From: Deuterostichococcus epilithicus
Lineage: Eukaryota > Chlorophyta > Trebouxiophyceae > Prasiolales > Stichococcaceae
Length of the DNA: 64,000 nucleotides
Assembly (NCBI GenBank): GCA_033439295.1
Contig: JAVTLE010000008.1
Location: 2,294,001 to 2,358,000 of the forward strand
Direction of reading: 5' to 3'
Shown here one piece after another: positions 1 to 64,000 of this stretch (the stretch's first letter is position 1; every line of letters starts with the position of its first letter). The notes beneath the pieces were generated by a model. That model ran no database searches and was not told the DNA's origin. It was given only the letters and a program-made list of their open reading frames with translations. The position numbers were made by a program, and so were the translations under genes.

Positions 1-2810
1 GCTGCCGCAGGAGCGGCTGACAGTCATGGACCCGGGCCTCGCCTGGTTCGAGGCTGCCACCGTCATGCCCCTGGGTGCGGCGCTGTTGCCGGCTGAACGC
101 CTCAGTGCCTGCGAGTTCGTCTCGACAACCTGGTGTCGGGGCCTGTTGGAGGCTGCATGGAGCCCTCAGCATGCCCCCCAGAAATAAACACGTCCAGCTG
201 TTTGGTGGAAGGCAGCAGCTGGCGCGGCGTTGCAACCGCGCTGATGGCTGCGGCGGCCAGCAAAAACGACAGTGGCATGCGCACCAGCCGGCCTGCGCAC
301 CGTCCGCTCCGCTAGGGCCTGCAGAACCCTGCGCCAAGGCGCTTTGCGCACCAGCTCATGACAGCATCACCACGAACCAAGGGCGGGCCATTTCGTGGCG
401 CAGTGCCGCCGGCGGCGGCGCGGGCGCAGGCCGACGCCGGCGGCCCCAGCTACCTGGTGGTTCTCGCCAAGGCGGCGCTGGCCGGCGGCCTAGCTTCCAG
501 CGCCTCCGTCCTGGCGCTGCACCCCATTGACACGCTCAAGACGCGGGTGCAGAGCACGCCCGGCGCCACCATCCGCGGCATCGCCGCCAGCGCGCCGGCC
601 ATTGGCCTGCGCGGCCTCTACCGCGGCATCATCCCCGCCGTGGGCGGTGCGAGGGCGGCGCCTGTCATTGTAGACCCCTGCTTGGAGGTCCCGGTGTACG
701 TGTCCTGGGAACCTCGTGCTCGGCGAGGAGTGCAGCGAATGCAGCGGCGACTCTGGCACTGTGGGACATTTGATGGGCTGAGCTCCCTATTCTAGCCTGC
801 AAAAGCGAGTGCTAGTTCAGTAGGACTTGGGTCGTGCATCTGCCCCCAGGGGATGCAAACCTCGGGTTGGCCGCATGCACCTCACTGATGGGCCGCATGC
901 GCAGGCTCTTTCGTGAGCCACGGCGCGAGGACCCTGTCGTACGAGGCCGCTGCGACGGGCCTGGGGCGGGTGCTCGGCGGCGCCGCCGAGCTGCAGGTGT
1001 GCGCCTGTGGCCTGCGCAGACGTCGCCAACGGTTTCACGGTCAAGGGGTTCATGGATGTAATGGAATCTCTCGCGCATCTGTGCAAGCAGCGCCTCTGTG
1101 CAAGCAGACATAGCCGTAAATCAAACGATTGTGCACCCATCCCCAGGCCCCGTGTCACATGTCGCCCGCAGGTACAGGGCATCGCCAGCGGCGCGGGCAC
1201 CGTCATCGGTACCTGCATCCGCATCCCCTGCGAGGTCCTCAAGCAGCGGCTGCAGGTGGGCTGCTCTGGCCCGCCTTTGTTACAGTCTTCTTGTTGACAT
1301 TGCAATTGCTGCAAAGATGCGATGGATCCAGCTTGTCCTTTTCATATCTTTCTCTCCCCCCTGCTATGCAAAGCAATCGAAGCCTTTCCTGGTCAGATAG
1401 CAGACAGTCCGACGACCCTTGCTGACATGTTTGGACAGGTCGGGCGGCACGGGAATGTGATCGAGGCGGCGCGGGCAGCGACGGCGGCGGACGGCGGCGG
1501 TCTGTTCCGCGGCACGGCGGCGCTGCTCAGCCGAGAGGTGCCCTTCTACGTTTTCGGTGAGTCAGCAGACCTTGCGGCACCGCTGACGGCGGCCACCTCG
1601 GCTGCCATGCGCGGTCCTGTAGGGCTGTCCGAAGGATGCAAAGGTCCCTTGAATCCCCCTAATCCTTGGTCATCAGGGCGGCTGCTCGCTTGTCGGGTGC
1701 GCCCTTAGTGCCGCGGTCCTGCCAGACAGCCAGCCAGCAAGCATGAGAGGCCTGGGCAGTGGCCGTTGCTCGGATACTCTCTGAACGCATCCCTTGCACT
1801 GCAGGCATGGTGGGGTATCAGCAGCTGAAGAAGGTCGCCAACGGTGGGCATCGCAGTGCTGCGGCCAGCGTGCCGACTTCCACTGCCCACGGCATCTTGG
1901 CGGCCTGCACTGGGCCGCTGCGTGCCTACTGTGCCAGCCAGCTTGCTGGCAGGTCTTCATGTCCACCTGGCATGCCCGGACTTCTGATCCAACAACTCCA
2001 CGCTTGTGCGTCAGCTCCCATGGCTTGCCACTTTTGCTTCCCGGCAGGCAGTGCGTGGGGCGGGCGGCCCCGGGAGCTGGCGCCCTGGCAGACGATCGCC
2101 ATCGGCGGCCTCGCGGGCGCGCTGGCCTCGCTGGCCACGATGCCCGCTGACGTGCTGAAGACGCGCATCATGACCGCCGCAGCAGGCACCGCCGTGCCCA
2201 ATGCAGGTGCCCCGTGGGGACACCGCGGAAAACTCGGCCCCGCGCCTGTGTGCTGGCACGAGGCATGAGGGGCAGGGGCTGCCTCTGCTGTGCATGCAGC
2301 GAGCAGGTTGCCCTGCGTGCTGTGCCGAGTGTAGACCGGGGGCAAGATGCACAAGCTATTAAAATTCGTCTACGCTTGGCGGGCCGTCTCGAAATGTGTG
2401 CAATGCATGCTCCTGAGCGCTTTCATGATGCTGGAACAGGCGCACTGCTGGTGAGCATCGTGCAGAAGGAGGGCGTGGGCGCCCTGTTCCGAGGAGCTCT
2501 ACCTCGTGCGCTGTGGGTGGCACCAGTGGGAGCGCTCAATTTTGCCGGTACTAGCACTAGTACTGGCAACTCAACCAAAACTCCCACCAAACCGAGCAAT
2601 CGCTTTCTTGTACGAGCTCTTCCTGACCATTGACACGCTAATCAGAGTTTCTGTGCGGATCCATCTGCAGGCTACGAGCTGGCGAAGCAGGCACTGGCGG
2701 GACCAGACGCTGGCGCAGGTGGCGGCACCCAGACAGGTTCAGCCAGCACAGTTGGCCAGGAGGCTCCTGGTCAGCAGGAGTTTGCAGCAGCACCCAGTGG
2801 AAACTTGTAA
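1..2810 (+). CDS. SAMTL: Mitochondrial carrier (SLC25), S-adenosylmethionine transporter-like, 5' truncated
   Basis: Six-helix inner-membrane carrier family protein. Phase-consistent exons: 1(partial)-74, 404-646, 905-996, 1172-1255, 1439-1556, 1805-1843, 2048-2206, 2440-2547, 2671-2810 (stop TAA). All three carrier signatures are present: HPIDTLKTR, RIPCEVLKQR and MPADVLKTR. The order of segments (GGLASS, then SHGAR, REVPFY, WVAPVGALNFAGYELAK) follows the plant SAM-carrier-like group typified by Arabidopsis SAMTL, which also has a long N-terminal extension; the first exon here (MDPGLAWFEAATVMPL) looks like the end of that extension, so the start lies outside the window. Substrate is inferred from family resemblance only; SAM import into mitochondria or plastids is the best guess. 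The C-terminal tail after YELAKQAL is Gly/Gln-rich and not conserved. Confidence 0.88.
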
Positions 2811-3284
2811 TACGCAATACTGGCTCTTCGTGCAGTGGTGGTGCAGTGCAGAGCTGAAGGCCAGCTGTCGACAGCGCAAGACGCAGACATTCTCAATGTC
2901 TGCCGCAGCTCAGCATTCTGCGAATTTGAAGGACATCTCGGAAGGTGGAGGGCTTGTGCACGGGAGGTGATACACCACTTGGTCGCGGGGCCGTCAACCG
3001 TCCACACCAGATTCAAGATGTCCATTTTGTTCCACGTCAGGCAGAGCGTTATTGCTGCAGCCTGATCCAAGCACAGCTGTCGCTCGTCAACAATTGGTCA
3101 AGAATAAACATGATGTCGCGACTCCTCGTGAACTACGCGCTGTCCTCACTTACACCAGCACATTCACTCTGCAGCGGCATTGGCAGCCGGCACAACTCCG
3201 CCCGCTTGCAAAGATCCCGTTTCACCAGATCACCGTCATCGGGTCAGGTTCTGGCGGATGCGCCGCATATTGATGCGGCGTCCG

Positions 3285-6200
3285 TTACTGCTCCAGGGAG
3301 TACCTCAGCTGCGCTGGCGCCCAATGCTGATGCTCCTGCAGGATGTACAACAAGATCCTCATCAACCTAGTCCATCACACCACAAGATTGCCACTTCTGC
3401 CACATTCGCAAAACTGGCCACTGTATGATGAACGACCAAGGCATGGAACAGCACCAGCGGATCACGGTGCTCTTCCAGGCCCTCACCTCACCGCATGGCG
3501 GCCGGCGGCGGACTGCTGCGCCGGCGGCGAACGCGGCACGAACTTTGTGCCGCCACTCACGGCGCTGTCACTGGTGGCNGGCGGCGGAGCAGCGCCGCCC
3601 TGCCGCGCGGCCGCCAGTGCGGCGGCCGCCAGCGGCGACGCCGCCCGCCCGCTGCTGGGGCTCATCGCGGCCGCCCGGATCGCAGCCCGCTGCTGGTCGT
3701 CCTCCCACCTGCGCATGTCAGGTTTAACAATTGAAACCAGGGTTCAGGTTTCGAGGGAAGCTCGAAGTTCCAGAGCCGAACATCAAGCGGCTTACATCAG
3801 CCAATGCGCAGCAAGTGACAGATGCGAACATGGAATCGTGCGCTGCGGCACCTCCAGCTATACTGCACACTTAATGCAGCCGCGTTTTGCACAGCTATTC
3901 GCAGAGGATGACACTGACACAAACAAAATGGCATCGCCATCGAGGGCACCCACCAGTAGGTGCTGCTGCTGCCGCCAGGCGCTGGGGAGGCATCAGAGCC
4001 TGGCTCCGACGACTGCCGTGCCTTCCTGCCGCCGCTGCCGGCTGCCGCAGGGCCAGCATTGTCCAGCAGCCGCAGCGGGGAGCGCGGCGTGAACTTGCCG
4101 CTGCCCTTGCCGGCTGAGCTGCAAGGCGACCGGTTCAGAGTTGCGTGAAATGTACAAGTCTGCTTTGTCAGCTTAGTTCACGTTCTGCTTGCCCGTGCTG
4201 CTTCCCGCTTCGTCCTGCGCCTTGCGGCTGTAGTTCAGCCGGCGATGTAGACAGACTGGGCGACAGGGAGCGCTGTGTCAATTCCAGCCAAGTGTGCTGA
4301 CCTGAGCTGCGGACGCGGGGCCGACGTGGCACCGTCAAGCAACTCTGCCCGTAGCCCGACGCCGCGCGTAGGGCTGGCCGCCGCCGGCGCCGCCCGCCGC
4401 TGGCGCCCGAGCCCGGCCGCGAGACGGCGCTGGCAGCGGAGGAGTCCGGCGTCAGATGGCCAGAGTCCCTGAAGCCTGGGTCCTGGTGCAGCTGCGGCAG
4501 CGAGCGCGGCCGCGCGGGTGCCGCCGCGCCGCCGTCGCGTGGCTCGCCCGGCACCGGCTGTCCCAGCGCCAAAGGCGGCGCCGGCGCCGGCTCTGCGGCG
4601 GGCGCCGCCCTGCTGCGGATCCCCTGCCGCGGCGGTTCTGTCAGCCGGTGGCGCCGCCGCCGCCGCGGCCTTCTGGGCTGGCACCGGCGATGTCGCCGCA
4701 CGCTCCAGGGACGAATTGGCAGCTGCTGCGCCTGTACAGTGCGAAAGCCACACATAAGCAGTTTGCAGCACCAGCGGCACGCACCGATGATGGAGCTTTG
4801 TCACAGCTCCAGAATCATCCCTCCTGATGTAGCTGAAGACCATACAGTGAGACGCTCTGAGCGCAATCGCAGGGCGCCAGCTCCTTGGCTGCACCGCCGG
4901 CTGCCGCGGCGGACGATGATCCTGCCGCCGCCTGGCAGCTGCGCGACAGTTCAGATAGCCCACCTGGTGGCGCCGCCACGGCTGGCTTGCCACGCAGCGC
5001 GCTGCTGTCCAGGGGCGCGGGCGCCGACTTGCGCGTCAGCTCTGCCCGCTTGGCGGCACGATCCGAGTCCGCCTTCTCCTTCGCCTGCTTGGCCTGCACA
5101 TCACAGCATGGCAATAATGGTAATTCTTCAGCAGGATGAGTGCAATTGGATTCGGCGCGCTCGGAGTCGGTCCTTAGCATCGCAGCAGCATCGCTGTGCG
5201 TGCATCTCTGTGCATTGCATGGGTAAACAGGTGGCAGATCCGGCCAGCCTGGCTGCATGCCCTACCATGCTGCTCAACAGCAGACTCGAGGTCGTTTTGC
5301 AACCAGCGGCAGGGTCTGCCGCCCGGCATACGATGCCAGTTTCGGTGCCTGGCACCAGACCTACCATGAGGGCTGTACGAAGCAAGGGCATCACAATCAC
5401 AGGACAGGTGCGGAAGCCGACCTTGATGTTGGACAGGGCACGGTCGAACAGGTTGAGGAAGTCGCCAACGATGCGCAGCGTGCGGCAGGGGTCCATGCCG
5501 TCAAAGCGCTCGCCGAAATACTTTGCCGCCCCCTGCAGCGCCTCCAGCGTGCCCGCCAAGCATGCCTGCGGGCGCAGCAGAAATACAGCTGGAATTGCGG
5601 GTGTGCGAGGTTGACTGCAAGATGGCTGAGCTTGAGCACCAAGTTTTTCTGCTCCACCTCACAAGAACACGGGGAGCTTTCGGACACTCTTGAGCCCGAA
5701 GACATCACAGCCTGCACACCTCGAGTGCCTGAAACTCCGGCTCGGCGGACGAGTGGAAGGCGACCAGCCGGTTGCGCAGCGGCTTGTGCACCTCCGCCTC
5801 GTCGTCAGACAGGCCGGCGGCGGCGAGGATTTCGGCGTCCACCCGCGCCAGCCCCGCGCCCAACTCCCCGATCTGCGTCTTGATGGACGGGATCTGCGCG
5901 CGCAGGGAGGGACGCTCGATGTGAGTGTAGGGGTGTGGAACGACGTGCACAGAAGGAGGAATTATGACGACGATCGCCTGGCAGACCCCCACCAACAGCG
6001 CAGGTTGAATTGTGATGCATGTGCATGTGCATGTGCTTGTGCATGTGCGTGTGCATGTGCATGTGCATGTATGCAAGACAACCGCCCGCCCCAGGATGCC
6101 ACACGAGTGACGAAGACACTCCCTCGTGCGCTGGGCAGACGTCGGCGCTGGAATGCCTCCATTCCAGTCGAGGGGACTTGGGGGAGGCTCGGCGGCGCAG

Positions 6201-9200
6201 ACAGGCAGGCAAGGGAGCAGGGTCGAACGCACCAGCAACTTGGCGGCGGGGCGGATGGAGGCCAGCTGCGTGGGGAGGTCACCAACGGGCTCGCCACTCT
6301 GCAGCAGCTTGTTGGTCACGTACTCCAGCAGACTGGTCTGCCGGTCGGTGGTTTTCACATCCGCCAGCCGCAGCAGCGTGTCCAGCTTGAAGGCTGCACG
6401 AGAGTGGAGTGGAATCATTCGACATGATACAAGCTCAACACGGACCGTTGAACGATAATGTTGACATCCGCCAGCCGCAGCAGCGTGTCCAGCTTGAAGG
6501 CTGTGTGCGGGAAACAGTAGAAAATGTTCAGCGGCTGTTGTCTGGAGACGTCTTCCGACTGACCACCATCCATCGGTTATGTAGACTAACTTCTTTCTGC
6601 ATGGTATGCTGGGGATCCGCTTGCCGAAGCAGCATGTCCAGCTTGGCAGATGCTGCATGAAAGCAGAGTATAATTATTTCGAGATCTTACGAGCTCGACA
6701 CAGACTGCCGCTCAATAGTCTTGACATCGCCAGCCGCAACAGCGCGTTCAGCTTGAAGGCTGCACAGGGGATGACAGCCTCACGAACGACATGCTGCAAG
6801 GCGCTGTGCAATTTGGCCCCAACCTGCAGCAGCATGTCCAGGTTGATGGCGGCATGCAAAGATGCGCCATGTGGTGGAGTAAAACACCTTTGTGCAGTTG
6901 CAAGAAAGCGGCACGACCACTTCGAAGCCGCACACGGGCCACGCAAGGTAAGGTCATCAGTGTGCCGCATGGCACACATGGCTTGATTTTTGGTGACACT
7001 CTGTGTCTTTAGTCCGCTGCTGCAACGCAGTAGCAGCATGGCACATCCAGCACGCCATGCCGTGCAATGGACGCTGTTCAACATGACCAGCCCAGCAGCC
7101 CGGCCATGTGCAAGCCGCTTGACTTCCATTGCACGGGCATTGCCTCGGTTGTTGTGCATGTTTGGGCCGCCTATACATCCCATATTGGAAACAGGACGGG
7201 ACAACGCACCAAAGGCGGAGCCGCGGTGGGTGCCAGCGTTAAGCTCGTTGCCGGTATCCCGGATCTCGTGCAGCAGCACCAGCCAGGCAACGCTGGCACG
7301 CAGCTCCGAGCACGCTGCCTGCAGCTCTGTCAGCTGCCCCCGCGCCTGCATGCCGAGGTGAAAGATGCTGCTGTTTGTTGTGCAGCTTGACAATCCGTGC
7401 AGGTGATGCAGCGGGAGTTACGGATCCGCGCTGCACTGGCGCCTGCAAGTCGACACGCACATGTGATGCGGCTGGATCGCAGTGGAGGGCATGGCCAGAC
7501 AGCAAGTGACGGCGGGGCGGTGACGAATAGAAAAGCAGGCTGACAGCATGCGCACCCGTTCGGCGGCTGCCGCGAAGGTGCGGGAGAAGATGCAGCAGGC
7601 GATGCGCTCCCGCAGGCGCGGGATGTCGCGCACCGCCAGAAAATATTGCTCCACGTTGCCCAGCAGCGCCGGGTCGCTCACGCCCTTGTGCTGCAGGTGC
7701 TTGCCCTGCGCATTGTGTGCGGCACACGTCTTCGATCAAGTGACACCGACACCAGCATTCACATCTGCAAGGAAAAGGAAGCAAAGCTCCACACTGCCGA
7801 GCGATGTGGGATCGTACCCCCCGCGCGGGAACAACTNCCCGCCGTGCGGCGGGTGCTTGCCCTGCGGCGTGCAACACACGGTTTTGGAGGCGGACACCCT
7901 CGGGCGGGCAAATCTGTTGCCCGCCACTGCGACTGGCATACATGCGGGCAGACGCCTGGAGGCAGGCACAACTTGGATCCCGCCAGGAGGCTGGGCACAT
8001 GCAAGCACAACCTGCAGCTCAACCCAGCTCCAGGCACACGCACGAGCGCACGGCCGGCGAGCCGGCGCGACAGGAAGCAGTGATAGGCGCCACAGGCGTT
8101 GACGTCCCGGACTTGGGATCCTGAGGCAGGTATGTGCCCCTGGAAACTGCAATTGAACGGGCTAAGAACCGCAGGCAGAGGAGCAGAAAACCTGAACCCT
8201 AAAAGCTGAAACCACACCTGCAGGTACAGGCCCAGGTCCTTGAGCTCCTGGTCCTCTGGCACCGCGTGCCCCAGCGCCGCCAGCTGCTCCACGCTCAGCG
8301 CGCTGTCGTCCATCGCCAGCAGCGCCGCCTGTGACATGGGCGACCAGCAGGGGGCGGCCCGTCAGGTGCCGGTGCACTGACAGCAGCGAGATGCAGCCAC
8401 CGGCTGCCGGCTGCTCTGCGCTCAGCGCGACGTCATCCGTCGCCGGCAGCGCCGCCCGGGCGGCGTTGTGGGGGCAACTGCATGTGGCCTGGTGGGAGTG
8501 CCGAGTTGTCATGAGAAACTCAACCCAAGCAAACAGAGTTTGTGTTCGGTATCTGCAGCTGGTCAAGAGTTGAAAGGTCGTTTGCAGACTCGAGGCAAGG
8601 ATGGATGAGCGGCCTCGAACGGGCGCACTGTTCTGCTATGTGTGTGCGGTGTCCACAAGTTGCCACGAGGGAGCACCGCAAATCTGCGTGCTTGGAAAAC
8701 ACGCACCCGGATGGCGGCGTTGTCGCGGCCCTTGCGGATGGACTCCAGCTCGATGTTCAGGTTGTGCGCGCGCCGCTGCTCGATCAGCGAGATCTTGGCC
8801 GCCTTGGCCGCCGCCAGCTTGCGGCCCACCGGCAGCTCCAGCTGCTGAAAGTCCAGCTCGAGGTCCTCCTTCCGCACCGCGCGTTTCCCAGGGCGCGCCT
8901 GACACGAGGTTTGTGACAAGAACGGAATTATAGACATCAGGTTACGCCCCACGGGCAGCTCCCTGCTGCTGGAAGTCGAGGTCCAGGTCCCGCTTCCGGA
9001 CAGGGCGCTTCCCCCTCGGCAATTCGATTTATTTGTGATCAAATCACTTTTCGTCCTGTGGGCCTCAGAGAACAGACAGGTCCGATGAGGGAACACAGCC
9101 GGGACTTGTGTGGTCCGCGCTGCGGCCGCGGGTTGCAAGGCAGCAGCTTCGACACGAGCACACGTCGCGCGGCTGCGGGACGCCGGCAGTCGAGCCTAGG

Positions 9201-12200
9201 TTTGGCACCGACCCAGCCCCAGCAGCGCACATGTGCCCAGCCCTGCTGCGCATCAGCGGAAAACACACCTTGGCCCAGACGCTGTCGGACTCCACTGCCG
9301 ACTCCGGGATTTTCTCCCAGTGCAGGTTCTTCAGCTTCTTGCGCTGCGTGGTGGTCACCTGCACCGCCTGCACCAGCGGCGTGCGAGACTCTGTGAGCAC
9401 ATCTGTGCAGTGAGTCCCAGCAGTGTCACTCACGACTGGCGCCCGTCCCACGGGCAGGCTTAGGGCCAGGTATGCCTTTGAGCATTGGCACCAATGAGCA
9501 CCGCAGGATGGTGCTGCAGCAAACGCAGGTGGCATGTTGTCGGAAGGCAACCAAGTGGCGAAGAGCATTTGGGCGCACCCTTGTGCCAGCCGGCGGCGTG
9601 GCCTTGCCGGGCGACCCCTTCCTGCCTGCGGCAGAGCAAGGCAGCCGCATTTGAAAAAGGCAGGTTTTCACCCACCACCATGAAGATCCACGTCAGGCAC
9701 TGGCAGCTTCCCATGCCTCCTCAGGCAGCGCTTTGCTCGCCTTCACTGGCGTGCATCAGGTGATGTCGCAGAAGCAGCCTTCGAGGTTGCAGATGGAAAG
9801 ATGCTCACCGAGCTTGCCCTTGGGCGGCGGCGGGGGCGGAGGCGGCGGCCCGCTGCCCGGCTTCCTGGGCGGCGGCGGCGGCGGCGGCGGCGCCTGGCGC
9901 CCGGGTTTGGGCGGTGGCGGCGGCGGCGGCGGCGCGCGCCGCCCGGCCGCGCGGCGGGGAGGCGGCGGCGGCGGCGCTTGATGCCGGCGCTGGCGCCCGC
10001 CGGCTTTGGCGGCGGAGGGGGCGGGGGCGGCGGCGCCTTCAACTTTGGCGCCGCTGCGGGCGCGCCCGGAGGCTTGGGCGGCGGCGGCGGCGGCGGCGGC
10101 GCCGCCGTCTTCGGCTTTGTGGGCGCTGCTGCTCCGGCGGCATTGGCCTGCTGCAGCAATGCCGGGTTGGCCTGCGCCGCCCGAACCTCCTCCGCTGTCG
10201 GCGCGACTGACGCCAGGAAGCGCGCCAGGCGCAGCGGCGCGTCTGCATCGAGCGAAGCGCGCCGTTCCGCCAGATTGGCAGCATCGGCGCCGCCCGCTGG
10301 CACAATTGCCTCGCCGAGCGCCAGCAGCCGGTCCATGGCTATGCCCTGGGGCAAAAGGAACATGCCGTCGGCGAGGGCGCCGGCCTCGCCGGACGGCAGC
10401 GGTGTCAGCGCCGCTGGCGACGGCGCCGCGGAGTCGGGCTGGGTCTTTGAGGCCGGCAGTTGCAGCGGCGCGAGCGGGAGGCCGCCGCCAGTGTTGCCGG
10501 GCTGGCCCGTAGCCCAGGCCTGCATGCCGTGGGAATCGGCCGCGGCCGGCGACGGGGGCGCAGAGGCCTGAAGTGGCTGCTGCTGTTGCTCGGCGTTGGA
10601 GTGCTGCTGCGGCGACGCTGGAGCCGCGCCGGCGGGCGCCGCAGCAGAGGCGCCGGCATGTTGTTGGCCGGAGGCCGCTGCTGCTGCTGCCATGTCTGCA
10701 GCCGGGTGCTCAGTGGCACTGGCGCCCGCCTGCCGCTTTGCCGCCCTTTCGGCGGCGGCGCGCGACCCCGCCGCCGCAACCCCCAGGCCCAACAGCAGGC
10801 GGCGGCCCCGTGGCCGCGCTGACGCACGGCCTCGCGGTTGCCGGGCTGCCGCCGTGCTCGCTGCCGGCAGGAGGCACACAGGACTTAGCCGCACTGGTGG
10901 CTGCCAGGGCGGAGCCCAGTGCCGCAGTGGTCGAGCCAAAGCCGCTGCCAGAGGCGCCAGCTGCTCCAGCGTCAGAGCCCACATCAGAGCCAAAGGCTGC
11001 TGACAGCGCCGAGGAAGAGTCCATGGCATCGGTGGCCTGACGCAGGCGCTCCAGCAGAGCGGCAGCGTCGGCAGAATGCGGTGCTGCGCCGTGCGCCGCT
11101 AGTGCTGCCGCCAGCTTCTCGCCAAAGCCGGACGGCAGCNGTGCGGCGACAGCCGGAGCGCCGCCCCTGCTGCCATGGGTGCTGTGGGCGCCGCCGCCGC
11201 TGCTGCTGCGGGCGCCGCGCCGCCGGCCGCCGCGAGGCTGCTGTGCTGACACGGCGGCGCCTGCATTGCCCAATGTGGCATTAGAGCTGTGCTACAGCAC
11301 GAATGCTATAAAGGTTCTTCGTTCAGCAACCATGGAAGCAGCACCACACTAGTGCAATGCAATCAGGTCGTAGCCCTCAGTGGTAACAGCGCAGGACAAA
11401 CGACAAAACAATGCTATCTGCACCTGCGGAGCTCGCAGTCGACGGGCTGCTGGCGGGAGCGCCGTGGTGGCCGCAGCGCCCGCCGCTGACACCGGCTGAA
11501 ATGTGAGAGCGGCTGCTGACGCTGCTGGCGCCGCCGGCAGATCGCTGCGGGGACGCAGCCGTCGAGGCCGCGGCCGCGTGCTTGCCGTGCAGCCGCCCAG
11601 GCACCTGCTCTCTGTCGCCGTCGGCCTTCCCTGCAGCGGCGCCGCCACTGCGGCCGCCTGCAGCCGTGTCGTCAGGCAGCCCTGCAGGCGGCCGTCCGGC
11701 GCCCCCGTTGCNGCCAGCAGCCCCGGCTGTGGCCGCTGCAGCCGGCCTGTAGGGCGGCAGGCCCAGCGCCGGCAGGGCGGCCGCAGCCCCTGCTGTGGTG
11801 ACGCTGCCAACTACAGCGCCCGGCTGTGGCGCCGGGCCGCTGGCTGGGGCCTCAGGGGCGGGGGCGCGCCAGCGGCCGCTGCCGCTCCAGCTGCTGAGCC
11901 GCCGCTGCCGCCACCAGCACTGTGAGCGCCTGGGTCCGAGCTGGAACCTGTCATGCCCGGAGCAGCTGCGCCGCCGCTGCGGCGGCCGCCTGGGGCGCAT
12001 GTGCCAGCCGCTGTGTCTTTGATGTTCACGTCGCCCGTTCCGCTACCGGTGTTGCCGCCAGCAGAACTGGACCCGCCGGCCAGCAGCGAGGCGATGGCTG
12101 CCGCGTGTGCCGCCGACATGGCCGGCGCGGCAGCCGCGCCGGCTGAGTTCGACCGTATGCTGGTCGAATCTGTGGCGGCCTGCGAGACGGCAGACGCCCA

Positions 12201-15200
12201 GGAGCCGTCTTCGCTGCCGGCCTGCAAGACATGTAGAAACCGGGTCTGATGAATGTTGTGGCTTAAGCAATCGGGCACTGACACCTCTGCATGGGAGGGG
12301 CTGTTGCAGCAGATCCCTGACCAAGCAGTGGCGACAGGCTGGTCGATGCCGTCAGCTTGTGAGGTCATGCATGACTGAGCTGCAGCAGGCGTGTCGATGA
12401 CGCTGAGGCCAGCTCCTTGCACTGCATCGTGAGACATGCATGCGCCCAGCATGACGGTGGGAGTCAGGTTTTGTTTGGGACGCACCTCAGAGCCGTCAAT
12501 GTCGATGCGGTGGGCCGACAAGCCGCCTGGGCTCGGGGGTCCCAGCACCGCATGCGTCTGTGGGTGGCCCAGATAATTGCGGAGGCCGCCCACCTCCCCA
12601 CTCGTCGCCGCCGTTGCTGCTGGGCTCGTGGTGCCGCCCAGGGCGGCGTCAGCTGCCGCGCCGTGGGCGGGAGAGGCGGCAGCGCTGTGCCGTCCCGCGC
12701 CGCTGTGGGCGCCGTCGCCGAGGCTGCTGTCGGCGCCGACGGCCCCGCTGCTGCTGGAGAGTCCGCCGGCCGCGAGCGACTGCCGGCTGGCGGAGTCAGG
12801 GGAGCCGATGCCGTGCAGCCAGGACTCCACATGGCTGCGTGCATCTCGGCTGGAGGGATGGCCGCCTGTGGAGCAGGCTTCCATGTCGGCGTCGGCGCCG
12901 CCGTCTTCGGACCCCGAGCTGCCATCGCGCTGCGGCGCGAAGCTGCCGCGGCCGCCGGCGTGCCTGCCGCCGCGGCCAGCCCGGCCGCTGCGACGCGGCG
13001 GGGNGTTCGCGCCGCCGGAGGGCGCAGCTGCCGCAGCTTCGCAGGCCATGCCGTCGGAGGGTCCCGGTGCAGGCACCGCTGCGGCAGGGTTCCACTTCAG
13101 GCCCCGGATCCTGCCGCGCACCGCTCCGGCGGCGGCGGCGGTACCGCCGGCGACCGCNCCCNTGCCGCTGCTGCCGTGCGCGCTGCCGCTGCCGGGCCNG
13201 GAGCCGCCTGCCGAGCCGCCGCCGCCGCCCCCGACCGCCGGCATCTTTTCTGGCGAGCCACGCGAGCTGCGGGGGTTCCAGGCGTTGCCCAAGGAAGACC
13301 TGCGCCTGCCACCGGCGGCTAACGATCTGGTGGCAGCGCTGCTCTGCGGCAGGCCGTGCTCGTGGCTGTCGCCAGCTTCGCCATCCGAGTTGTCGATCCA
13401 GCTGGCGCGGCCGCCATCATGAGGTGCACCATCTGCCGCCGCAGTTGGCTGCGCATCGTGGGGCCGCCAGCCCGTGTTGGGCCGCAGGCTGCCAATGCCG
13501 CTGCGACGGCCATGGAACGGCGAGGTTGTGGTGGTCTCGTCATCCGAGTGCAGGCTGCCACCATGCGCGCCGTCTGACCGCAAAACATCAGCGCCGTTGG
13601 TGTCACGGCTTGCGTCAGCAGGCATCGGCTGACCAGCAGCACCGCTCGCAAGCTGGCCACCCCCGCCTGCGTCGCTCCCATCGTGCTGCGGCTGCGCGCC
13701 AGCCGGCTCGCCATGCGAGACCTTCCGACTGCGTCGAGCCACGGCAGCGGCGGCTGCGGCTGCGGCGGCGGCGCCGATGCCCCCCAAGATGCCTGGCGCT
13801 CGCTTATCCAGCACGACCTCGGCGGACCCGCTGCCTCCCTGGCCGGCTGTGATGCTGTTGCCACCTTGACCACCAGCAACACCGCCTGCTGCAACCTCTG
13901 AGCCAGAGGTGCCGCCCGTCGTGCCATACAGGCGGACCTGCGCACCGCTGACGCTGCTGCCGTCGCTGTCGGCAGAGCTGTCCTCGTCACTGCCGTCGTC
14001 GCTGCCGACAGAGCAATACGATTCCGCAGTGCCCGCCACGGCGGCCGCGCCGCCACTCTGGACGCACAAGTTGGCTGCACGGTGCAGCGCGGCTGCCGCC
14101 AGCAGTGTGGCATCATCGTCTGGGGTGAAGCCGCCGTCGGTGCCACTCCTTGCTCTGCCAGCTGCGGTGCCGGCTGCTGATCTGTGCGCGCCTGTGCCCA
14201 CCGTGCGGCGGCGGCCAGTTGCGGCAGGCGGGATGCAATCCGCCTCCGCCAGCGCCGCCTCGAAGATATCGCCTATAGTGATTGTGCGCAAGGCGTCAAA
14301 ACAATTTTGAAACCTGACTACTGGATATCAGTAGTGCAGTCGCAGTGACTGCGCTGGAGTATGCAGGATTGCATGTGTAAGACAGTGGTATTAAGTCGCT
14401 GCATCATACTAAATGCTGCATGGTGCCAGGGCTGGAGCAGATTCGGCACCTGAAGCGCGGGCGCTGTCCCCGTAGCGGCCACTGTGCTGCGCGCGCGCCC
14501 GCAAAGAATGCTGCACTGCTGCTTCCGCCGTCGTTTGACGGGTCCTGCATTCAGATGCTTGTCAAAACCAAACTGTAATGTTGCCTCCCAAAACTGAATG
14601 TTTCGAAACCTATGCCAGCGACTCGATCCTTTCAGCCCAGAATAAGTGGCGAGAACCCTCGGGGCTTTACAGTATAGGTACATTGCAAGATCGTATGAAA
14701 GACCCTCTCGCTGGTGATAGGCAAGCAAAGAGAGAAGGCTTTAACGCACCCGCTCTGCAGGTAGGAGGCCAGCAGCGCCGCAACCGCTGCAGACTGCACG
14801 CCTGCATCCCGGTTGCTGCCCTCCGCTGCCGATGTGGTGTCCACTGAGCTGTACAGCTCGGATCCCGGCGCCAGGTCCGCAAAGTCCCAGCTGGGTTGGC
14901 GNNNNNNGNCGCCGCCGGCGGCGCGGCGCCGACCGCGGGCGGGAGACCCCCGGCTGCAGCATCGAGCCGCACAAAGTNCAAGGNGGAGCGCGGCAGCTGC
15001 AGGGATGNCGCGTAGCCTCCGACGCCGGTGCCGACGAGGTCGGCGCCGCCGCCAGAGCCGCTGCCGTGGTGAGCGCGGGCGCTCGACCCGCCAAAATCGC
15101 CAAACCCAGCGTCAGCGCCGTGCCCGTTGCCGCCGCTGCCACCGCCACGATTGGGGCCAGCAGCACTGGCGCGACCGCCAACACCGGAGCCTGGAGGTCG

Positions 15201-18200
15201 TGACCCGCCAAGGATGTGGCCGTCGGTGGCGGCGCCACGAGATTCGCGGCGGGTGCTCCTGCGTTCACCGCCACCGTCGCTGGCGTCGCTTTCGGCGGCC
15301 CAGTCGGCGAAGCCCGAGTAGCGCCGGCTGGCGGCGCGGCTGGTGGTGTATGGATCCCTGCCGCCGGCGCCGGCGACGCCGCCATAAGAAGCATCCAGCT
15401 CCTCGGCGGGTACCTCAGCGGCGCGCTTGTTGGAGCGAGGCGCGTGTGGCGAGTTGCCGTACCGGCCAGTTACCTGTTGCCGGTGCAACCAACAGAAGCT
15501 GAGCTGTACAGCTTCACTGCAGTAGCTGCCCGAACCAATCTCATGCCGCAATGCTTTGGAAGATTTCGAGCGAGCTGAAGCGATGTGAACGAGCTGTGAC
15601 TGCAATGGATGCCAATATTCCGCATTGCTGGAGCAGCGGTCTTCGCCGCAAGTCGGCAGCCATCTTGGCAGGAGCAGCCTTGCCCCACTGACGAAGCTGA
15701 CACACGGCATTCCAACAGCATTGGCACACCTGCTGCCTGGGGGTAGACGCCCCAGAGCGCGTGCCAAGCGCAGCGTCGCGCACCCGCCACCGCGTGGGCT
15801 GCCACTCTGGCCGCTGCGGCAGCTCCTTGGACGCGTACATCGATGACGCGCCGGTGCCTGTGCAGATCAGCAGATAAGAGTCTGAAGATTCCGCTGTGGA
15901 TCAGTGTAGTAGGCCATGCGGCAAGGGTTCGATCCGGGGAAGACGGCATGGTTAGCAGGCGGGGCCACCTAGCTGCAGTGCAGGTCGGCCTGTGTGCAGG
16001 TGCTCGCCTGGCGGCCGCCACGGCGGCAGGCTCTCGCTGGGCGTGCCAGCGGCGCCTCCGNCNCCNGCGCGCCGCATGTCGCCGCCCCGCAGGATCGTCG
16101 GCGTCGTGTTCTTCTCCGGGTCGCCAGGCGACAGGATGGTGGGCAGCCCGCCGGCGGTGTGCCGCCGCGGCCGTCTGGAAGCGGACACCGGCGACGCTGG
16201 CTCCGAGCTGCACTGCGTGCGCTTTGGTGCAGCGTCCGCAGTCCAGCGCCGGCCGACGGCGTGCGCATCCGGGATGCTGTCTGTGTCCACTGCGGATCGC
16301 AAGGATGCACTGTTGTATTGCCACAAGCCGTCGCCCCCGTGCGCGGCCAGGCATTGCCGCCCGCACGAAGCCCAGCTGTCGCCAATCAGCCGGCCCTGTC
16401 CGCTCGCCGCTGCCGCCGCCGCCGCCGCCAGCAGGGGCAGGCAAGAGAGTGATACCCAATGCGAGTGAACCCTAACATGCCGAGTGCCCTCACCAGAGGA
16501 GCCGGAGCGGCGCAGGCGTGGCGTGGCGCCTGGCGCGGCGCCTACACCGGTGCGGCTGCGCCGCACGCGCTGCCGGCGCCGCTCGCGCTGACGCGCTGCG
16601 CCGCCAGGTCGGATGCGCGCGGCCTCACTCCCACCTGTTGAGTCCAGGGAGGAGGTTTCGGCTGCAGGCCGCGCAACAAGCATCGGATCACCTGGATCAC
16701 CTGTTGAGTAGCATTGACGGAGGCAGCCCCACAACCCGCATGTCAGCCCCCACGCGTTCGACAAGCAGCTGACCCCAGTGCAACGTAGGTGGCTCATGCC
16801 AAAAGCAAAGTCAGGCGCGGCAGGGCTCGCCGGCATTGGTGTGCTGACCAACGACTCGGTCACCCCGCACTGGGTACCTTTGATTACAGCAAGCACAGCT
16901 CCAAAGGGGATCTCCAGCGGGCCTGCGGCCGTCCCGCACCTGGCTGCTGTGGCTGCGCAGCAGGTCCTGCAGGTGGGCCAGGCTGTTGGACTCGTCGGCC
17001 CTGCTGGCCCTGCGCGGCGGCGGCAGCGCGGGCGCCGGGCGCCCAGACCCAAGCCGCGATGCGCCCCCTCCCTGCGCAGGCCGCAGGCAGCGTCACACTG
17101 CCGCGAGACCCGTGGCAATGTCGGTTGCTCGGTCGTTCGGTCCTGGTGAGGCACCTGGGGCTCGAGTCGCGCCAAGAGCTAGGCCCCATGCTGCAGCCGC
17201 ACCTAACCCCTCCTTAATGCCCACAGCAAACAGCATGGAGCCGCGCCGTCTCAAATTTCCCCACCTGATTGGCAGACGGCTTCGGCGAAAGCTCCAGGAG
17301 CTCTGCAGCGATGCTGCGGTCGGCGGGCCAGATGAGGTCGCAGTGGGTCATCAGGAAGCGCATCGCGTGCGGCGCCGCCAGCGCGTTTGGCACGTCCCGC
17401 ACCGCCTGCTGCCGCTGGGAGCCCGGCCGCAGCAGCGCCGCCGCCAGCACCGAGGCTAGCCACTCCTCCAGCTCCGCGCCGCCGGCGGCAGCAAAGCGCA
17501 CCGCCACCGCGATGAGCCGCCGCAGCGTGCCTGCGGCAAGGCATCGACCATGTGGACCGACGCTAAATACAGCAGAGGGCACGCCCTTGTGACCACGCCA
17601 GAATGCGCGCCAACAACAGCAGCATACTGTGTGCCTGCTGTGCCGCGAGATGTGGCAGGACACGTCCTGCCCCAAGCTCCACGAATGCACGCAACACAAA
17701 GCGAAATCCAGAAGCAAAACCAGGCAGGGGGGCGCACCCTGCCGCGTGGGCGGCACACGCTCCATGACCAGCGTCATGATGTAGGAGGTGGTGATGTGAT
17801 CCTCCAGCGTCTGCTGCGCCTGCGCCGCGCGGCACACGTCCTTGAAGTTCTGCGGCTGCGCCAGCTGCAGCACGTCGTCCCGCTCCGCTGCGTGCAGCGC
17901 CGCCGCAAACACCGCGTGCGCCCCTGCCTCGACCAGGCCTGCGCGTATCGACGGGGATCGGCCGGTCAAGGACGGTTGAAAACGCCGAAGATGTGGGACA
18001 ACGTGTGGGACAGTCCATGCTGCGGGTCTGGAGCCGGTTGCCAGACAGTGCTGAACTGGGCGTGCGTGACGGAACCGGGGCGCATGGAGCTCAGGGCAGG
18101 CTGCAGCATGACTGACCTGCATGGTCGCGCGTGGCGAGGCTGCGGAACGCCTGCTGCACCCGCTCCGCCTCCAGCCCCCCGGGCGCCCCCAGGTCCGCTG

Positions 18201-18514
18201 CGCAGGAGCAGCGTGACTGCCGCGTCAGACTGGCACCGGCGTACTGACCCCCAGTTGCAACGTGCTGGCTGGCACAACAAAGCCATACCAGCAGCGTGAT
18301 ATCTGATTTAGCACCGCAGTACGGCATCAGGCGGGCACTGAGCGTCCAGCAGTTTCGCGCCTGTCTCCAGGAAGTCAAGAGCCGTGGTGAGCTGGGTGTG
18401 GCCCCCCTGCTGCGCCGACTGCGCAGCTGCCGCAACGTTGCCAGCGTCATAGCGCAGCTGGAACACCTGGTGCAGCTCCGACACCAGGGAGCCGACCAGA
18501 CTCCCACGAGCCAT
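3285..18514 (-). CDS. Formin with FH1-FH2 core and long novel N-terminus
   Basis: Actin nucleator and elongation factor. Well-defined FH2 exons, 5' to 3' on the minus strand: 9269-9390 (KNLHWEKI), 8707-8898 (KISLIEQRRAHNLNIEL), 8218-8328, 7556-7690 (NVEQYFLAV), 7210-7345 (LHEIRDTGNELNAGTHRGSAF), 6233-6393 (FKLDTLLRLADVKTTD), 5720-5893, 5422-5565 (KYFGERF), 4964-5093 (basic FH2 tail). FH1 polyproline lies at about 9809-10130. The C-terminus continues in phase through 4302-4731, 3954-4118, 3492-3708 and 3285-3335 (stop). Upstream, 14313 down to about 11.8 kb and 14750-15473 are long Ser/Gly/Ala-rich exons, and 16940-17071 joins to an N-terminal helical domain (separate entry). Exons between about 9.8 and 11.9 kb change frame more than once in GC-rich tracts, so that part of the model is unreliable. 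No signal peptide or membrane helix was recognised, so it does not look like a plant class I formin. Confidence 0.85.
6015..6072. repeat. GCATGT hexamer microsatellite
   Basis: About ten imperfect copies of a GCATGT/GCGTGT unit in the formin intron between exons 5720-5893 and 6233-6393. Confidence 0.9.
6461..6866 (-). repeat. Stack of four decayed copies of an FH2 exon head
   Basis: The intron upstream (minus strand) of formin exon 6233-6393 contains partial copies of that exon's acceptor plus first 45 bases at about 6461-6503, 6614-6656, 6719-6765 and 6826-6866. Two of them (6431-6503 and 6691-6765) share extra flanking sequence. All are diverged and out of frame or stop-containing. Confidence 0.8.
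8392..8465 (-). repeat. Ghost copy of formin exon 8218-8328 head
   Basis: About 70 bases upstream of the true acceptor (minus strand), the sequence repeats the exon start encoding AALLAMDDSALSVEQLAA with substitutions (reading roughly AALPATDDVALSAEQPAA). Confidence 0.78.
8938..9015 (-). repeat. Ghost copy of formin exon 8707-8898 head
   Basis: Just upstream of the acceptor at 8898 the intron repeats the exon start (GKRAVRKEDLELDFQQLELPVG) in degraded form, including the Lys/Arg-rich opening and the PVGR end. Confidence 0.8.
9809..10130 (-). other. FH1 polyproline region with a frame change
   Basis: On the minus strand two blocks of eight or nine prolines, spaced by KPPGAPAAAPKLKA, are read in one frame down to about 9980. 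From there the proline blocks continue (KPGRQA and RKPGSG spacers) only in another frame, ending at KGKL before the donor at 9808. The blocks are profilin-binding FH1 tracts. The frame change falls in a run of GCC-like triplets and is either a sequencing indel or a real slippage site. Confidence 0.8.
17265..18514 (-). CDS. 5' exons of the formin gene: unidentified helical domain
   Basis: Four exons in perfect phase: 18339-18514 (ATG, MARGSLVGSLVSELHQVFQ), 18117-18229, 17738-17938 (LEDHITTSYIMTLVMERV) and 17265-17530 (RFLMTHCDLIWP). They join in phase 0 to 16940-17071, a disordered linker that leads toward the formin middle region. About 250 residues, Ala/Leu-rich and alpha-helical in character. 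The block RFLMTHCDLIWP, preceded by a helical stretch, vaguely recalls the end of RhoGAP domains or an armadillo GBD/FH3 module, but no arginine finger or other diagnostic residue was found, so the function is left open. The ATG at 18514 is chosen because the frame is open to it; an upstream exon is possible. It could be a separate gene if the splice links at 15.8-17 kb are wrong. Confidence 0.6.
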
Positions 18515-19234
18515 CCGGATGTCGATGCACCACTTCAAACTCAACGGCAGCAAAAAGCTTGCTGCTACGGTTGCTGTCTCCGGGCGCTACAATGCATAGC
18601 TTCCGAGCAACGCAAAGCCGCGCGGAGCTTGCTCGGCTCTACAGTAAAATGTTCAATGGGCAGCTGTTGACACCACAGATAGGTATGTGCAGGACAGGAG
18701 CAGAGCCTCGAGGCGTGCGCGGGGTGCTTCAGGCAGTGGTGAGCAGGCCATCAACACTCTGAAAATCGTGTGCCTGCGACCAAGCAGGCTATTGCTGCAT
18801 ACATCTGCGTCCCTCTGCGACAGACAAGTTCGTGTGTGCTAGCGGTGTTAGCAGGTACCTAGTCGCACCGCATGAACCATGAAGCAAAGCATGCCTCGCT
18901 GATCGCGCTGTTGCAAAAATCGCGATGCAGCAGCGCCTGAATCATCGTGCCACACTGATGGCGCAAGGCTGACTCCGACTGCCGACATCATCATTGATGG
19001 TGATCAGACTACGGATCGGCCACCTGGCAGCGTGCATCTCGCTTAATCTTAGCAGCTGCCTGTGCCTCAGCATCACAACGGCTATTGCAGGCTGGCAGCT
19101 TGCCTTGTGGGCTGGTCGCAGCCGGCTTCGTGAAGCTTTTGCCGACCATGACTTGTCCTCCGATGCCAGTGCAACCCACCCTTGATGCCTGACTCCGGCC
19201 TCACCAGGCAATTGATGTTGTCGGGGTGACTCTG
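18515..19234. promoter_or_regulatory. Divergent intergenic region, formin / S1P
   Basis: About 720 bases lie between the formin ATG (minus) and the S1P ATG (plus). No supported exon, tRNA or clear TATA box was seen. It must hold the 5' UTRs and promoters of both genes if the starts are right. Confidence 0.5.
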
Positions 19235-22200
19235 ATGAGCCCTCTGGCAGCACTGCTGCTGCTGCTTGCCGTCGGAGGCGTCGTCAGCAACGACCGTGCT
19301 GGAGAATGTGGTCTCAGGCCACTGCAATTCGGCAGCCCACAGGTATGGCCTCCCCGGTGTGGCAGCACAAGGTGTTGTGGCTGTTCTTCCGGAACATCTC
19401 TGAGCGATCACTGCGAACTAACCAGCTGCTGTGGTGCTATCTTGATCCTAGGCTCCACGGTGAAACTGCCGCACACTTCATGTAGTGCTCGAAAGACGCT
19501 GGAAAGCAGCAAAATTCACAATGCAGTGCAGTGCAATGCAATGATTTCTCACAGACCAATGTGATTGTTTCCAGGAACGCCCAGCAGCACAGCAGTGCGC
19601 CGGCGAGGCCTGCGGCGTGGGCTTCTTTGATGCGGGCGGCAGCAGGGAATCGGCCAGCTGCAGAAGCCCAGCGGCGCAGCATCGGGATGGCGGGCGTGAC
19701 GAGGAGCCAACCGCAGCGGCGGATGATGCGCGGTACATCGTCCGTTTTCGGCAGTATCGTATGGCAGCGGACCATCGTGCCACCGTCACGGCGGCCTTGC
19801 AGGCCCTGCAGACAGCGGCGCAACAGTCCAATGGCAGCCGCGCAGCAGCGCAGCCCGACCAGGCGCCCTGGCGGTGGATCACGCGGCACAACAAGGCGGC
19901 GGCGCACCCGACGGATTTTGGCTTGCTTGCATGCAAGCCCTCCGTGGCTGACGCACTGAAGGTCTGCCATGGGCTGCGCCTGCAGAGCAGTGCAGTGACG
20001 TGTTCTGGGCTTGAAACATGCCTGCTGAGCATGCTCAGTGTTGCCGGCGGCACCTTGGCATGTCGACGAGTGAGGAGGCCGAGCTTGTTGCCCTGGACTT
20101 GTGCATCGACAGTTTCAATCACGGCAGCCATTCGGCAGCCCTCTCATGCACGCACCTAGTCCTGTGTGATGTCTCATGCGCGAGACCCACTGCATGCACT
20201 CGCAGGCCTGCTTGCTGAGGGAGGCTGACGTGAAGGATGTCCACCCGGACCGGCAGTTGACACGGTCGCTGGTGTCGGAGCGGCCGGCGGACGCCCCGCA
20301 GGACGCGGGCAGCCTGCACCACGACGAAGTTGCGGGTGTCATCCGCAAACGGCCTGGCAGGTGCGTGACGACAGCGCACGGGCCGTGCGCAGGGTAGCTC
20401 GCTCCAGGGTGGCAGTGCTGGGCCAGAACTGGATGGAAGAGGTCCATGGATTTGGTAGCGCTGCCGAGGTTACCCCGTGAAATCGTGTGGGACCAGCTGA
20501 TGGCCCTCATGCTTCTGCGGCAGACGTGCTGCCCAACACAGGTGTGCCTCAAGCTTCGCAACCCTAACATGCAGGCTGCAGACGCGGCCGACGCAGGGGC
20601 TGCACGAGTCGGAGGCTCCGGCCCTCAGTGCCGCGGAGCGGCGGAGACTGCTTGGCAGCCGCTCAACAGTCACGGTGAGCGCTGGCCGACCTCTCGAAAA
20701 CCAACCCATCTCCATCTCCAATTTACCAGGATCATGTCACAGCTCTTGCGATGAATGATCGTCCGACCCTTCAGGATGCTGGTGCAGAGGGTGTTCCCGC
20801 GGAACAGCTGTAGGTGGCCACATGCAGAGATTCCAGCGAGTGTTATGTTATCACATGCAACTCAATTGTGCACTGCTGGTGCAGGGGGCTTTCCAAGCGG
20901 AGCAGCTGTGGGAGGCGGGTTTCAAGGGCGCCGGCGTCAAGATGGGCGTCTTTGACACCGGCATCCGGCTGGACCACCCGCATGTGAAGAACATCAGGTG
21001 CTGTTAACGGCTCGAAGACTTCGAGGCTGGTTGAAGACACATGCTGCGCACGCAGCTACTGCAGAAGATATGTGCACAAATGCTGCATGAAAAGGCACCA
21101 TCATGCCCGGCAACCATCTGGAACGCTACGTCCTGGACACTGTGAACCCTGTGACAAGCAGGACAGCTAACGAACAGATGACATCGCTGCCGGTCGGCTT
21201 TTGTTAGCCTTCCAGAAGGGATAGAGGCCCAGCCTCAGAAGGTGCTCAGCAGCACCTGGTGTCCCTGCGCGGCAGGGAGCGCTCCAACTGGACGCACGAG
21301 CCAACGCTGGAGGACGGGCTGGGGCACGGCACATTCGTTGCCGGCGTCATAGCATCAGGGGACGCGGACTGCCCCGGCTTTGCGCCCGAGGTGGAGCTGT
21401 ACACCTTCCGCGTGTTCACCAACGACCAGGTGGGAAGTTACAAATTCGTCAGCTTCGGTGGGAGGAGGTTGCAGCATGGCTGGACGACGAGGCTTCTGGA
21501 GGGGTGTGCAGAGAGCGGCAGCATAGGTATGTGGGGGCGCCCTGCGCCTGCTGGGAAGGACAGCGACAGGTAATGGCGTGGGCCAAGGTTGGCGTTGTGC
21601 TTGGGGCAAGCGGAGGCACAGACTCTCAACTGCATTCGGATTCAGCATGGACTAGCGGGTCGGTTGCGTGCCCGAGTGTGGTTGGTGATTTGCGATGTGG
21701 GCTGAGCGGCACGGTGGTGTGATCTGGCAAAGTGCGCTGATGCTGCACGCTGCAGGTGAGCTACACGAGCTGGTTCCTGGACGCCTTCAACTACGCCATC
21801 GCAAGCGGCATGAACGTTGTCAACCTGTCGATCGGCGGGCCCGACTACCTGGACCAGCCCTTCGTCGAGAAGGTGCGAACCTGTGCAGCTGCACAGTGAG
21901 TGAGGGGATCGCAGGATGGCACCTCAGGCAGTGCTGCAGGGGCTCTGCAGCTGTTTGATTTGGCAGTTGTACGCTATGATATTTGTGCAAGCGGTCGCAG
22001 TTGAGGGTCGGGATCGTTGCCCGCCCTCGCAGGTGTGGGAGATCACCAGCAACGGCATCATCATGGTGTCCGCCATCGGCAACGATGGCCCCCTGTACGG
22101 CACGCTCAACAACCCGGCGGACCAGAATGACGTCATCGGCATCGGCGGCATCGACTTCCAGGACAAGTGCGAAGTTGATAAGGAGTGTCGTCCCATGAGA

Positions 22201-25200
22201 TGGTCTTGTTTTCTGGTGCAAGGAGCCCTTTGACCGCCTGGAAAGGTGATTCAGCGGCAGCGGCAAGTGTTTGGGTACCACACTAGGATCTTGTAGGCGA
22301 GCACCGCCCCAGGAGAAGGCGCTTCATCATGTGCCAAGCGATGTCGCCCGCTGTGTGAATCGGCAGAGCAACGAGATCATTCTAGAGCCGTGCGGCCATG
22401 TTGCCAATGGGTCGCATTCTCCAGCTGCCCGAGACAATGGCCACCCTCGAGTGCTGATGTGGGGTGCCCATCTCTTGTGGAGAAAGCGGGAGTCGACCCG
22501 TCGGCAGCCTGCAAACATGCCTGTTGTCCTGGCCTGCAGCAGCAGCTTTGATATCTGCCTACATGCAATGTATCACGAAACGAAATGCATCTCTCTGCTT
22601 GTCGTGCCTGCAGCATCGCGGGCTTCTCATCTCGCGGCATGTCCACCTGGGAGATCCCCTTTGGCAGCGGCCGCTCAAAGGTGTGTTTCTCAACGCTGTT
22701 TGCCAAGCAGTGCGTGCACCCGACGCCCTGTGAGGACGTGCGACAGCTCCTGAATTGTACCTACTGTACCTCCAGGCTCCAGACACAGCATACACTGGGG
22801 AAACAGAGACTGTCCCATCTGCATGTTGAATCCAGGATGGTCAAGCTGCACTGAGGGCAACTTCAATCGACATTACATGAAACAAATCTCTCAAAATGAA
22901 TCGCAGCCGGATGTGGTGGCTTTTGGCAAGGACGTGATGGGCAGCCGCATCGAGGGCGGCTGCCGCTCGTTGTCGGGCACCAGCGTCGCGTCGCCCGTCG
23001 TCGCCGGCGCCGTGTGCCTGCTGGCGTCCGTTGTGCCGGAGGCCAAGCGGTGAGGCCCCCCGAGTGGTGGCTGTCGCATGGCGATCATCTTCTGCCCGCT
23101 TCTGCTGCACGTGGCCCCTGCCGCCGCCGCCGCCGCTGGCGCCGCTGGTTGTAGCATCCTGGCCTACTTGTGGGAATATATATTGCGCGGCTGCTGCTTG
23201 GCTCGCTGGAACCTCAACGGCGCTGGACGGTGCCACAGCAAGCCACTTGCAGCAGCTGAGCCGGTCCTCCTGCGGCAGGTGGGCGCTGCTGAACCCGGCA
23301 AGCATGAAGCAGGCGCTGGTGGAGGGTGCCACCCGCATCGACGGCCCCAACATGTTCGAGCAGGGCCAGGGCAAGCTGAACCTGCTCGCCTCCAAGGTGG
23401 ATCTGCCAAGTCTGCCAAACCCTAGTTCAAGATGCCTTGAGACCTGTTTTGTCTGGTGTTGCTCCTGATGACAGCTTTTTGGTCACGATGAGGATATTGG
23501 AAGCGAATCAGAGGGCACTCCGGTGCCGAGTCGACCAGCTCTTGACAGGGCCCAAGTTCTCACGACCCCGTTTCTAATCAAAACCTTTGCCATCGCCACA
23601 GGACATCCTGGCGGCGTACGAGCCGCGCGCGTCAGTGGTGCCGGCGGCGCTGAACCTGACAGACTGCCCCTTCGTGTGGCCCTACTGCCGGCAGCCGCTG
23701 TATGCGAATGCCATGCCGGTCATCTTCAATGCCACTGTGCTCAACGGAATGGGGCTGACAGGTGAGCTGGGACGCTTGCACACAGCGGATGAGGGGCATC
23801 GGTCAGCCTGTCGCACCACCATGCCTGGATCGAGGGCAGCAAGGCAGGCGCTCCTTCAAACACATCACTGCACCGCAAAAGCGCCTCCGTGATGTGTATG
23901 CTCAAGGTCTGCCCCGCTGCAAGCACAGCACCGCCTCTGCCTGATCATCCTGACCTGCTCAGCACAGTGTCTCAGTGCTCCAGAAGGTCAATGGACTCAA
24001 AGGCCACTGCTGCATCGTTGAGTCGAGTCTTGCGCTGTCACCACGATGCGACTCTGGGGCATGTTGCCACTTTTAAGGGCACACCTTGGCCTCTCCGGCG
24101 CAGGCGAGTTCGAGGGGGAGCCGAGGTTCACGGCGGCGGACGAAGGCGGGCGGCACCTGGACGTGCGCTTCGAGACGTCGCGCCTGCTGTGGCCCTGGTC
24201 CGGCTTCCTGGCGCTGTACCTGCGCGTCAAGGAGTCTGGGTCCGAGTACGAAGGCCCTGCCAGCGGCAATGTGCGGTTTGGCTGGGTCAATCCGAGATAG
24301 AAGTGCCCTCAGAAGGCCCTCTCCTCCGCGTCACTCGTGGTTCGGATGTCAAATTGGGGTCACTGTTCCTGTACATGGAAAGCAAATGCCTGAGCTATCG
24401 GCACAGCTGCAAACGGCTTGCCAGTTCTCTGGTTGACCAACCTGTTCATGCTCCTCGTGGTCGAGCAGCATGCGAGCGCAACATATGACCAAAGCGTGCA
24501 AGCATACTGGATCCGATACAGTGCCAGATCGTGGCGTGATCATGCCAACCGAAGGTTGCTGATCCGTGCTCATGTGACACTGCAGACAGAACACATCTGC
24601 TCTCCTCCATGAAGCGGGTCAGGAAGTTGATGTGTTGGCATCAGCATGACCACGACCTGTAGCATGGCTGATGACAACGCCAGGGATGCTCATGGGATAT
24701 GGCGAACTTGCTGCGTGCCTCCCAACTGACTTGACGGAAGAATGCGTGTGAGCAACGGCCAGCATGCACCTTGCGTATTCCGACATCGGCCACCTGGCAT
24801 CGGTGCAGGTGACCTTCACCATCGTCAGCCCGCCGGCGCGGGGGGAGCGGAAGCCGCGCCGCTCAATGGTGTCGATGCCGCTGACGGCCGCCATCATCCC
24901 CACGCCACCCAGGTGCCTGTTGAACCTGCTCACAAGGGCGCCTTGCAGCTGCGGACAAGGGCCCTGTCTGCAATGTGCCCCACCATCCTGTCAACGAGTG
25001 ACGCTCGCCCGCACATGGGAATGCCTCCACAATAACCCTCGAGGCTGCAAGGCAGCCAGGCGTCCCTTGAAACTGCTGCGGTGCTCTGCTGCCGCTGTTA
25101 AGTGATTGCCGAACGAGGCAGGCCGTTCCTGCAGGGAGAGGCGGGTGCTCTGGGACCAGTTCCACAGCCTGCGCTACCCGCCGGGCTACCTGCCGCGCGA

Positions 25201-28200
25201 CTCCCTCGAAGTGCGCTGCCGCCTGCCTCCCAGCGGGGTCATGCTGAGTGTGCCACCACCCTGCAGCTCCGAGTCTGAGCAGTGCCCTGCCGTCATGCGT
25301 TTCACTTCAACTGCCGGGCATGCCTGCAGTTCATGTCAGCGAGCCTTGATCAGGCCATGGACACAGGTTTGCCAGCCAGAAGACTGCACCTCTCAGTCAT
25401 AATATCAGGCATGCTGTTTATGAGGCCTCATGTTGCTGAGGAGGCACGGTGGGACATCCTGGACTGACGCGGCGACAACCCAGCGGCGCTCTAGAAGTGC
25501 TCCTGAAAAGAGCACAGATTACCAGCTTCTCTTTGGTGGAGCATGCAGGTGCGGTCGGACATCCTGGACTGGCACGGCGACCACCCGGCGACCAACTACC
25601 ACGACATGTACGATGCGCTGCGCCACGGCGGCTACTTCCTGGAGATCCTGGGCTCCCCGCTGTCCTGCTTCGACGCGCAGCAGGTGCCAAGCGCTTTCTG
25701 GTGCCAGTGGCTGTGACAGGGAGGGCATCCAGGTCGGCGCTGTTTTGGAAGCTTCAACCAAGCTTTACAGCATTCGGCCCCCTGTGCACCTGCGGGATGC
25801 TCGCACTGGGCTTCCACACATGCGCACAGTGCGTGCGCAGTGTTGATGCGGGCAGTGCGGAGCATCCCGCCTCGCAAGCCGTGGGCGAATGAGTGTGTTG
25901 ACGGCCACGAGTATCACTCACCGAGCCGCATCCGTCGTCATTGAAAGGAGATACCAGCAACCATGTGGGTTGCCACGTCCTGGGCATGGCTCGTGACTGT
26001 GGTTGGAGAGGCCAAGCCACGCTGCTGGGCCCAGCCTGCATGGCACGGTGTTGCCACTCCCCGGCCGCGCAATGCGCCGTGCGTCTGCTCACCGCCTGGA
26101 AGGGTGTTGAGACTCGAGCTTGACAACTGCTCCCTCTGTGCGATTTTGACACCGGCAGCAGGTTGGCACCTGAGCTACGGCGCTGTGATGGTGGTGGGCG
26201 CAGAGGGGCAGCAAACGAGGCGGAATCCAGTGCATGTCCCTCTCGTATCAACATTTCTGTCTGCTGCGCAGACCTGTGCGGTGATGACTGGTCGTGGACT
26301 AGAGGAGTAGTGAAAACCCAAGGAGGTAACCAAGTCGGCTGGTCTTCATCCTTTTCCTGCACGAACTTCTGCACCTCTTCCCCTTGCAGTATGGCGCAGT
26401 GATGATCGTGGACGCGGAGGAAGAGTACTACCCCGAGGAGGTGGCCAAGCTGGCGGACGACGTCCGGGAGAAGGGGCTGGGGCTGCTGGTCTTCGGCGAG
26501 TGGTACAACCTGGATGTGCAGGCCAAGATGCGCTTCTTCGACGACAACACCCGCTCCTGGTGGACGCCCGTTACTGGTGGGTCAACTTCATGGTTCTCAA
26601 GTAGGAATTTTCAAGACCGTGGAGACCAGAGATGCCAAGCTTGGCTGTTCATGCCAATATCCACTTCAAGTGGATGCTTGTCATGGTCAAATGATCACAT
26701 CCCATTCTCTGCTGCCAACACGAAAATGAGCGATCAAGCCAAGATTCGCTTCTTCGATGGCGGCACCCGCTCCAGATGGACGCCCTTCAGGATTGAACTC
26801 CTGATCCCACCATCGAAGGGGAGCAGGGAGCATGTGTTTGCTTCCCCAATTGAAAATCGCCGGGCCTACGCAGACGCGGCGGCAAAGTTGCGTCAACGAA
26901 TGTCCTGAAGCATTCTGGTGTCGCATTTGGCGGCATGCTGTGAACGCTGCTCGACAGGCCCGAGCTGCAACATGCTCACTCTGCTCCCCTCCGGAGCACT
27001 CAACCATCCACCGCAGGCGGCGGCATCGTGCCAGCGATGAAGGCGCTGCATCGACGGCATTGTGCCGGCGATAGGACCGCTGCACGGTGGCATTGTGCCC
27101 GCGATGAAAGACCTGCCGAAGCGGCTCGGTGTCGCCTTTGGTGACATGGTGGCTGGAGGGCTTGCAGACTTGAGATGTCCACATGGGTGGACCCTCAGCC
27201 CCACCTCCCCCTGAACCCCTTCTTGACTCCCCTGCACAGGCCGCGACCGTGGTGGACCAGCTGCTGGAGCCGCTTGGCATCGCGTTAGGCGAAATGGTGT
27301 TGGAGGGCTGGAAGCCTCGGGCATCTCATAGAAGTCTTAGGTTGCAACTGTGTGCTGTGGCCAATGTCTTGCTGAACACTCCCTCCGCAACTGCCGCACA
27401 GGCGGCGGCAATGTGCCGGCGATGAACGAGCTGCTGGAGCCCTTTGGAGTCGCCTTCGGCGACATGGTGCTGGAGGGCCAGCTGGAGGAGTTTGGGGGCG
27501 ACCGCCCCTGGTTCGCCAGCGGCTCCAACATCGTCAAGTGGCCGGGCGCCGGCTGGCTGCACGCCGCGGTGCTGGCCGACAAAGCGTCTCAGGGTGCGCC
27601 GATACTTCTTTGTGACAAAGATGGGCATGTGTCTGAGGTAAGACCTTGCAACGTGAAGCGCCTGCAGCCTAGCGGCATCTCCAGCATCGCCACAGGGCCC
27701 GCACCCGGGAAGGTGCTGGCCGACATGGCATTGTGGGATGCGAAGCACTTCTACGCAATGAGGTTCCAGCAAAGCTCCTGAACAAAAAAAAGCTCGGCTT
27801 GCACAGCGGCCTCAGCCTGGCGATGCATCCGATGTCATCATGCGGTTCGCCACCACCAGTGTGCGCAGCGGCGCCGGCCGACAGGGCTGCTCAGGTTGCG
27901 CCGCGTGTGCGTGTGTGTCGCGCAGTGCATAGATCGTGACAGCATTCAGGTGCCGGTCTGCGAATGTACCTCATATTCGACAGCCAACCACCCATGAGGG
28001 AGATTGATGTTCCATCCTTGGCTCAACTGCGAGGGCAGTGGTGCCGAGCTGCTTGGCTTCATGTCCGTCCTGCAGGAGCAGAAATTCTCAACCGCTCATC
28101 GTCACTGCCAAGTGTCGCTGTGCGACAAGCTTGCACTGTGCCAGGATGCGCACCCTTCGCAGATGCCTGTATTCATAGAGGCCACAGGCCACGCTGCCAC

Positions 28201-31117
28201 TGCACTGATTACGGGCTCCGCCCTGTGCCCAGCATTGCTTGCATGTGTTGCCTCGTTCACCATCTCAACTTCTCAGCGATGATGACTGGGCACTGGCAGT
28301 GGATGTGCTCTGGCCAGTCCGCTGGCAGCGTGTCCTCTTCCAAGGTCAAGCTGTCTTTGGGGTCGTGTGGACATGGATGTTGAACATAGCCAGCTTGCTG
28401 GGTATCCGGACCACCCAGCGCTCGACTGCGCCGACAGCGTGGCGCATGGAAAGCGTATGGAAAAGGGCATCTCGGGTGGGCTACATGTGCTGTCCAGAGC
28501 TGCTGCGCGCTGCGTCGGCATGCCGAAAGCAGTGCTCGGTTGCCCAGCGCCCCGAAGACGGAAATGCCACTGCAGGTTTTGTGCAGGCAGCGCACGGAAG
28601 ACAGGGCTTGTGCCGATTATGCCGCCGAGCGTGGACGTGATGAGGAGCCGATTTGCATGACAAAATCATCACATACCATCGCTTCACCTCATGCAAGGAG
28701 CAAGCGGGAGACAGCGCTGGTCGCAAGGGCGCCGCCCGCCCGGATGCATTGCTGACCGCTTTTTGATATATAGCAACTGTGTTCTTGACATGGCAGGCTC
28801 GGCTCGGGAGATGGGGCTGGTGCCGGGGGCGCCGCCCAATGCAGACGCGCTGCTGGGCGGCTTTGCAGGAGACTTTCCCGATCCACATCGGGCCACAGCA
28901 CCACGTCACAGCATGAGTTCCCCCTCCCCGGCAGGCAGCGCGCGGGAGACGGGGCTGGTGCCGGGGGCGCCGCCCAACGCGGACGCGCTGCTGGGCCTGG
29001 CCCCCGCGGGCGCGGGCCGCATCGGCATCTTCGGCGACAGCGGCTGCCTGGACAGCAGCCACCAGCGGTCGCCCTGCTATGGCATGCTGACAGCCATGCT
29101 CGCCTACGTGGCGGAGGTGAGCGGCGGCGGCGGACCTGCCATGTATTCTGCCATTGCCCACCAGAAGCGAAATGAATTTTTCAGAAGAGAAGAAGTCAAG
29201 CCTTTGCTTGATTTCTGTCTGTCTGTGCGGGGTGCTGCTGTGACGATGCGCTGGAAGTGCCGCTTGCCCAATGTCATCAGTCGCAGCGAGACACACCCCT
29301 GCTTTGGGTTGTGGCCCTTGTTCTGCCTTCCATCTCAGCCACGGAGTTCGTGCATCGTCAAAGCCCAATCCCCATACGTCATCAAAATGTAGATCTCCTC
29401 CCATTGCAACAGGGCAAGGAGGACCCCAGCCTGTGCACGGCGGAGGCGGCAGTCAAGGCGCCGGTCGGGGCGCACATCACGGAGCTGCCCCAGCGGCCGG
29501 CGGGCCCGGGGCTTGGCAACTTCTCCAACGTGCTGAGTGGCCCGCTGCGCTGCTGGCCCAACTCCCCGCCCGCCTTCCATGGCCTTGAGGTGCTCGCCCT
29601 AAGCAGATGTGAATGAATCGAGCGCTTGGTGGTGTTGAAAGACATCCGCGAGACTGGTTTGCAGCTGCTCACGGCGCTGCCAGCCTGTGTCCTACAGCAC
29701 AGGCGGTACAAGTCTGCTTTGTTGATTGGAGAGACGCCACCTCACCCCGAAGTTGCAACGTGTACTATGCTTCTGTTGATTCAAATTGGAGGAAAGGACT
29801 CGCTGACCATCTCTGACAATCCGCAGGGCGCGGCCTGGGAGCCACACCGGCGGCAGCGCGCCGCGACGGCCGAGCAGGTGGCCGCCTCCTCCCTCATCCA
29901 GCCGGCCGACGCCGCCAAGGGCCCGGCCGTGGGCGANGCGGAGCCGGCAGCGGCAACCGCTGCCGCCGACACCGCCGGCGGGGCGGCAACCGCAGCAGGG
30001 GAGGACGGTGGGGAGCCGCAGCAGCAGCCGGTGGCGCAGGGTCCGACAGCGGATGACGAGGCAGCGGCAGCGCTCAGGAGCGACGCCAGCTCGCTCATCG
30101 ACCCGGCGGCCGCAGACCCCCGGGTGGGGCCACTTTCCAGTGTCCACCGTCAGGTTTGCTTGATGAGCACAATAAGCATATCTGGAGGTTTTTCTCAGAA
30201 ACCTGACGCGGGTGTTGGCGGCGACCATGGCAGCAGCTGGGCCAGCGGATTCAGGGACCGAGAGACATCATCACAACGACCTGGATGCCGTGCGTGTGAC
30301 CCGCATGTGGGGTGTCCCGCAGGCAGGCGCGGCGCCGGGCGTGATGGCGGCGCACGGCGCCAATGCGGTGCGGCCGGTGGTACTGGACAGCGAGAACCCC
30401 TCGGCGGTGAGCGCCTGCAGCTTGGGAGCTCCACTTCTCTGTGACAAGCGACCCTTCTGACCGAATCCGTCTGCCATCGGCTCGCATGTCAGGAGTGCAG
30501 CCATTTGCTCTCCCATCCAGCACAGGGTGCTGGCGAAGTAATGTGTCAACTGTTTCCAAGCGAGATCGGCCTGCAATGCTGACGTGTAACAGGCGACCAG
30601 CAGCAAGGCGGACGGCAAGCAGCAGCAGAAGCAGCCGCGGACGGGCGGCGGCAAAGGCAGCGACGGTGACGTGGGGGACGGCGCGCTGCCCACCAATGCT
30701 GCGGCGGCAGCGGCGGCGGCGCAGTCGGGCGTGGCGCAGCCCGTGCTGGTACCAAAGCCGGACGACGCACAGCAGCCGGTCAGCGGCTCGGCTGCCGAAG
30801 ACGCCAGCGGCCGCGGCAGCGGCATCGCGTACCCTGCTGACAAGTCGGACGCGGCGGCGGGCAGCGGGAGAGACAGCCTGGCGGGGCGGGAGGATGCAGC
30901 GGGCGGCGGCGCCAACGGCACGGCGGCGGGCCAGGCGGCGGCGCTGGGTCTGTCCGGAAAGCGCGGCGGCAAGCTGCACGTGCCGCAGCACGTCCTTGCG
31001 GTCCTCGGCGGCGTTGTGGTGTTTGCGCTGTGGTGCCTCACGCGGCGCAAGCGGCTGGCGATGTTTGGCCGGCGGCGCGGCTCGCCGGAGCCCGGTCGCC
31101 GGCGCGTGGCGCCTTGA
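19235..31117 (+). CDS. S1P: Site-1 protease (SKI-1/MBTPS1-type membrane subtilase), complete
   Basis: Golgi serine protease that cleaves membrane-bound transcription factors before site-2 protease. 23 exons, all in phase: 19235-19342, 19575-19961, 20206-20360, 20575-20674, 20885-20997, 21276-21429, 21756-21872, 22033-22166, 22614-22680, 22907-23049, 23279-23396, 23602-23761, 24104-24270, 24809-24912, 25135-25210, 25549-25683, 26390-26576, 27402-27593, 28935-29116, 29413-29589, 29827-30153, 30323-30406, 30593-31117. About 1303 residues, longer than the roughly 1050 of human or plant S1P, mainly because of an Ala/Gln-rich luminal linker. Seen: signal peptide [15 protein letters not shown], prodomain ([10 protein letters not shown]), catalytic Asp (VFDTGI), His (GLGHGTF), oxyanion Asn (SAIGNDGP), Ser (SGTSVASP), the conserved luminal blocks [16 protein letters not shown] and DSGCLDSSH, one C-terminal helix ([16 protein letters not shown]) and a basic cytosolic tail. 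Confidence 0.95.
25448..25488 (+). repeat. Ghost copy of S1P exon 16 head
   Basis: About 100 bases before exon 16 (25549), the intron repeats its start ([12 protein letters not shown]) with a TGA after DILD. The copy begins after a G-rich stretch, like the real acceptor. Confidence 0.75.
26160..26205 (+). repeat. Ghost copy of S1P exon 17 head
   Basis: Repeats the exon 17 start ([12 protein letters not shown]) as roughly [12 protein letters not shown], 230 bases upstream of the real exon. Confidence 0.72.
26733..26793 (+). repeat. Ghost copy of S1P exon 17 tail
   Basis: Downstream of the exon 17 donor (26576) the intron repeats the exon end ([14 protein letters not shown]) as roughly [14 protein letters not shown]. 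Confidence 0.82.
27011..27313 (+). repeat. Four degraded copies of S1P exon 18 head
   Basis: Copies at about 27011-27049, 27050-27075, 27084-27165 and 27236-27313 repeat parts of the exon 18 start at 27398-27482 ([20 protein letters not shown]). They differ in length and decay; two retain the GDM/GEM plus VLEG end. Confidence 0.82.
28586..28865 (+). repeat. Three degraded copies of S1P exon 19 head
   Basis: Copies at about 28586-28640, 28695-28745 and 28793-28865 repeat the acceptor and start of exon 19 ([21 protein letters not shown] at 28935). The copy nearest the exon is the best preserved. Confidence 0.85.
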
Positions 31118-32523
31118 CGGATGTCTTTGAGACGAGTGCACAGCAGCGAACACTCACCGCATCATTGAGCGTGTTTTGTCTAGGTAATCGAGGCGTTCAC
31201 GAGGTCACAGGTGGTAATTCGAATGGAGCGACTGGGAAACAAGCTTTCATCACTGAAGCATGATTGCAACAGCACCACGCACGCAACAGCACTGCATCCT
31301 AGCCAGAGAGATACAGGTACGAGGTACTCGTTTCTCCCCGAGCCAAAAAGTCGCCCATCAACTGTCTGAAGGAGTCCGTTGGGGCCCCCGTTATGCATGC
31401 ACCAGCCTTGATCCTGAATGTAGATCTCAAAAATGGATACCAACGTCCGTCACATGCCCTGGATATCAAGTTCGTGTGTGTGTGTACAGCGCCCAGCAGG
31501 GGGCTCGTTCGCAGGTGTGGACAGTGTGGCACATTGGGCTCACGCAGGCGGAGACCAATAGTCAGGACCGGGCAGGGATTTAGTCTAATCCATGTTGCAT
31601 TGCATTTTGAATGACATGCCAGCAGTTTGCCGGCGCACTACAGTGCAGCAGACAGATGCCACCTGCTGTGTATGCTGCATGTCAGGCAGTGGAAGCTAGT
31701 TCTTGGGCATGCACATCGAGGTGCTGCTTTTCTGGGCGCATGCGGCGTGATTGAGGCGTTGAACTGCCCATACGCTGCAGGCTGAGCCTTGCTGCCTCAC
31801 ACAAAGCACTAGGTGTATTTGGTGTGTTTTGCGGCAGCATGTACTGGGGCTGTTTGAATCAATCAGCATTGATGCACGACGAAATGCTTGTCTCAGGGCA
31901 ATCCTCCACTGTTGCACATCACCAGAGATGTACCTCTCACGCCATGCGCTGCAGAATCTGCCGCAATCCGTCATTCCCGCATGAATGATGCCCGCCACAC
32001 ATCCACGGCATCCAACCCTATGGCGTTATGGCCAAATGACGCAATTAGATGTACCACTACATACAACCAGAACACCAACTGATGAACTTCTTCCATCAGG
32101 ATATTGACGCATTACGCACAGCGATTATTTCCAGAGGGAAGTTGCCACACTTTTTTTGTTTTTTTTTTCGCTTGTGGCAACAGGCGCAAAACTCGCTGCC
32201 TCCATGATGCCCGTGAGGTTGCCTGCTTGCAGATGGCTGACGTGTGTCGCTCTCGCATCATGCAGGAGAGGAGCTGCGATGAAAACAGCCGACGCCTCTC
32301 CCTGCAGCGTCTCGATCGGGCGAGAGATGCCTCTGATATACATTGCATGCCGCCATCTTTTAGCGCTTGCCGCCGTCACATCGTCCAGGCCTGAACATCG
32401 TTGATCCACACATTACCAATCGGGACACCTGTGAAACCTGAAATCGGTTTGCTGGCCTCGATCGGCCGCCATGCATTCACGTCCGGCCGAGGTTTGTGTG
32501 CAGAGCAATGAGCAGTCAGACTT
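31118..32523. other. Convergent intergenic region
   Basis: Lies between the 3' ends of S1P (+) and the RRM gene (-). No supported exon. It holds a T-rich run at 32151-32169 and low-complexity T/A-richer sequence than the genes; 3' UTRs are expected here. Confidence 0.5.
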
Positions 32524-35206
32524 CTAATGTTGTGCTTGAAAGGATACGTGCAGTGGCTTGGCACCCATCTGCACGCCGCTGAAGACGGAGACTGCTGTAG
32601 CAGCGGCGCGAGCGTCCGTGTAGTTGACGAAGCCGACGCCGCGGCTGGCGCCGCTGTCGTCCGTCAAGATGCGCACTGATAACACTGCGCCTAGCGGCGC
32701 AAACCGCTTGTATAAAAAGAGATCATCCACCTGCCAGGGGGAAGACAATTCCCGCTCAGTCTGCCTGATTTGCTTTGCAGAGGCACTTGAGTGTCAGAGA
32801 CGGAGCGGGCTGCAGGATGGTTGCGGACTCATATATCCTTGACCCTTGTGACAGGCAGGAGGCAAATCTCACCGCCAGAAAGGCTGGTCGCTTGTGCAGA
32901 CCATTGCCATATATGCACTTGCCAAGGAGCATGCTTGGGCTAAAGACCCACGCCAAGCTCCAATGGAGGCACCGCCGGTGCACACCACCGGTGCACACAG
33001 CAGGTCCCCACCTCCGGGGGCAGGTTTGTTATGTAAAGGCTAGCAGACTGGCCGTCATGGCCGCCGCCAAAGGGTGGGTAGCCAAACCGCGGCCGCCCGT
33101 GATAGCCATAGCCACCTGCGGCACCAGCACCAAACGCGCCGCCCGGCCGCCGGATTTCCTGAGGAAGGAGTTCTTTGCTTTCAGCACATCCCAAAACGCA
33201 TTGCTGTCAGTCCACTGTGCCCGTCATAGCCAGCCACCCGCCGGTGCATGTACCAACACAAGCCAGCTGATCGCTGGCATGTACGGCGCCCAGTGATGGC
33301 ATCAGGTGATGGCCTGCAAGCCAGGGTATTGGGTGTGGGCAGTCAAGCTGCCGCCTACCCGGTGCACCGGTTGGGTAGATTGCGACTCGGCGCCAACGGT
33401 GTTTGCTCCCGTTGGCAAGCCATCTTGAGCCCCATCACCTGCGTCAGCACGCAGTTGCCGTGTCGATACCGTCAGGCAGGCAACACTGTGGTGGGGCAGT
33501 TGCAGATTGGTCGGAGGCGCAGCGGCATGTCTCTGTCCATTGGTTTGGGCCCGCCGCTGTAGCCGCTTGTCAACGGGGAAGCCGAAGCAGAGCATGGTGA
33601 GGTGCTGCGAGAGCTGCATGTTGCATTCACAGATGGCAGGGCGCCAGGAGCCGGCGCCTGGGCGCCAGCCGGGGTCGCCGGCATAACGTTGCTCTTGCGG
33701 CGTCTGCTGCTCTTGCGGTGCGTCTGGGAAGCAAACCTGCACGATGGGGGATCAACAAGTCAACGCAGGAGCTGCGTGCTGTATAGTTTCCAGCAGGGGA
33801 CAGGCTGGCGTGTCATCGCTCCTCTGGCGCCACAAACCGCGCAACCCGTGTCCATTGGCCAACCCACCGGCTCTGGAGATGGGCTCGTTGTTCAGTGCAT
33901 TGTGCACAGAATGCCACGGCCATGCTCGATCTTGTACAAAGACGAGCAGAGACAAAGCACTGCACCGAGCATTGCATGGCGTGTGTGCAGTGGAACACAT
34001 ACGGCGCTGGCGGCGACGCACCACGCTATCTTCCAGACGTGATAGTAGCAGCGCAAAGAGCTTTCACGCGAACAAACAACAGCTCCAGGGTTGGCCCTGT
34101 CGGAGCGAGCATTGAACCAATGCGCCGCCTCACATTGGCAGCTGATCGGGGTTTGACGGTGCTGTTTTACTCTGAGGACCAGCCCACCAGAAGTGGCGGG
34201 CCACTGGGCCCGGTGAGCGGTGCGTGCTCGTGCAGCGCAGCGATGGCGGCTGTGGCGGCGTCCACGCTGCTCAGGCGTACCAGGCCGCCGGTAGTCTGCG
34301 TCGCCAGGTCCCACGTCGGCGGCCCCCGCAGGTGCAGCATCTGGCATTCCTACATGTGACGTGCAAAGAGAGCGGTGGCCATCCTGCGAACTCACACATG
34401 CTGTGCCCAATTCCCCAGGGGCACCAGGTTGCTGTTCCTGACGGCGGTTGAGGAACCGTCGCTTGGCAGTGCGCTTGCACTGGTCTTGTTTGGCACACTG
34501 CAACGCCCCGATGGATGCAGTTAGCAACTCGATTGAGCTACCTTGTTGCCCCCGCGCCTGGTGGCAAAGCCTCAGCAGGATGCTGGCGTCGAGCATGGCT
34601 TCTCACTCCTATTAAGAAGCTCACCGTGACGCCGCCGTAGGGAGCAAAGAGAGTGGCTAGGTCCTGGTTTGTCCATGAAGCGGGCAGCCCCCCGATGTAC
34701 ACGGTATTGGACGGCGTGCGTCCCTGCATCCAGGCGGCAACACTACCAGTCAGCAAGGCGCAACACCAGCAACTCTTCTTGCTGTTTGTATTCGGCTGGA
34801 CGTCCTCCCAAGGTGCCCGAAGACCCTGGCTGCACAGCACCGAGCAGCTGTGATGACGGTAGAGAAGTGTTGAAAGATAGTAAGCAGCATTGGTCAGCCC
34901 CCTGGGACAGCGTCAGCTTCCTCACGGATGTCAGGTCAGTCGCGGGTACAACCCACCGCACCACCGCACCTGTGGTTGCGGACGGCGGGGCTCGCCAGCG
35001 CCGTCAGCCACCCGATGATTAAAATCTGCCTCTGCAATGGCGGCGTCCACCGATGCGGCATTGCCATGTTCACGCTCGATCCTAAGAGACAACTCGATGT
35101 TGGCCAGCAGCTCGCTCTCCTCGTCGACAACCCCTTCATCCGAGTGTTCTTCATCCACGCTAGAGTCACTGCTACATTCGTACATGCCTCCTGCAAGGCA
35201 TGGCAT
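32524..35206 (-). CDS. Two-RRM RNA-binding protein
   Basis: Phase-0 exons on the minus strand: 35012-35206 (ATG, acidic N-terminus rich in Asp/Glu/Ser), 34625-34723, 34188-34340, one from 33736 downward with an unresolved 3' end, 33012-33158 and 32524-32730 (stop). RRM1 is split over two exons: RNP2 VYIGGLP in the first, and GGLVRLSSVDAATAAIAALH in the second, where the RNP1 position is weakly conserved. A Gln/Pro/Gly-rich linker with tyrosines (GYGYHGRPRFGYPPFGGG) follows. RRM2 has RNP2 LYITNLP and RNP1 RGVGFVNY and ends the protein with LHVSFQ. The arrangement suits a small splicing or mRNA-stability factor; I do not recognise a specific orthologue. Confidence 0.78.
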
Positions 35207-36470
35207 CAAGTCTGCATGAGCTAGTGCATGTTGTGCGTGGCGCCGCAGTGCACACAGCCGCAGATAGATAGAAAAGCGAGGCGGCTGTTGCCCTTTAGAG
35301 GTGTGACAAGGCGGTTACTATGCCAAGACTGACCAGGGTGGCGTCGGCTTTGCATGTGGTTGAACGCCACAGCACTTCAACAGAATCCCCAGGGCGCCTG
35401 CACTCGGCATAGGCTTGGGGCTATCTCCAAGGCTAGTGGCGGCGGCCTGGGGTGCCACCGCAGTAGATGCATTGTGTTGGTTAGCCAGGATTGAATAAGG
35501 AGAGCTGGTAGTTGCGAGTTCAGCTCTCCAACGCACCTGCCGGGGCCCTTTGGCAGACGTGCAGCTTGTTAGGCGCTTCTCGAAGCTGTTACAGCAGCGC
35601 TGCCGGGAGCCAAAACGACGGTGCCGCAGCTGGAGACCAGGAAAGATAGCAGGTCAACACCGGCTCAGCTGCTACCAGCGGTTCTGCACCTGGCTAGCTA
35701 CGTCAAAGGTTCACACTTTGATGTATGTCATCATGAAAAGACGTCCAGACGGTCTGGCTGCGGCCAGTTTAGCGGGCTAGAGTCTTGGCACGCTATAGTG
35801 CACAGAGTACTATGGGTAGTAAAAAAGTACACCAATAGTACTTTCGATCCAGCGGTAGACGATGATCGTTTGTGGAGAGCACATTTGATCATCGATATTT
35901 GTCGAATGCGATTTCGTCTGTTGATCACACTGCCCACTCGTCGTGCGTGTACTACATACGCTACCTACCGCTCATTGTACCTTCGTGCGATAATGAAGCT
36001 GCTCGGAACTACGACAACAGCCTCATCCGCCATTCTTTGCTGCGCCGCATGATGCATACTAATCGTGCCTTGAATCAACAGCCGCCGCTGCCGCCGTTGC
36101 TGCCGCACTCGCCACCGCTGCCGGAGGCCGCGGCCGCGTCCGTGCCTGCCGCTGTGGCTGATGTTGCCCGGGCACACCATCATTTCCACAAATGTGTTGC
36201 CTTCGTCAAATGCTGGACGTTGTGCAGTGCATCGCCTCATGGCAGCCTGACAGCCCACAGCCACACTTCGGCGCCTCGCTTGATGACGTTGACCTCAGCT
36301 TCAAACACTCGACACTCAGTGCACACACATGGCGGCCGGCCTTGACAAAAAGCTGCTTGATGCACACTGCAAAAGAGTTCGCATCTCACCGCGAGGGCGC
36401 CGGCATGCCCAGGTGCTGGCCGAAGTTCAGCGTCCGCGCCACCCGCGCCCTGTGCCGCAGCAAGGCCCTT
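35207..36470. other. Region without a supported gene
   Basis: Upstream of the RRM gene. Short open frames exist, including a Pro/Ala-rich one at 36079-36190 (+), but no chain of exons with matching phases or domain was found. It is AT-richer around 35.6-36.0 kb than the genes. Confidence 0.45.
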
Positions 36471-38271
36471 CTATCTCATCGGCCAGCCGCCATCGCAGCA
36501 CCCGCGGCCCGTGCTGCGGCAGGCCATGGACCGCCGCAATGGACCGCCACCGCTTTCTGGTGTTTTGATTCGCGGCATCGTGTCACAGGCTGCCTGTGCG
36601 CAAAACGAAATTTGCAGGCCGAACGAGTGCAGATGCGGCTCACCGGGTGCCGCGAGCTGCCTTCGACCGCCGGCGAGGCGGCGAGACAACGCCGCCACCT
36701 ATACGTTGTTAGGGGCATTAAGCGGCTAAATTGGCAGGTTCCTAAGCTTTCATGTCCCTACGGCTGACACCCTGCACGAACACAGTCATCAGCAGTAGCG
36801 TGAATCGGCAGCTTTGGGGCGCGACAGCAAAGACCTGACGGTTGCAATGCCGAGTCCAACACATCGTTGGCTGCGCTCAAGACTCGGTCACCTGCGTCAG
36901 GGGAACCCGGCCGCTTCGTCTTGGCGGTGCTCCGGGTCTCCGGCCGCTTCCGCTCCCCGATGCACATCCCGCTGCGGCCGCAGAAAATATAGTGGTCTCT
37001 GTAATAAGTGGGGTCTCTTTCGTGAATTTCGCTATCATGGAGCAAGTCCAGCACGTGCCCCTGTGAGCAGCAAGCACCTCCCGCTGCCTGCGCTGCGGCG
37101 GCCGATCAATGCTGCCCCTGCACATGGCCTGCACCTGCAAAGTGGTGCACTGGAAGCATCGGACATAGCCTTCTAGCCCTTACATCTGCTGGCTGTTTAA
37201 TCATGCGTTGCGCCCGCCTACTGCTGATCCTCGTAGATGGTGTGCCTCAGAATCGCGTGCAGCAGGGAATGCACAGCTCACAGAGCGGCCGCACCCGGTC
37301 ATCGGCACGCCACCGCCCCCCTCTGGGCCGCCGGCGGGCTGGCTGGCCTGCTCGGAGTCGGAGTACGCCGGCATGGCGTCCACGGCATTGGAGCTGCTGC
37401 TGCCGCCGTCATTGTCGGTGGCCATCTCGGGCTCCTCGTCCATCACCGCCCCGAGCCCGCCTGTGCAGATGCACATGGAGAGGTGTGAGGCTGCGATAAG
37501 CGCATGGCGCCCAGCAGCTGAGAGCGATGCACATCATGCTGTGCCAATGACAACACCAAGCCCAACGCCTGTATCCTCCACCAGGTTGGCCACAGCTGTC
37601 ACAGCTGCCAGTCAGTGGCGGTAACCGGAGAAAATCTTACTTCGCGACCTAAACGAGATGGTGCTTGCAGCATGGCAATGGCGCCTGGACCCACCTGCTC
37701 GGGCAGCAGTGGCCTGGTCCCACCCCGCAGACTCCGCGGGCAAGCCGATTCGCCACAGCCGGTTGAGGCGCGGGCGGGGAGGCGGCGATGGCGGCGCTGC
37801 ACGAGTGCCCAAGTTGCATGTCAGGAACGTGCTGGAGATGCAGTGATGCTCAAATGACGGTTCGTGACTTAGGTCGACAGTACACGGATGGCTGTGCGTT
37901 GCACTGCTGGGCACGGACAGGTCGGAAGCTGCATGTCGGAGAGCTCAGGGAGGAGAGTTGGCACGTGCATCACAGCCTTGCAGCTGGACAAGGCTGAAGC
38001 ATTTGGGGTGGCGGCAGCAGCCGAGCTGGGCCTGCAACGACTGCAGAGGCCAGTGTCCCAGCTTCTGTGATGCGCCGTTGCCCTGAGTCATACACGAAAG
38101 AGAAAGTAAACGAGCGCACTTGGGACGCCGGAGTCGGCCAGCATGTCACCAGCCCAGCCCGCGCTGCTGCCGCCGCCACCACCAACGCCGGCGCCGTCGC
38201 CGGCCAGCGATGACTGCCGCATGCCATGCACCAGCGCGTCCTCGTCGCCGACCTCGCCCGCCGCACGCGAC
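36471..38271 (-). CDS. Unidentified gene, partial exon chain
   Basis: Four minus-strand exons join in phase: 38120-38271 (EVGDEDALVHGMRQSSLAGD), 37695-37796 (Pro-rich, then NRLWRIGLPAESAGWDQ), 37282-37460 (VMDEEPEMATDNDGG and a Ser/Gly-rich acidic stretch) and 37078-37128. A possible last exon is 36471-36593. No start codon and no recognised domain were found. Upstream, 38548-38720 (RDFASRLLPRLVEVEAEKAEEE) also looks coding on this strand but does not join in phase to 38271, so it may be another exon or the end of a neighbouring gene. The acidic and Ser-rich composition suggests a disordered regulatory protein, which is inference only. Confidence 0.45.
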
Positions 38272-39624
38272 CTACACCCGGAGCATGGCTAACTCTCCGG
38301 TAGATGTTGGCAGATATTGTCTCGCTGGCAGGCGTGGCGCAGCGGTTGACCTGCAATGTTGATGGGCACACACATTGCAGGCGCATCCCACTTGAGAGCC
38401 TGCCATGTCGCAGCCATCGTCCCGCCAACTGGTGGTCCGACACGAGCCCTGTCTTGAGCAAGACCGCCGCTGCACAGCGAAGCAGGGGCCAACAGTACTG
38501 GAAGCTGCGCACCCGGCAAGCGCTGGGATGCCGGCGGCGCCGTCTGTCTACTCCTCCTCCTCCGCCTTCTCCGCCTCCACCTCGACAAGCCTGGGCAGCA
38601 AACGACTCGCAAAATCTCGGACTGGTGTCGCCAGTGCTGCATCGATGGAGGTTCGGAGGGGTGGGGCTACCGATCCGCCCGTGATGCGCGGCCCCTCGCT
38701 GTACATCATGCAGTGAGGAGACGAGCTGTTGCACACGCTAGCATCCTCCCACCGCATCAACCACCACGACAGCCAAACATCTCTCCATGTCAGTGATACC
38801 CCTTCAACGTCCTGCCAACAGAAGGACAACAGCTGTGTTCACACACGCACCGCTGCAGACCGGCGGACAGCGAGTGCGAAGCGGCGGGCAAGGTGGCGGG
38901 CGAGGCGGTGCAGGCTCCCCACCCGACTCACAGCGTCCGGCCTGCATGCAAGCGAAATGCGAGGCTATGCCTCCCGTAGCGGCAACCAGCGAGGTGAGTT
39001 CCTGCGCACCGTAGCGGCAGGGCATGAGACATAGTCAGCAGGGCGCACGCACGCCTCCACAGCCTTGAAACCTACAGTCGAGCATGCGATGCCGAAGGCA
39101 CCATTTCTGCAAGCAAGGTTTTTGCAGAGGTATAACTCAACAAGGGCCGCACCTTCCGCCGGCGGGGAAGCTGGCGCCGGGGCTATGCGTGCCGACACTG
39201 GCAGCAGGACTGCAATCGGGAGCGGCGCCAAAGCCTCCGCCCGCGGCGGCCTGTGGCACAGGAGCGGCGGCCACCGGGGAGCCGCTGCCCGCGGGCTCCC
39301 ACCACCTGCGGCCATTCAAGCACGGCCTGGCTTTTGCGAGGGGTGTAGATCTGAACAGAGCTCTGTTGGGGAGCCGGTCGTCCCCTGCCACCCGCAATGC
39401 CAGCCACACAGTCTGCCGCAAAGTGCAGCACTGCCAGCGCATGTCGGTGGGCTGACATCTTTGGACAGTGGCACAGTGTGCGAGGCTGACAAGCATCCAA
39501 TTGGGCTGCGTGCCAATTGATATCTGCCAAATGATCGCTGCGATGCACGGCATGGATCCGATGGCCGAAGTGCCGTTCCTTCCAAGGGCTTTTCCCATTG
39601 TCCTGTGAGTCTGGCGCAGCTCGA

Positions 39625-42600
39625 CTAGGGGATGGGGACGCACTCGCAGTAGTAGCAGGAGTGGCCCTCGTCGAGGCGATCCGTGCCGGCACACCCCAGG
39701 TGCAGCAGCCGCTCGCAGCAGGGGCAGATCTCCAGCTCTGTGCCGAAGCGGCCTCCCTCTGTGGCGGTGCGCCACGACCCGAAGTCTCGGATGGTGGAGC
39801 CGAAGCCGCACTCCTCGCACTGCTCCGCCTCGTCGTCGCTGCTGATCTCGTCACTGTAGCAGCGCAAGCGGAACGTCAGACCACACGATGCGAAGCCTGT
39901 ATTGCTGCGGCTGCGCAGCGTCTCTCTGCTCAGCAACCCCGCTGCCGCAGCAATTGCAGCCCTCTCGGCTCGGCACCTCCGAGCGTTCAGCAGCAGCTCC
40001 ACTGCAGTGCCAATGCCCTCGGCAGTGCGCGCTAGTTGAAGCTGCTGGATCACGTGCAAAGCACTGGGGACGGCGGCGGCACTTGCACAATGCCTGTTTT
40101 CAGCAGGTGCGGCTGCGGGAACCTGCACAAACACCGTCTGAAGCCACACCTGCTGTCCGACGCGACGCCGGAGGGGCCAGCCTCGTCCTTCTCCGCTGCC
40201 GCGTCCTCCTCGCCGCCGCCGCTGCTGGCGCCACCCAAATGCAGCTCGCCCTCCAGCCTGCAGCTCCAACTTACGAGTTGCGCTGGGGAATGTGAAGCAA
40301 TCGCCTCGGCACAACAGTCGACCGCCGTACTGTGACGGCCGACCCTGGCGCTGCTGCTGCTCCAAATTTGCTGTGACCTCGGACCTTGCACATTGACAGG
40401 CACGCAACGACGCCCGACTCTGGCGAACCACCTGGGCACCTGAAGGGCAGCACAGCGGCTCAGAGCAAAGTCACCTGCCGCCCGCCGCTGTGGCAGCGTC
40501 GTCTGGGCCGCCACCGGCGGACGCCGCGCCGGCCTGCCCGCTGCTGAAGGCGCTCCGTGTCGCCGCGACGGTCAGCTCCTCCGACCTGACACCGGGAGCA
40601 CACGCTGTTCACCGTGACCCTGCGGCTCTCAGTTGGTCCCTGCAGCCCTTGCAGACCCTGCAGCCCCTGCAGCCCCTCCCTGCGCTCCAGATCGGGCGGG
40701 AAGCCATGTGCTCATGCAGCGGCATGGATAAATGTGCGAGACTGGCTCTCGATGGACACCTCGTTGACATGGGAGTGCGGCACTTGCGTTGCGACTCGCG
40801 CAGCAACCCCTGGATGAGCAGTTCGTGTTGTTCATATGAGAAAGGTTCTCACCCCTGCACAAGGTCCTGGACGACGGCAGCAGCCGCACCCTCCGCGCCC
40901 GCATTGCTGGACCTGCAGGTCCAGCAACCGACGAGATACGGCTGTCATCACTTGCTGCCGGTGTCCACCAGGTGTGTCTCACAGCATGCTGGCCAATCAG
41001 TCACGAGAAAGTCCATGCTCGCTGGATGGGCTGCCTGAGCAAAAGGGGAGCATCGCGCTGACACCGCTCTGGAGTAGGTCAGCGCCGTGCGGGCTAGCAG
41101 GGACACGGCGCCCGGCGCTGCAGGCATACCGACACCAGCAACCCAGTGTGAACGCACCCAGTCGGAGGCGGCAGAGAGGCGGCAGGGACGGCAGCAGTAG
41201 CGCCTGCAGGGGCCGCGTGCAATGCGCCTGGAGCCAGCTGGTCAACCTCCGCCGTCAGTGGCGCGGGCTGCAGCGTGTGCCTCCCCAGCGTCGCCCACAT
41301 CGCGCTATTCCGCTGGACCTCCGCCATCATCGACGACTGCTGCGCCAGCGCCGTGCCCGCCGCGGAGAGCTGCACGTGGACCAGCCGCGCCACCGCCGGG
41401 GCCGTCAGCCAGTAGTGTTTCAGTCGAGACGCACGAACGCCAGGGTGAGCCCAACTCCTCTCCATCTGCACGGTGGGCGCACACACACACACACACACCN
41501 GGCACACANACACACACACACACACACGGCACACACACACACACACACACANGANGCNCNNNNNNACACGACACCCGCAAACCCCTCTCAGGGAACTGTT
41601 GAAAGGGCTGGAAGAGGACTGGCATTACACAGAGGACAGTCGGAAGCGGCGGCGGCGCACAGCGCTCCGAATGGTGACCCCGGTCTTGATGCACAAGCCA
41701 GGCTGGCCCCGTTCATCAAGCGGCATGTGCAGCCGAACTCGGCGAGATCCACACCTTGCCATGGTGGCGGCCGATGCTGCCGTCCGCGGCGATGAACCCC
41801 GCGGTCACGATGGCCATCAGCCCGTCGGGGAAGCGCGAGCTACGGGAAAGGACAAACCAGTTGGATTGAGTCCTTCTTCGTATGACACCCTGAGGAGTGC
41901 GGCTGGCATGACATCAGCAGCGGCAAGCGCCAGCCGGCTGTGTTCGACTGGGCGCGGATTTCGGACGCAGCAGGCCACGTCGCTGGCCGGTGACGAAGCA
42001 TTTTTACCTGCATGGACAATGAGACAGTCGCAAGGCGTTCCGAGGCCGGCAAAACTCAGATGAGTCGCTCGCGGAAGCGCCGCTGGCTCGTGCAAGCGTG
42101 CCCCAGCGGATATCATTGAGTGTGTCGGGCATCTGCAAGGTTGAGAGTCACCTCATGGTGTTCATGTTGCCCGAGGTCAGCTCGCGGTTCTTCTTGCCAC
42201 GGGGGATGCCCATCTCGTACATCATGTTGTTGAAGCTGCGGCTGGAGACGGTGAGGAGGCTGCTCGTGCCCGCGTGCGTCAGCTGGGTCTCCGACGCAGA
42301 GTTGAAAGTGACGCCGGTGATGGTGAGGCTGGTCCTGCGATAGCGCGCATCGCCAGGCGGTAAGAGCAGTGTGCTTGCAATCACCAACGCGGTGTGCCAG
42401 TTTCAAAGATGTTTAGAATTTCGTGCCTACCGAGTCCGCGGCATGCAAGAATATCGCAACCGCCGCCTCGAGCTCTGCTGGTACTGCTGCGCCGGCGCCA
42501 GCGGCGTCGACAGCAGCAGCGTTGTGCAAGCGGCGTCAGGCTTGCACAACCGCCGTGCACACAACCGTGTGGCATGCCACTTTGGAAGTGCACTGTCAAC

Positions 42601-44930
42601 GTGACGGCAAACAATCCAAGGGATGCCACGACACTTCTGTAGAGGACGCACCAGTCCTCGCCCCGCACCCGCCGCAGGCCGCCCATCATCAGCAGCAGCG
42701 TGACGAGGGCCGCGAAGTCGCCGGCCTGCAGTGTGAAAGTAGACCGAAGCTAATGCAAGAGGTGGCCAGCGAGCTGAAGCAAGAGATGGCCGGCTGTTTC
42801 AAGCATGAAATCTGCCCTTGCCTTGAACTTGACCGCGACAGGCCCCACTTGAATGTGCCGTGAGACAAGACGGGACGGGCGCTGACTAGTGGCAGATCTG
42901 ACAGGCGGTCAGGTCGCACGCTGCACGACTGGCAGCCATTGGCAAACGTTGGAAGGAAACGCAAGGGACCGCGCACAGTGCTCACGATCACAGCGAATCA
43001 CGGGAAGATTCGAATGGAGTTACACCTGGAACCTCAGCTGTGCACCGGACCGGTCCGCACGGTTGTGCCCGTCGCCCAGGATGAGACCCGTCAGGGCTGC
43101 TCGCAGCACCGGCGAGAGGTCGTCTGGGCTGAACTCAAGGCCCAGGCGCTCGAAGGTGTCCTGCAGGTGCTCCGGCAGCCCCGGCGCCAGCTCGTCGAGT
43201 ACCTTGGCGAGGTCGTCCACCGTCTTGAAGATGAACACGGCGTCACCTGTAGGACGGGGGGCCAGCAATGAGGCGGCACAGCCGTGAGCATGTCCCACTG
43301 TTGCCGCAAACAGCAGTTGAGGCAGGAAGGCGCCCGCGGCTTTCGGTTTCACCTCCCCTGGCAGCGCCTGGCGGTTGCAAGGCATGTGAGGCGTGCTGCC
43401 GCGATTGCGCCAAAGCTGGACAACCAGACTGAGAGCAGCAGTCCATCAAGAGCTGCCTGTCCACCCAAGCGCCGGCCTGCAGGACTGCGTCCCGATTTTG
43501 AAAATTCGAGCCAGCAGCTCCTGAGCAGGGTGTGCTTCGAGCGGCGGCACACTCAACGGAACAGCCTCATTCAGCCTTGAACCGAAGCTCCCTGACGTGC
43601 GAAAAGAAACCGACCAACGAGCTGGGAAATTGCTCATTGCATCTCACTCACGCACCGAAGGGCGGCAGCCGCATCCGCTGCTGGCCCAGGTTGACCTGGT
43701 GGCGCCACGCCGCCGCCTGCAGACCCGCCAGCGGCCGCATGATCGCATCATCGCTCCCATCTCGAACATGAGGTCGCCGATGTGCCCGGCGGCGGCCTGG
43801 ATGTCCGCCTCGGTGCACAGCACCAAGTACATGACGACTGAATCCTGCGATTTGGGTGGAGGGCAAGAAGTGCGCTTCAGGCGCTGAACGAACCGTGCAG
43901 CTGACGGGCGCGCCTGCCTTGGAGCCGCAGCAGGTGAGTGCGGCCACAGTCAGATGATCCAGGTGCTTGGTCCTGCTGACAGCAATGCGCGCTGACCACT
44001 TGCCCTGTTGCAGACCAGCTGTTCGCTCACAAGGCAGGAGGTGCACAACAGTGCAGTCCCCGCAGCGGGATTGGCGAGACGCGCACGCTGATGCGGCAGG
44101 AGGCGATGTGGCTGGCGAAGCTGTGCGTGTCGCCCGCCAGCCAGGCGAAGTGCAGGCGCAGAGCTCAGCCCCACAGGTGCCGGACGAGCGCCCGCAGGAC
44201 GCCGACGGTGAGGTCCGCCAGCGCGCCCGGCGCCGGCAGGCTCCAGCAGTAGGTCTTTTGCATGCCGTTCCGCCACCGGTCCCTGCGCATCAGGGTCGAC
44301 GAGGTCAGGGACTGCTCGTCTCTGTCGGCTGCCGAGCTTTGTCGGCGTGATCAGTGTGCACGGGTAAAATACTTGTGGCGGTGCAGAACGTTGCGCTGGC
44401 GGCTCGATGTTGTGGACTCGTGAGGCGGCGGACGAAACAGGCAAGGAGTGGCAATGTTTCTGAATGAAGGATGTCCTCACAATCCACTCGCTCCCATTGC
44501 TGCATGATGCCCCGGTTCAGCGACATCCGAAAGCATCCCAGGCTGCTGGTTAACAGGAGGTTGGAGCATGGCGACTCGACAGGCACTAGTTCGGTGGAAT
44601 ATGTGGCGTTTTCTCTTTCAAAGCACAGCAGCAATGCCACTCACGTCCGGTCGTGGGCGTCCCGGTTGCAGAAGCTGAGCTGCCCCAGGCCGTGCTGCTC
44701 CATGACTCTGCCGATGAGCGGCTGCCCTTGCTGTATCAGCTGGCCGCTTGACTGGGTGTGTCAGCGGCCAGCCTGCACGCTACTAACGCTGCCAGGCCGC
44801 AGCTGCCGCCAGCACCCTGCTGTTCTGCGAACTGCTCGTTGAACCCCACAACAGATGCCCACAGGGCATTTGCTGCGGCCAGCTCGGCCCCAGCCCTGTC
44901 ACGAACCTCAATCATTGCGGCTGCCCCATT
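39625..44930 (-). CDS. Unidentified multi-exon gene with C-terminal Cys-rich zinc module
   Basis: The 3' half is solid; these exons join in phase: 40475-40585, 40150-40257 (acidic), 39887-40063 (helical, ALHVIQQLQLARTAEGIGTA) and 39625-39853 (stop). The last exon carries paired cysteines: CEEC, then CPCCERLLHLGC, then CYYCEC, a likely zinc-binding fold of PHD or zinc-ribbon kind. Further upstream, coding-like blocks lie near 44.8-44.93, 44.6-44.75, 44.05-44.29, 43.66-43.84, 43.0-43.25, 42.13-42.37, 41.73-41.84, 41.2-41.44 and 40853-40912 kb/bases; exact borders were not resolved for most. No catalytic motif was recognised. A large scaffold such as a Mediator or chromatin subunit is conceivable but unproven, and the upstream blocks could belong to a second gene. 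Confidence 0.5.
41478..41566. repeat. (CA)n microsatellite with unresolved bases
   Basis: A CA/AC dinucleotide run broken by N bases and GGCACA interruptions, inside an intron of the unidentified minus-strand gene. The Ns show the assembly could not resolve its length. Confidence 0.9.
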
Positions 44931-44949
44931 TGGTCTGCAGGCGAACACG

Positions 44950-47590
44950 TAATGTGGGCAGCCAGCCCGCCCTCCAGCGGCGGATTAAGTCGATGCGAGG
45001 TGTGCTATGTGCAGGTTTCAGGAACTGTCTCCATCAAGGCGGAGACACATCATCGTGCTAGGCAATCGAGCAAACATGGTGCAGCACAGCGTGCCGAGTG
45101 CTGATCTTCGGGTGCGATCTTGAGTGTGCACGACGCATGACTATGGTCAGGGCGTGACATACTTCATGACGCTACATGCACGACCGACATGACGGCCGGC
45201 CACAGCAGCAACGAAGCCCAAGCTCCCTGACAGCAGGCATCGTCATTAGAACACACATAAGCGATATGTAAATTGCTTCAGCAGTCTGCAACAATGCTTC
45301 AACGCATCCGTCCGTGCAGTCCCCTGCTTGCTTCGTTGGGAGGCTTCCACTGCCGGGCGGTGGCGTGGCGTGCGTGCGGCCCGTCGCGCCGCATTGCGCA
45401 CATGGCACTGCGGCTCTGCCATGTAGTGCTGGCGGCCTGTGGGGGATGGCGTGCACCTCATTGCACACTCTGCCGTGTTCTGCTTCAGCATTGCCAGCAT
45501 CACGCCCTGGGTGCGATCCTGCCGGCAGCGGCGCCTCTGCTGCTTTCATAGTTTAAGAGGCATGCGCTGCCCTGCACTGCACAGGTGGCGCTGGGGCATG
45601 TTGTGCTGTTGAAACGGCGGGGGGGTTGACCGCTGCTGTGGAGCCCTCCAGAAGCCGCAGCGTACCACCAACTTCATGCTATACCATGCCAGCGCATGGG
45701 CGGCAGCCCCCATGCTTGCTGCGGCATGCCTGCCGGTCGTGCGTGCGCCTCCGCGCGGTGCTGCCTGTCATGTCATCTCATATTTCTGCTCCCTCTAGTT
45801 GCTGAATGCTGTCGTGCAGAGCCCGGCGGCACTCGTTTGCGGTCTCTGCTGCTGGCCCGCAGGTGGGCTTACGACGCAGCTCGCCGCCTGGTTGGTGGGC
45901 AGGGCGGCAAGGTGGCGGGCGGATTGCCGTGGCTAGTTTCGCGCAAGTGTCATGTTTCAGATCACAAAGTTGGGCACGAACGTAGCTCTGGTCTGCTGCT
46001 GCGCAGTGCTGCTGAGCTCGGCTGCATGTACGCTGCTGTGTGCCTGTGCACCCTGTCTGTGGTGCATCCGTCCAGGCCAGACAAGTCGATCAAACGCCTG
46101 TGCTCCGAAGCGCACCTGGCGCAACTTCCCTGATGGATGTCTGCTGACGGTTCAGAACCAAGAATCTGTCCACGTGATGATTTCAGGAGGAGAAGGGGAT
46201 CGCATGACCGTGGGCTTGCGGGCGTGCGTGGCGATCGTCGGGCATACGCAGGCAGCACTTGAACCGCCACGACGCTGCAAGCAGGTGCCCGGTGTCAAAT
46301 GGGCAGCCGGCACTGCAAGCAGTGTCAACTGAACGATACCATGGTTGTCTGTAGACTGGCTGCGTTCGCCGGTGCCAGGGGGTGGCGCAATTTTTTGCCC
46401 AATCATCCCGTATGGAAGATACGGGGCGCTATTCGCCGGCGACACCAGCAGATCGCGCTGGCGGCACCTCGCCGTTCGCGTGCATCGCCATGGCCGCCCA
46501 TTTGGGAAAACTCAGCATCTCTCGCACAACTGCTCGTCGCCAAGATGCTTCTGGATGTTGTTTCGTCCAGCCCCCAGCCGCAATGCGCGCGTCGTCACAG
46601 GAGCCGATAGCCACGTTCGTGCGCCCCCATACTACTATGACACTAGCCCATCTGGAGCGCAACTGCACGGCACCAGAATACAAGTCAAAGGCCACGATGA
46701 ATCGCTTCAAAATGCCGTTCTTTCCAGCCCTTGATTTGAAGCGCTGGCGGCAATCAGTGTGCGCGTCACGCAGGAGCCGACGGCCGTGCCTGTGCGCCCT
46801 CGGTACGACTGCGTGTACTAGGGTCCGTCGCGTGTGCTAAAGCTGCACGATTCAGGGCCAGAGGGCACATAGCACACACTTTCTGCAGATGTGTTGCGGC
46901 GCAATTACCTTGATGTCCTCCGGCGTGAGTCCGCATTTGGGCGCGCTCGGCGCACGGCATGAACAAGGGACACATCATTTGTTTCTGATGCACTTGCGAC
47001 AAGATCTGATCGTCTGTTTGGGCTATCGTTCTTCAAGCAGCAGTTGCACCCTTGACCTGTGCTGATCGCCCATGTACGACACTGGAATCAGTAACGCGCG
47101 TTGCTCGCTTCCAGCCAACAGCACTGACATGCAAGTGTATTCGTGATACAGAGCTCATCCTCACGCACGTGAAGCTGATGCGAGGAACAAATGGTAAAGT
47201 AATGCACGCGTCAAGGAAAGTCAACGCACGCGCCAACAAATTTACGCACGCGCCAACCGGTGCGCACTTATTCGCTGATGTTGGTTCAGGTAATGGAGGT
47301 GAAACTCGAACGCCTTCGCTCAATCGCGTGCGGTCTACCGAGCTGCACTTCAGCTGGCAAAGCCACGGTACGGACGCATGAAAAGTTTGCTGATGCGCTC
47401 AGCCGCTAATGCGCCGTGGGCGATGTCTACGGCCCGACACAGTCCACTATCCTGACCATGAGCCGGAAGATACCTTCAAGGGGCGCACGGGTCGGTCTTG
47501 CAGGAGTCGCATGCCGCTGCACATCGCAACTTGGAGCATTTTGACACAGCTCGCAGCAACGAATCGTTGTCTACAAAAATTGCAGTCTCA
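44950..47590. other. Region without a supported gene
   Basis: Many short open frames on both strands, but none joins into a phased exon chain or shows a domain. No tRNA or mobile element was recognised. It may hold the promoter of the minus-strand gene ending at 39625. Confidence 0.4.
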
Positions 47591-47594
47591 GCTG

Positions 47595-48398
47595 CCAGCA
47601 GGCGGGGGTGGGATGAGCCCCAAAACAACGAACAGCGGCAAAAGCAAACCAAGCCGGATGCGGGGCTCAAGAGCTGCCGCCGCCGCCGGCAGGCGGGGGT
47701 GGGATGAGCCCCAAAACACGCGGCAGCGGCAAAAACAAACCAAGCCGGATGCGGGGCTCGAGAGCTGCCGCCGCCGCCGGCAGGCGGGGGTGGGATGAGC
47801 CCCAAAACACGCGGCAGCGGCAAAAACAAACCAAGCCGGATGCGGGGCTCGAGAGCTGCCGCCGCCGCCGGCAGGCGGGGGTGGGATGAGCCCCAAGCCA
47901 CGCAGCAGCGGCAAAAGCAAACCAAGCCGAATGCGGGGCTCGAGAGCTGCCGCCGCCGCCGGCAGGCGGGGGTGGGATGAGCCCCAAAACACGCAGCAGC
48001 GGCAAAAGCAAACCAAGCCGTATGCGGGGCTCGAGAGCTGCCGCCGCCGCCAGCAGGCGGGGGTGGGATGAGCCCCAAGCCACGCAGCAGCGGCAAAAGC
48101 AAACCAAGCCGGATGCGGGGCTCGAGAGCTGCCGCCGCCGCCGGCAGGCGGGGGTGGGATGAGCCCCAAGCCACGCAGCAGCGGCAAAAGCAAACCAAGC
48201 CGAATGCGGGGCTCGAGAGCTGCCGCCGCCGCCGGCAGGCGGGGGTGGGATGAGCCCCAAGCCACGCAGCAGCGGCAAAAGCAAACCAAGCCGGATGTGG
48301 GGCTCGAGAGCTGCCGCCGCCGCCGGCAGGCGGGGGTGGGATGAGCCCCAAAACACGCGGCAGCGGCAAAAGCAAACCAAGCCGGATGCGGGGCTCGA
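47595..48398 (-). repeat. 91-bp tandem array containing the 3' end of tRNA-Lys
   Basis: Eight full units start at about 47613, 47704, 47795, 47886, 47977, 48068, 48159 and 48250, and a ninth partial unit runs into the intact tRNA gene. Each unit holds about 18 bases identical to the tRNA acceptor 3' strand and T-arm, the tRNA 3' flank with a TTTT run (minus strand) and a GCC-rich segment. Units differ at only a few positions. Long open frames across the array in several frames arise from the repeat itself, because 91 is not a multiple of three. Confidence 0.93.
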
Positions 48399-48452
48399 AC
48401 CCGCGACCACCAGATTAAGAGTCTGACGCTCTGCCAACTGAGCTAACCCGGC
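48380..48452 (-). tRNA. trnK-CUU: tRNA-Lys(CUU)
   Basis: The minus-strand sequence folds as a full cloverleaf: acceptor GCCGGGT with ATCCGGC (one G-U), D-arm GCTC/GAGC, anticodon loop CTCTTAA (anticodon CTT), T-arm GCGGG/CCCGC with TTCGAGC. No intron. The discriminator position at 48380 reads T on the minus strand, unusual for Lys. A TTTT run follows within about 15 bases as a Pol III terminator. Confidence 0.95.
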
Positions 48453-48930
48453 GGTTGTGTACCGTCCCTGCTGTGCGCGGGGGGCTGTTCAGTCGTGTTC
48501 GAGGCAGGTCCCGAGGCGTGTCTCGGGGCTTCCTGGATGGTCGGATGGCCAAAACTTGCGTATATGACCTGCACAACGCCGCGAAGCGAGATGAGCCACG
48601 GAAGTCGGGCAGGTGCTCATGCTTCGCTGAGCCAGGGATGGAATGCCGTGCAAAGCGAGGCGGGAATCAGCTGTCTATGGGGCATTCGGAGCGTTTCGCG
48701 GGTGTGCTTTCCAGTCATGACGCCCGGCAGGGCCGTCGCTCAAATCTCGGACCGGCACATCGTGAGCCCGACTGACCGCCCCGAGACCGCTACTGCTCGC
48801 GGTTTTGACGTCTCCCAATGCTTTGCAGTTCGGTCGCTCGCCTTCGCTGCCTTAGCGCTCCAACAGCTAACCCCCTACCGCTTCGCTGAGCCAGAGGCGT
48901 CATGCCGCCGTGCAAAGCAAAGGGGAAATC
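48453..48930. other. Repeat-bearing spacer
   Basis: No gene seen. It contains two related segments at about 48617-48668 and 48880-48932 (CTTCGCTGAGCCAG plus a CGTGCAAAGC block); a diverged third copy lies near 52511-52570. These look like fragments of a dispersed repeat. Confidence 0.5.
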
Positions 48931-48939
48931 CTACTGGCA

Positions 48940-49900
48940 ATAGCACGTGGCGGGGCTGATCGACGTCTAGCGCCACGCCCAACCCCGTCGGTGGCAGTTC
49001 ACCCACTTCAACCCCGCCGGCTCAACCCGCCTGGACCGCTCCTACGTAACCTCCCCCTTCGAGCTGCTGGACTGCGCCAGGTCAGCACTGATTGCCAACT
49101 GCGGCCCACCCGTCCGATCACCGACTAGTCCCCATCGACATCGGCCCCCGCCGCCGCACCGACGGCCCTAGCCGGCCGCCAGCCCACGTGCACCTCAACT
49201 TGGTTATCCCGCTGTGGGCCAACCATGGTTGACAGCGTCCGGCAGCACGCTGAGGCGCTGGCGGCCTGGCGCAAGTGGCCCCCGCGAAAGGCGCTGCCTT
49301 CATCGTTTGGTGGCCAGGCTTCACAGCTGCCCTGCTTGGACGCCATCCTCCGCCGCCTCAACTGCCGACAAGGCAAATGACCGCATGCCCGCCTCGACAC
49401 AAACGTCGACCGCCTCAACGCCGACTGCAAGGCGGGGCAACGCCGCTCCAGCCATCATCGCGGCTCAGCCGCTGCATCTCCATGAGGCGCAGGCGCAGGT
49501 GGCTTGATGGCATTTGTCAAACATGCGCCAACAGCTGCACGATGGCCAGCGCCCCAGCCCCGGATTCACGATGCGCCTCTAGCGGCCTGCAGAGGCATAC
49601 GATGTCGCTGCCGTCCGAGACGCCACCGGCCGCCTGGTCACGGGCGCGGCGCCGTGCGCCGCCGTACCGGCCAGCTTCAGCGCCAACGTCTCCGCTCTGC
49701 CCCTCATCAATGCCCGCGCCCAATGCCAGTAGTTCTTGCCGCCGTCGCCGGCTCGCCGCGCGTCAGCCTTGCAAACGCCGCCATGCTGGACTCTGCCGCC
49801 TTCACTGACGGCGATTTCAGGGCCAGTCTGCGCCGCGCCAAGGCCGACACTAGCCCTGGCCCCGACGGCACCCCTCCCCCTCCCCCCCCTCCCGGACATG
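48940..49900 (+). mobile_element. Degenerate LINE (non-LTR retrotransposon) fragment
   Basis: The translation shows the end of an APE-type endonuclease (FNPAGSTRLDRSYV, then SDHRLVPIDI after a one-base frame change), later a linker (VRDATGRLVT) and the RT-leading motif SLRRAKADTSPGPDGTP near 49820-49880, typical of LINE reverse transcriptase region 0/1. At least three frame changes and several stops occur, and no catalytic FxDD region follows, so it is a dead 5'- and 3'-truncated copy. The family was not assigned. Confidence 0.75.
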
Positions 49901-50299
49901 CGGCACACCGGACCTGGCAACCTAGTGGTGCCCATGGCCGAGCGGCTGGCATGCCACGGGCTGCGTTTGCACGGCATCCTCGCATGTCCCGTTTGCGCCG
50001 CCAACCTGATGACGCCCCCGCTCACCGCCGCCTTGACGCACGAGTCAGGCGGCCGACTTTTATGCTTCCACCAGGGGCGTCGAGGCTCCCCACACCTGTC
50101 GTGAGCGGGTGGCGAGGCGCCTCCGGCGAACTGTTGCCGCTTGCCCGACGGTGCGTGCCAGCAGCCGCCGTCGTCCGTGCCGCCTCGGACGGCATGTGCA
50201 AGGCAGACGTCGCGCCGCCTGGGTTGGCCACCGGCCCGCGGGAATGTCCTTCTAGCTGAAATGGCGGTGCGCCCAGCCATATCCATGCAGCTCCTCGAG

Positions 50300-51760
50300 C
50301 TTGGAAAGGCCGAGCCGCGTGACGCCCACTACGCCTCCTTTCCAGCTCTTGCGCATTGTCAATGCCACCGACGAGCTGGCGCCCCTCGTCAGGGCGACGG
50401 CGGCGGTTGCCGGGCAGGAGCTGCTGGCTGACTTGTGGCGTAAGCTCATATTCACAACGATTACAAAGAGGTCTTCTGGCCTCGTCCTGAATGGACTGCC
50501 GGCGGCAGAGCAGCAGCACCCCGCGGCAGCAGCCCCGCGGCGAGCAAGCCGCGCAGCCTCGCAACACTGAACTCATGCCCTGCCCGAGGCGCTGGCCGGC
50601 CCGGCGCACGGCAGCGCTTAGCCAGCCGCAGGCGCAGCGCTGCTAGCGAGTAGCAGCGCTGCAACATGGCGGCGCCACAGCCACGCCCGCCACGGCGCAC
50701 CAGCCGCAAACCTCTGCTGCCGGCGCTTGGGGCGCCGGGGGCCAGATGGACGCTAGCGCCCNNGCGGCGGCAGCTGCAACGCAGCGAGCCCTGCCAACAG
50801 CGGCAGCGCCGCAACACGGCAGTGGCGCTGCTGCGGCCGCTGCCGCATTGCCCGGCTTCCCTGTTCAGCCGCCGCATGTTGCTGTGCAAGCAACAGGGGC
50901 GGCGGGTGGCATCATGCGACCAGCGCCGATGCCGCTAGCCACCGCCCTACAGCCCCGCCAGGCCTGCCCGAGCTCGCCAAGCTGTGTGCCCGCGGCAACC
51001 GAGGTGAGGAATCAGGCAGTGTGCACCAGTACTGGCAGTGCACCATTGCCTGCGCGGTAGTCACCGCCTTTTGAGATTAGCTGCAGCAGCTGCAGCCGCA
51101 GGCGCCGCAGCGCAACCGGCACTCCAAGATGAGAGAGGATACGTCAGGCTGGACATTCTTTGACGTTTTCCGGGACATGACAGTCGGTTGATAAACACTC
51201 AGCACTGTTATGATCTTTGCCTGACGTCATCCCGGACAGGAAACCACGACACCGAGACCCTCGGCATAATTTGTCATGACCTGCCACAAAAGCGTGAAGG
51301 TGGCATGTCGACTGATGCCAGGCCTTGTCATGGTCCTCGACGCGTGTCAAAGCAGACGCGACATGTCACTTACAACGACAGGTCCTCTACACGCAAGCAC
51401 CATGACAGTTTACGGCGGGTACCCCCCGAGGTGTGCAGGCGCTGCCAACCCCAGCAACAGCGGCGGCATCTGCTCTCAGTGGACGTCATCTGGCTCATGC
51501 GCAATCGTCGGTGTGTGGATCGGGGGGTCTGGCGGTTTTTGTCCCTAGTAGCTCTGGACGCCATGGACATTGGGCGCAGGATGGCAGCCCGCTGCATTTT
51601 GGATGGGCAGCAAGCAGTGCGGCCGGGGCCATAGCTGCCCCTGCAGCTGCAACAGGCAGCCGTAGCGCGCTTTTGGGAGTGCCTATCGGAGTTTTGTGCA
51701 CTAAAAGCGGCCCGAGAGGGGTGGCGTGGGTCCGCCCTGCTGATGGGCCCCTCATCGGTT
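50300..51760. other. Low-complexity spacer, no supported gene
   Basis: Ala/Pro/Gln-rich open frames around 50666-51060 (+) resemble disordered protein or a retroelement gag-like ORF, but no domain or splice chain supports them. From 51160 to 51410 the sequence TGTCATG/CATGACA recurs about six times in varied spacing. Confidence 0.4.
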
Positions 51761-51772
51761 TCAGCAATGGTA

Positions 51773-52138
51773 GGTCGTCCGATGGGCAGGCGGCGCGTAG
51801 CAACTGGTGTGGGGCTGGTTCCATTGCATGCGGTGCGCGTTGTGATCTGATGATTGCTTTCATTGGCACTGGGTTCTACAAATAAGGTTGTTGACTGGTT
51901 GTGCTCTCGCGATGCGCGCTCCCGCGGGCCCCCGAGCGCCTGACATGCAATGGCAGGTCGTCCGATGGGCAGGCGGCGCGTAGCAACTAGTGTGGGGCTG
52001 GTTCCATTGCAAGCGGTGCGCGTTGCGATTTGATCATTGCATTGATTGGCATGGTTCTACACACAAGGTTGTTAACTGGTTGTGCTCTCGTGATGTGCGC
52101 TCCCGCGGGCCCCCGGGCGCCTGACATGCGCACAAGCG
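51773..52138. repeat. 183-bp direct tandem duplication
   Basis: Two adjacent copies with period 183: the block starting GGTCGTCCGATGGGCAGG at 51773 recurs at 51956, and both end in a GACATGC block. About 90 percent identical by eye, with small indels. No coding content recognised. Confidence 0.9.
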
Positions 52139-52694
52139 ATTCCGCCGAAGTTATGATAAGGGCTGATCCCCCTCTGTGTGTGGTACCCGGGGGCTTGGGC
52201 TCCGCCACCATTCCTTCCAAACTCAAGAGGCCACACACCCTTGCCGAGCAAGCGGGCTATGCCATGCAATGGCCCGGGCCGCCGCTCGTCTTGCGGCAGC
52301 AACGGCGCTCGCTGTCATGGATGTCCCGCCGCCCCGCCGAGCACTGCTGCCTTTGACGACGCCAGATGTGGTTGTTGCTCAGCGCTCCGCATACCGGCCC
52401 TTGCTCGTACAGCGAACCAGCTTGGACCCCCGGCCCAGCGGCTTGGCTTCACAAAACCGTTGCTGCTTGCCGCCGCACCCTCGCTGTTTCAGCTCTATTG
52501 CCATCCTCCGACTAGTTGCTCATGCTTCGCTGAGCATGGGATGTAATCCGTGGATGGCAAAGCCGATTGGAGGCGCAAACCCCAATGCAATCTGGACGCC
52601 AGCTCCTCACCTGCCACGACCATACAGCGGCGCTCGTGGTAGGCTGCCGCAAAAGTTCACGGCAGCACAGACGTAAGTTGAGCTTTGCGACTTG

Positions 52695-52765
52695 TATGAC
52701 GACCGGGAATCGAACCCGGGTCTGTACCGTGGCAGGGTACTATTCTACCACTAGACCATCGTCAT
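52695..52765 (-). tRNA. trnG-GCC: tRNA-Gly(GCC)
   Basis: The minus-strand cloverleaf has a perfect seven-pair acceptor (ATGACGA with TCGTCAT), a D-arm with AGTGGTAGAAT, anticodon loop CTGCCAC (GCC) and a T-arm closing on TTCGATTC. Length 71 with discriminator A. The acceptor begins with A-T rather than the usual G-C of tRNA-Gly. Confidence 0.94.
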
Positions 52766-53493
52766 GCTATGGGTGTCGATTTCGATGACACGTTTGCATT
52801 TTCGGCGTCCGTGTGAGAGGTGGCTCCGCCGCCACAATATTCAGGGCCGCTGGTGGGAGATCGCACTCCGGACCTCGGCGCTCTTAGTGGACAAACTCTC
52901 CCGGTGGATCAGACAACTCCGAATGGGCGGTTGTTTTATAACAGTTGGTGTGCCACCCGCCCATGACGCCCAGCAGGGCCTTCCCTTCTGCCGGACTTGG
53001 TTGATACATCGCGTCAGCGCCTGAACGGCTGAGACCGCCGCTGCCCCCAGAGCAGTGCCCTGGGCGCCGCGGCCGGCGTAGAACGGACGGCGCATGCAAC
53101 TGAGCCGCCAGCAATCTGAGCCAGGTGGCCTGTGGAATGAATGCTCGATGCGGGAGCTAGCTACATTCATATCTCCATCATGACGCACATACAAGATCAT
53201 TTGTTCGACGGTGTTGGAAGCGTTTTGCTTCCATCAAGAGTTTGGCCTCTCCTTCAACACACCGTGTAGGGTGCAAACATCCCAGAAGCGATGGCGCCTC
53301 GCATTACGGCATCCTGACAGGCCCACGAGGCTGTTGTCAACAAGCATCATCATCACAAGGAGGATTGACACACAATGCAGCTCGCATGGCGCCGCGAAGC
53401 ACCGCAGCCAACCAGTTGGGGCTGAACGCCAGCCAGCTGCCTCTCACCTTGCAATAGTGCGCTCAGACGGAGAGCATCAGCAAGGCAACAACA
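52766..53493. other. Spacer upstream of LysM gene A
   Basis: No supported gene. Minus-strand frames near 52880-53110 look protein-like but have no domain, splice context or clear end, so they were not called. Confidence 0.4.
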
Positions 53494-55238
53494 ATGTCGT
53501 CAACCGGTGGTCAGCAGGTGGCACGCCTCGCCAGCAGCAATTTCGTGCTGGTGCTGCTGATTCTCCTACCTTCGATACACGCCCAGTCAGGCAAGTCATC
53601 GGATGCTGTTTTCACAATCGCCTGGCTCGACGTTTTATAGACTCAGCGGCGCGCCTGCAACATGATGTCAGAGCACGCAACATTGACGAACTCGCTTGAT
53701 GCCATTCTGTCAAAGCAAATATGTGTGCACTCAACAGCTAAGCAGTCCGCGCCATGTGCGCATGCATCTGCAGATGCAGCGCCTTGCTGCGATTCGCTGC
53801 GCGTCGTCTCCGGCTCCACACTCAACAGCCTCGCCTCCGACGTGGACCTACCGTCAATCGCCGTATTAGCCTACAACCAGCTCCAGCCTGATGCGGCGTT
53901 GCAGACCGGGCAGCTCATAAGCATCCCGTGTGGCCGCATCATCGTGCTCGTACTAGCCGCAGCTGCCGCCGGTGGTGCAAATGGCAGCAGCGCCCCGCCT
54001 GCTCCGCCATCGTCTGGCGGTGGGCCAGTGGAGGGTTGTCTGTATGACCGCAGGCTGAACATGGATTTCACTTGTTCGGCTTATTCTGCGAGGTCAAACA
54101 GCAACCTTGCTCGGCATCATGCTTATGGGGCGACACCATCTCATGGATTTGCAGGACAGTGCGTCGTCCCATCTGGCGTCATCATCAGTGCGTCGCTCGC
54201 CTATTCCGAATCCTTGTCAACTGCTGTTTGAGACATGGCAGCAGCACTTTCCGAGCAACGCACTGCTTGGCGCAGAAGGTCGTCTGGCTCTCTTGAATTA
54301 GGGTATGCGCCATGGTGGGGGTGCAGATGCCCCGCAGCCCGCCGCGGCCGCAGTGATGCAGGCTAGGAGCCAGCTCGGCAGCCTGAGCTCTGGAACCGTC
54401 GCCGGCATCATCGGCCTGTTGAACAGCGGTGCTGCCCAGACCCTGACAGGTGCCGCGAGTACTGCCGTTCCCGTACAGCCCAGTGCCGCGCCGCCGAGCT
54501 CGCCGCCCACCCTGATGCCCACGACCAGTATGCCGTTCTTTGGGGGCAGTATCCTGTCGCAAGCGCCCACACCCTCGCCTCCGGCGCCGCCCCTGCCCGC
54601 CACCGCAACACCGACAGTTGTCACTGCTGCGCCAGTACGCACGGCGACGCCGCCGTCGCCGGGCTCCCCTGCCATCAGCCCTCCGTCTCTCCCAGCGCCA
54701 GCACCGATGCCGGCGCCGACGGCCGCGACGCCGGCACCCACCACAGCTACCCTCGCACCCACGTTCATGCCAACACCGACACCAACGGCCGCAGCGCCGG
54801 CCCCGACCCTCGCGACCCTCGCTCCGACGCTCGCGCCGACAAAGGCACCCATGGCCGCGACACCGGCGCCCTCGAAAGCCACTCTTGCGCCAACGCCCGC
54901 ACCTAGTAAAGCGCCAACGCCCCAGCCTACTGCCGCCAGACGGCCCCTCCATACACCTGCGCCAGCGGCTGCGGCGCAGGCCCCCACCGCTGCAGGACGT
55001 ACAGTCACCGTGCGGCCTGGGTGAGCGATACGCAAAGCCGAGCAAATGCCTGGGTGTGTCATCTGCAGCCTTGATGGCTGCTGACTCTTTATTCGAGCTG
55101 TGCTGTTCCTGCAGGGATACTGTAGCATCCATTGCTGCGGCCAAGCACATCACGCCGGTGGCCCTGCTGATAGCCAACCCGGAGATCGCCAGCCCCAGTA
55201 CCCATCTCGTGCCCGGCTCTGTTGTCACCTTGCCATAG
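53494..55238 (+). CDS. Secreted LysM protein A (two LysM domains)
   Basis: Four phased exons: 53494-53590, 53774-54034, 54327-55020, 55115-55238; 391 residues. Exon 1 is a signal peptide (VLVLLILLPSIHA); its intron uses a GC donor (GCAAGT) in phase 1. Exon 2 holds LysM1 (VVSGSTLNSLASDVDL ... TGQLISIPC). Exon 3 is a helical stretch followed by about 170 residues of Pro/Thr/Ala repeats (TPAP, LAPT), a probably O-glycosylated spacer. LysM2 is split by the last intron: VTVRPG in exon 3, DTVASIAAAKHI and PVALLIANPE in exon 4. LysM domains bind chitin or peptidoglycan sugars. It is secreted, with no membrane helix beyond the signal peptide. Confidence 0.88.
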
Positions 55239-55754
55239 TAGCATGAGCTTTCGCGCCGATCCCCCCTTGGCACAATAAGCTCTTCCGCGCATGCATGCAA
55301 ATGTGGTCCTTCTAGAGCGCGAACCTGACAACATGAGGCCTGTCGGTAGTCCTCGCCATATACTCTGGTATTCACAGACTGTCCCCAAGCTTGGTGCTGC
55401 GTTTCCGTCTGCACTGGAGAAGCCATGAGCGAGGCAAACCTCTCTCTTTCCTCCTGCACGCAAGAGCACGACTGCGACACGGTGGAGTACCTAATCTTCC
55501 TCCCTTCCCTGGGGTCCCTCTCTCCTTCACGTGCCGAGAAAAGGGTTCACCGAGAGGCGGGGAGGGAGCAAGAAAGACAGAGCGAGAAAGGGATCTCTCC
55601 GGAGAGACCCAAGAGGGAGAGAAAGCAGGGCTAACAGGCCATGGTGTGCAGCAAGCCCACTGATAATTCCGCCGATGATGGAATGTTTCCCAGGCACGAC
55701 ATCCACTGCGCATTATATGCATTCTCTAGCAGGTCGGTCATCAAACGAGCAGTC
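55239..55754 (+). promoter_or_regulatory. Spacer between LysM paralogues, with polypurine tract
   Basis: About 515 bases. From 55535 to 55630 the plus strand is almost all purines (AGAG and GGGAG runs), which could form H-DNA or lie in the 5' UTR of LysM gene B. No exon seen. Confidence 0.5.
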
Positions 55755-57009
55755 ATGAGGCTATCTGCCGCTCTGTCTGGCTTCATCGTCCTGCTCCTTG
55801 CGTTGGCTGCGCTTGATGGTTGCACACCCCTGACAACCACGACCTTTGGCGCAGGCAAGTCAGCAGTGTCTGATTGCTGCGCTCTTTGCAGCGCTGTCAA
55901 CCTGCAGCAGGCCCAACTTTCATGTCAAGCCCCTACGTATTGACACTGCATTCGCCTGCATGCAGATGCGGCAGCACCAGAGGCCGTTGTCACAGGAGCG
56001 CCGGGCGCTCCGCAGCAGCGGCGGCGGCTCTCCCAGGATCTTGGTCAGCTGCTGGGCGGCCTTCTTGGCAGCAACACAGCCGGTGCGAGCGCAGAGGCGG
56101 GAGGCAGCGGCGCCTTTGCAACAGCAGGCGCCGGCAGCTCCTCCCCTTTGACCAGCCCGCCGCCGCCGTCGCCTAGTCTTCCTGCTGTATCTGGCCTGGA
56201 GGTCACTCCGCTGACCAGCTGTGCTCCAGTGCAGCCGATTCCGGTTGCGCCACCACCGCCTGGCCTCCTGGGCAGCACAGCAGCGCCGCCGCCCCTGCCA
56301 CTTGTTCATCGGTCGTTTACAGCATTGACGCGGCCGCCAACACTACGGCCGAACATACCGCCAACAGCTATCACCACAGCACCTGTGATGCCTGTGCCAA
56401 TGGCAGCACCCAGATCTCGTCCGACGCCTGCGCCAACTGCCACTCCCATATCTGCGTCAACCGGCCCACCCACATCTCGCCCTCCAGCCCGCCCAACTGC
56501 CGCTCCCACACCTGCACCGACAGCATCACCTACACGCTGTCCCACCCCAGCGCCAACTCCTGCTGCCACACCTGCGCCAACAGCCCCACACATTCTTCGC
56601 CCTGCCCCTGCGCCCACTGCGACTCCGACATCTGCGCCTGCGCTGCTGCGCCCTCGAACCCCGCCGCCATCTGCTTCCGGGGGCAGTGTTCGCAGATACA
56701 CCATCCGGCCAGGGTGCGCATCTCTGCTGTGTTATACATGGGCACCAGCAGGTACCAGCACAGCTGGCCGCCTGTCACGCTCGGCTCATGCTGAGCTGGA
56801 GGCTTGCATTAAGACGGCGTGATGAGACGCTGTTAATGAGTGGGAAAGAGACTCTCGAACCCTCGTGCGTTTTCCATACATACAGGGACACGGTATCATC
56901 GATCGCCGCCACTCATCAGACAACCGAAGTTGCGCTGCTGGTGGCCAACCCACAGACTGCGGAGCCCAGCACCCCACTGGTTGTGGTGTCGGTCATCAAC
57001 CTCCCATGA
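55755..57009 (+). CDS. Secreted LysM protein B (one LysM domain)
   Basis: Three phased exons: 55755-55854, 55966-56713, 56886-57009; 323 residues. Paralogue of gene A: signal-peptide exon (GFIVLLLALAALDG), the same phase-1 GC donor (GCAAGT), a long Pro/Thr/Ala spacer (TPAPTA repeats) and a C-terminal LysM split by an intron at the same place (YTIRPG / DTVSSIAATHQTTEVALLVANPQ). It lacks the LysM1 exon of gene A; its second exon opens with a helical stretch (LSQDLGQLLGGLLG) that matches the start of gene A exon 3. The tandem copy therefore arose by duplication followed by exon gain or loss. Confidence 0.88.
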
Positions 57010-57463
57010 GGGCAGAGACAAGGAAGTTTCATTCGTTTGCGCCAGTGAAATTTGTTTGACAGCGGGTCATGCAGCAGCAAGTACCAGTCGTTGCAGGTAG
57101 TAGAGGGTAGCAGTCGTACGCGAGGCGGCATTTACAACATTGGTATACGTTCAGGTTGACATTCACTGCGTATGAGCGATTATTCTGGCAGCCGTTGCAC
57201 TTTCCTACAGGTTGTCAATTGATACCAATTTGCAAGCCGCGTCGCTACAGACATAAACCAACTTGCAGGCCGCCCCGACATGTTAGCATAGCATGCTGCG
57301 TAGGAAACTCAAGCAACGTCAAAGGCGGCAATGTGTGACCTACGTACCCAACGTCTGTCTTTAGCACCCCGTCCGAAGCTGAATGAGCTTTTTGCCGCTG
57401 CTGATGCTGTTATGACTGATGAAGGATCTGCCGAGCACAATAGAAACGAGCAATTGAGCGCAC
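57010..57463. other. Convergent intergenic region
   Basis: About 450 bases between LysM gene B (+) and the chitinase 3' end (-). No gene seen; AT-richer than its neighbours, expected to hold both 3' UTRs. Confidence 0.5.
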
Positions 57464-60400
57464 TTATGCACATCCTGAGCAGTCTAGTATTCCGTCAATC
57501 CCAAAGGCCATAAACGTATCGCCATAGTTGTTGCAGCGCGACTGCGCCTGTTCATTCCCAGGAGCTGTGCATTCTAGTGGACCGTTGATGGCCCTGCAAG
57601 GAATCAACACAATCATGTGACAATTGTGTAGTCCTTTCTGTGACAAATCAACAGTGCTAGAAGAATTTCACACTCGTCCTGTCGACCGTCATGTCAATGC
57701 CCACAGCTGCAGGCGAATAAGCATGTACCAAACAGCCTGGGTTGCTCTGCTCGTGGCTCACCTTTTGGTGGCGCCGAAATGACCATCAGCGACACCGGGC
57801 TGCCCGTGCACATTTGCGCCCCAGTACCACGTCGAAACATCCCACGCGGCTGCGCAGCGCGTGGCGCAAATCAGTATGTGGCAAGAAGCCGCAGGCGAAG
57901 CCTCACGCTCTGCTGCCACTTCTCAAGCGCAAGCAGCCCACTCGCCGGCACAAGCAACAATGCATGGAAAATAGACAGGCAGCCGGGCAAATACGCACTG
58001 TTGTCGTCTGCTGTGACGAGACCCGGCTGGTTCAAGAGGCGATTATCTCCCAAGATGGCCCTGCATGAAGTCAGGAGGTCGAGAGGTTGGGGTTTGTGTC
58101 CCGTGCGTGATGAGCAAGCTGCTGCTGCCGGTGTTGCATGGTGCCTGTCGTGTATGTATAATGCTGACACGCATGCAGCACACGAGGTAATACGATGCCG
58201 GCGATCCCGTGAACGCATTGCACATAATTTCGAGAGCAGACGAGAAGTTGTTGCTGCACAGTTGTGCGCACACATGCGACAGAACGACGCACTGGGAGGC
58301 GGCATCATAGTTGTCATGGCCAGTGAGCTGCAGATAGCCCCGGCCAAAGAATGGCGCATATGATGCCTGTGCTCCATTGGTCTCCGAGATGGTGGCGAGG
58401 CCTCCAGTCTCGTGGATGCACTGCAAATCGATGAGTTGCCTGTCATATTCAGCGCAGGCACGCTGGCAGCTGTGCGAAAGCTCGGGTGTGTCATTGATGC
58501 AATGTTGCCCCTTCCCGCCAGAACGTTCCGCTGTGGCAGCGGCGGCATCAGCGGCATGCGGACAACCCTGAGGACTTCCCCATAAAAGAGAGTACCATAG
58601 CGCACCTGGGCCAGGAACATCGCCAACTCCCGCTTGCTAGAGATGACAGCATCGCCGCCTTGCTGCACGTCCAGGCATGGTACCAGTCAGCTGAAGCTGG
58701 CGATCTGTTTGATCCCAGGCCCTGCACTGCAGGACAGCATCTTCGAGCACGACTGCCTGGAATGCTGCGCACGCGGTGGCAACCGGAAGTATATTGCGCC
58801 CGGCCTATGGATGCAAGCATGTTGGTGCGCAGGCTGTCGGCAGGCGGAGGGAAGCCGCTGCCGGTGACGGCGCCCTGAAACTCTTCAGAAGTACAGCCGA
58901 CACCTGATGACGCCAAGGAGGATGAATTTGTCACCTCCTGCCAGCCAGGGCTGATGTGGGCTCAAGAGCAGTGAATAACGGATTATAGCCATGCCAGCAT
59001 GATTGTTTTTTCATTGATGGCACACTGAACGCTCCACACTATTGCATCAACATGGCGCACCCAGACTTGACGCAGCATCCCGCATGACCCTACCAGAGGC
59101 AGGTGAGGGGAATGGTGAGGGGGATGGCCCGCCGCCATCAAGCATTACTATTGCGGATTGGCACAACCCTCCAACTCACTCGGATTGCATAGCGCCGCTG
59201 CACCTGTACGCGCTTGTGCTGCAGTCCCGGCGGCGCCTGCTGCTACTATGCACATACAGGAATGCCAAGCGGCATAATTGCTTCAAGCATAGCGCGTTCA
59301 ACCTGCAGGATGGAGCACAGCGGCAGCCGCCGACGCAGATGACACAATCTGGCAGCAGATGCACGTCATGTACTGGAACTAATAGGTCATTGGAAGGCAT
59401 ACCGGTGACCTATTCGGCTGGAGCTGCCAGCGACCGATGCAGTAACTGCTGACCTGAATCTGGCTTGCCTGTCTCTGAAGCAGCGAGTTGAAGATCGACA
59501 ACACACTTGCAAGCAAAGGAATCTCGGTATGTCCTACCTGGAATCACTGGCACGCGCGCATGCAGCACGCCACCCACCCAGCCGGCAGGCTCGCCCTCGC
59601 TGATGGCGCTCCGACTGGAGGCGCGGCTGAGGGTGCACGTGTTCCTGCGGCATGCCAATGTTGCCGGCTGCCATGACGACTGCTGTTCTGCCATGGCGCC
59701 GCCGGCAGCTGATCCAGGCTCAGGGGCATGTTGTTCGACGGGTCCAGACAGGCAAATCCAAGAGACGCTCGCATACTCTGCAAGCGCAGCCAGTCAGAGC
59801 AGGGAGCGCATGGGCGCACAGGGGCCATCTCCCTGTCGTCCTGGTGCAGATGGGAGGATGGCCGGCGGCCACGCCGGCAACGTACTCCGTGCAGCTGTTG
59901 TTTGTGCCGCAGCCGGTGGTTTCGTTGCAGAAAACATAGATGTTGCACTGCAGGGCAGCGCGCGCGCGATGATCGTTGGATCTTGCGGGAGAACCGATGC
60001 TCAGCAGGAATGCTAGTCGAGTGCATGCCGGCGACCATGCCTGTCGCTGCCCATGACACCACTGTCCAGTTACCCGCTGATTTGCCCGACAGGCCGAGCA
60101 GCACGCGCCGGGCGTCGCGATAGACTGGGTGCCGTTTGGCAGCGCGTTGTTGGCGTTGATGTCTAGGACCCGTGCAAAATGATGACAGTGAGCTTGTTTG
60201 TACGTTCAAAGCTCGCAACATCAGACAATGGGTGTGTCCACATGTGCGCATGATGGGCAGGCTTGCTGCAGGCCACACAATGGAAGCAGCTGTGGAAGCA
60301 CTGCCACACCTCGTCGGCATAGGGGTTGCTGTTTGCTGTTGGGAACAATGAGAGTTTGTCAACGCAGCAGATGAGGAAAGGAATTCTGGGTAGCCCAAAA

Positions 60401-60800
60401 CAAGGCAACGATACAGCCACCAAGCTGGACCATGCGTATTGGCACAACACTGCGACTCACTGATATTGCATAGCGCTGCTGGCCTTGTCGGCGCTTGTGT
60501 TGCAGTCCCTGCAGCGCCTGCTACCATGCACCGAAATGTTAGCGGCCGTACGACTTCAGGCATACCAGCGCTTTGGAACTGCAAGATGGTGCATAGCAGC
60601 GGTTTCGAGCATAGCTCATCACAATTGCAAGATGGTTGTGCATAGCGGCAGCCGCCGCCGCAAATGCTCCATGCAAAGTGTTGGTCCGCGCAACGAGTCA
60701 CGCCTGGTGTTGGAGCGCCTGTGGCGGCAGCCACGAGCGCCAGTAGCGCCAGTGCGAAGAGATTTATGGGGCAGACGTGGGACCGCCATATGACCGCCAT
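57464..60800 (-). CDS. Secreted chitinase: Apple/PAN-like module plus GH19 domain
   Basis: Ten phased exons: 60704-60800, 60074-60162, 59820-59947, 59538-59644, 58773-58903, 58606-58662, 58293-58420, 57999-58060, 57762-57849, 57464-57593; 338 residues. Exon 1 is a signal peptide (NLFALALLALVAAATG). Exons 2-4 make a Cys-rich Apple/PAN-like module (PGACCSACRA, YVFCNETTGCGTNNSC, CTLSR). Exons 5-10 are GH19: FQGAVTGSGFPPP, SKRELAMFLAQ, catalytic HETGG, FFGRGYLQLTGHDNY, AWDVSTWYWGANVHG, FGATKRAINGPLEC. It hydrolyses chitin with inversion in the wall or medium. The PAN module may bind carbohydrate or protein. The exon 5 donor and the GC donor of exon 1 are the least certain borders. Confidence 0.9.
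59152..59338. repeat. Intron repeat, copy 1 of 2 in the chitinase gene
   Basis: Chitinase intron between exons 59538-59644 and 58773-58903. It matches 60434-60662 in another intron of the same gene (shared blocks TTGGCACAAC, GACTCACT-like and GCATAGCGC, ending in CAGCGGCAGCCGCCG). Confidence 0.75.
60434..60662. repeat. Intron repeat, copy 2 of 2 in the chitinase gene
   Basis: Partner of 59152-59338, in the first intron just after the signal-peptide exon; slightly longer because of an internal GCAAGATGGT-containing duplication. Confidence 0.75.
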
Positions 60801-61810
60801 GGCCTGACTGGCCAATATCGGATTTGCTGCTCTGCCTGCACGAACAGCTAATGGTGTCGTACCCGCTGTGCCCTGGACTGGTGTGTGCTGCACTCAGAGC
60901 ATAGACAGGAGAATCACTGTGGAAAAGCGAGGCTGCATCATCAGTTGTGGGCCAGATCAATGGGGACATTGGTACGCATTATGTACGCCTGTTGCCGCAG
61001 GAGTCAGACATTCGTTCAGCAATCAGACATTCGTTGCACACCAAGCAACTGGGCGAAGTTTGCACCTTTTGAAGCTATGTCGTGTTGCACGGAGAGATTA
61101 GCTTGCTGCTCGACAATCGTCCGGTGGACCACGGCTGAGATGCGCTGGTGAAAGTGCTAAAAAAAGCTTGGCCCCGAAGGTTGTGTGATAACTCCGTCGC
61201 TGCAAGGACTCTGTTTGTTGTTCTGTGACGGAAATCGGCGTATTATTCGGCGGGATGTTGTTCACGAGACGAGGTACCCAGGCGAGGCTGCTCGGGCATC
61301 AGGTGATCAATAGTGGGAGATTGTCAGCGGCAGCTTGAACTCGCTCAAGGTGCGCTCCGGAGAAGCTCGGCAGCGTGCTGCAGATATGCGGACGTCCTGA
61401 ACTTGAACAACCCGCAAATTCCATTTACATAAGCAACCTGCTAGCTTGTGAGGTAGAAACGGGCAGCTCACACCGTGCTCCCGAGGGTCGTGGGAGATAT
61501 TTTTGACCCTTGCTTGCGTGCACCCCATGTCAGGCGCTGGCAGGCGTCTTGCTACGTCCTGCCGTAACCTAGTGCGCTAAGTGTCCGATGTCATCAACGG
61601 CTCCTCGTGCGTTCAACTGGACCGAAGTGGTGTACAGCCACGACGGACACGCCATTCCTGCCCTAGAGACGATCCTGATTCCGGCGAAACACCGGCACCG
61701 CATGCGGGCATATGGCGCCACGCCCGCGCCGCCGCTCGCTAGCCTGCAGCGCTGCTCCGCGTGCAGACCCGGCCGGCTTGAGACTAACGGGCTGGTCTCT
61801 CGGAGAAAGG
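60801..61810. other. Intergenic region, chitinase promoter side
   Basis: About 1 kb between the chitinase ATG and the LETM1 stop. No gene seen. A short direct repeat of AGACATTCGTT occurs at 61005-61035. Confidence 0.5.
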
Positions 61811-64000
61811 TCAGTTGGGCTGCGAGGCGGCGGCCGCTGTCTCCCGCTTCTTGCCGTCCTTGATGTCTCCTGGCTCTGAGGACGCCAACTGCATGAGGCC
61901 CTCCACAGAGATGGTGTCCGACCTGCATTGCAACGCCAGGCACACGTGTTTGGGCCACAGCGATCACAGGATGCACCCTCCGGCCGGTTGCATGTTCTTG
62001 CCCGGTCATCCAGGCGCCTGGCTGCCTCAGCTCCGCAAGAACCTTCTCACCACGCTGCGACATCGTGGCAAACATGACAAGGGAGTGGCACAGCGGGGCG
62101 GGCATCAGCAGTGCGCTTGTCGTCAAGGGAGGACAGCTGCTGCAGGCGGCGGCACAGATCGAACGCGCCACCCCATCCCATTACATTGCGTCACCCCATC
62201 CCAGACGCTTGGAGGCAAGGGCTTCGACAGGGATGCATGCGCAGCAGCAGCGGCAGCGCTTACTTGTCGTCGAAGGCGGACAGCTGCTGCAGCAGGTGGC
62301 GCAGCTCGTCCTCGCCCAGCTGCTGGCTCAGGAAGGACATCGCTGTCGCCAGCTCCTCCTTGCTGATCTGGAGGGTGGCACAGGGCAGCAATGAAATCCA
62401 GGTGTCCCGGGGAGGCTTGGTGGAGCGGGAATTGCGGCCTGCTGTCTGAGGAGCGACATTGCCATCGCCAGCTACATTCTGCTGATCCGCAGTCAGCAAA
62501 TGAAGGGGTTTACAGGTGTGAGGCTGTGTGCACAGCTGTGTGTTGCAGCCTGCAGCTGCTGACTCGGAGAAGGACTCGCCATTGCCGCTCCTCCTGGCAG
62601 CCTGGGTGGCAGTTAACTGTGAAGCCATTGAGTCAATTGGCCACTTGTAGGCTGTTCCGGCTGCCCCATTGAGTGAAAACAGGTGAGATGAATCTTGGTC
62701 CGCTTGAAGCAACAGGCCATCGTTGTCCAGGCCAGCGGGTGCACGGCCTCCGTGAAATTGGGCGCCAAGATTGGTGGAGCCTCGGAACAGAATGATTCGG
62801 GTCACACACAGTGTCGGGAAGCACCATCAAGCAAGCTCGGTTGCCGCACCAGGCCGTCACTGTCCCAAACCACAGCACATGCAGGGGTCCGCCGGCGCGG
62901 CAGCAGACCAGAGCCTTTCTGCAAAAGATATATCCCCCAGCAACACAGCGGTCGTTCGTCCTCAACAACAACAACAAAGGTACGCACCAGGCCATCGTTG
63001 TCCAGGTCTAGCACGTGCATGGACTCGCCGATGCGGCTGTCCACCTCGTCGAGCTCGCCCTCCAGGCGCGCCAGGATGTTGGACACGTTGTCGGACAGCC
63101 GCTTGGCGCCCACTACCTCCTGTAGCTCCCCTGGGCGCTCCACCTGCGGCGCACCAGGGGGCGTCATGCTGCCGGCCGGGACGAGGAGACTGATCCAGCA
63201 GCGCTTGCCGTGCAGAGCTAGGGTGTCAACGACGTTGGCACACGTCCGCGTGGCGCCCACGATCGCATGCAGGGCCCCGGTCCACCAGCGCCGCTGCTGC
63301 CGCCGCATCGGCCAGGACAACGGCAGATTGCGGTCCTGGGTGTCGACTAGTGCTGCGCATGGCACAGGCCAGCTGGCGCGGAGCTTGCAAGACCGTTTGA
63401 GCTCTCGCACGGGCGAGGCCCGCAACACACCCGTGCCGCAGCGCCACCTGCGGGGTCGCCTCGCAGAGGGCGCGGCGCTAGCGGCGGGCAGAGGCCGGTG
63501 GCACTGGGTACGTCGTGGGGCAGCTCTCGGCTTACAATTCTCGCAGAGACAGAGGGCGGCCGCACCGAGACGCCGCCGCGCTGGAAGGTCATGGAACTTG
63601 AGCGCCCCGCCAGCTGCTTATTGACCCTGTCAATCTCGCCGCGTACCTGCACGGAGCATCTCCTGTGTGTTTGGCACCTCTCGGCAGCTTCAGGCCTGCA
63701 CACCTGGCGGTCAGTCCTGTGCAAGCAGCGAGCACTGGGCCGACGGCAGGCAGGGGGCTGGTGCGGCCACACAAACACAACACATGCTGGTCTGTTGCCA
63801 TCGCACCAGCTCCAGGAAGGCCTGGCGCTCGGCCGTCACGCCGGAGCTGCTGGCGAGGACGCCCAGCGCCCGCAGCACGCTCTGCATGCGCGCCTCCCGC
63901 TTGGCCGCGCTCTTGGCCGCTTTCTCCTCCTGGCTCTCCCCCTGCGCGCAAGAGGACAGTTCAAAATGTCGAGAGAACATGTGTCTGACTGTAAGGAAAC
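61811..64000 (-). CDS. LETM1: LETM1-like mitochondrial inner-membrane protein, 5' truncated
   Basis: Phased exons: 63807-63941, 63536-63646, 62988-63143, 62264-62367, 61811-61922 (stop). This is the C-terminal matrix half of LETM1: coiled coil ending in RALGVLASSSGVTAERQAFLEL, then a second coil (LARLEGELDEVDSRIG), an EF-hand-like loop (DLDNDGLISKEE, split by an intron exactly after GL) and a closing helix pair (DELRHLLQQLSAFDD, VEGLMQLAS). LETM1 supports K+/H+ or Ca2+/H+ exchange and mitochondrial protein synthesis. The transmembrane and ribosome-binding parts lie beyond the window end. Confidence 0.88.
62113..62151 (-). repeat. Ghost copy of LETM1 exon 62264-62367 tail
   Basis: Downstream (minus) of the donor, repeats the exon end and donor region (LLQQLSAFDDK) with changes; on the plus strand the shared block is GACAGCTGCTGCAG. 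Confidence 0.75.
62448..62490 (-). repeat. Ghost copy of LETM1 exon 62264-62367 head
   Basis: About 80 bases upstream of the acceptor, the intron repeats the exon start (ISKEELATAMSFLS) in altered form. Confidence 0.75.
62712..62885 (-). repeat. Two ghost copies of LETM1 exon 62988-63143 tail
   Basis: Blocks at 62712-62745 and 62848-62885 repeat the EF-hand end and donor (HVLDLDNDGLV), reading roughly GLDNDGLL and VVWDSDGLV. Both lie downstream of the true donor at 62987. Confidence 0.82.
63200..63285 (-). repeat. Ghost copy of LETM1 exon 62988-63143 head
   Basis: Upstream of the acceptor, the intron repeats the exon start (EVVGAKRLSDNVSNILARLEG) as roughly AIVGATRTCANVVDTLALHG. Confidence 0.78.

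Follow-up and report, generated by a model that had tools for sequence, protein, structure and literature searches.

Worn copies of adjoining exon edges recur inside introns of the green alga Deuterostichococcus epilithicus, apparently left by short-range copying

Introduction

Tandem exon duplication and mutually exclusive exons involve whole in-frame exons, copied with both of their splice sites. A local direct duplication of another kind, comprising the 3' end of an intron and the head of the next exon, is described for the RdRp gene of potato; the duplicate became a new exon plus intron, and the whole block, with branch site and pyrimidine tract, is still present twice (PMC4974935). A figure legend in that paper refers to a tandem duplication of 83 bp within the first intron, its abstract describes proven recent intron gains as few, and the Rogers model, as presented there, derives new introns from tandemly duplicated exon segments that bear AGGT (PMC4974935). 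Fill-in at DNA breaks provides, according to the abstract of a further study, a general route to small tandem duplications in direct orientation (PMC8355091). Term searches of the open-access literature, a scope in which most subscription papers do not fall, turned up no account of exon edges being copied systematically into introns.

Results

Exon-edge copies in the window and beyond

In the stretch analysed (the window; 64,000 nucleotides), worn and apparently non-coding copies of the adjoining exon edge ("ghosts") recur inside introns, left by short-range copying. They had been assigned to genes for a formin, S1P and LETM1: the FH2 formin (E 2.9e-61) and S1P (E 2.4e-249) were recognised, whereas the third gene gave EF-hand matches only, below curated cut-offs, and is here called the EF-hand gene. 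The exons and ghosts are as follows.

6233..6393, minus strand: formin (FH2) exon, from our own gene model and an FH2 match; a stack derives from its head (6354-6393)
6461..6500, minus strand: ghost 1 of this head; 97% identity over 40 bp to 6354-6393, cag at the border
6615..6866, minus strand: ghosts 2-4 of head 6354-6393
8403..8456, minus strand: ghost of the head of formin exon 8218-8328; 83%; called part of an exon by the gene finder
8938..9013, minus strand: ghost of the head of formin exon 8707-8898; 80% over 75 bp
25447..25485, plus strand: ghost of the head of S1P exon 25549-25683; 87%, with an in-frame stop
26176..26205, plus strand: weak ghost of the head of S1P exon 26390-26576; 80% over 30 bp
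26735..26785, plus strand: ghost of the tail of S1P exon 26390-26576; 84% over 51 bp
27017..27308, plus strand: stack of three ghosts (27017-27049, 27085-27161, 27240-27308) of the head of S1P exon 27402-27593
27402..27593, plus strand: S1P exon, supported by orthologues over a stretch of 20 residues, partly judged by eye
28588..28858, plus strand: stack of three ghosts of the head of S1P exon 28935-29116; 75, 77 and 93% to the exon
28935..29116, plus strand: S1P exon, whose later part aligns with solved S1P
62117..62169, minus strand: ghost of the tail of exon 62264-62367 of the EF-hand gene
62449..62486, minus strand: weak ghost of the head of exon 62264-62367 of the EF-hand gene; 74% over 38 bp
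62713..62750, minus strand: ghost of the tail of exon 62988-63352; 87% over 38 bp
63232..63278, minus strand: weak copy of 63085-63131; 72% over 47 bp, both within one exon in our gene model

All 12 intervals that the original prediction had presented as copies of flanking exon edges behaved as such: in 12/12 the score against the own exon was higher than that of 999 or more out of 1000 pieces drawn at random from introns. In 11 of them the score was not reached by any control, and in the twelfth (62448-62490; 74% over 38 bp) it was reached by 1/1000. The 1000 control pieces per interval were length-matched and came from introns outside the window; exon limits followed our own gene models and reading, with 62988-63145 used for the last two intervals.

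The survey was extended to 294 kb on six contigs. At a score of at least 40, a copy was present in 43/1007 own 400-bp exon flanks, compared with 0/1007 reversed flanks, 4/19528 flanks of other genes and 11/1000 pieces of own sequence 400-800 bp away; at the lower score of 36, reversed flanks gave 2/1007 against 55 for own flanks. The expected excess of own-exon over non-neighbouring-exon matches was found in these 294 kb. It occurs in all six blocks, i.e., beyond the window, and in the block left out of training 5/111 own flanks carried a copy. The copies are direct, with a median period of 127 bp, and no inverted pairs within 500 bp were detected by blastn, all of which agrees with the recurrent local process that had been proposed. 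Removal of coding-repeat regions (9-16 kb of block C9 and 9.7-13.3 kb of the window) reduced the 43 copies to 37, and the non-coding copies at a score of at least 36 from 29 to 27; for the tests of simulation, stacks, acceptors and the intron half with its expectation, the part removed from the window was 9.7-10.2 kb only. A visible copy of one edge lies near 35/509 confident exons (about 7%).

A mobile element or introner was considered and rejected: when two ghost-bearing introns were searched against the whole genome, very common words being skipped, they matched only themselves and their own exon. Chlorella, which had been named as a related genome, is not close to this trebouxiophyte.

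Head/tail arrangement and splice borders

The rule that heads lie upstream and tails downstream of their exon proved true among the non-coding copies (score of at least 36): 13 heads, 4 interior pieces and no tails were found upstream, and 10 tails, 2 interior pieces and no heads downstream. None of the 29 non-coding copies covered a whole exon. Copies called as exons by the gene finder followed the rule more loosely (coding repeats included), with 8 heads, 1 tail, 1 whole exon and 4 interior pieces upstream and 2 tails, 1 head, 3 whole exons and 6 interior pieces downstream; 4/26 spanned the whole predicted exon.

An AG is present at the border of 12/20 upstream ghosts and absent from the other eight; among the 12 of these 20 that were not called exons, five have it. 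Ten upstream ghosts that keep CAG scored 2.9-7.9 as acceptors (middle 5.3; true acceptor median 5.6, random intronic CAG 2.9), in sequence unrelated to the true acceptor. The scores of 9/20 upstream ghosts are within the range of real acceptors, six of the nine being gene-finder-called exons. The strong ghost acceptors are biased, since 7/10 come from called exons and calling needs an acceptor; this weakens an argument common to three of the readings discussed below alike, and leaves their odds as they were.

Neutral decay of the ghosts

Divergence from the exon is 11-21% in 26 of the 27 non-coding copies and 2-3% in one. Mismatches by codon position amount to 66/448, 55/450 and 102/448 (14.7, 12.2 and 22.8%), a ratio of 0.59 (CI 0.46-0.80), as in simulation (0.57-0.61). 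The pattern fits a neutral copy opposite a constrained exon, and the predicted decay of the losing copies is upheld. In ghost 8938-9013, for example, the three positions carry 2, 2 and 11 mismatches. Gaps in the non-coding copies shift the frame in 12 of 17 cases; in-frame stops number 2 against 5.1 +- 2.3 expected, a deficit that is not significant. A mixture of constrained and neutral ghosts was rejected, the third-position share being homogeneous across the 27 copies (P 0.34). Mismatches are not clustered (45 pairs, combined z 0.31), and hence partial-tract conversion was not seen.

These data bear on two alternatives. The ghosts might, judged by sequence, be functional, as starts of alternative or cassette exons or as decoy splice sites under selection. 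The acceptor scores in the real range would suit this, although two thirds of them belong to called exons, as would ghost 27240-27308, which reads in frame with mild changes; the homogeneous neutral codon pattern, the frame-shifting gaps and the eight upstream ghosts devoid of AG make such a role very improbable. An assembly or annotation artefact, for which one could cite gene models built without RNA support and 35 ambiguous bases in the window, is still harder to credit: a divergence of 11-21% shows that the copies are not assembly duplicates, and their neutral codon pattern, the agreement of S1P with its orthologues and the presence of the effect in all six blocks also contradict it.

Introns with a ghost are longer (median 423 bp, n=22) than those without (215 bp, n=646), as had been anticipated; the gap is partly an opportunity effect, since long introns hold more copies.

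Order and breakpoints within stacks

The claim that the copy nearest the exon is the best preserved holds for S1P exon 28935 (93, 77 and 75%; 28802-28858 against 28940-28996, 93% over 57) and for the formin stack (98% against 87-90%); it fails for S1P exon 27402 (84, 82 and 85%; 27085-27161 against 27403-27478, 82% over 76) and the C9 34045 stack (86, 94 and 81%). The spacers of the 28588-28858 stack have no significant mutual similarity.

Inner ends coincide in several stacks. In that of S1P 27402, two of three ghosts end 77 nt into the exon and the first (27017-27049) at about 33; in that of S1P 28935, two of three end at 59 and 62 and the third at 51. The three ghosts of C9 34045 end at about 36-37, as do two of C1 19337 (36-37), and no coincidence was found in the formin and C9 7177 stacks. 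The common inner breakpoints of some stacks favour tandem origin. Intact border-crossing tandem units are also present (C9 4648-4940, C1 25082-25336 and C12 19153-19471).

In the formin gene, 6359-6503 and 6615-6762 share 76.5% identity over 149 bp, so a dimer (head, spacer, head) is duplicated in part of this stack. While one head-spacer-head matches the next, the exon and ghost 1 are 98% identical with unrelated flanks, which is what conversion would give.

The missing intron half

The original prediction proposed short tandem duplication across exon-intron borders. Direction, locality and the head/tail rule conform to it, but a duplicated intron half is clear in only 3/33 edge pairs (pairs with an edge of more than 12 nt excluded) at z of at least 3, and in 5/33 at p<0.05, against 54-81% expected from neutral tandem duplication. 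Border-anchored similarity on the intron side (score of at least 8) was found in 2/33 pairs, compared with 39-67% when neutral tandem duplications matched for identity of the exon part were simulated; in a cruder earlier test (global alignment), 5/19 pairs exceeded all of their 6-11 controls. Similarity of the exon edge dies out no more than about 13 bases from the border: intron-side identity is 0.70 at positions 1-3 (control 0.72), raised at positions 4-8 (0.41 against 0.29), slightly raised at 9-13 (0.31 against 0.25) and 0.25-0.26 from position 14 on (control 0.26).

A simulation with heavy turnover by long indels comes close to the observed values for intron-side score, edge position and match length; its expectation for the intron half is still 34% (P 0.0012), which narrows the gap and does not close it. 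Young pairs (at least 90% identity) make up 5/45, against 52-88% in this simulation and 30-45% in another. Faster evolution of introns was rejected as an explanation, as the fit needs introns changing about 2-3 times faster than the ghosts inside them. Exon anchoring alone, our first reading, was dropped after the simulations and intron-half tests.

Discussion

Origin of the copies

The reading we favour, to which we give close to an even chance, is that of recurrent local duplications crossing the border, whose outer copy decays as a ghost and whose intron half vanishes far sooner than the exon half. Short direct duplications, mostly about 90-340 bp apart, would arise repeatedly across exon-intron borders; the outer copy, non-functional, would stay in the intron as a neutrally decaying ghost while the inner border keeps working, and the intron half would then disappear much faster than the exon half. 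Birth across the border is suggested by the head/tail rule, the AG that persists at some ghost borders and the inner breakpoints common in some stacks. If the origin is tandem, the intron half must be erased faster, or the exon half refreshed; the likely causes would be (i) heavy insertion-deletion turnover of intron sequence and (ii) occasional refreshing of the ghost head from the constrained exon, by slippage or gene conversion.

Ordinary neutral tandem duplication, with selection on the exon copy keeping edges recognisable longer, would account for the head/tail rule, orientation, distance and codon pattern; exons are involved in 61-64% of visible duplications in simulation, and a few pairs do retain the intron half. 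It is nevertheless quite improbable: the intron half is unseen in 28-31 of 33 pairs, depending on the test, young exon-edge copies are too few, and by our reading exons are involved at 38 of 45 loci and not at the other 7, where a ratio of 1.6-1.7 to 1 would be expected. Neutral duplication devoid of any special feature is thus already strained. Intron gain by tandem duplication was rejected as a general cause, donor and acceptor aligning in register (score of at least 14) in 2/557 introns and 0/2255 controls.

Copying might instead be anchored at the border, taking in one step only the exon edge and a few border bases, so that mostly no intron half ever existed, either by local template switching seeded by the CAG|G common to borders or by a transcription- or splicing-linked process. 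The fall of intron-side identity to control level from position 14 on, the acceptor scores of the ten CAG ghosts (biased as noted above) and the narrow identity range of the copies speak for this; the raised identity at positions 4-13 belongs to the same profile. We nonetheless regard it as unlikely, given the common inner breakpoints of some stacks, and we know of no mechanism that recognises an exon border at the DNA level. Spliced RNA was rejected as the template: among 29 pairs, the three scores of at least 18 for the neighbouring exon's end beside a ghost all came from the neighbouring predicted exon located there, and the end was genuinely joined to the ghost in 0/29.

More broadly, it is possible, though doubtful, that some process respects the exon border, edges of about 30-100 nt with a few border bases being repeatedly copied into, or maintained by conversion in, the neighbouring intron without adjoining intron sequence, perhaps in bursts and clustered in particular genes. 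Such a process would leave a fossil record of past splice-border use and a standing pool of ready-made splice sites, and if the stop in similarity is mechanistic, it points to a copying route that we have not found described. With an edge copy at about 7% of exons, the genome would offer natural experiments on duplicated splice borders, showing which of the two borders prevails, at what speed the other decays and whether introns lengthen as a result.

Comparison with known systems

Like tandem exon duplication, the process places exon copies in neighbouring introns; unlike it, the 27 non-coding copies are edges or interior pieces, neutral and with many frameshifts. The break fill-in study deals with tandem copies, and exon borders are absent from its abstract (PMC8355091), whereas here unrelated sequence interrupts most copies. 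The Rogers model likewise has splice sites supplied by local tandem duplication; it requires donor and acceptor in register (PMC4974935), a configuration seen here in 2/557 introns. Potato RdRp (PMC4974935) is resembled in that the algal copies are direct and local, with an outer copy that carries the exon edge of its side. The 37 copies in 294 kb differ in being, as far as can be read from the DNA, unused and in usually having the exon edge alone recognisable; duplication of the intron half as well, a feature of the potato case, concerns a minority (3/33 at z of at least 3).

Exon-edge copies in the window and in the genome sample

Diverged copies of exon edges (heads or tails), here termed ghosts, lie in the introns adjoining the copied exons, and this observation, confirmed in the window, recurs in all six sampled blocks (the window, W, at 2294001-2358000 of C7, and C1, C3, C4, C9 and C12 from other contigs of the 46.8-Mb genome, assembled in 21 contigs). 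The majority of the exon-ghost pairs claimed in the original prediction were visible in a blastn self-comparison of the window, and when its 12 ghost intervals were scored individually against 1000 control intron pieces, 11 exceeded every control and one exceeded 999. Two of the named host genes were identified, formin by an FH2 match and S1P by a match to solved structures; the third, called LETM1, showed EF-hands only, below threshold, and its name is still a guess. The window contains 35 ambiguous N positions, scattered and mostly in single-base runs.

A self-trained gene finder was run on the window, 150 kb of C1, C3 and C4, and 40 kb of C9, then on 40 kb of C12, a block outside its training. 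The resulting models are predicted from sequence alone and include some ghosts among the exons. The splice consensus is clean (CAG/GTGCG ... TGCAG/G), the predicted S1P model agrees with the solved S1P, and orthologues match over 100% of the S1P model version stripped of ghost-derived and doubtful pieces. For the S1P protein, identity to Chlorella variabilis is 65%, lower than the 71-72% shared with Trebouxia, Coccomyxa and Botryococcus, and the source alga is thus a trebouxiophyte not closely related to Chlorella.

The 294-kb sample contains 509 confident exons, each of which was compared with its own 400-bp flanks (score cut-offs 40 and 36). At a score of at least 40, copies were found in 43/1007 own flanks, 0/1007 reversed own flanks and 4/19528 flanks of other genes, while own regions farther out yielded 11/1000 (400-800 bp), 5/994 (800-1200 bp) and 2/985 (1200-1600 bp); at 36, the first three counts were 55, 2 and 26 with the same denominators. 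Own-flank copies came from every block (W 15/201, C1 6/190, C3 5/184, C4 2/172, C9 10/149 and C12 5/111). Once coding-repeat regions were dropped, 37 pairs at 35 exons remained (median period 127 bp, median match 53 bp), and these exons cluster, falling in 14 predicted genes where 2000 shufflings averaged 23.2 genes and never gave fewer than 17. Direct pairs in 254 kb were most frequent at 50-400 bp spacing, and no inverted pair there was closer than 3.2 kb. Median intron length in the 294 kb was 423 bp with a ghost (n=22) and 215 bp without (n=646).

Anatomy and decay of the copies

Interior matches excepted, non-coding copies keep to a rule of heads upstream (13 head, 4 interior, 0 tail) and tails downstream (10 tail, 2 interior, 0 head). 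The rule is looser in the 26 copies called exons, a set that takes in coding repeats (upstream, 8 are heads, with 1 tail, 1 whole exon and 4 interior pieces; downstream, 2 are tails and 1 a head, with 3 whole exons and 6 interior pieces). A border AG is present in 12 of 20 upstream ghosts and acceptor strength is in the real range in 9, eight of the 20 being gene-finder exons, a call that requires an acceptor; among the 12 not called exons, the values are 5 and 3, respectively.

After exclusions, 27 non-coding copies remain, with mismatch of 14.7, 12.2 and 22.8% at codon positions 1, 2 and 3; their codon-position ratio (0.59) falls within the 0.57-0.61 simulated for a free ghost facing a constrained exon. 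The pattern is that expected of a ghost mutating freely opposite an exon with mainly silent-site change. Gaps in these copies are frame-shifting in 12 of 17 cases, with 2 stops seen versus 5.1 +- 2.3 expected.

Origin of the copies

The following exons carry stacks (several ghosts of one exon) in the window:

6233-6393, - strand, formin exon, ghosts of its head
27402-27593, + strand, S1P exon, ghosts of its head
28935-29116, + strand, S1P exon, ghosts of its head

We favour a tandem origin of the ghosts, because some ghosts of one stack share an exon end base, which independent copying would not produce, and because border-crossing units are still intact at some loci. Two of three ghosts end at 77 nt in the S1P 27402 stack and two of three at 59 and 62 in S1P 28935 (the third at 51); in the sampled blocks, three ghosts end at about 36-37 at C9 34045 and two at 36-37 at C1 19337. 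The formin and C9 7177 stacks lack a common end base. In the formin stack, one head-spacer-head stretch matches the next at 76.5% over 149 bp, and the exon matches its nearest ghost at 98% over 40 bp with unrelated flanks, so that positional pairing conflicts with similarity pairing, as would be seen after conversion of the nearest ghost by the exon. Conversion as a general process is disfavoured, since mismatches show no patchiness and highly similar pairs are few.

If a border-spanning block was doubled, the intron beside the ghost should resemble the intron beside the exon. Intron-side identity was 0.70 versus 0.72 in controls at positions 1-3, 0.41 versus 0.29 at 4-8 and 0.31 versus 0.25 at 9-13, then at control level. 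Border-anchored similarity reached a score of 8 in only 2/33 pairs, and spacer matched outer flank at z of at least 3 in 3/33 and at p<0.05 in 5/33; in an initial global alignment of 19 pairs, 5 exceeded all their own 6-11 controls. Simulated neutral duplications of equal exon-part identity gave expectations of 39-67% (anchored test) and 54-81% (spacer test), falling to 15% and 34% with 0.4 long indels per substitution. Edge position, match length and small-gap rate are roughly recovered in the long-indel simulation. The spacer test still gives P = 0.0012 against it, and the share of young copies (at least 90% identity) that it predicts is far too high (77% versus 11% of 45 observed). The originally predicted tandem duplication across borders is partly right: shared ends and intact units agree with it, whereas the duplicated intron half is mostly missing. 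Either tandem birth with rapid loss of the intron half, the favoured reading, or copying limited to the border may account for the ghosts.

By our reading, exons take part in 38 of 45 local direct-repeat loci (22 exon-intron, 10 labelled exon-exon and 6 border-crossing among 13 labelled non-coding), leaving 7 without exons; the ratio of exon-involving to non-exon loci under simulated tandem duplication was 1.6-1.7 to 1. Five of the seven non-exon loci are at least 90% identical, and contiguous tandem duplication has therefore been recently active in the genome.

Other repeats were also recorded:

window 47594-48398, tandem array outside predicted genes (91-bp unit, 8.8 copies, 96% alike)
window 51764-52129, young contiguous tandem duplication within a predicted intron (183-bp unit x2, 91% alike)
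window 54710-54903 and 56383-56670, imperfect short-period repeats; the predicted gene there (49321-60800) looks unreliable
C4 12639-14100 (L013 2639-4100), array of ~300-bp units combining exon and intron (78-85% alike)
C9 9183-11429 (L017 and L018), 2.2-kb repeat-rich predicted exon (129-bp units), excluded from later counts

Comparison with known systems

Term searches of an open-access collection found no report of systematic exon-edge copies in introns. The classic AGGT intron-gain model was rejected as a general explanation, fitting only 2/557 introns (C3 39529-39618 and window 56512-56571); the former (L010 9529-9618) is a 90-bp candidate intron gain by tandem duplication, with donor and acceptor sides in register (score 27). 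Small tandem duplications in general are described as arising from DNA breaks with filled-in overhangs (PMC8355091). In potato, a tandem duplication crossing an intron-exon border created a new intron, and the entire duplicated block is still recognisable (PMC4974935), whereas the ghosts described here mostly have no recognisable intron half.
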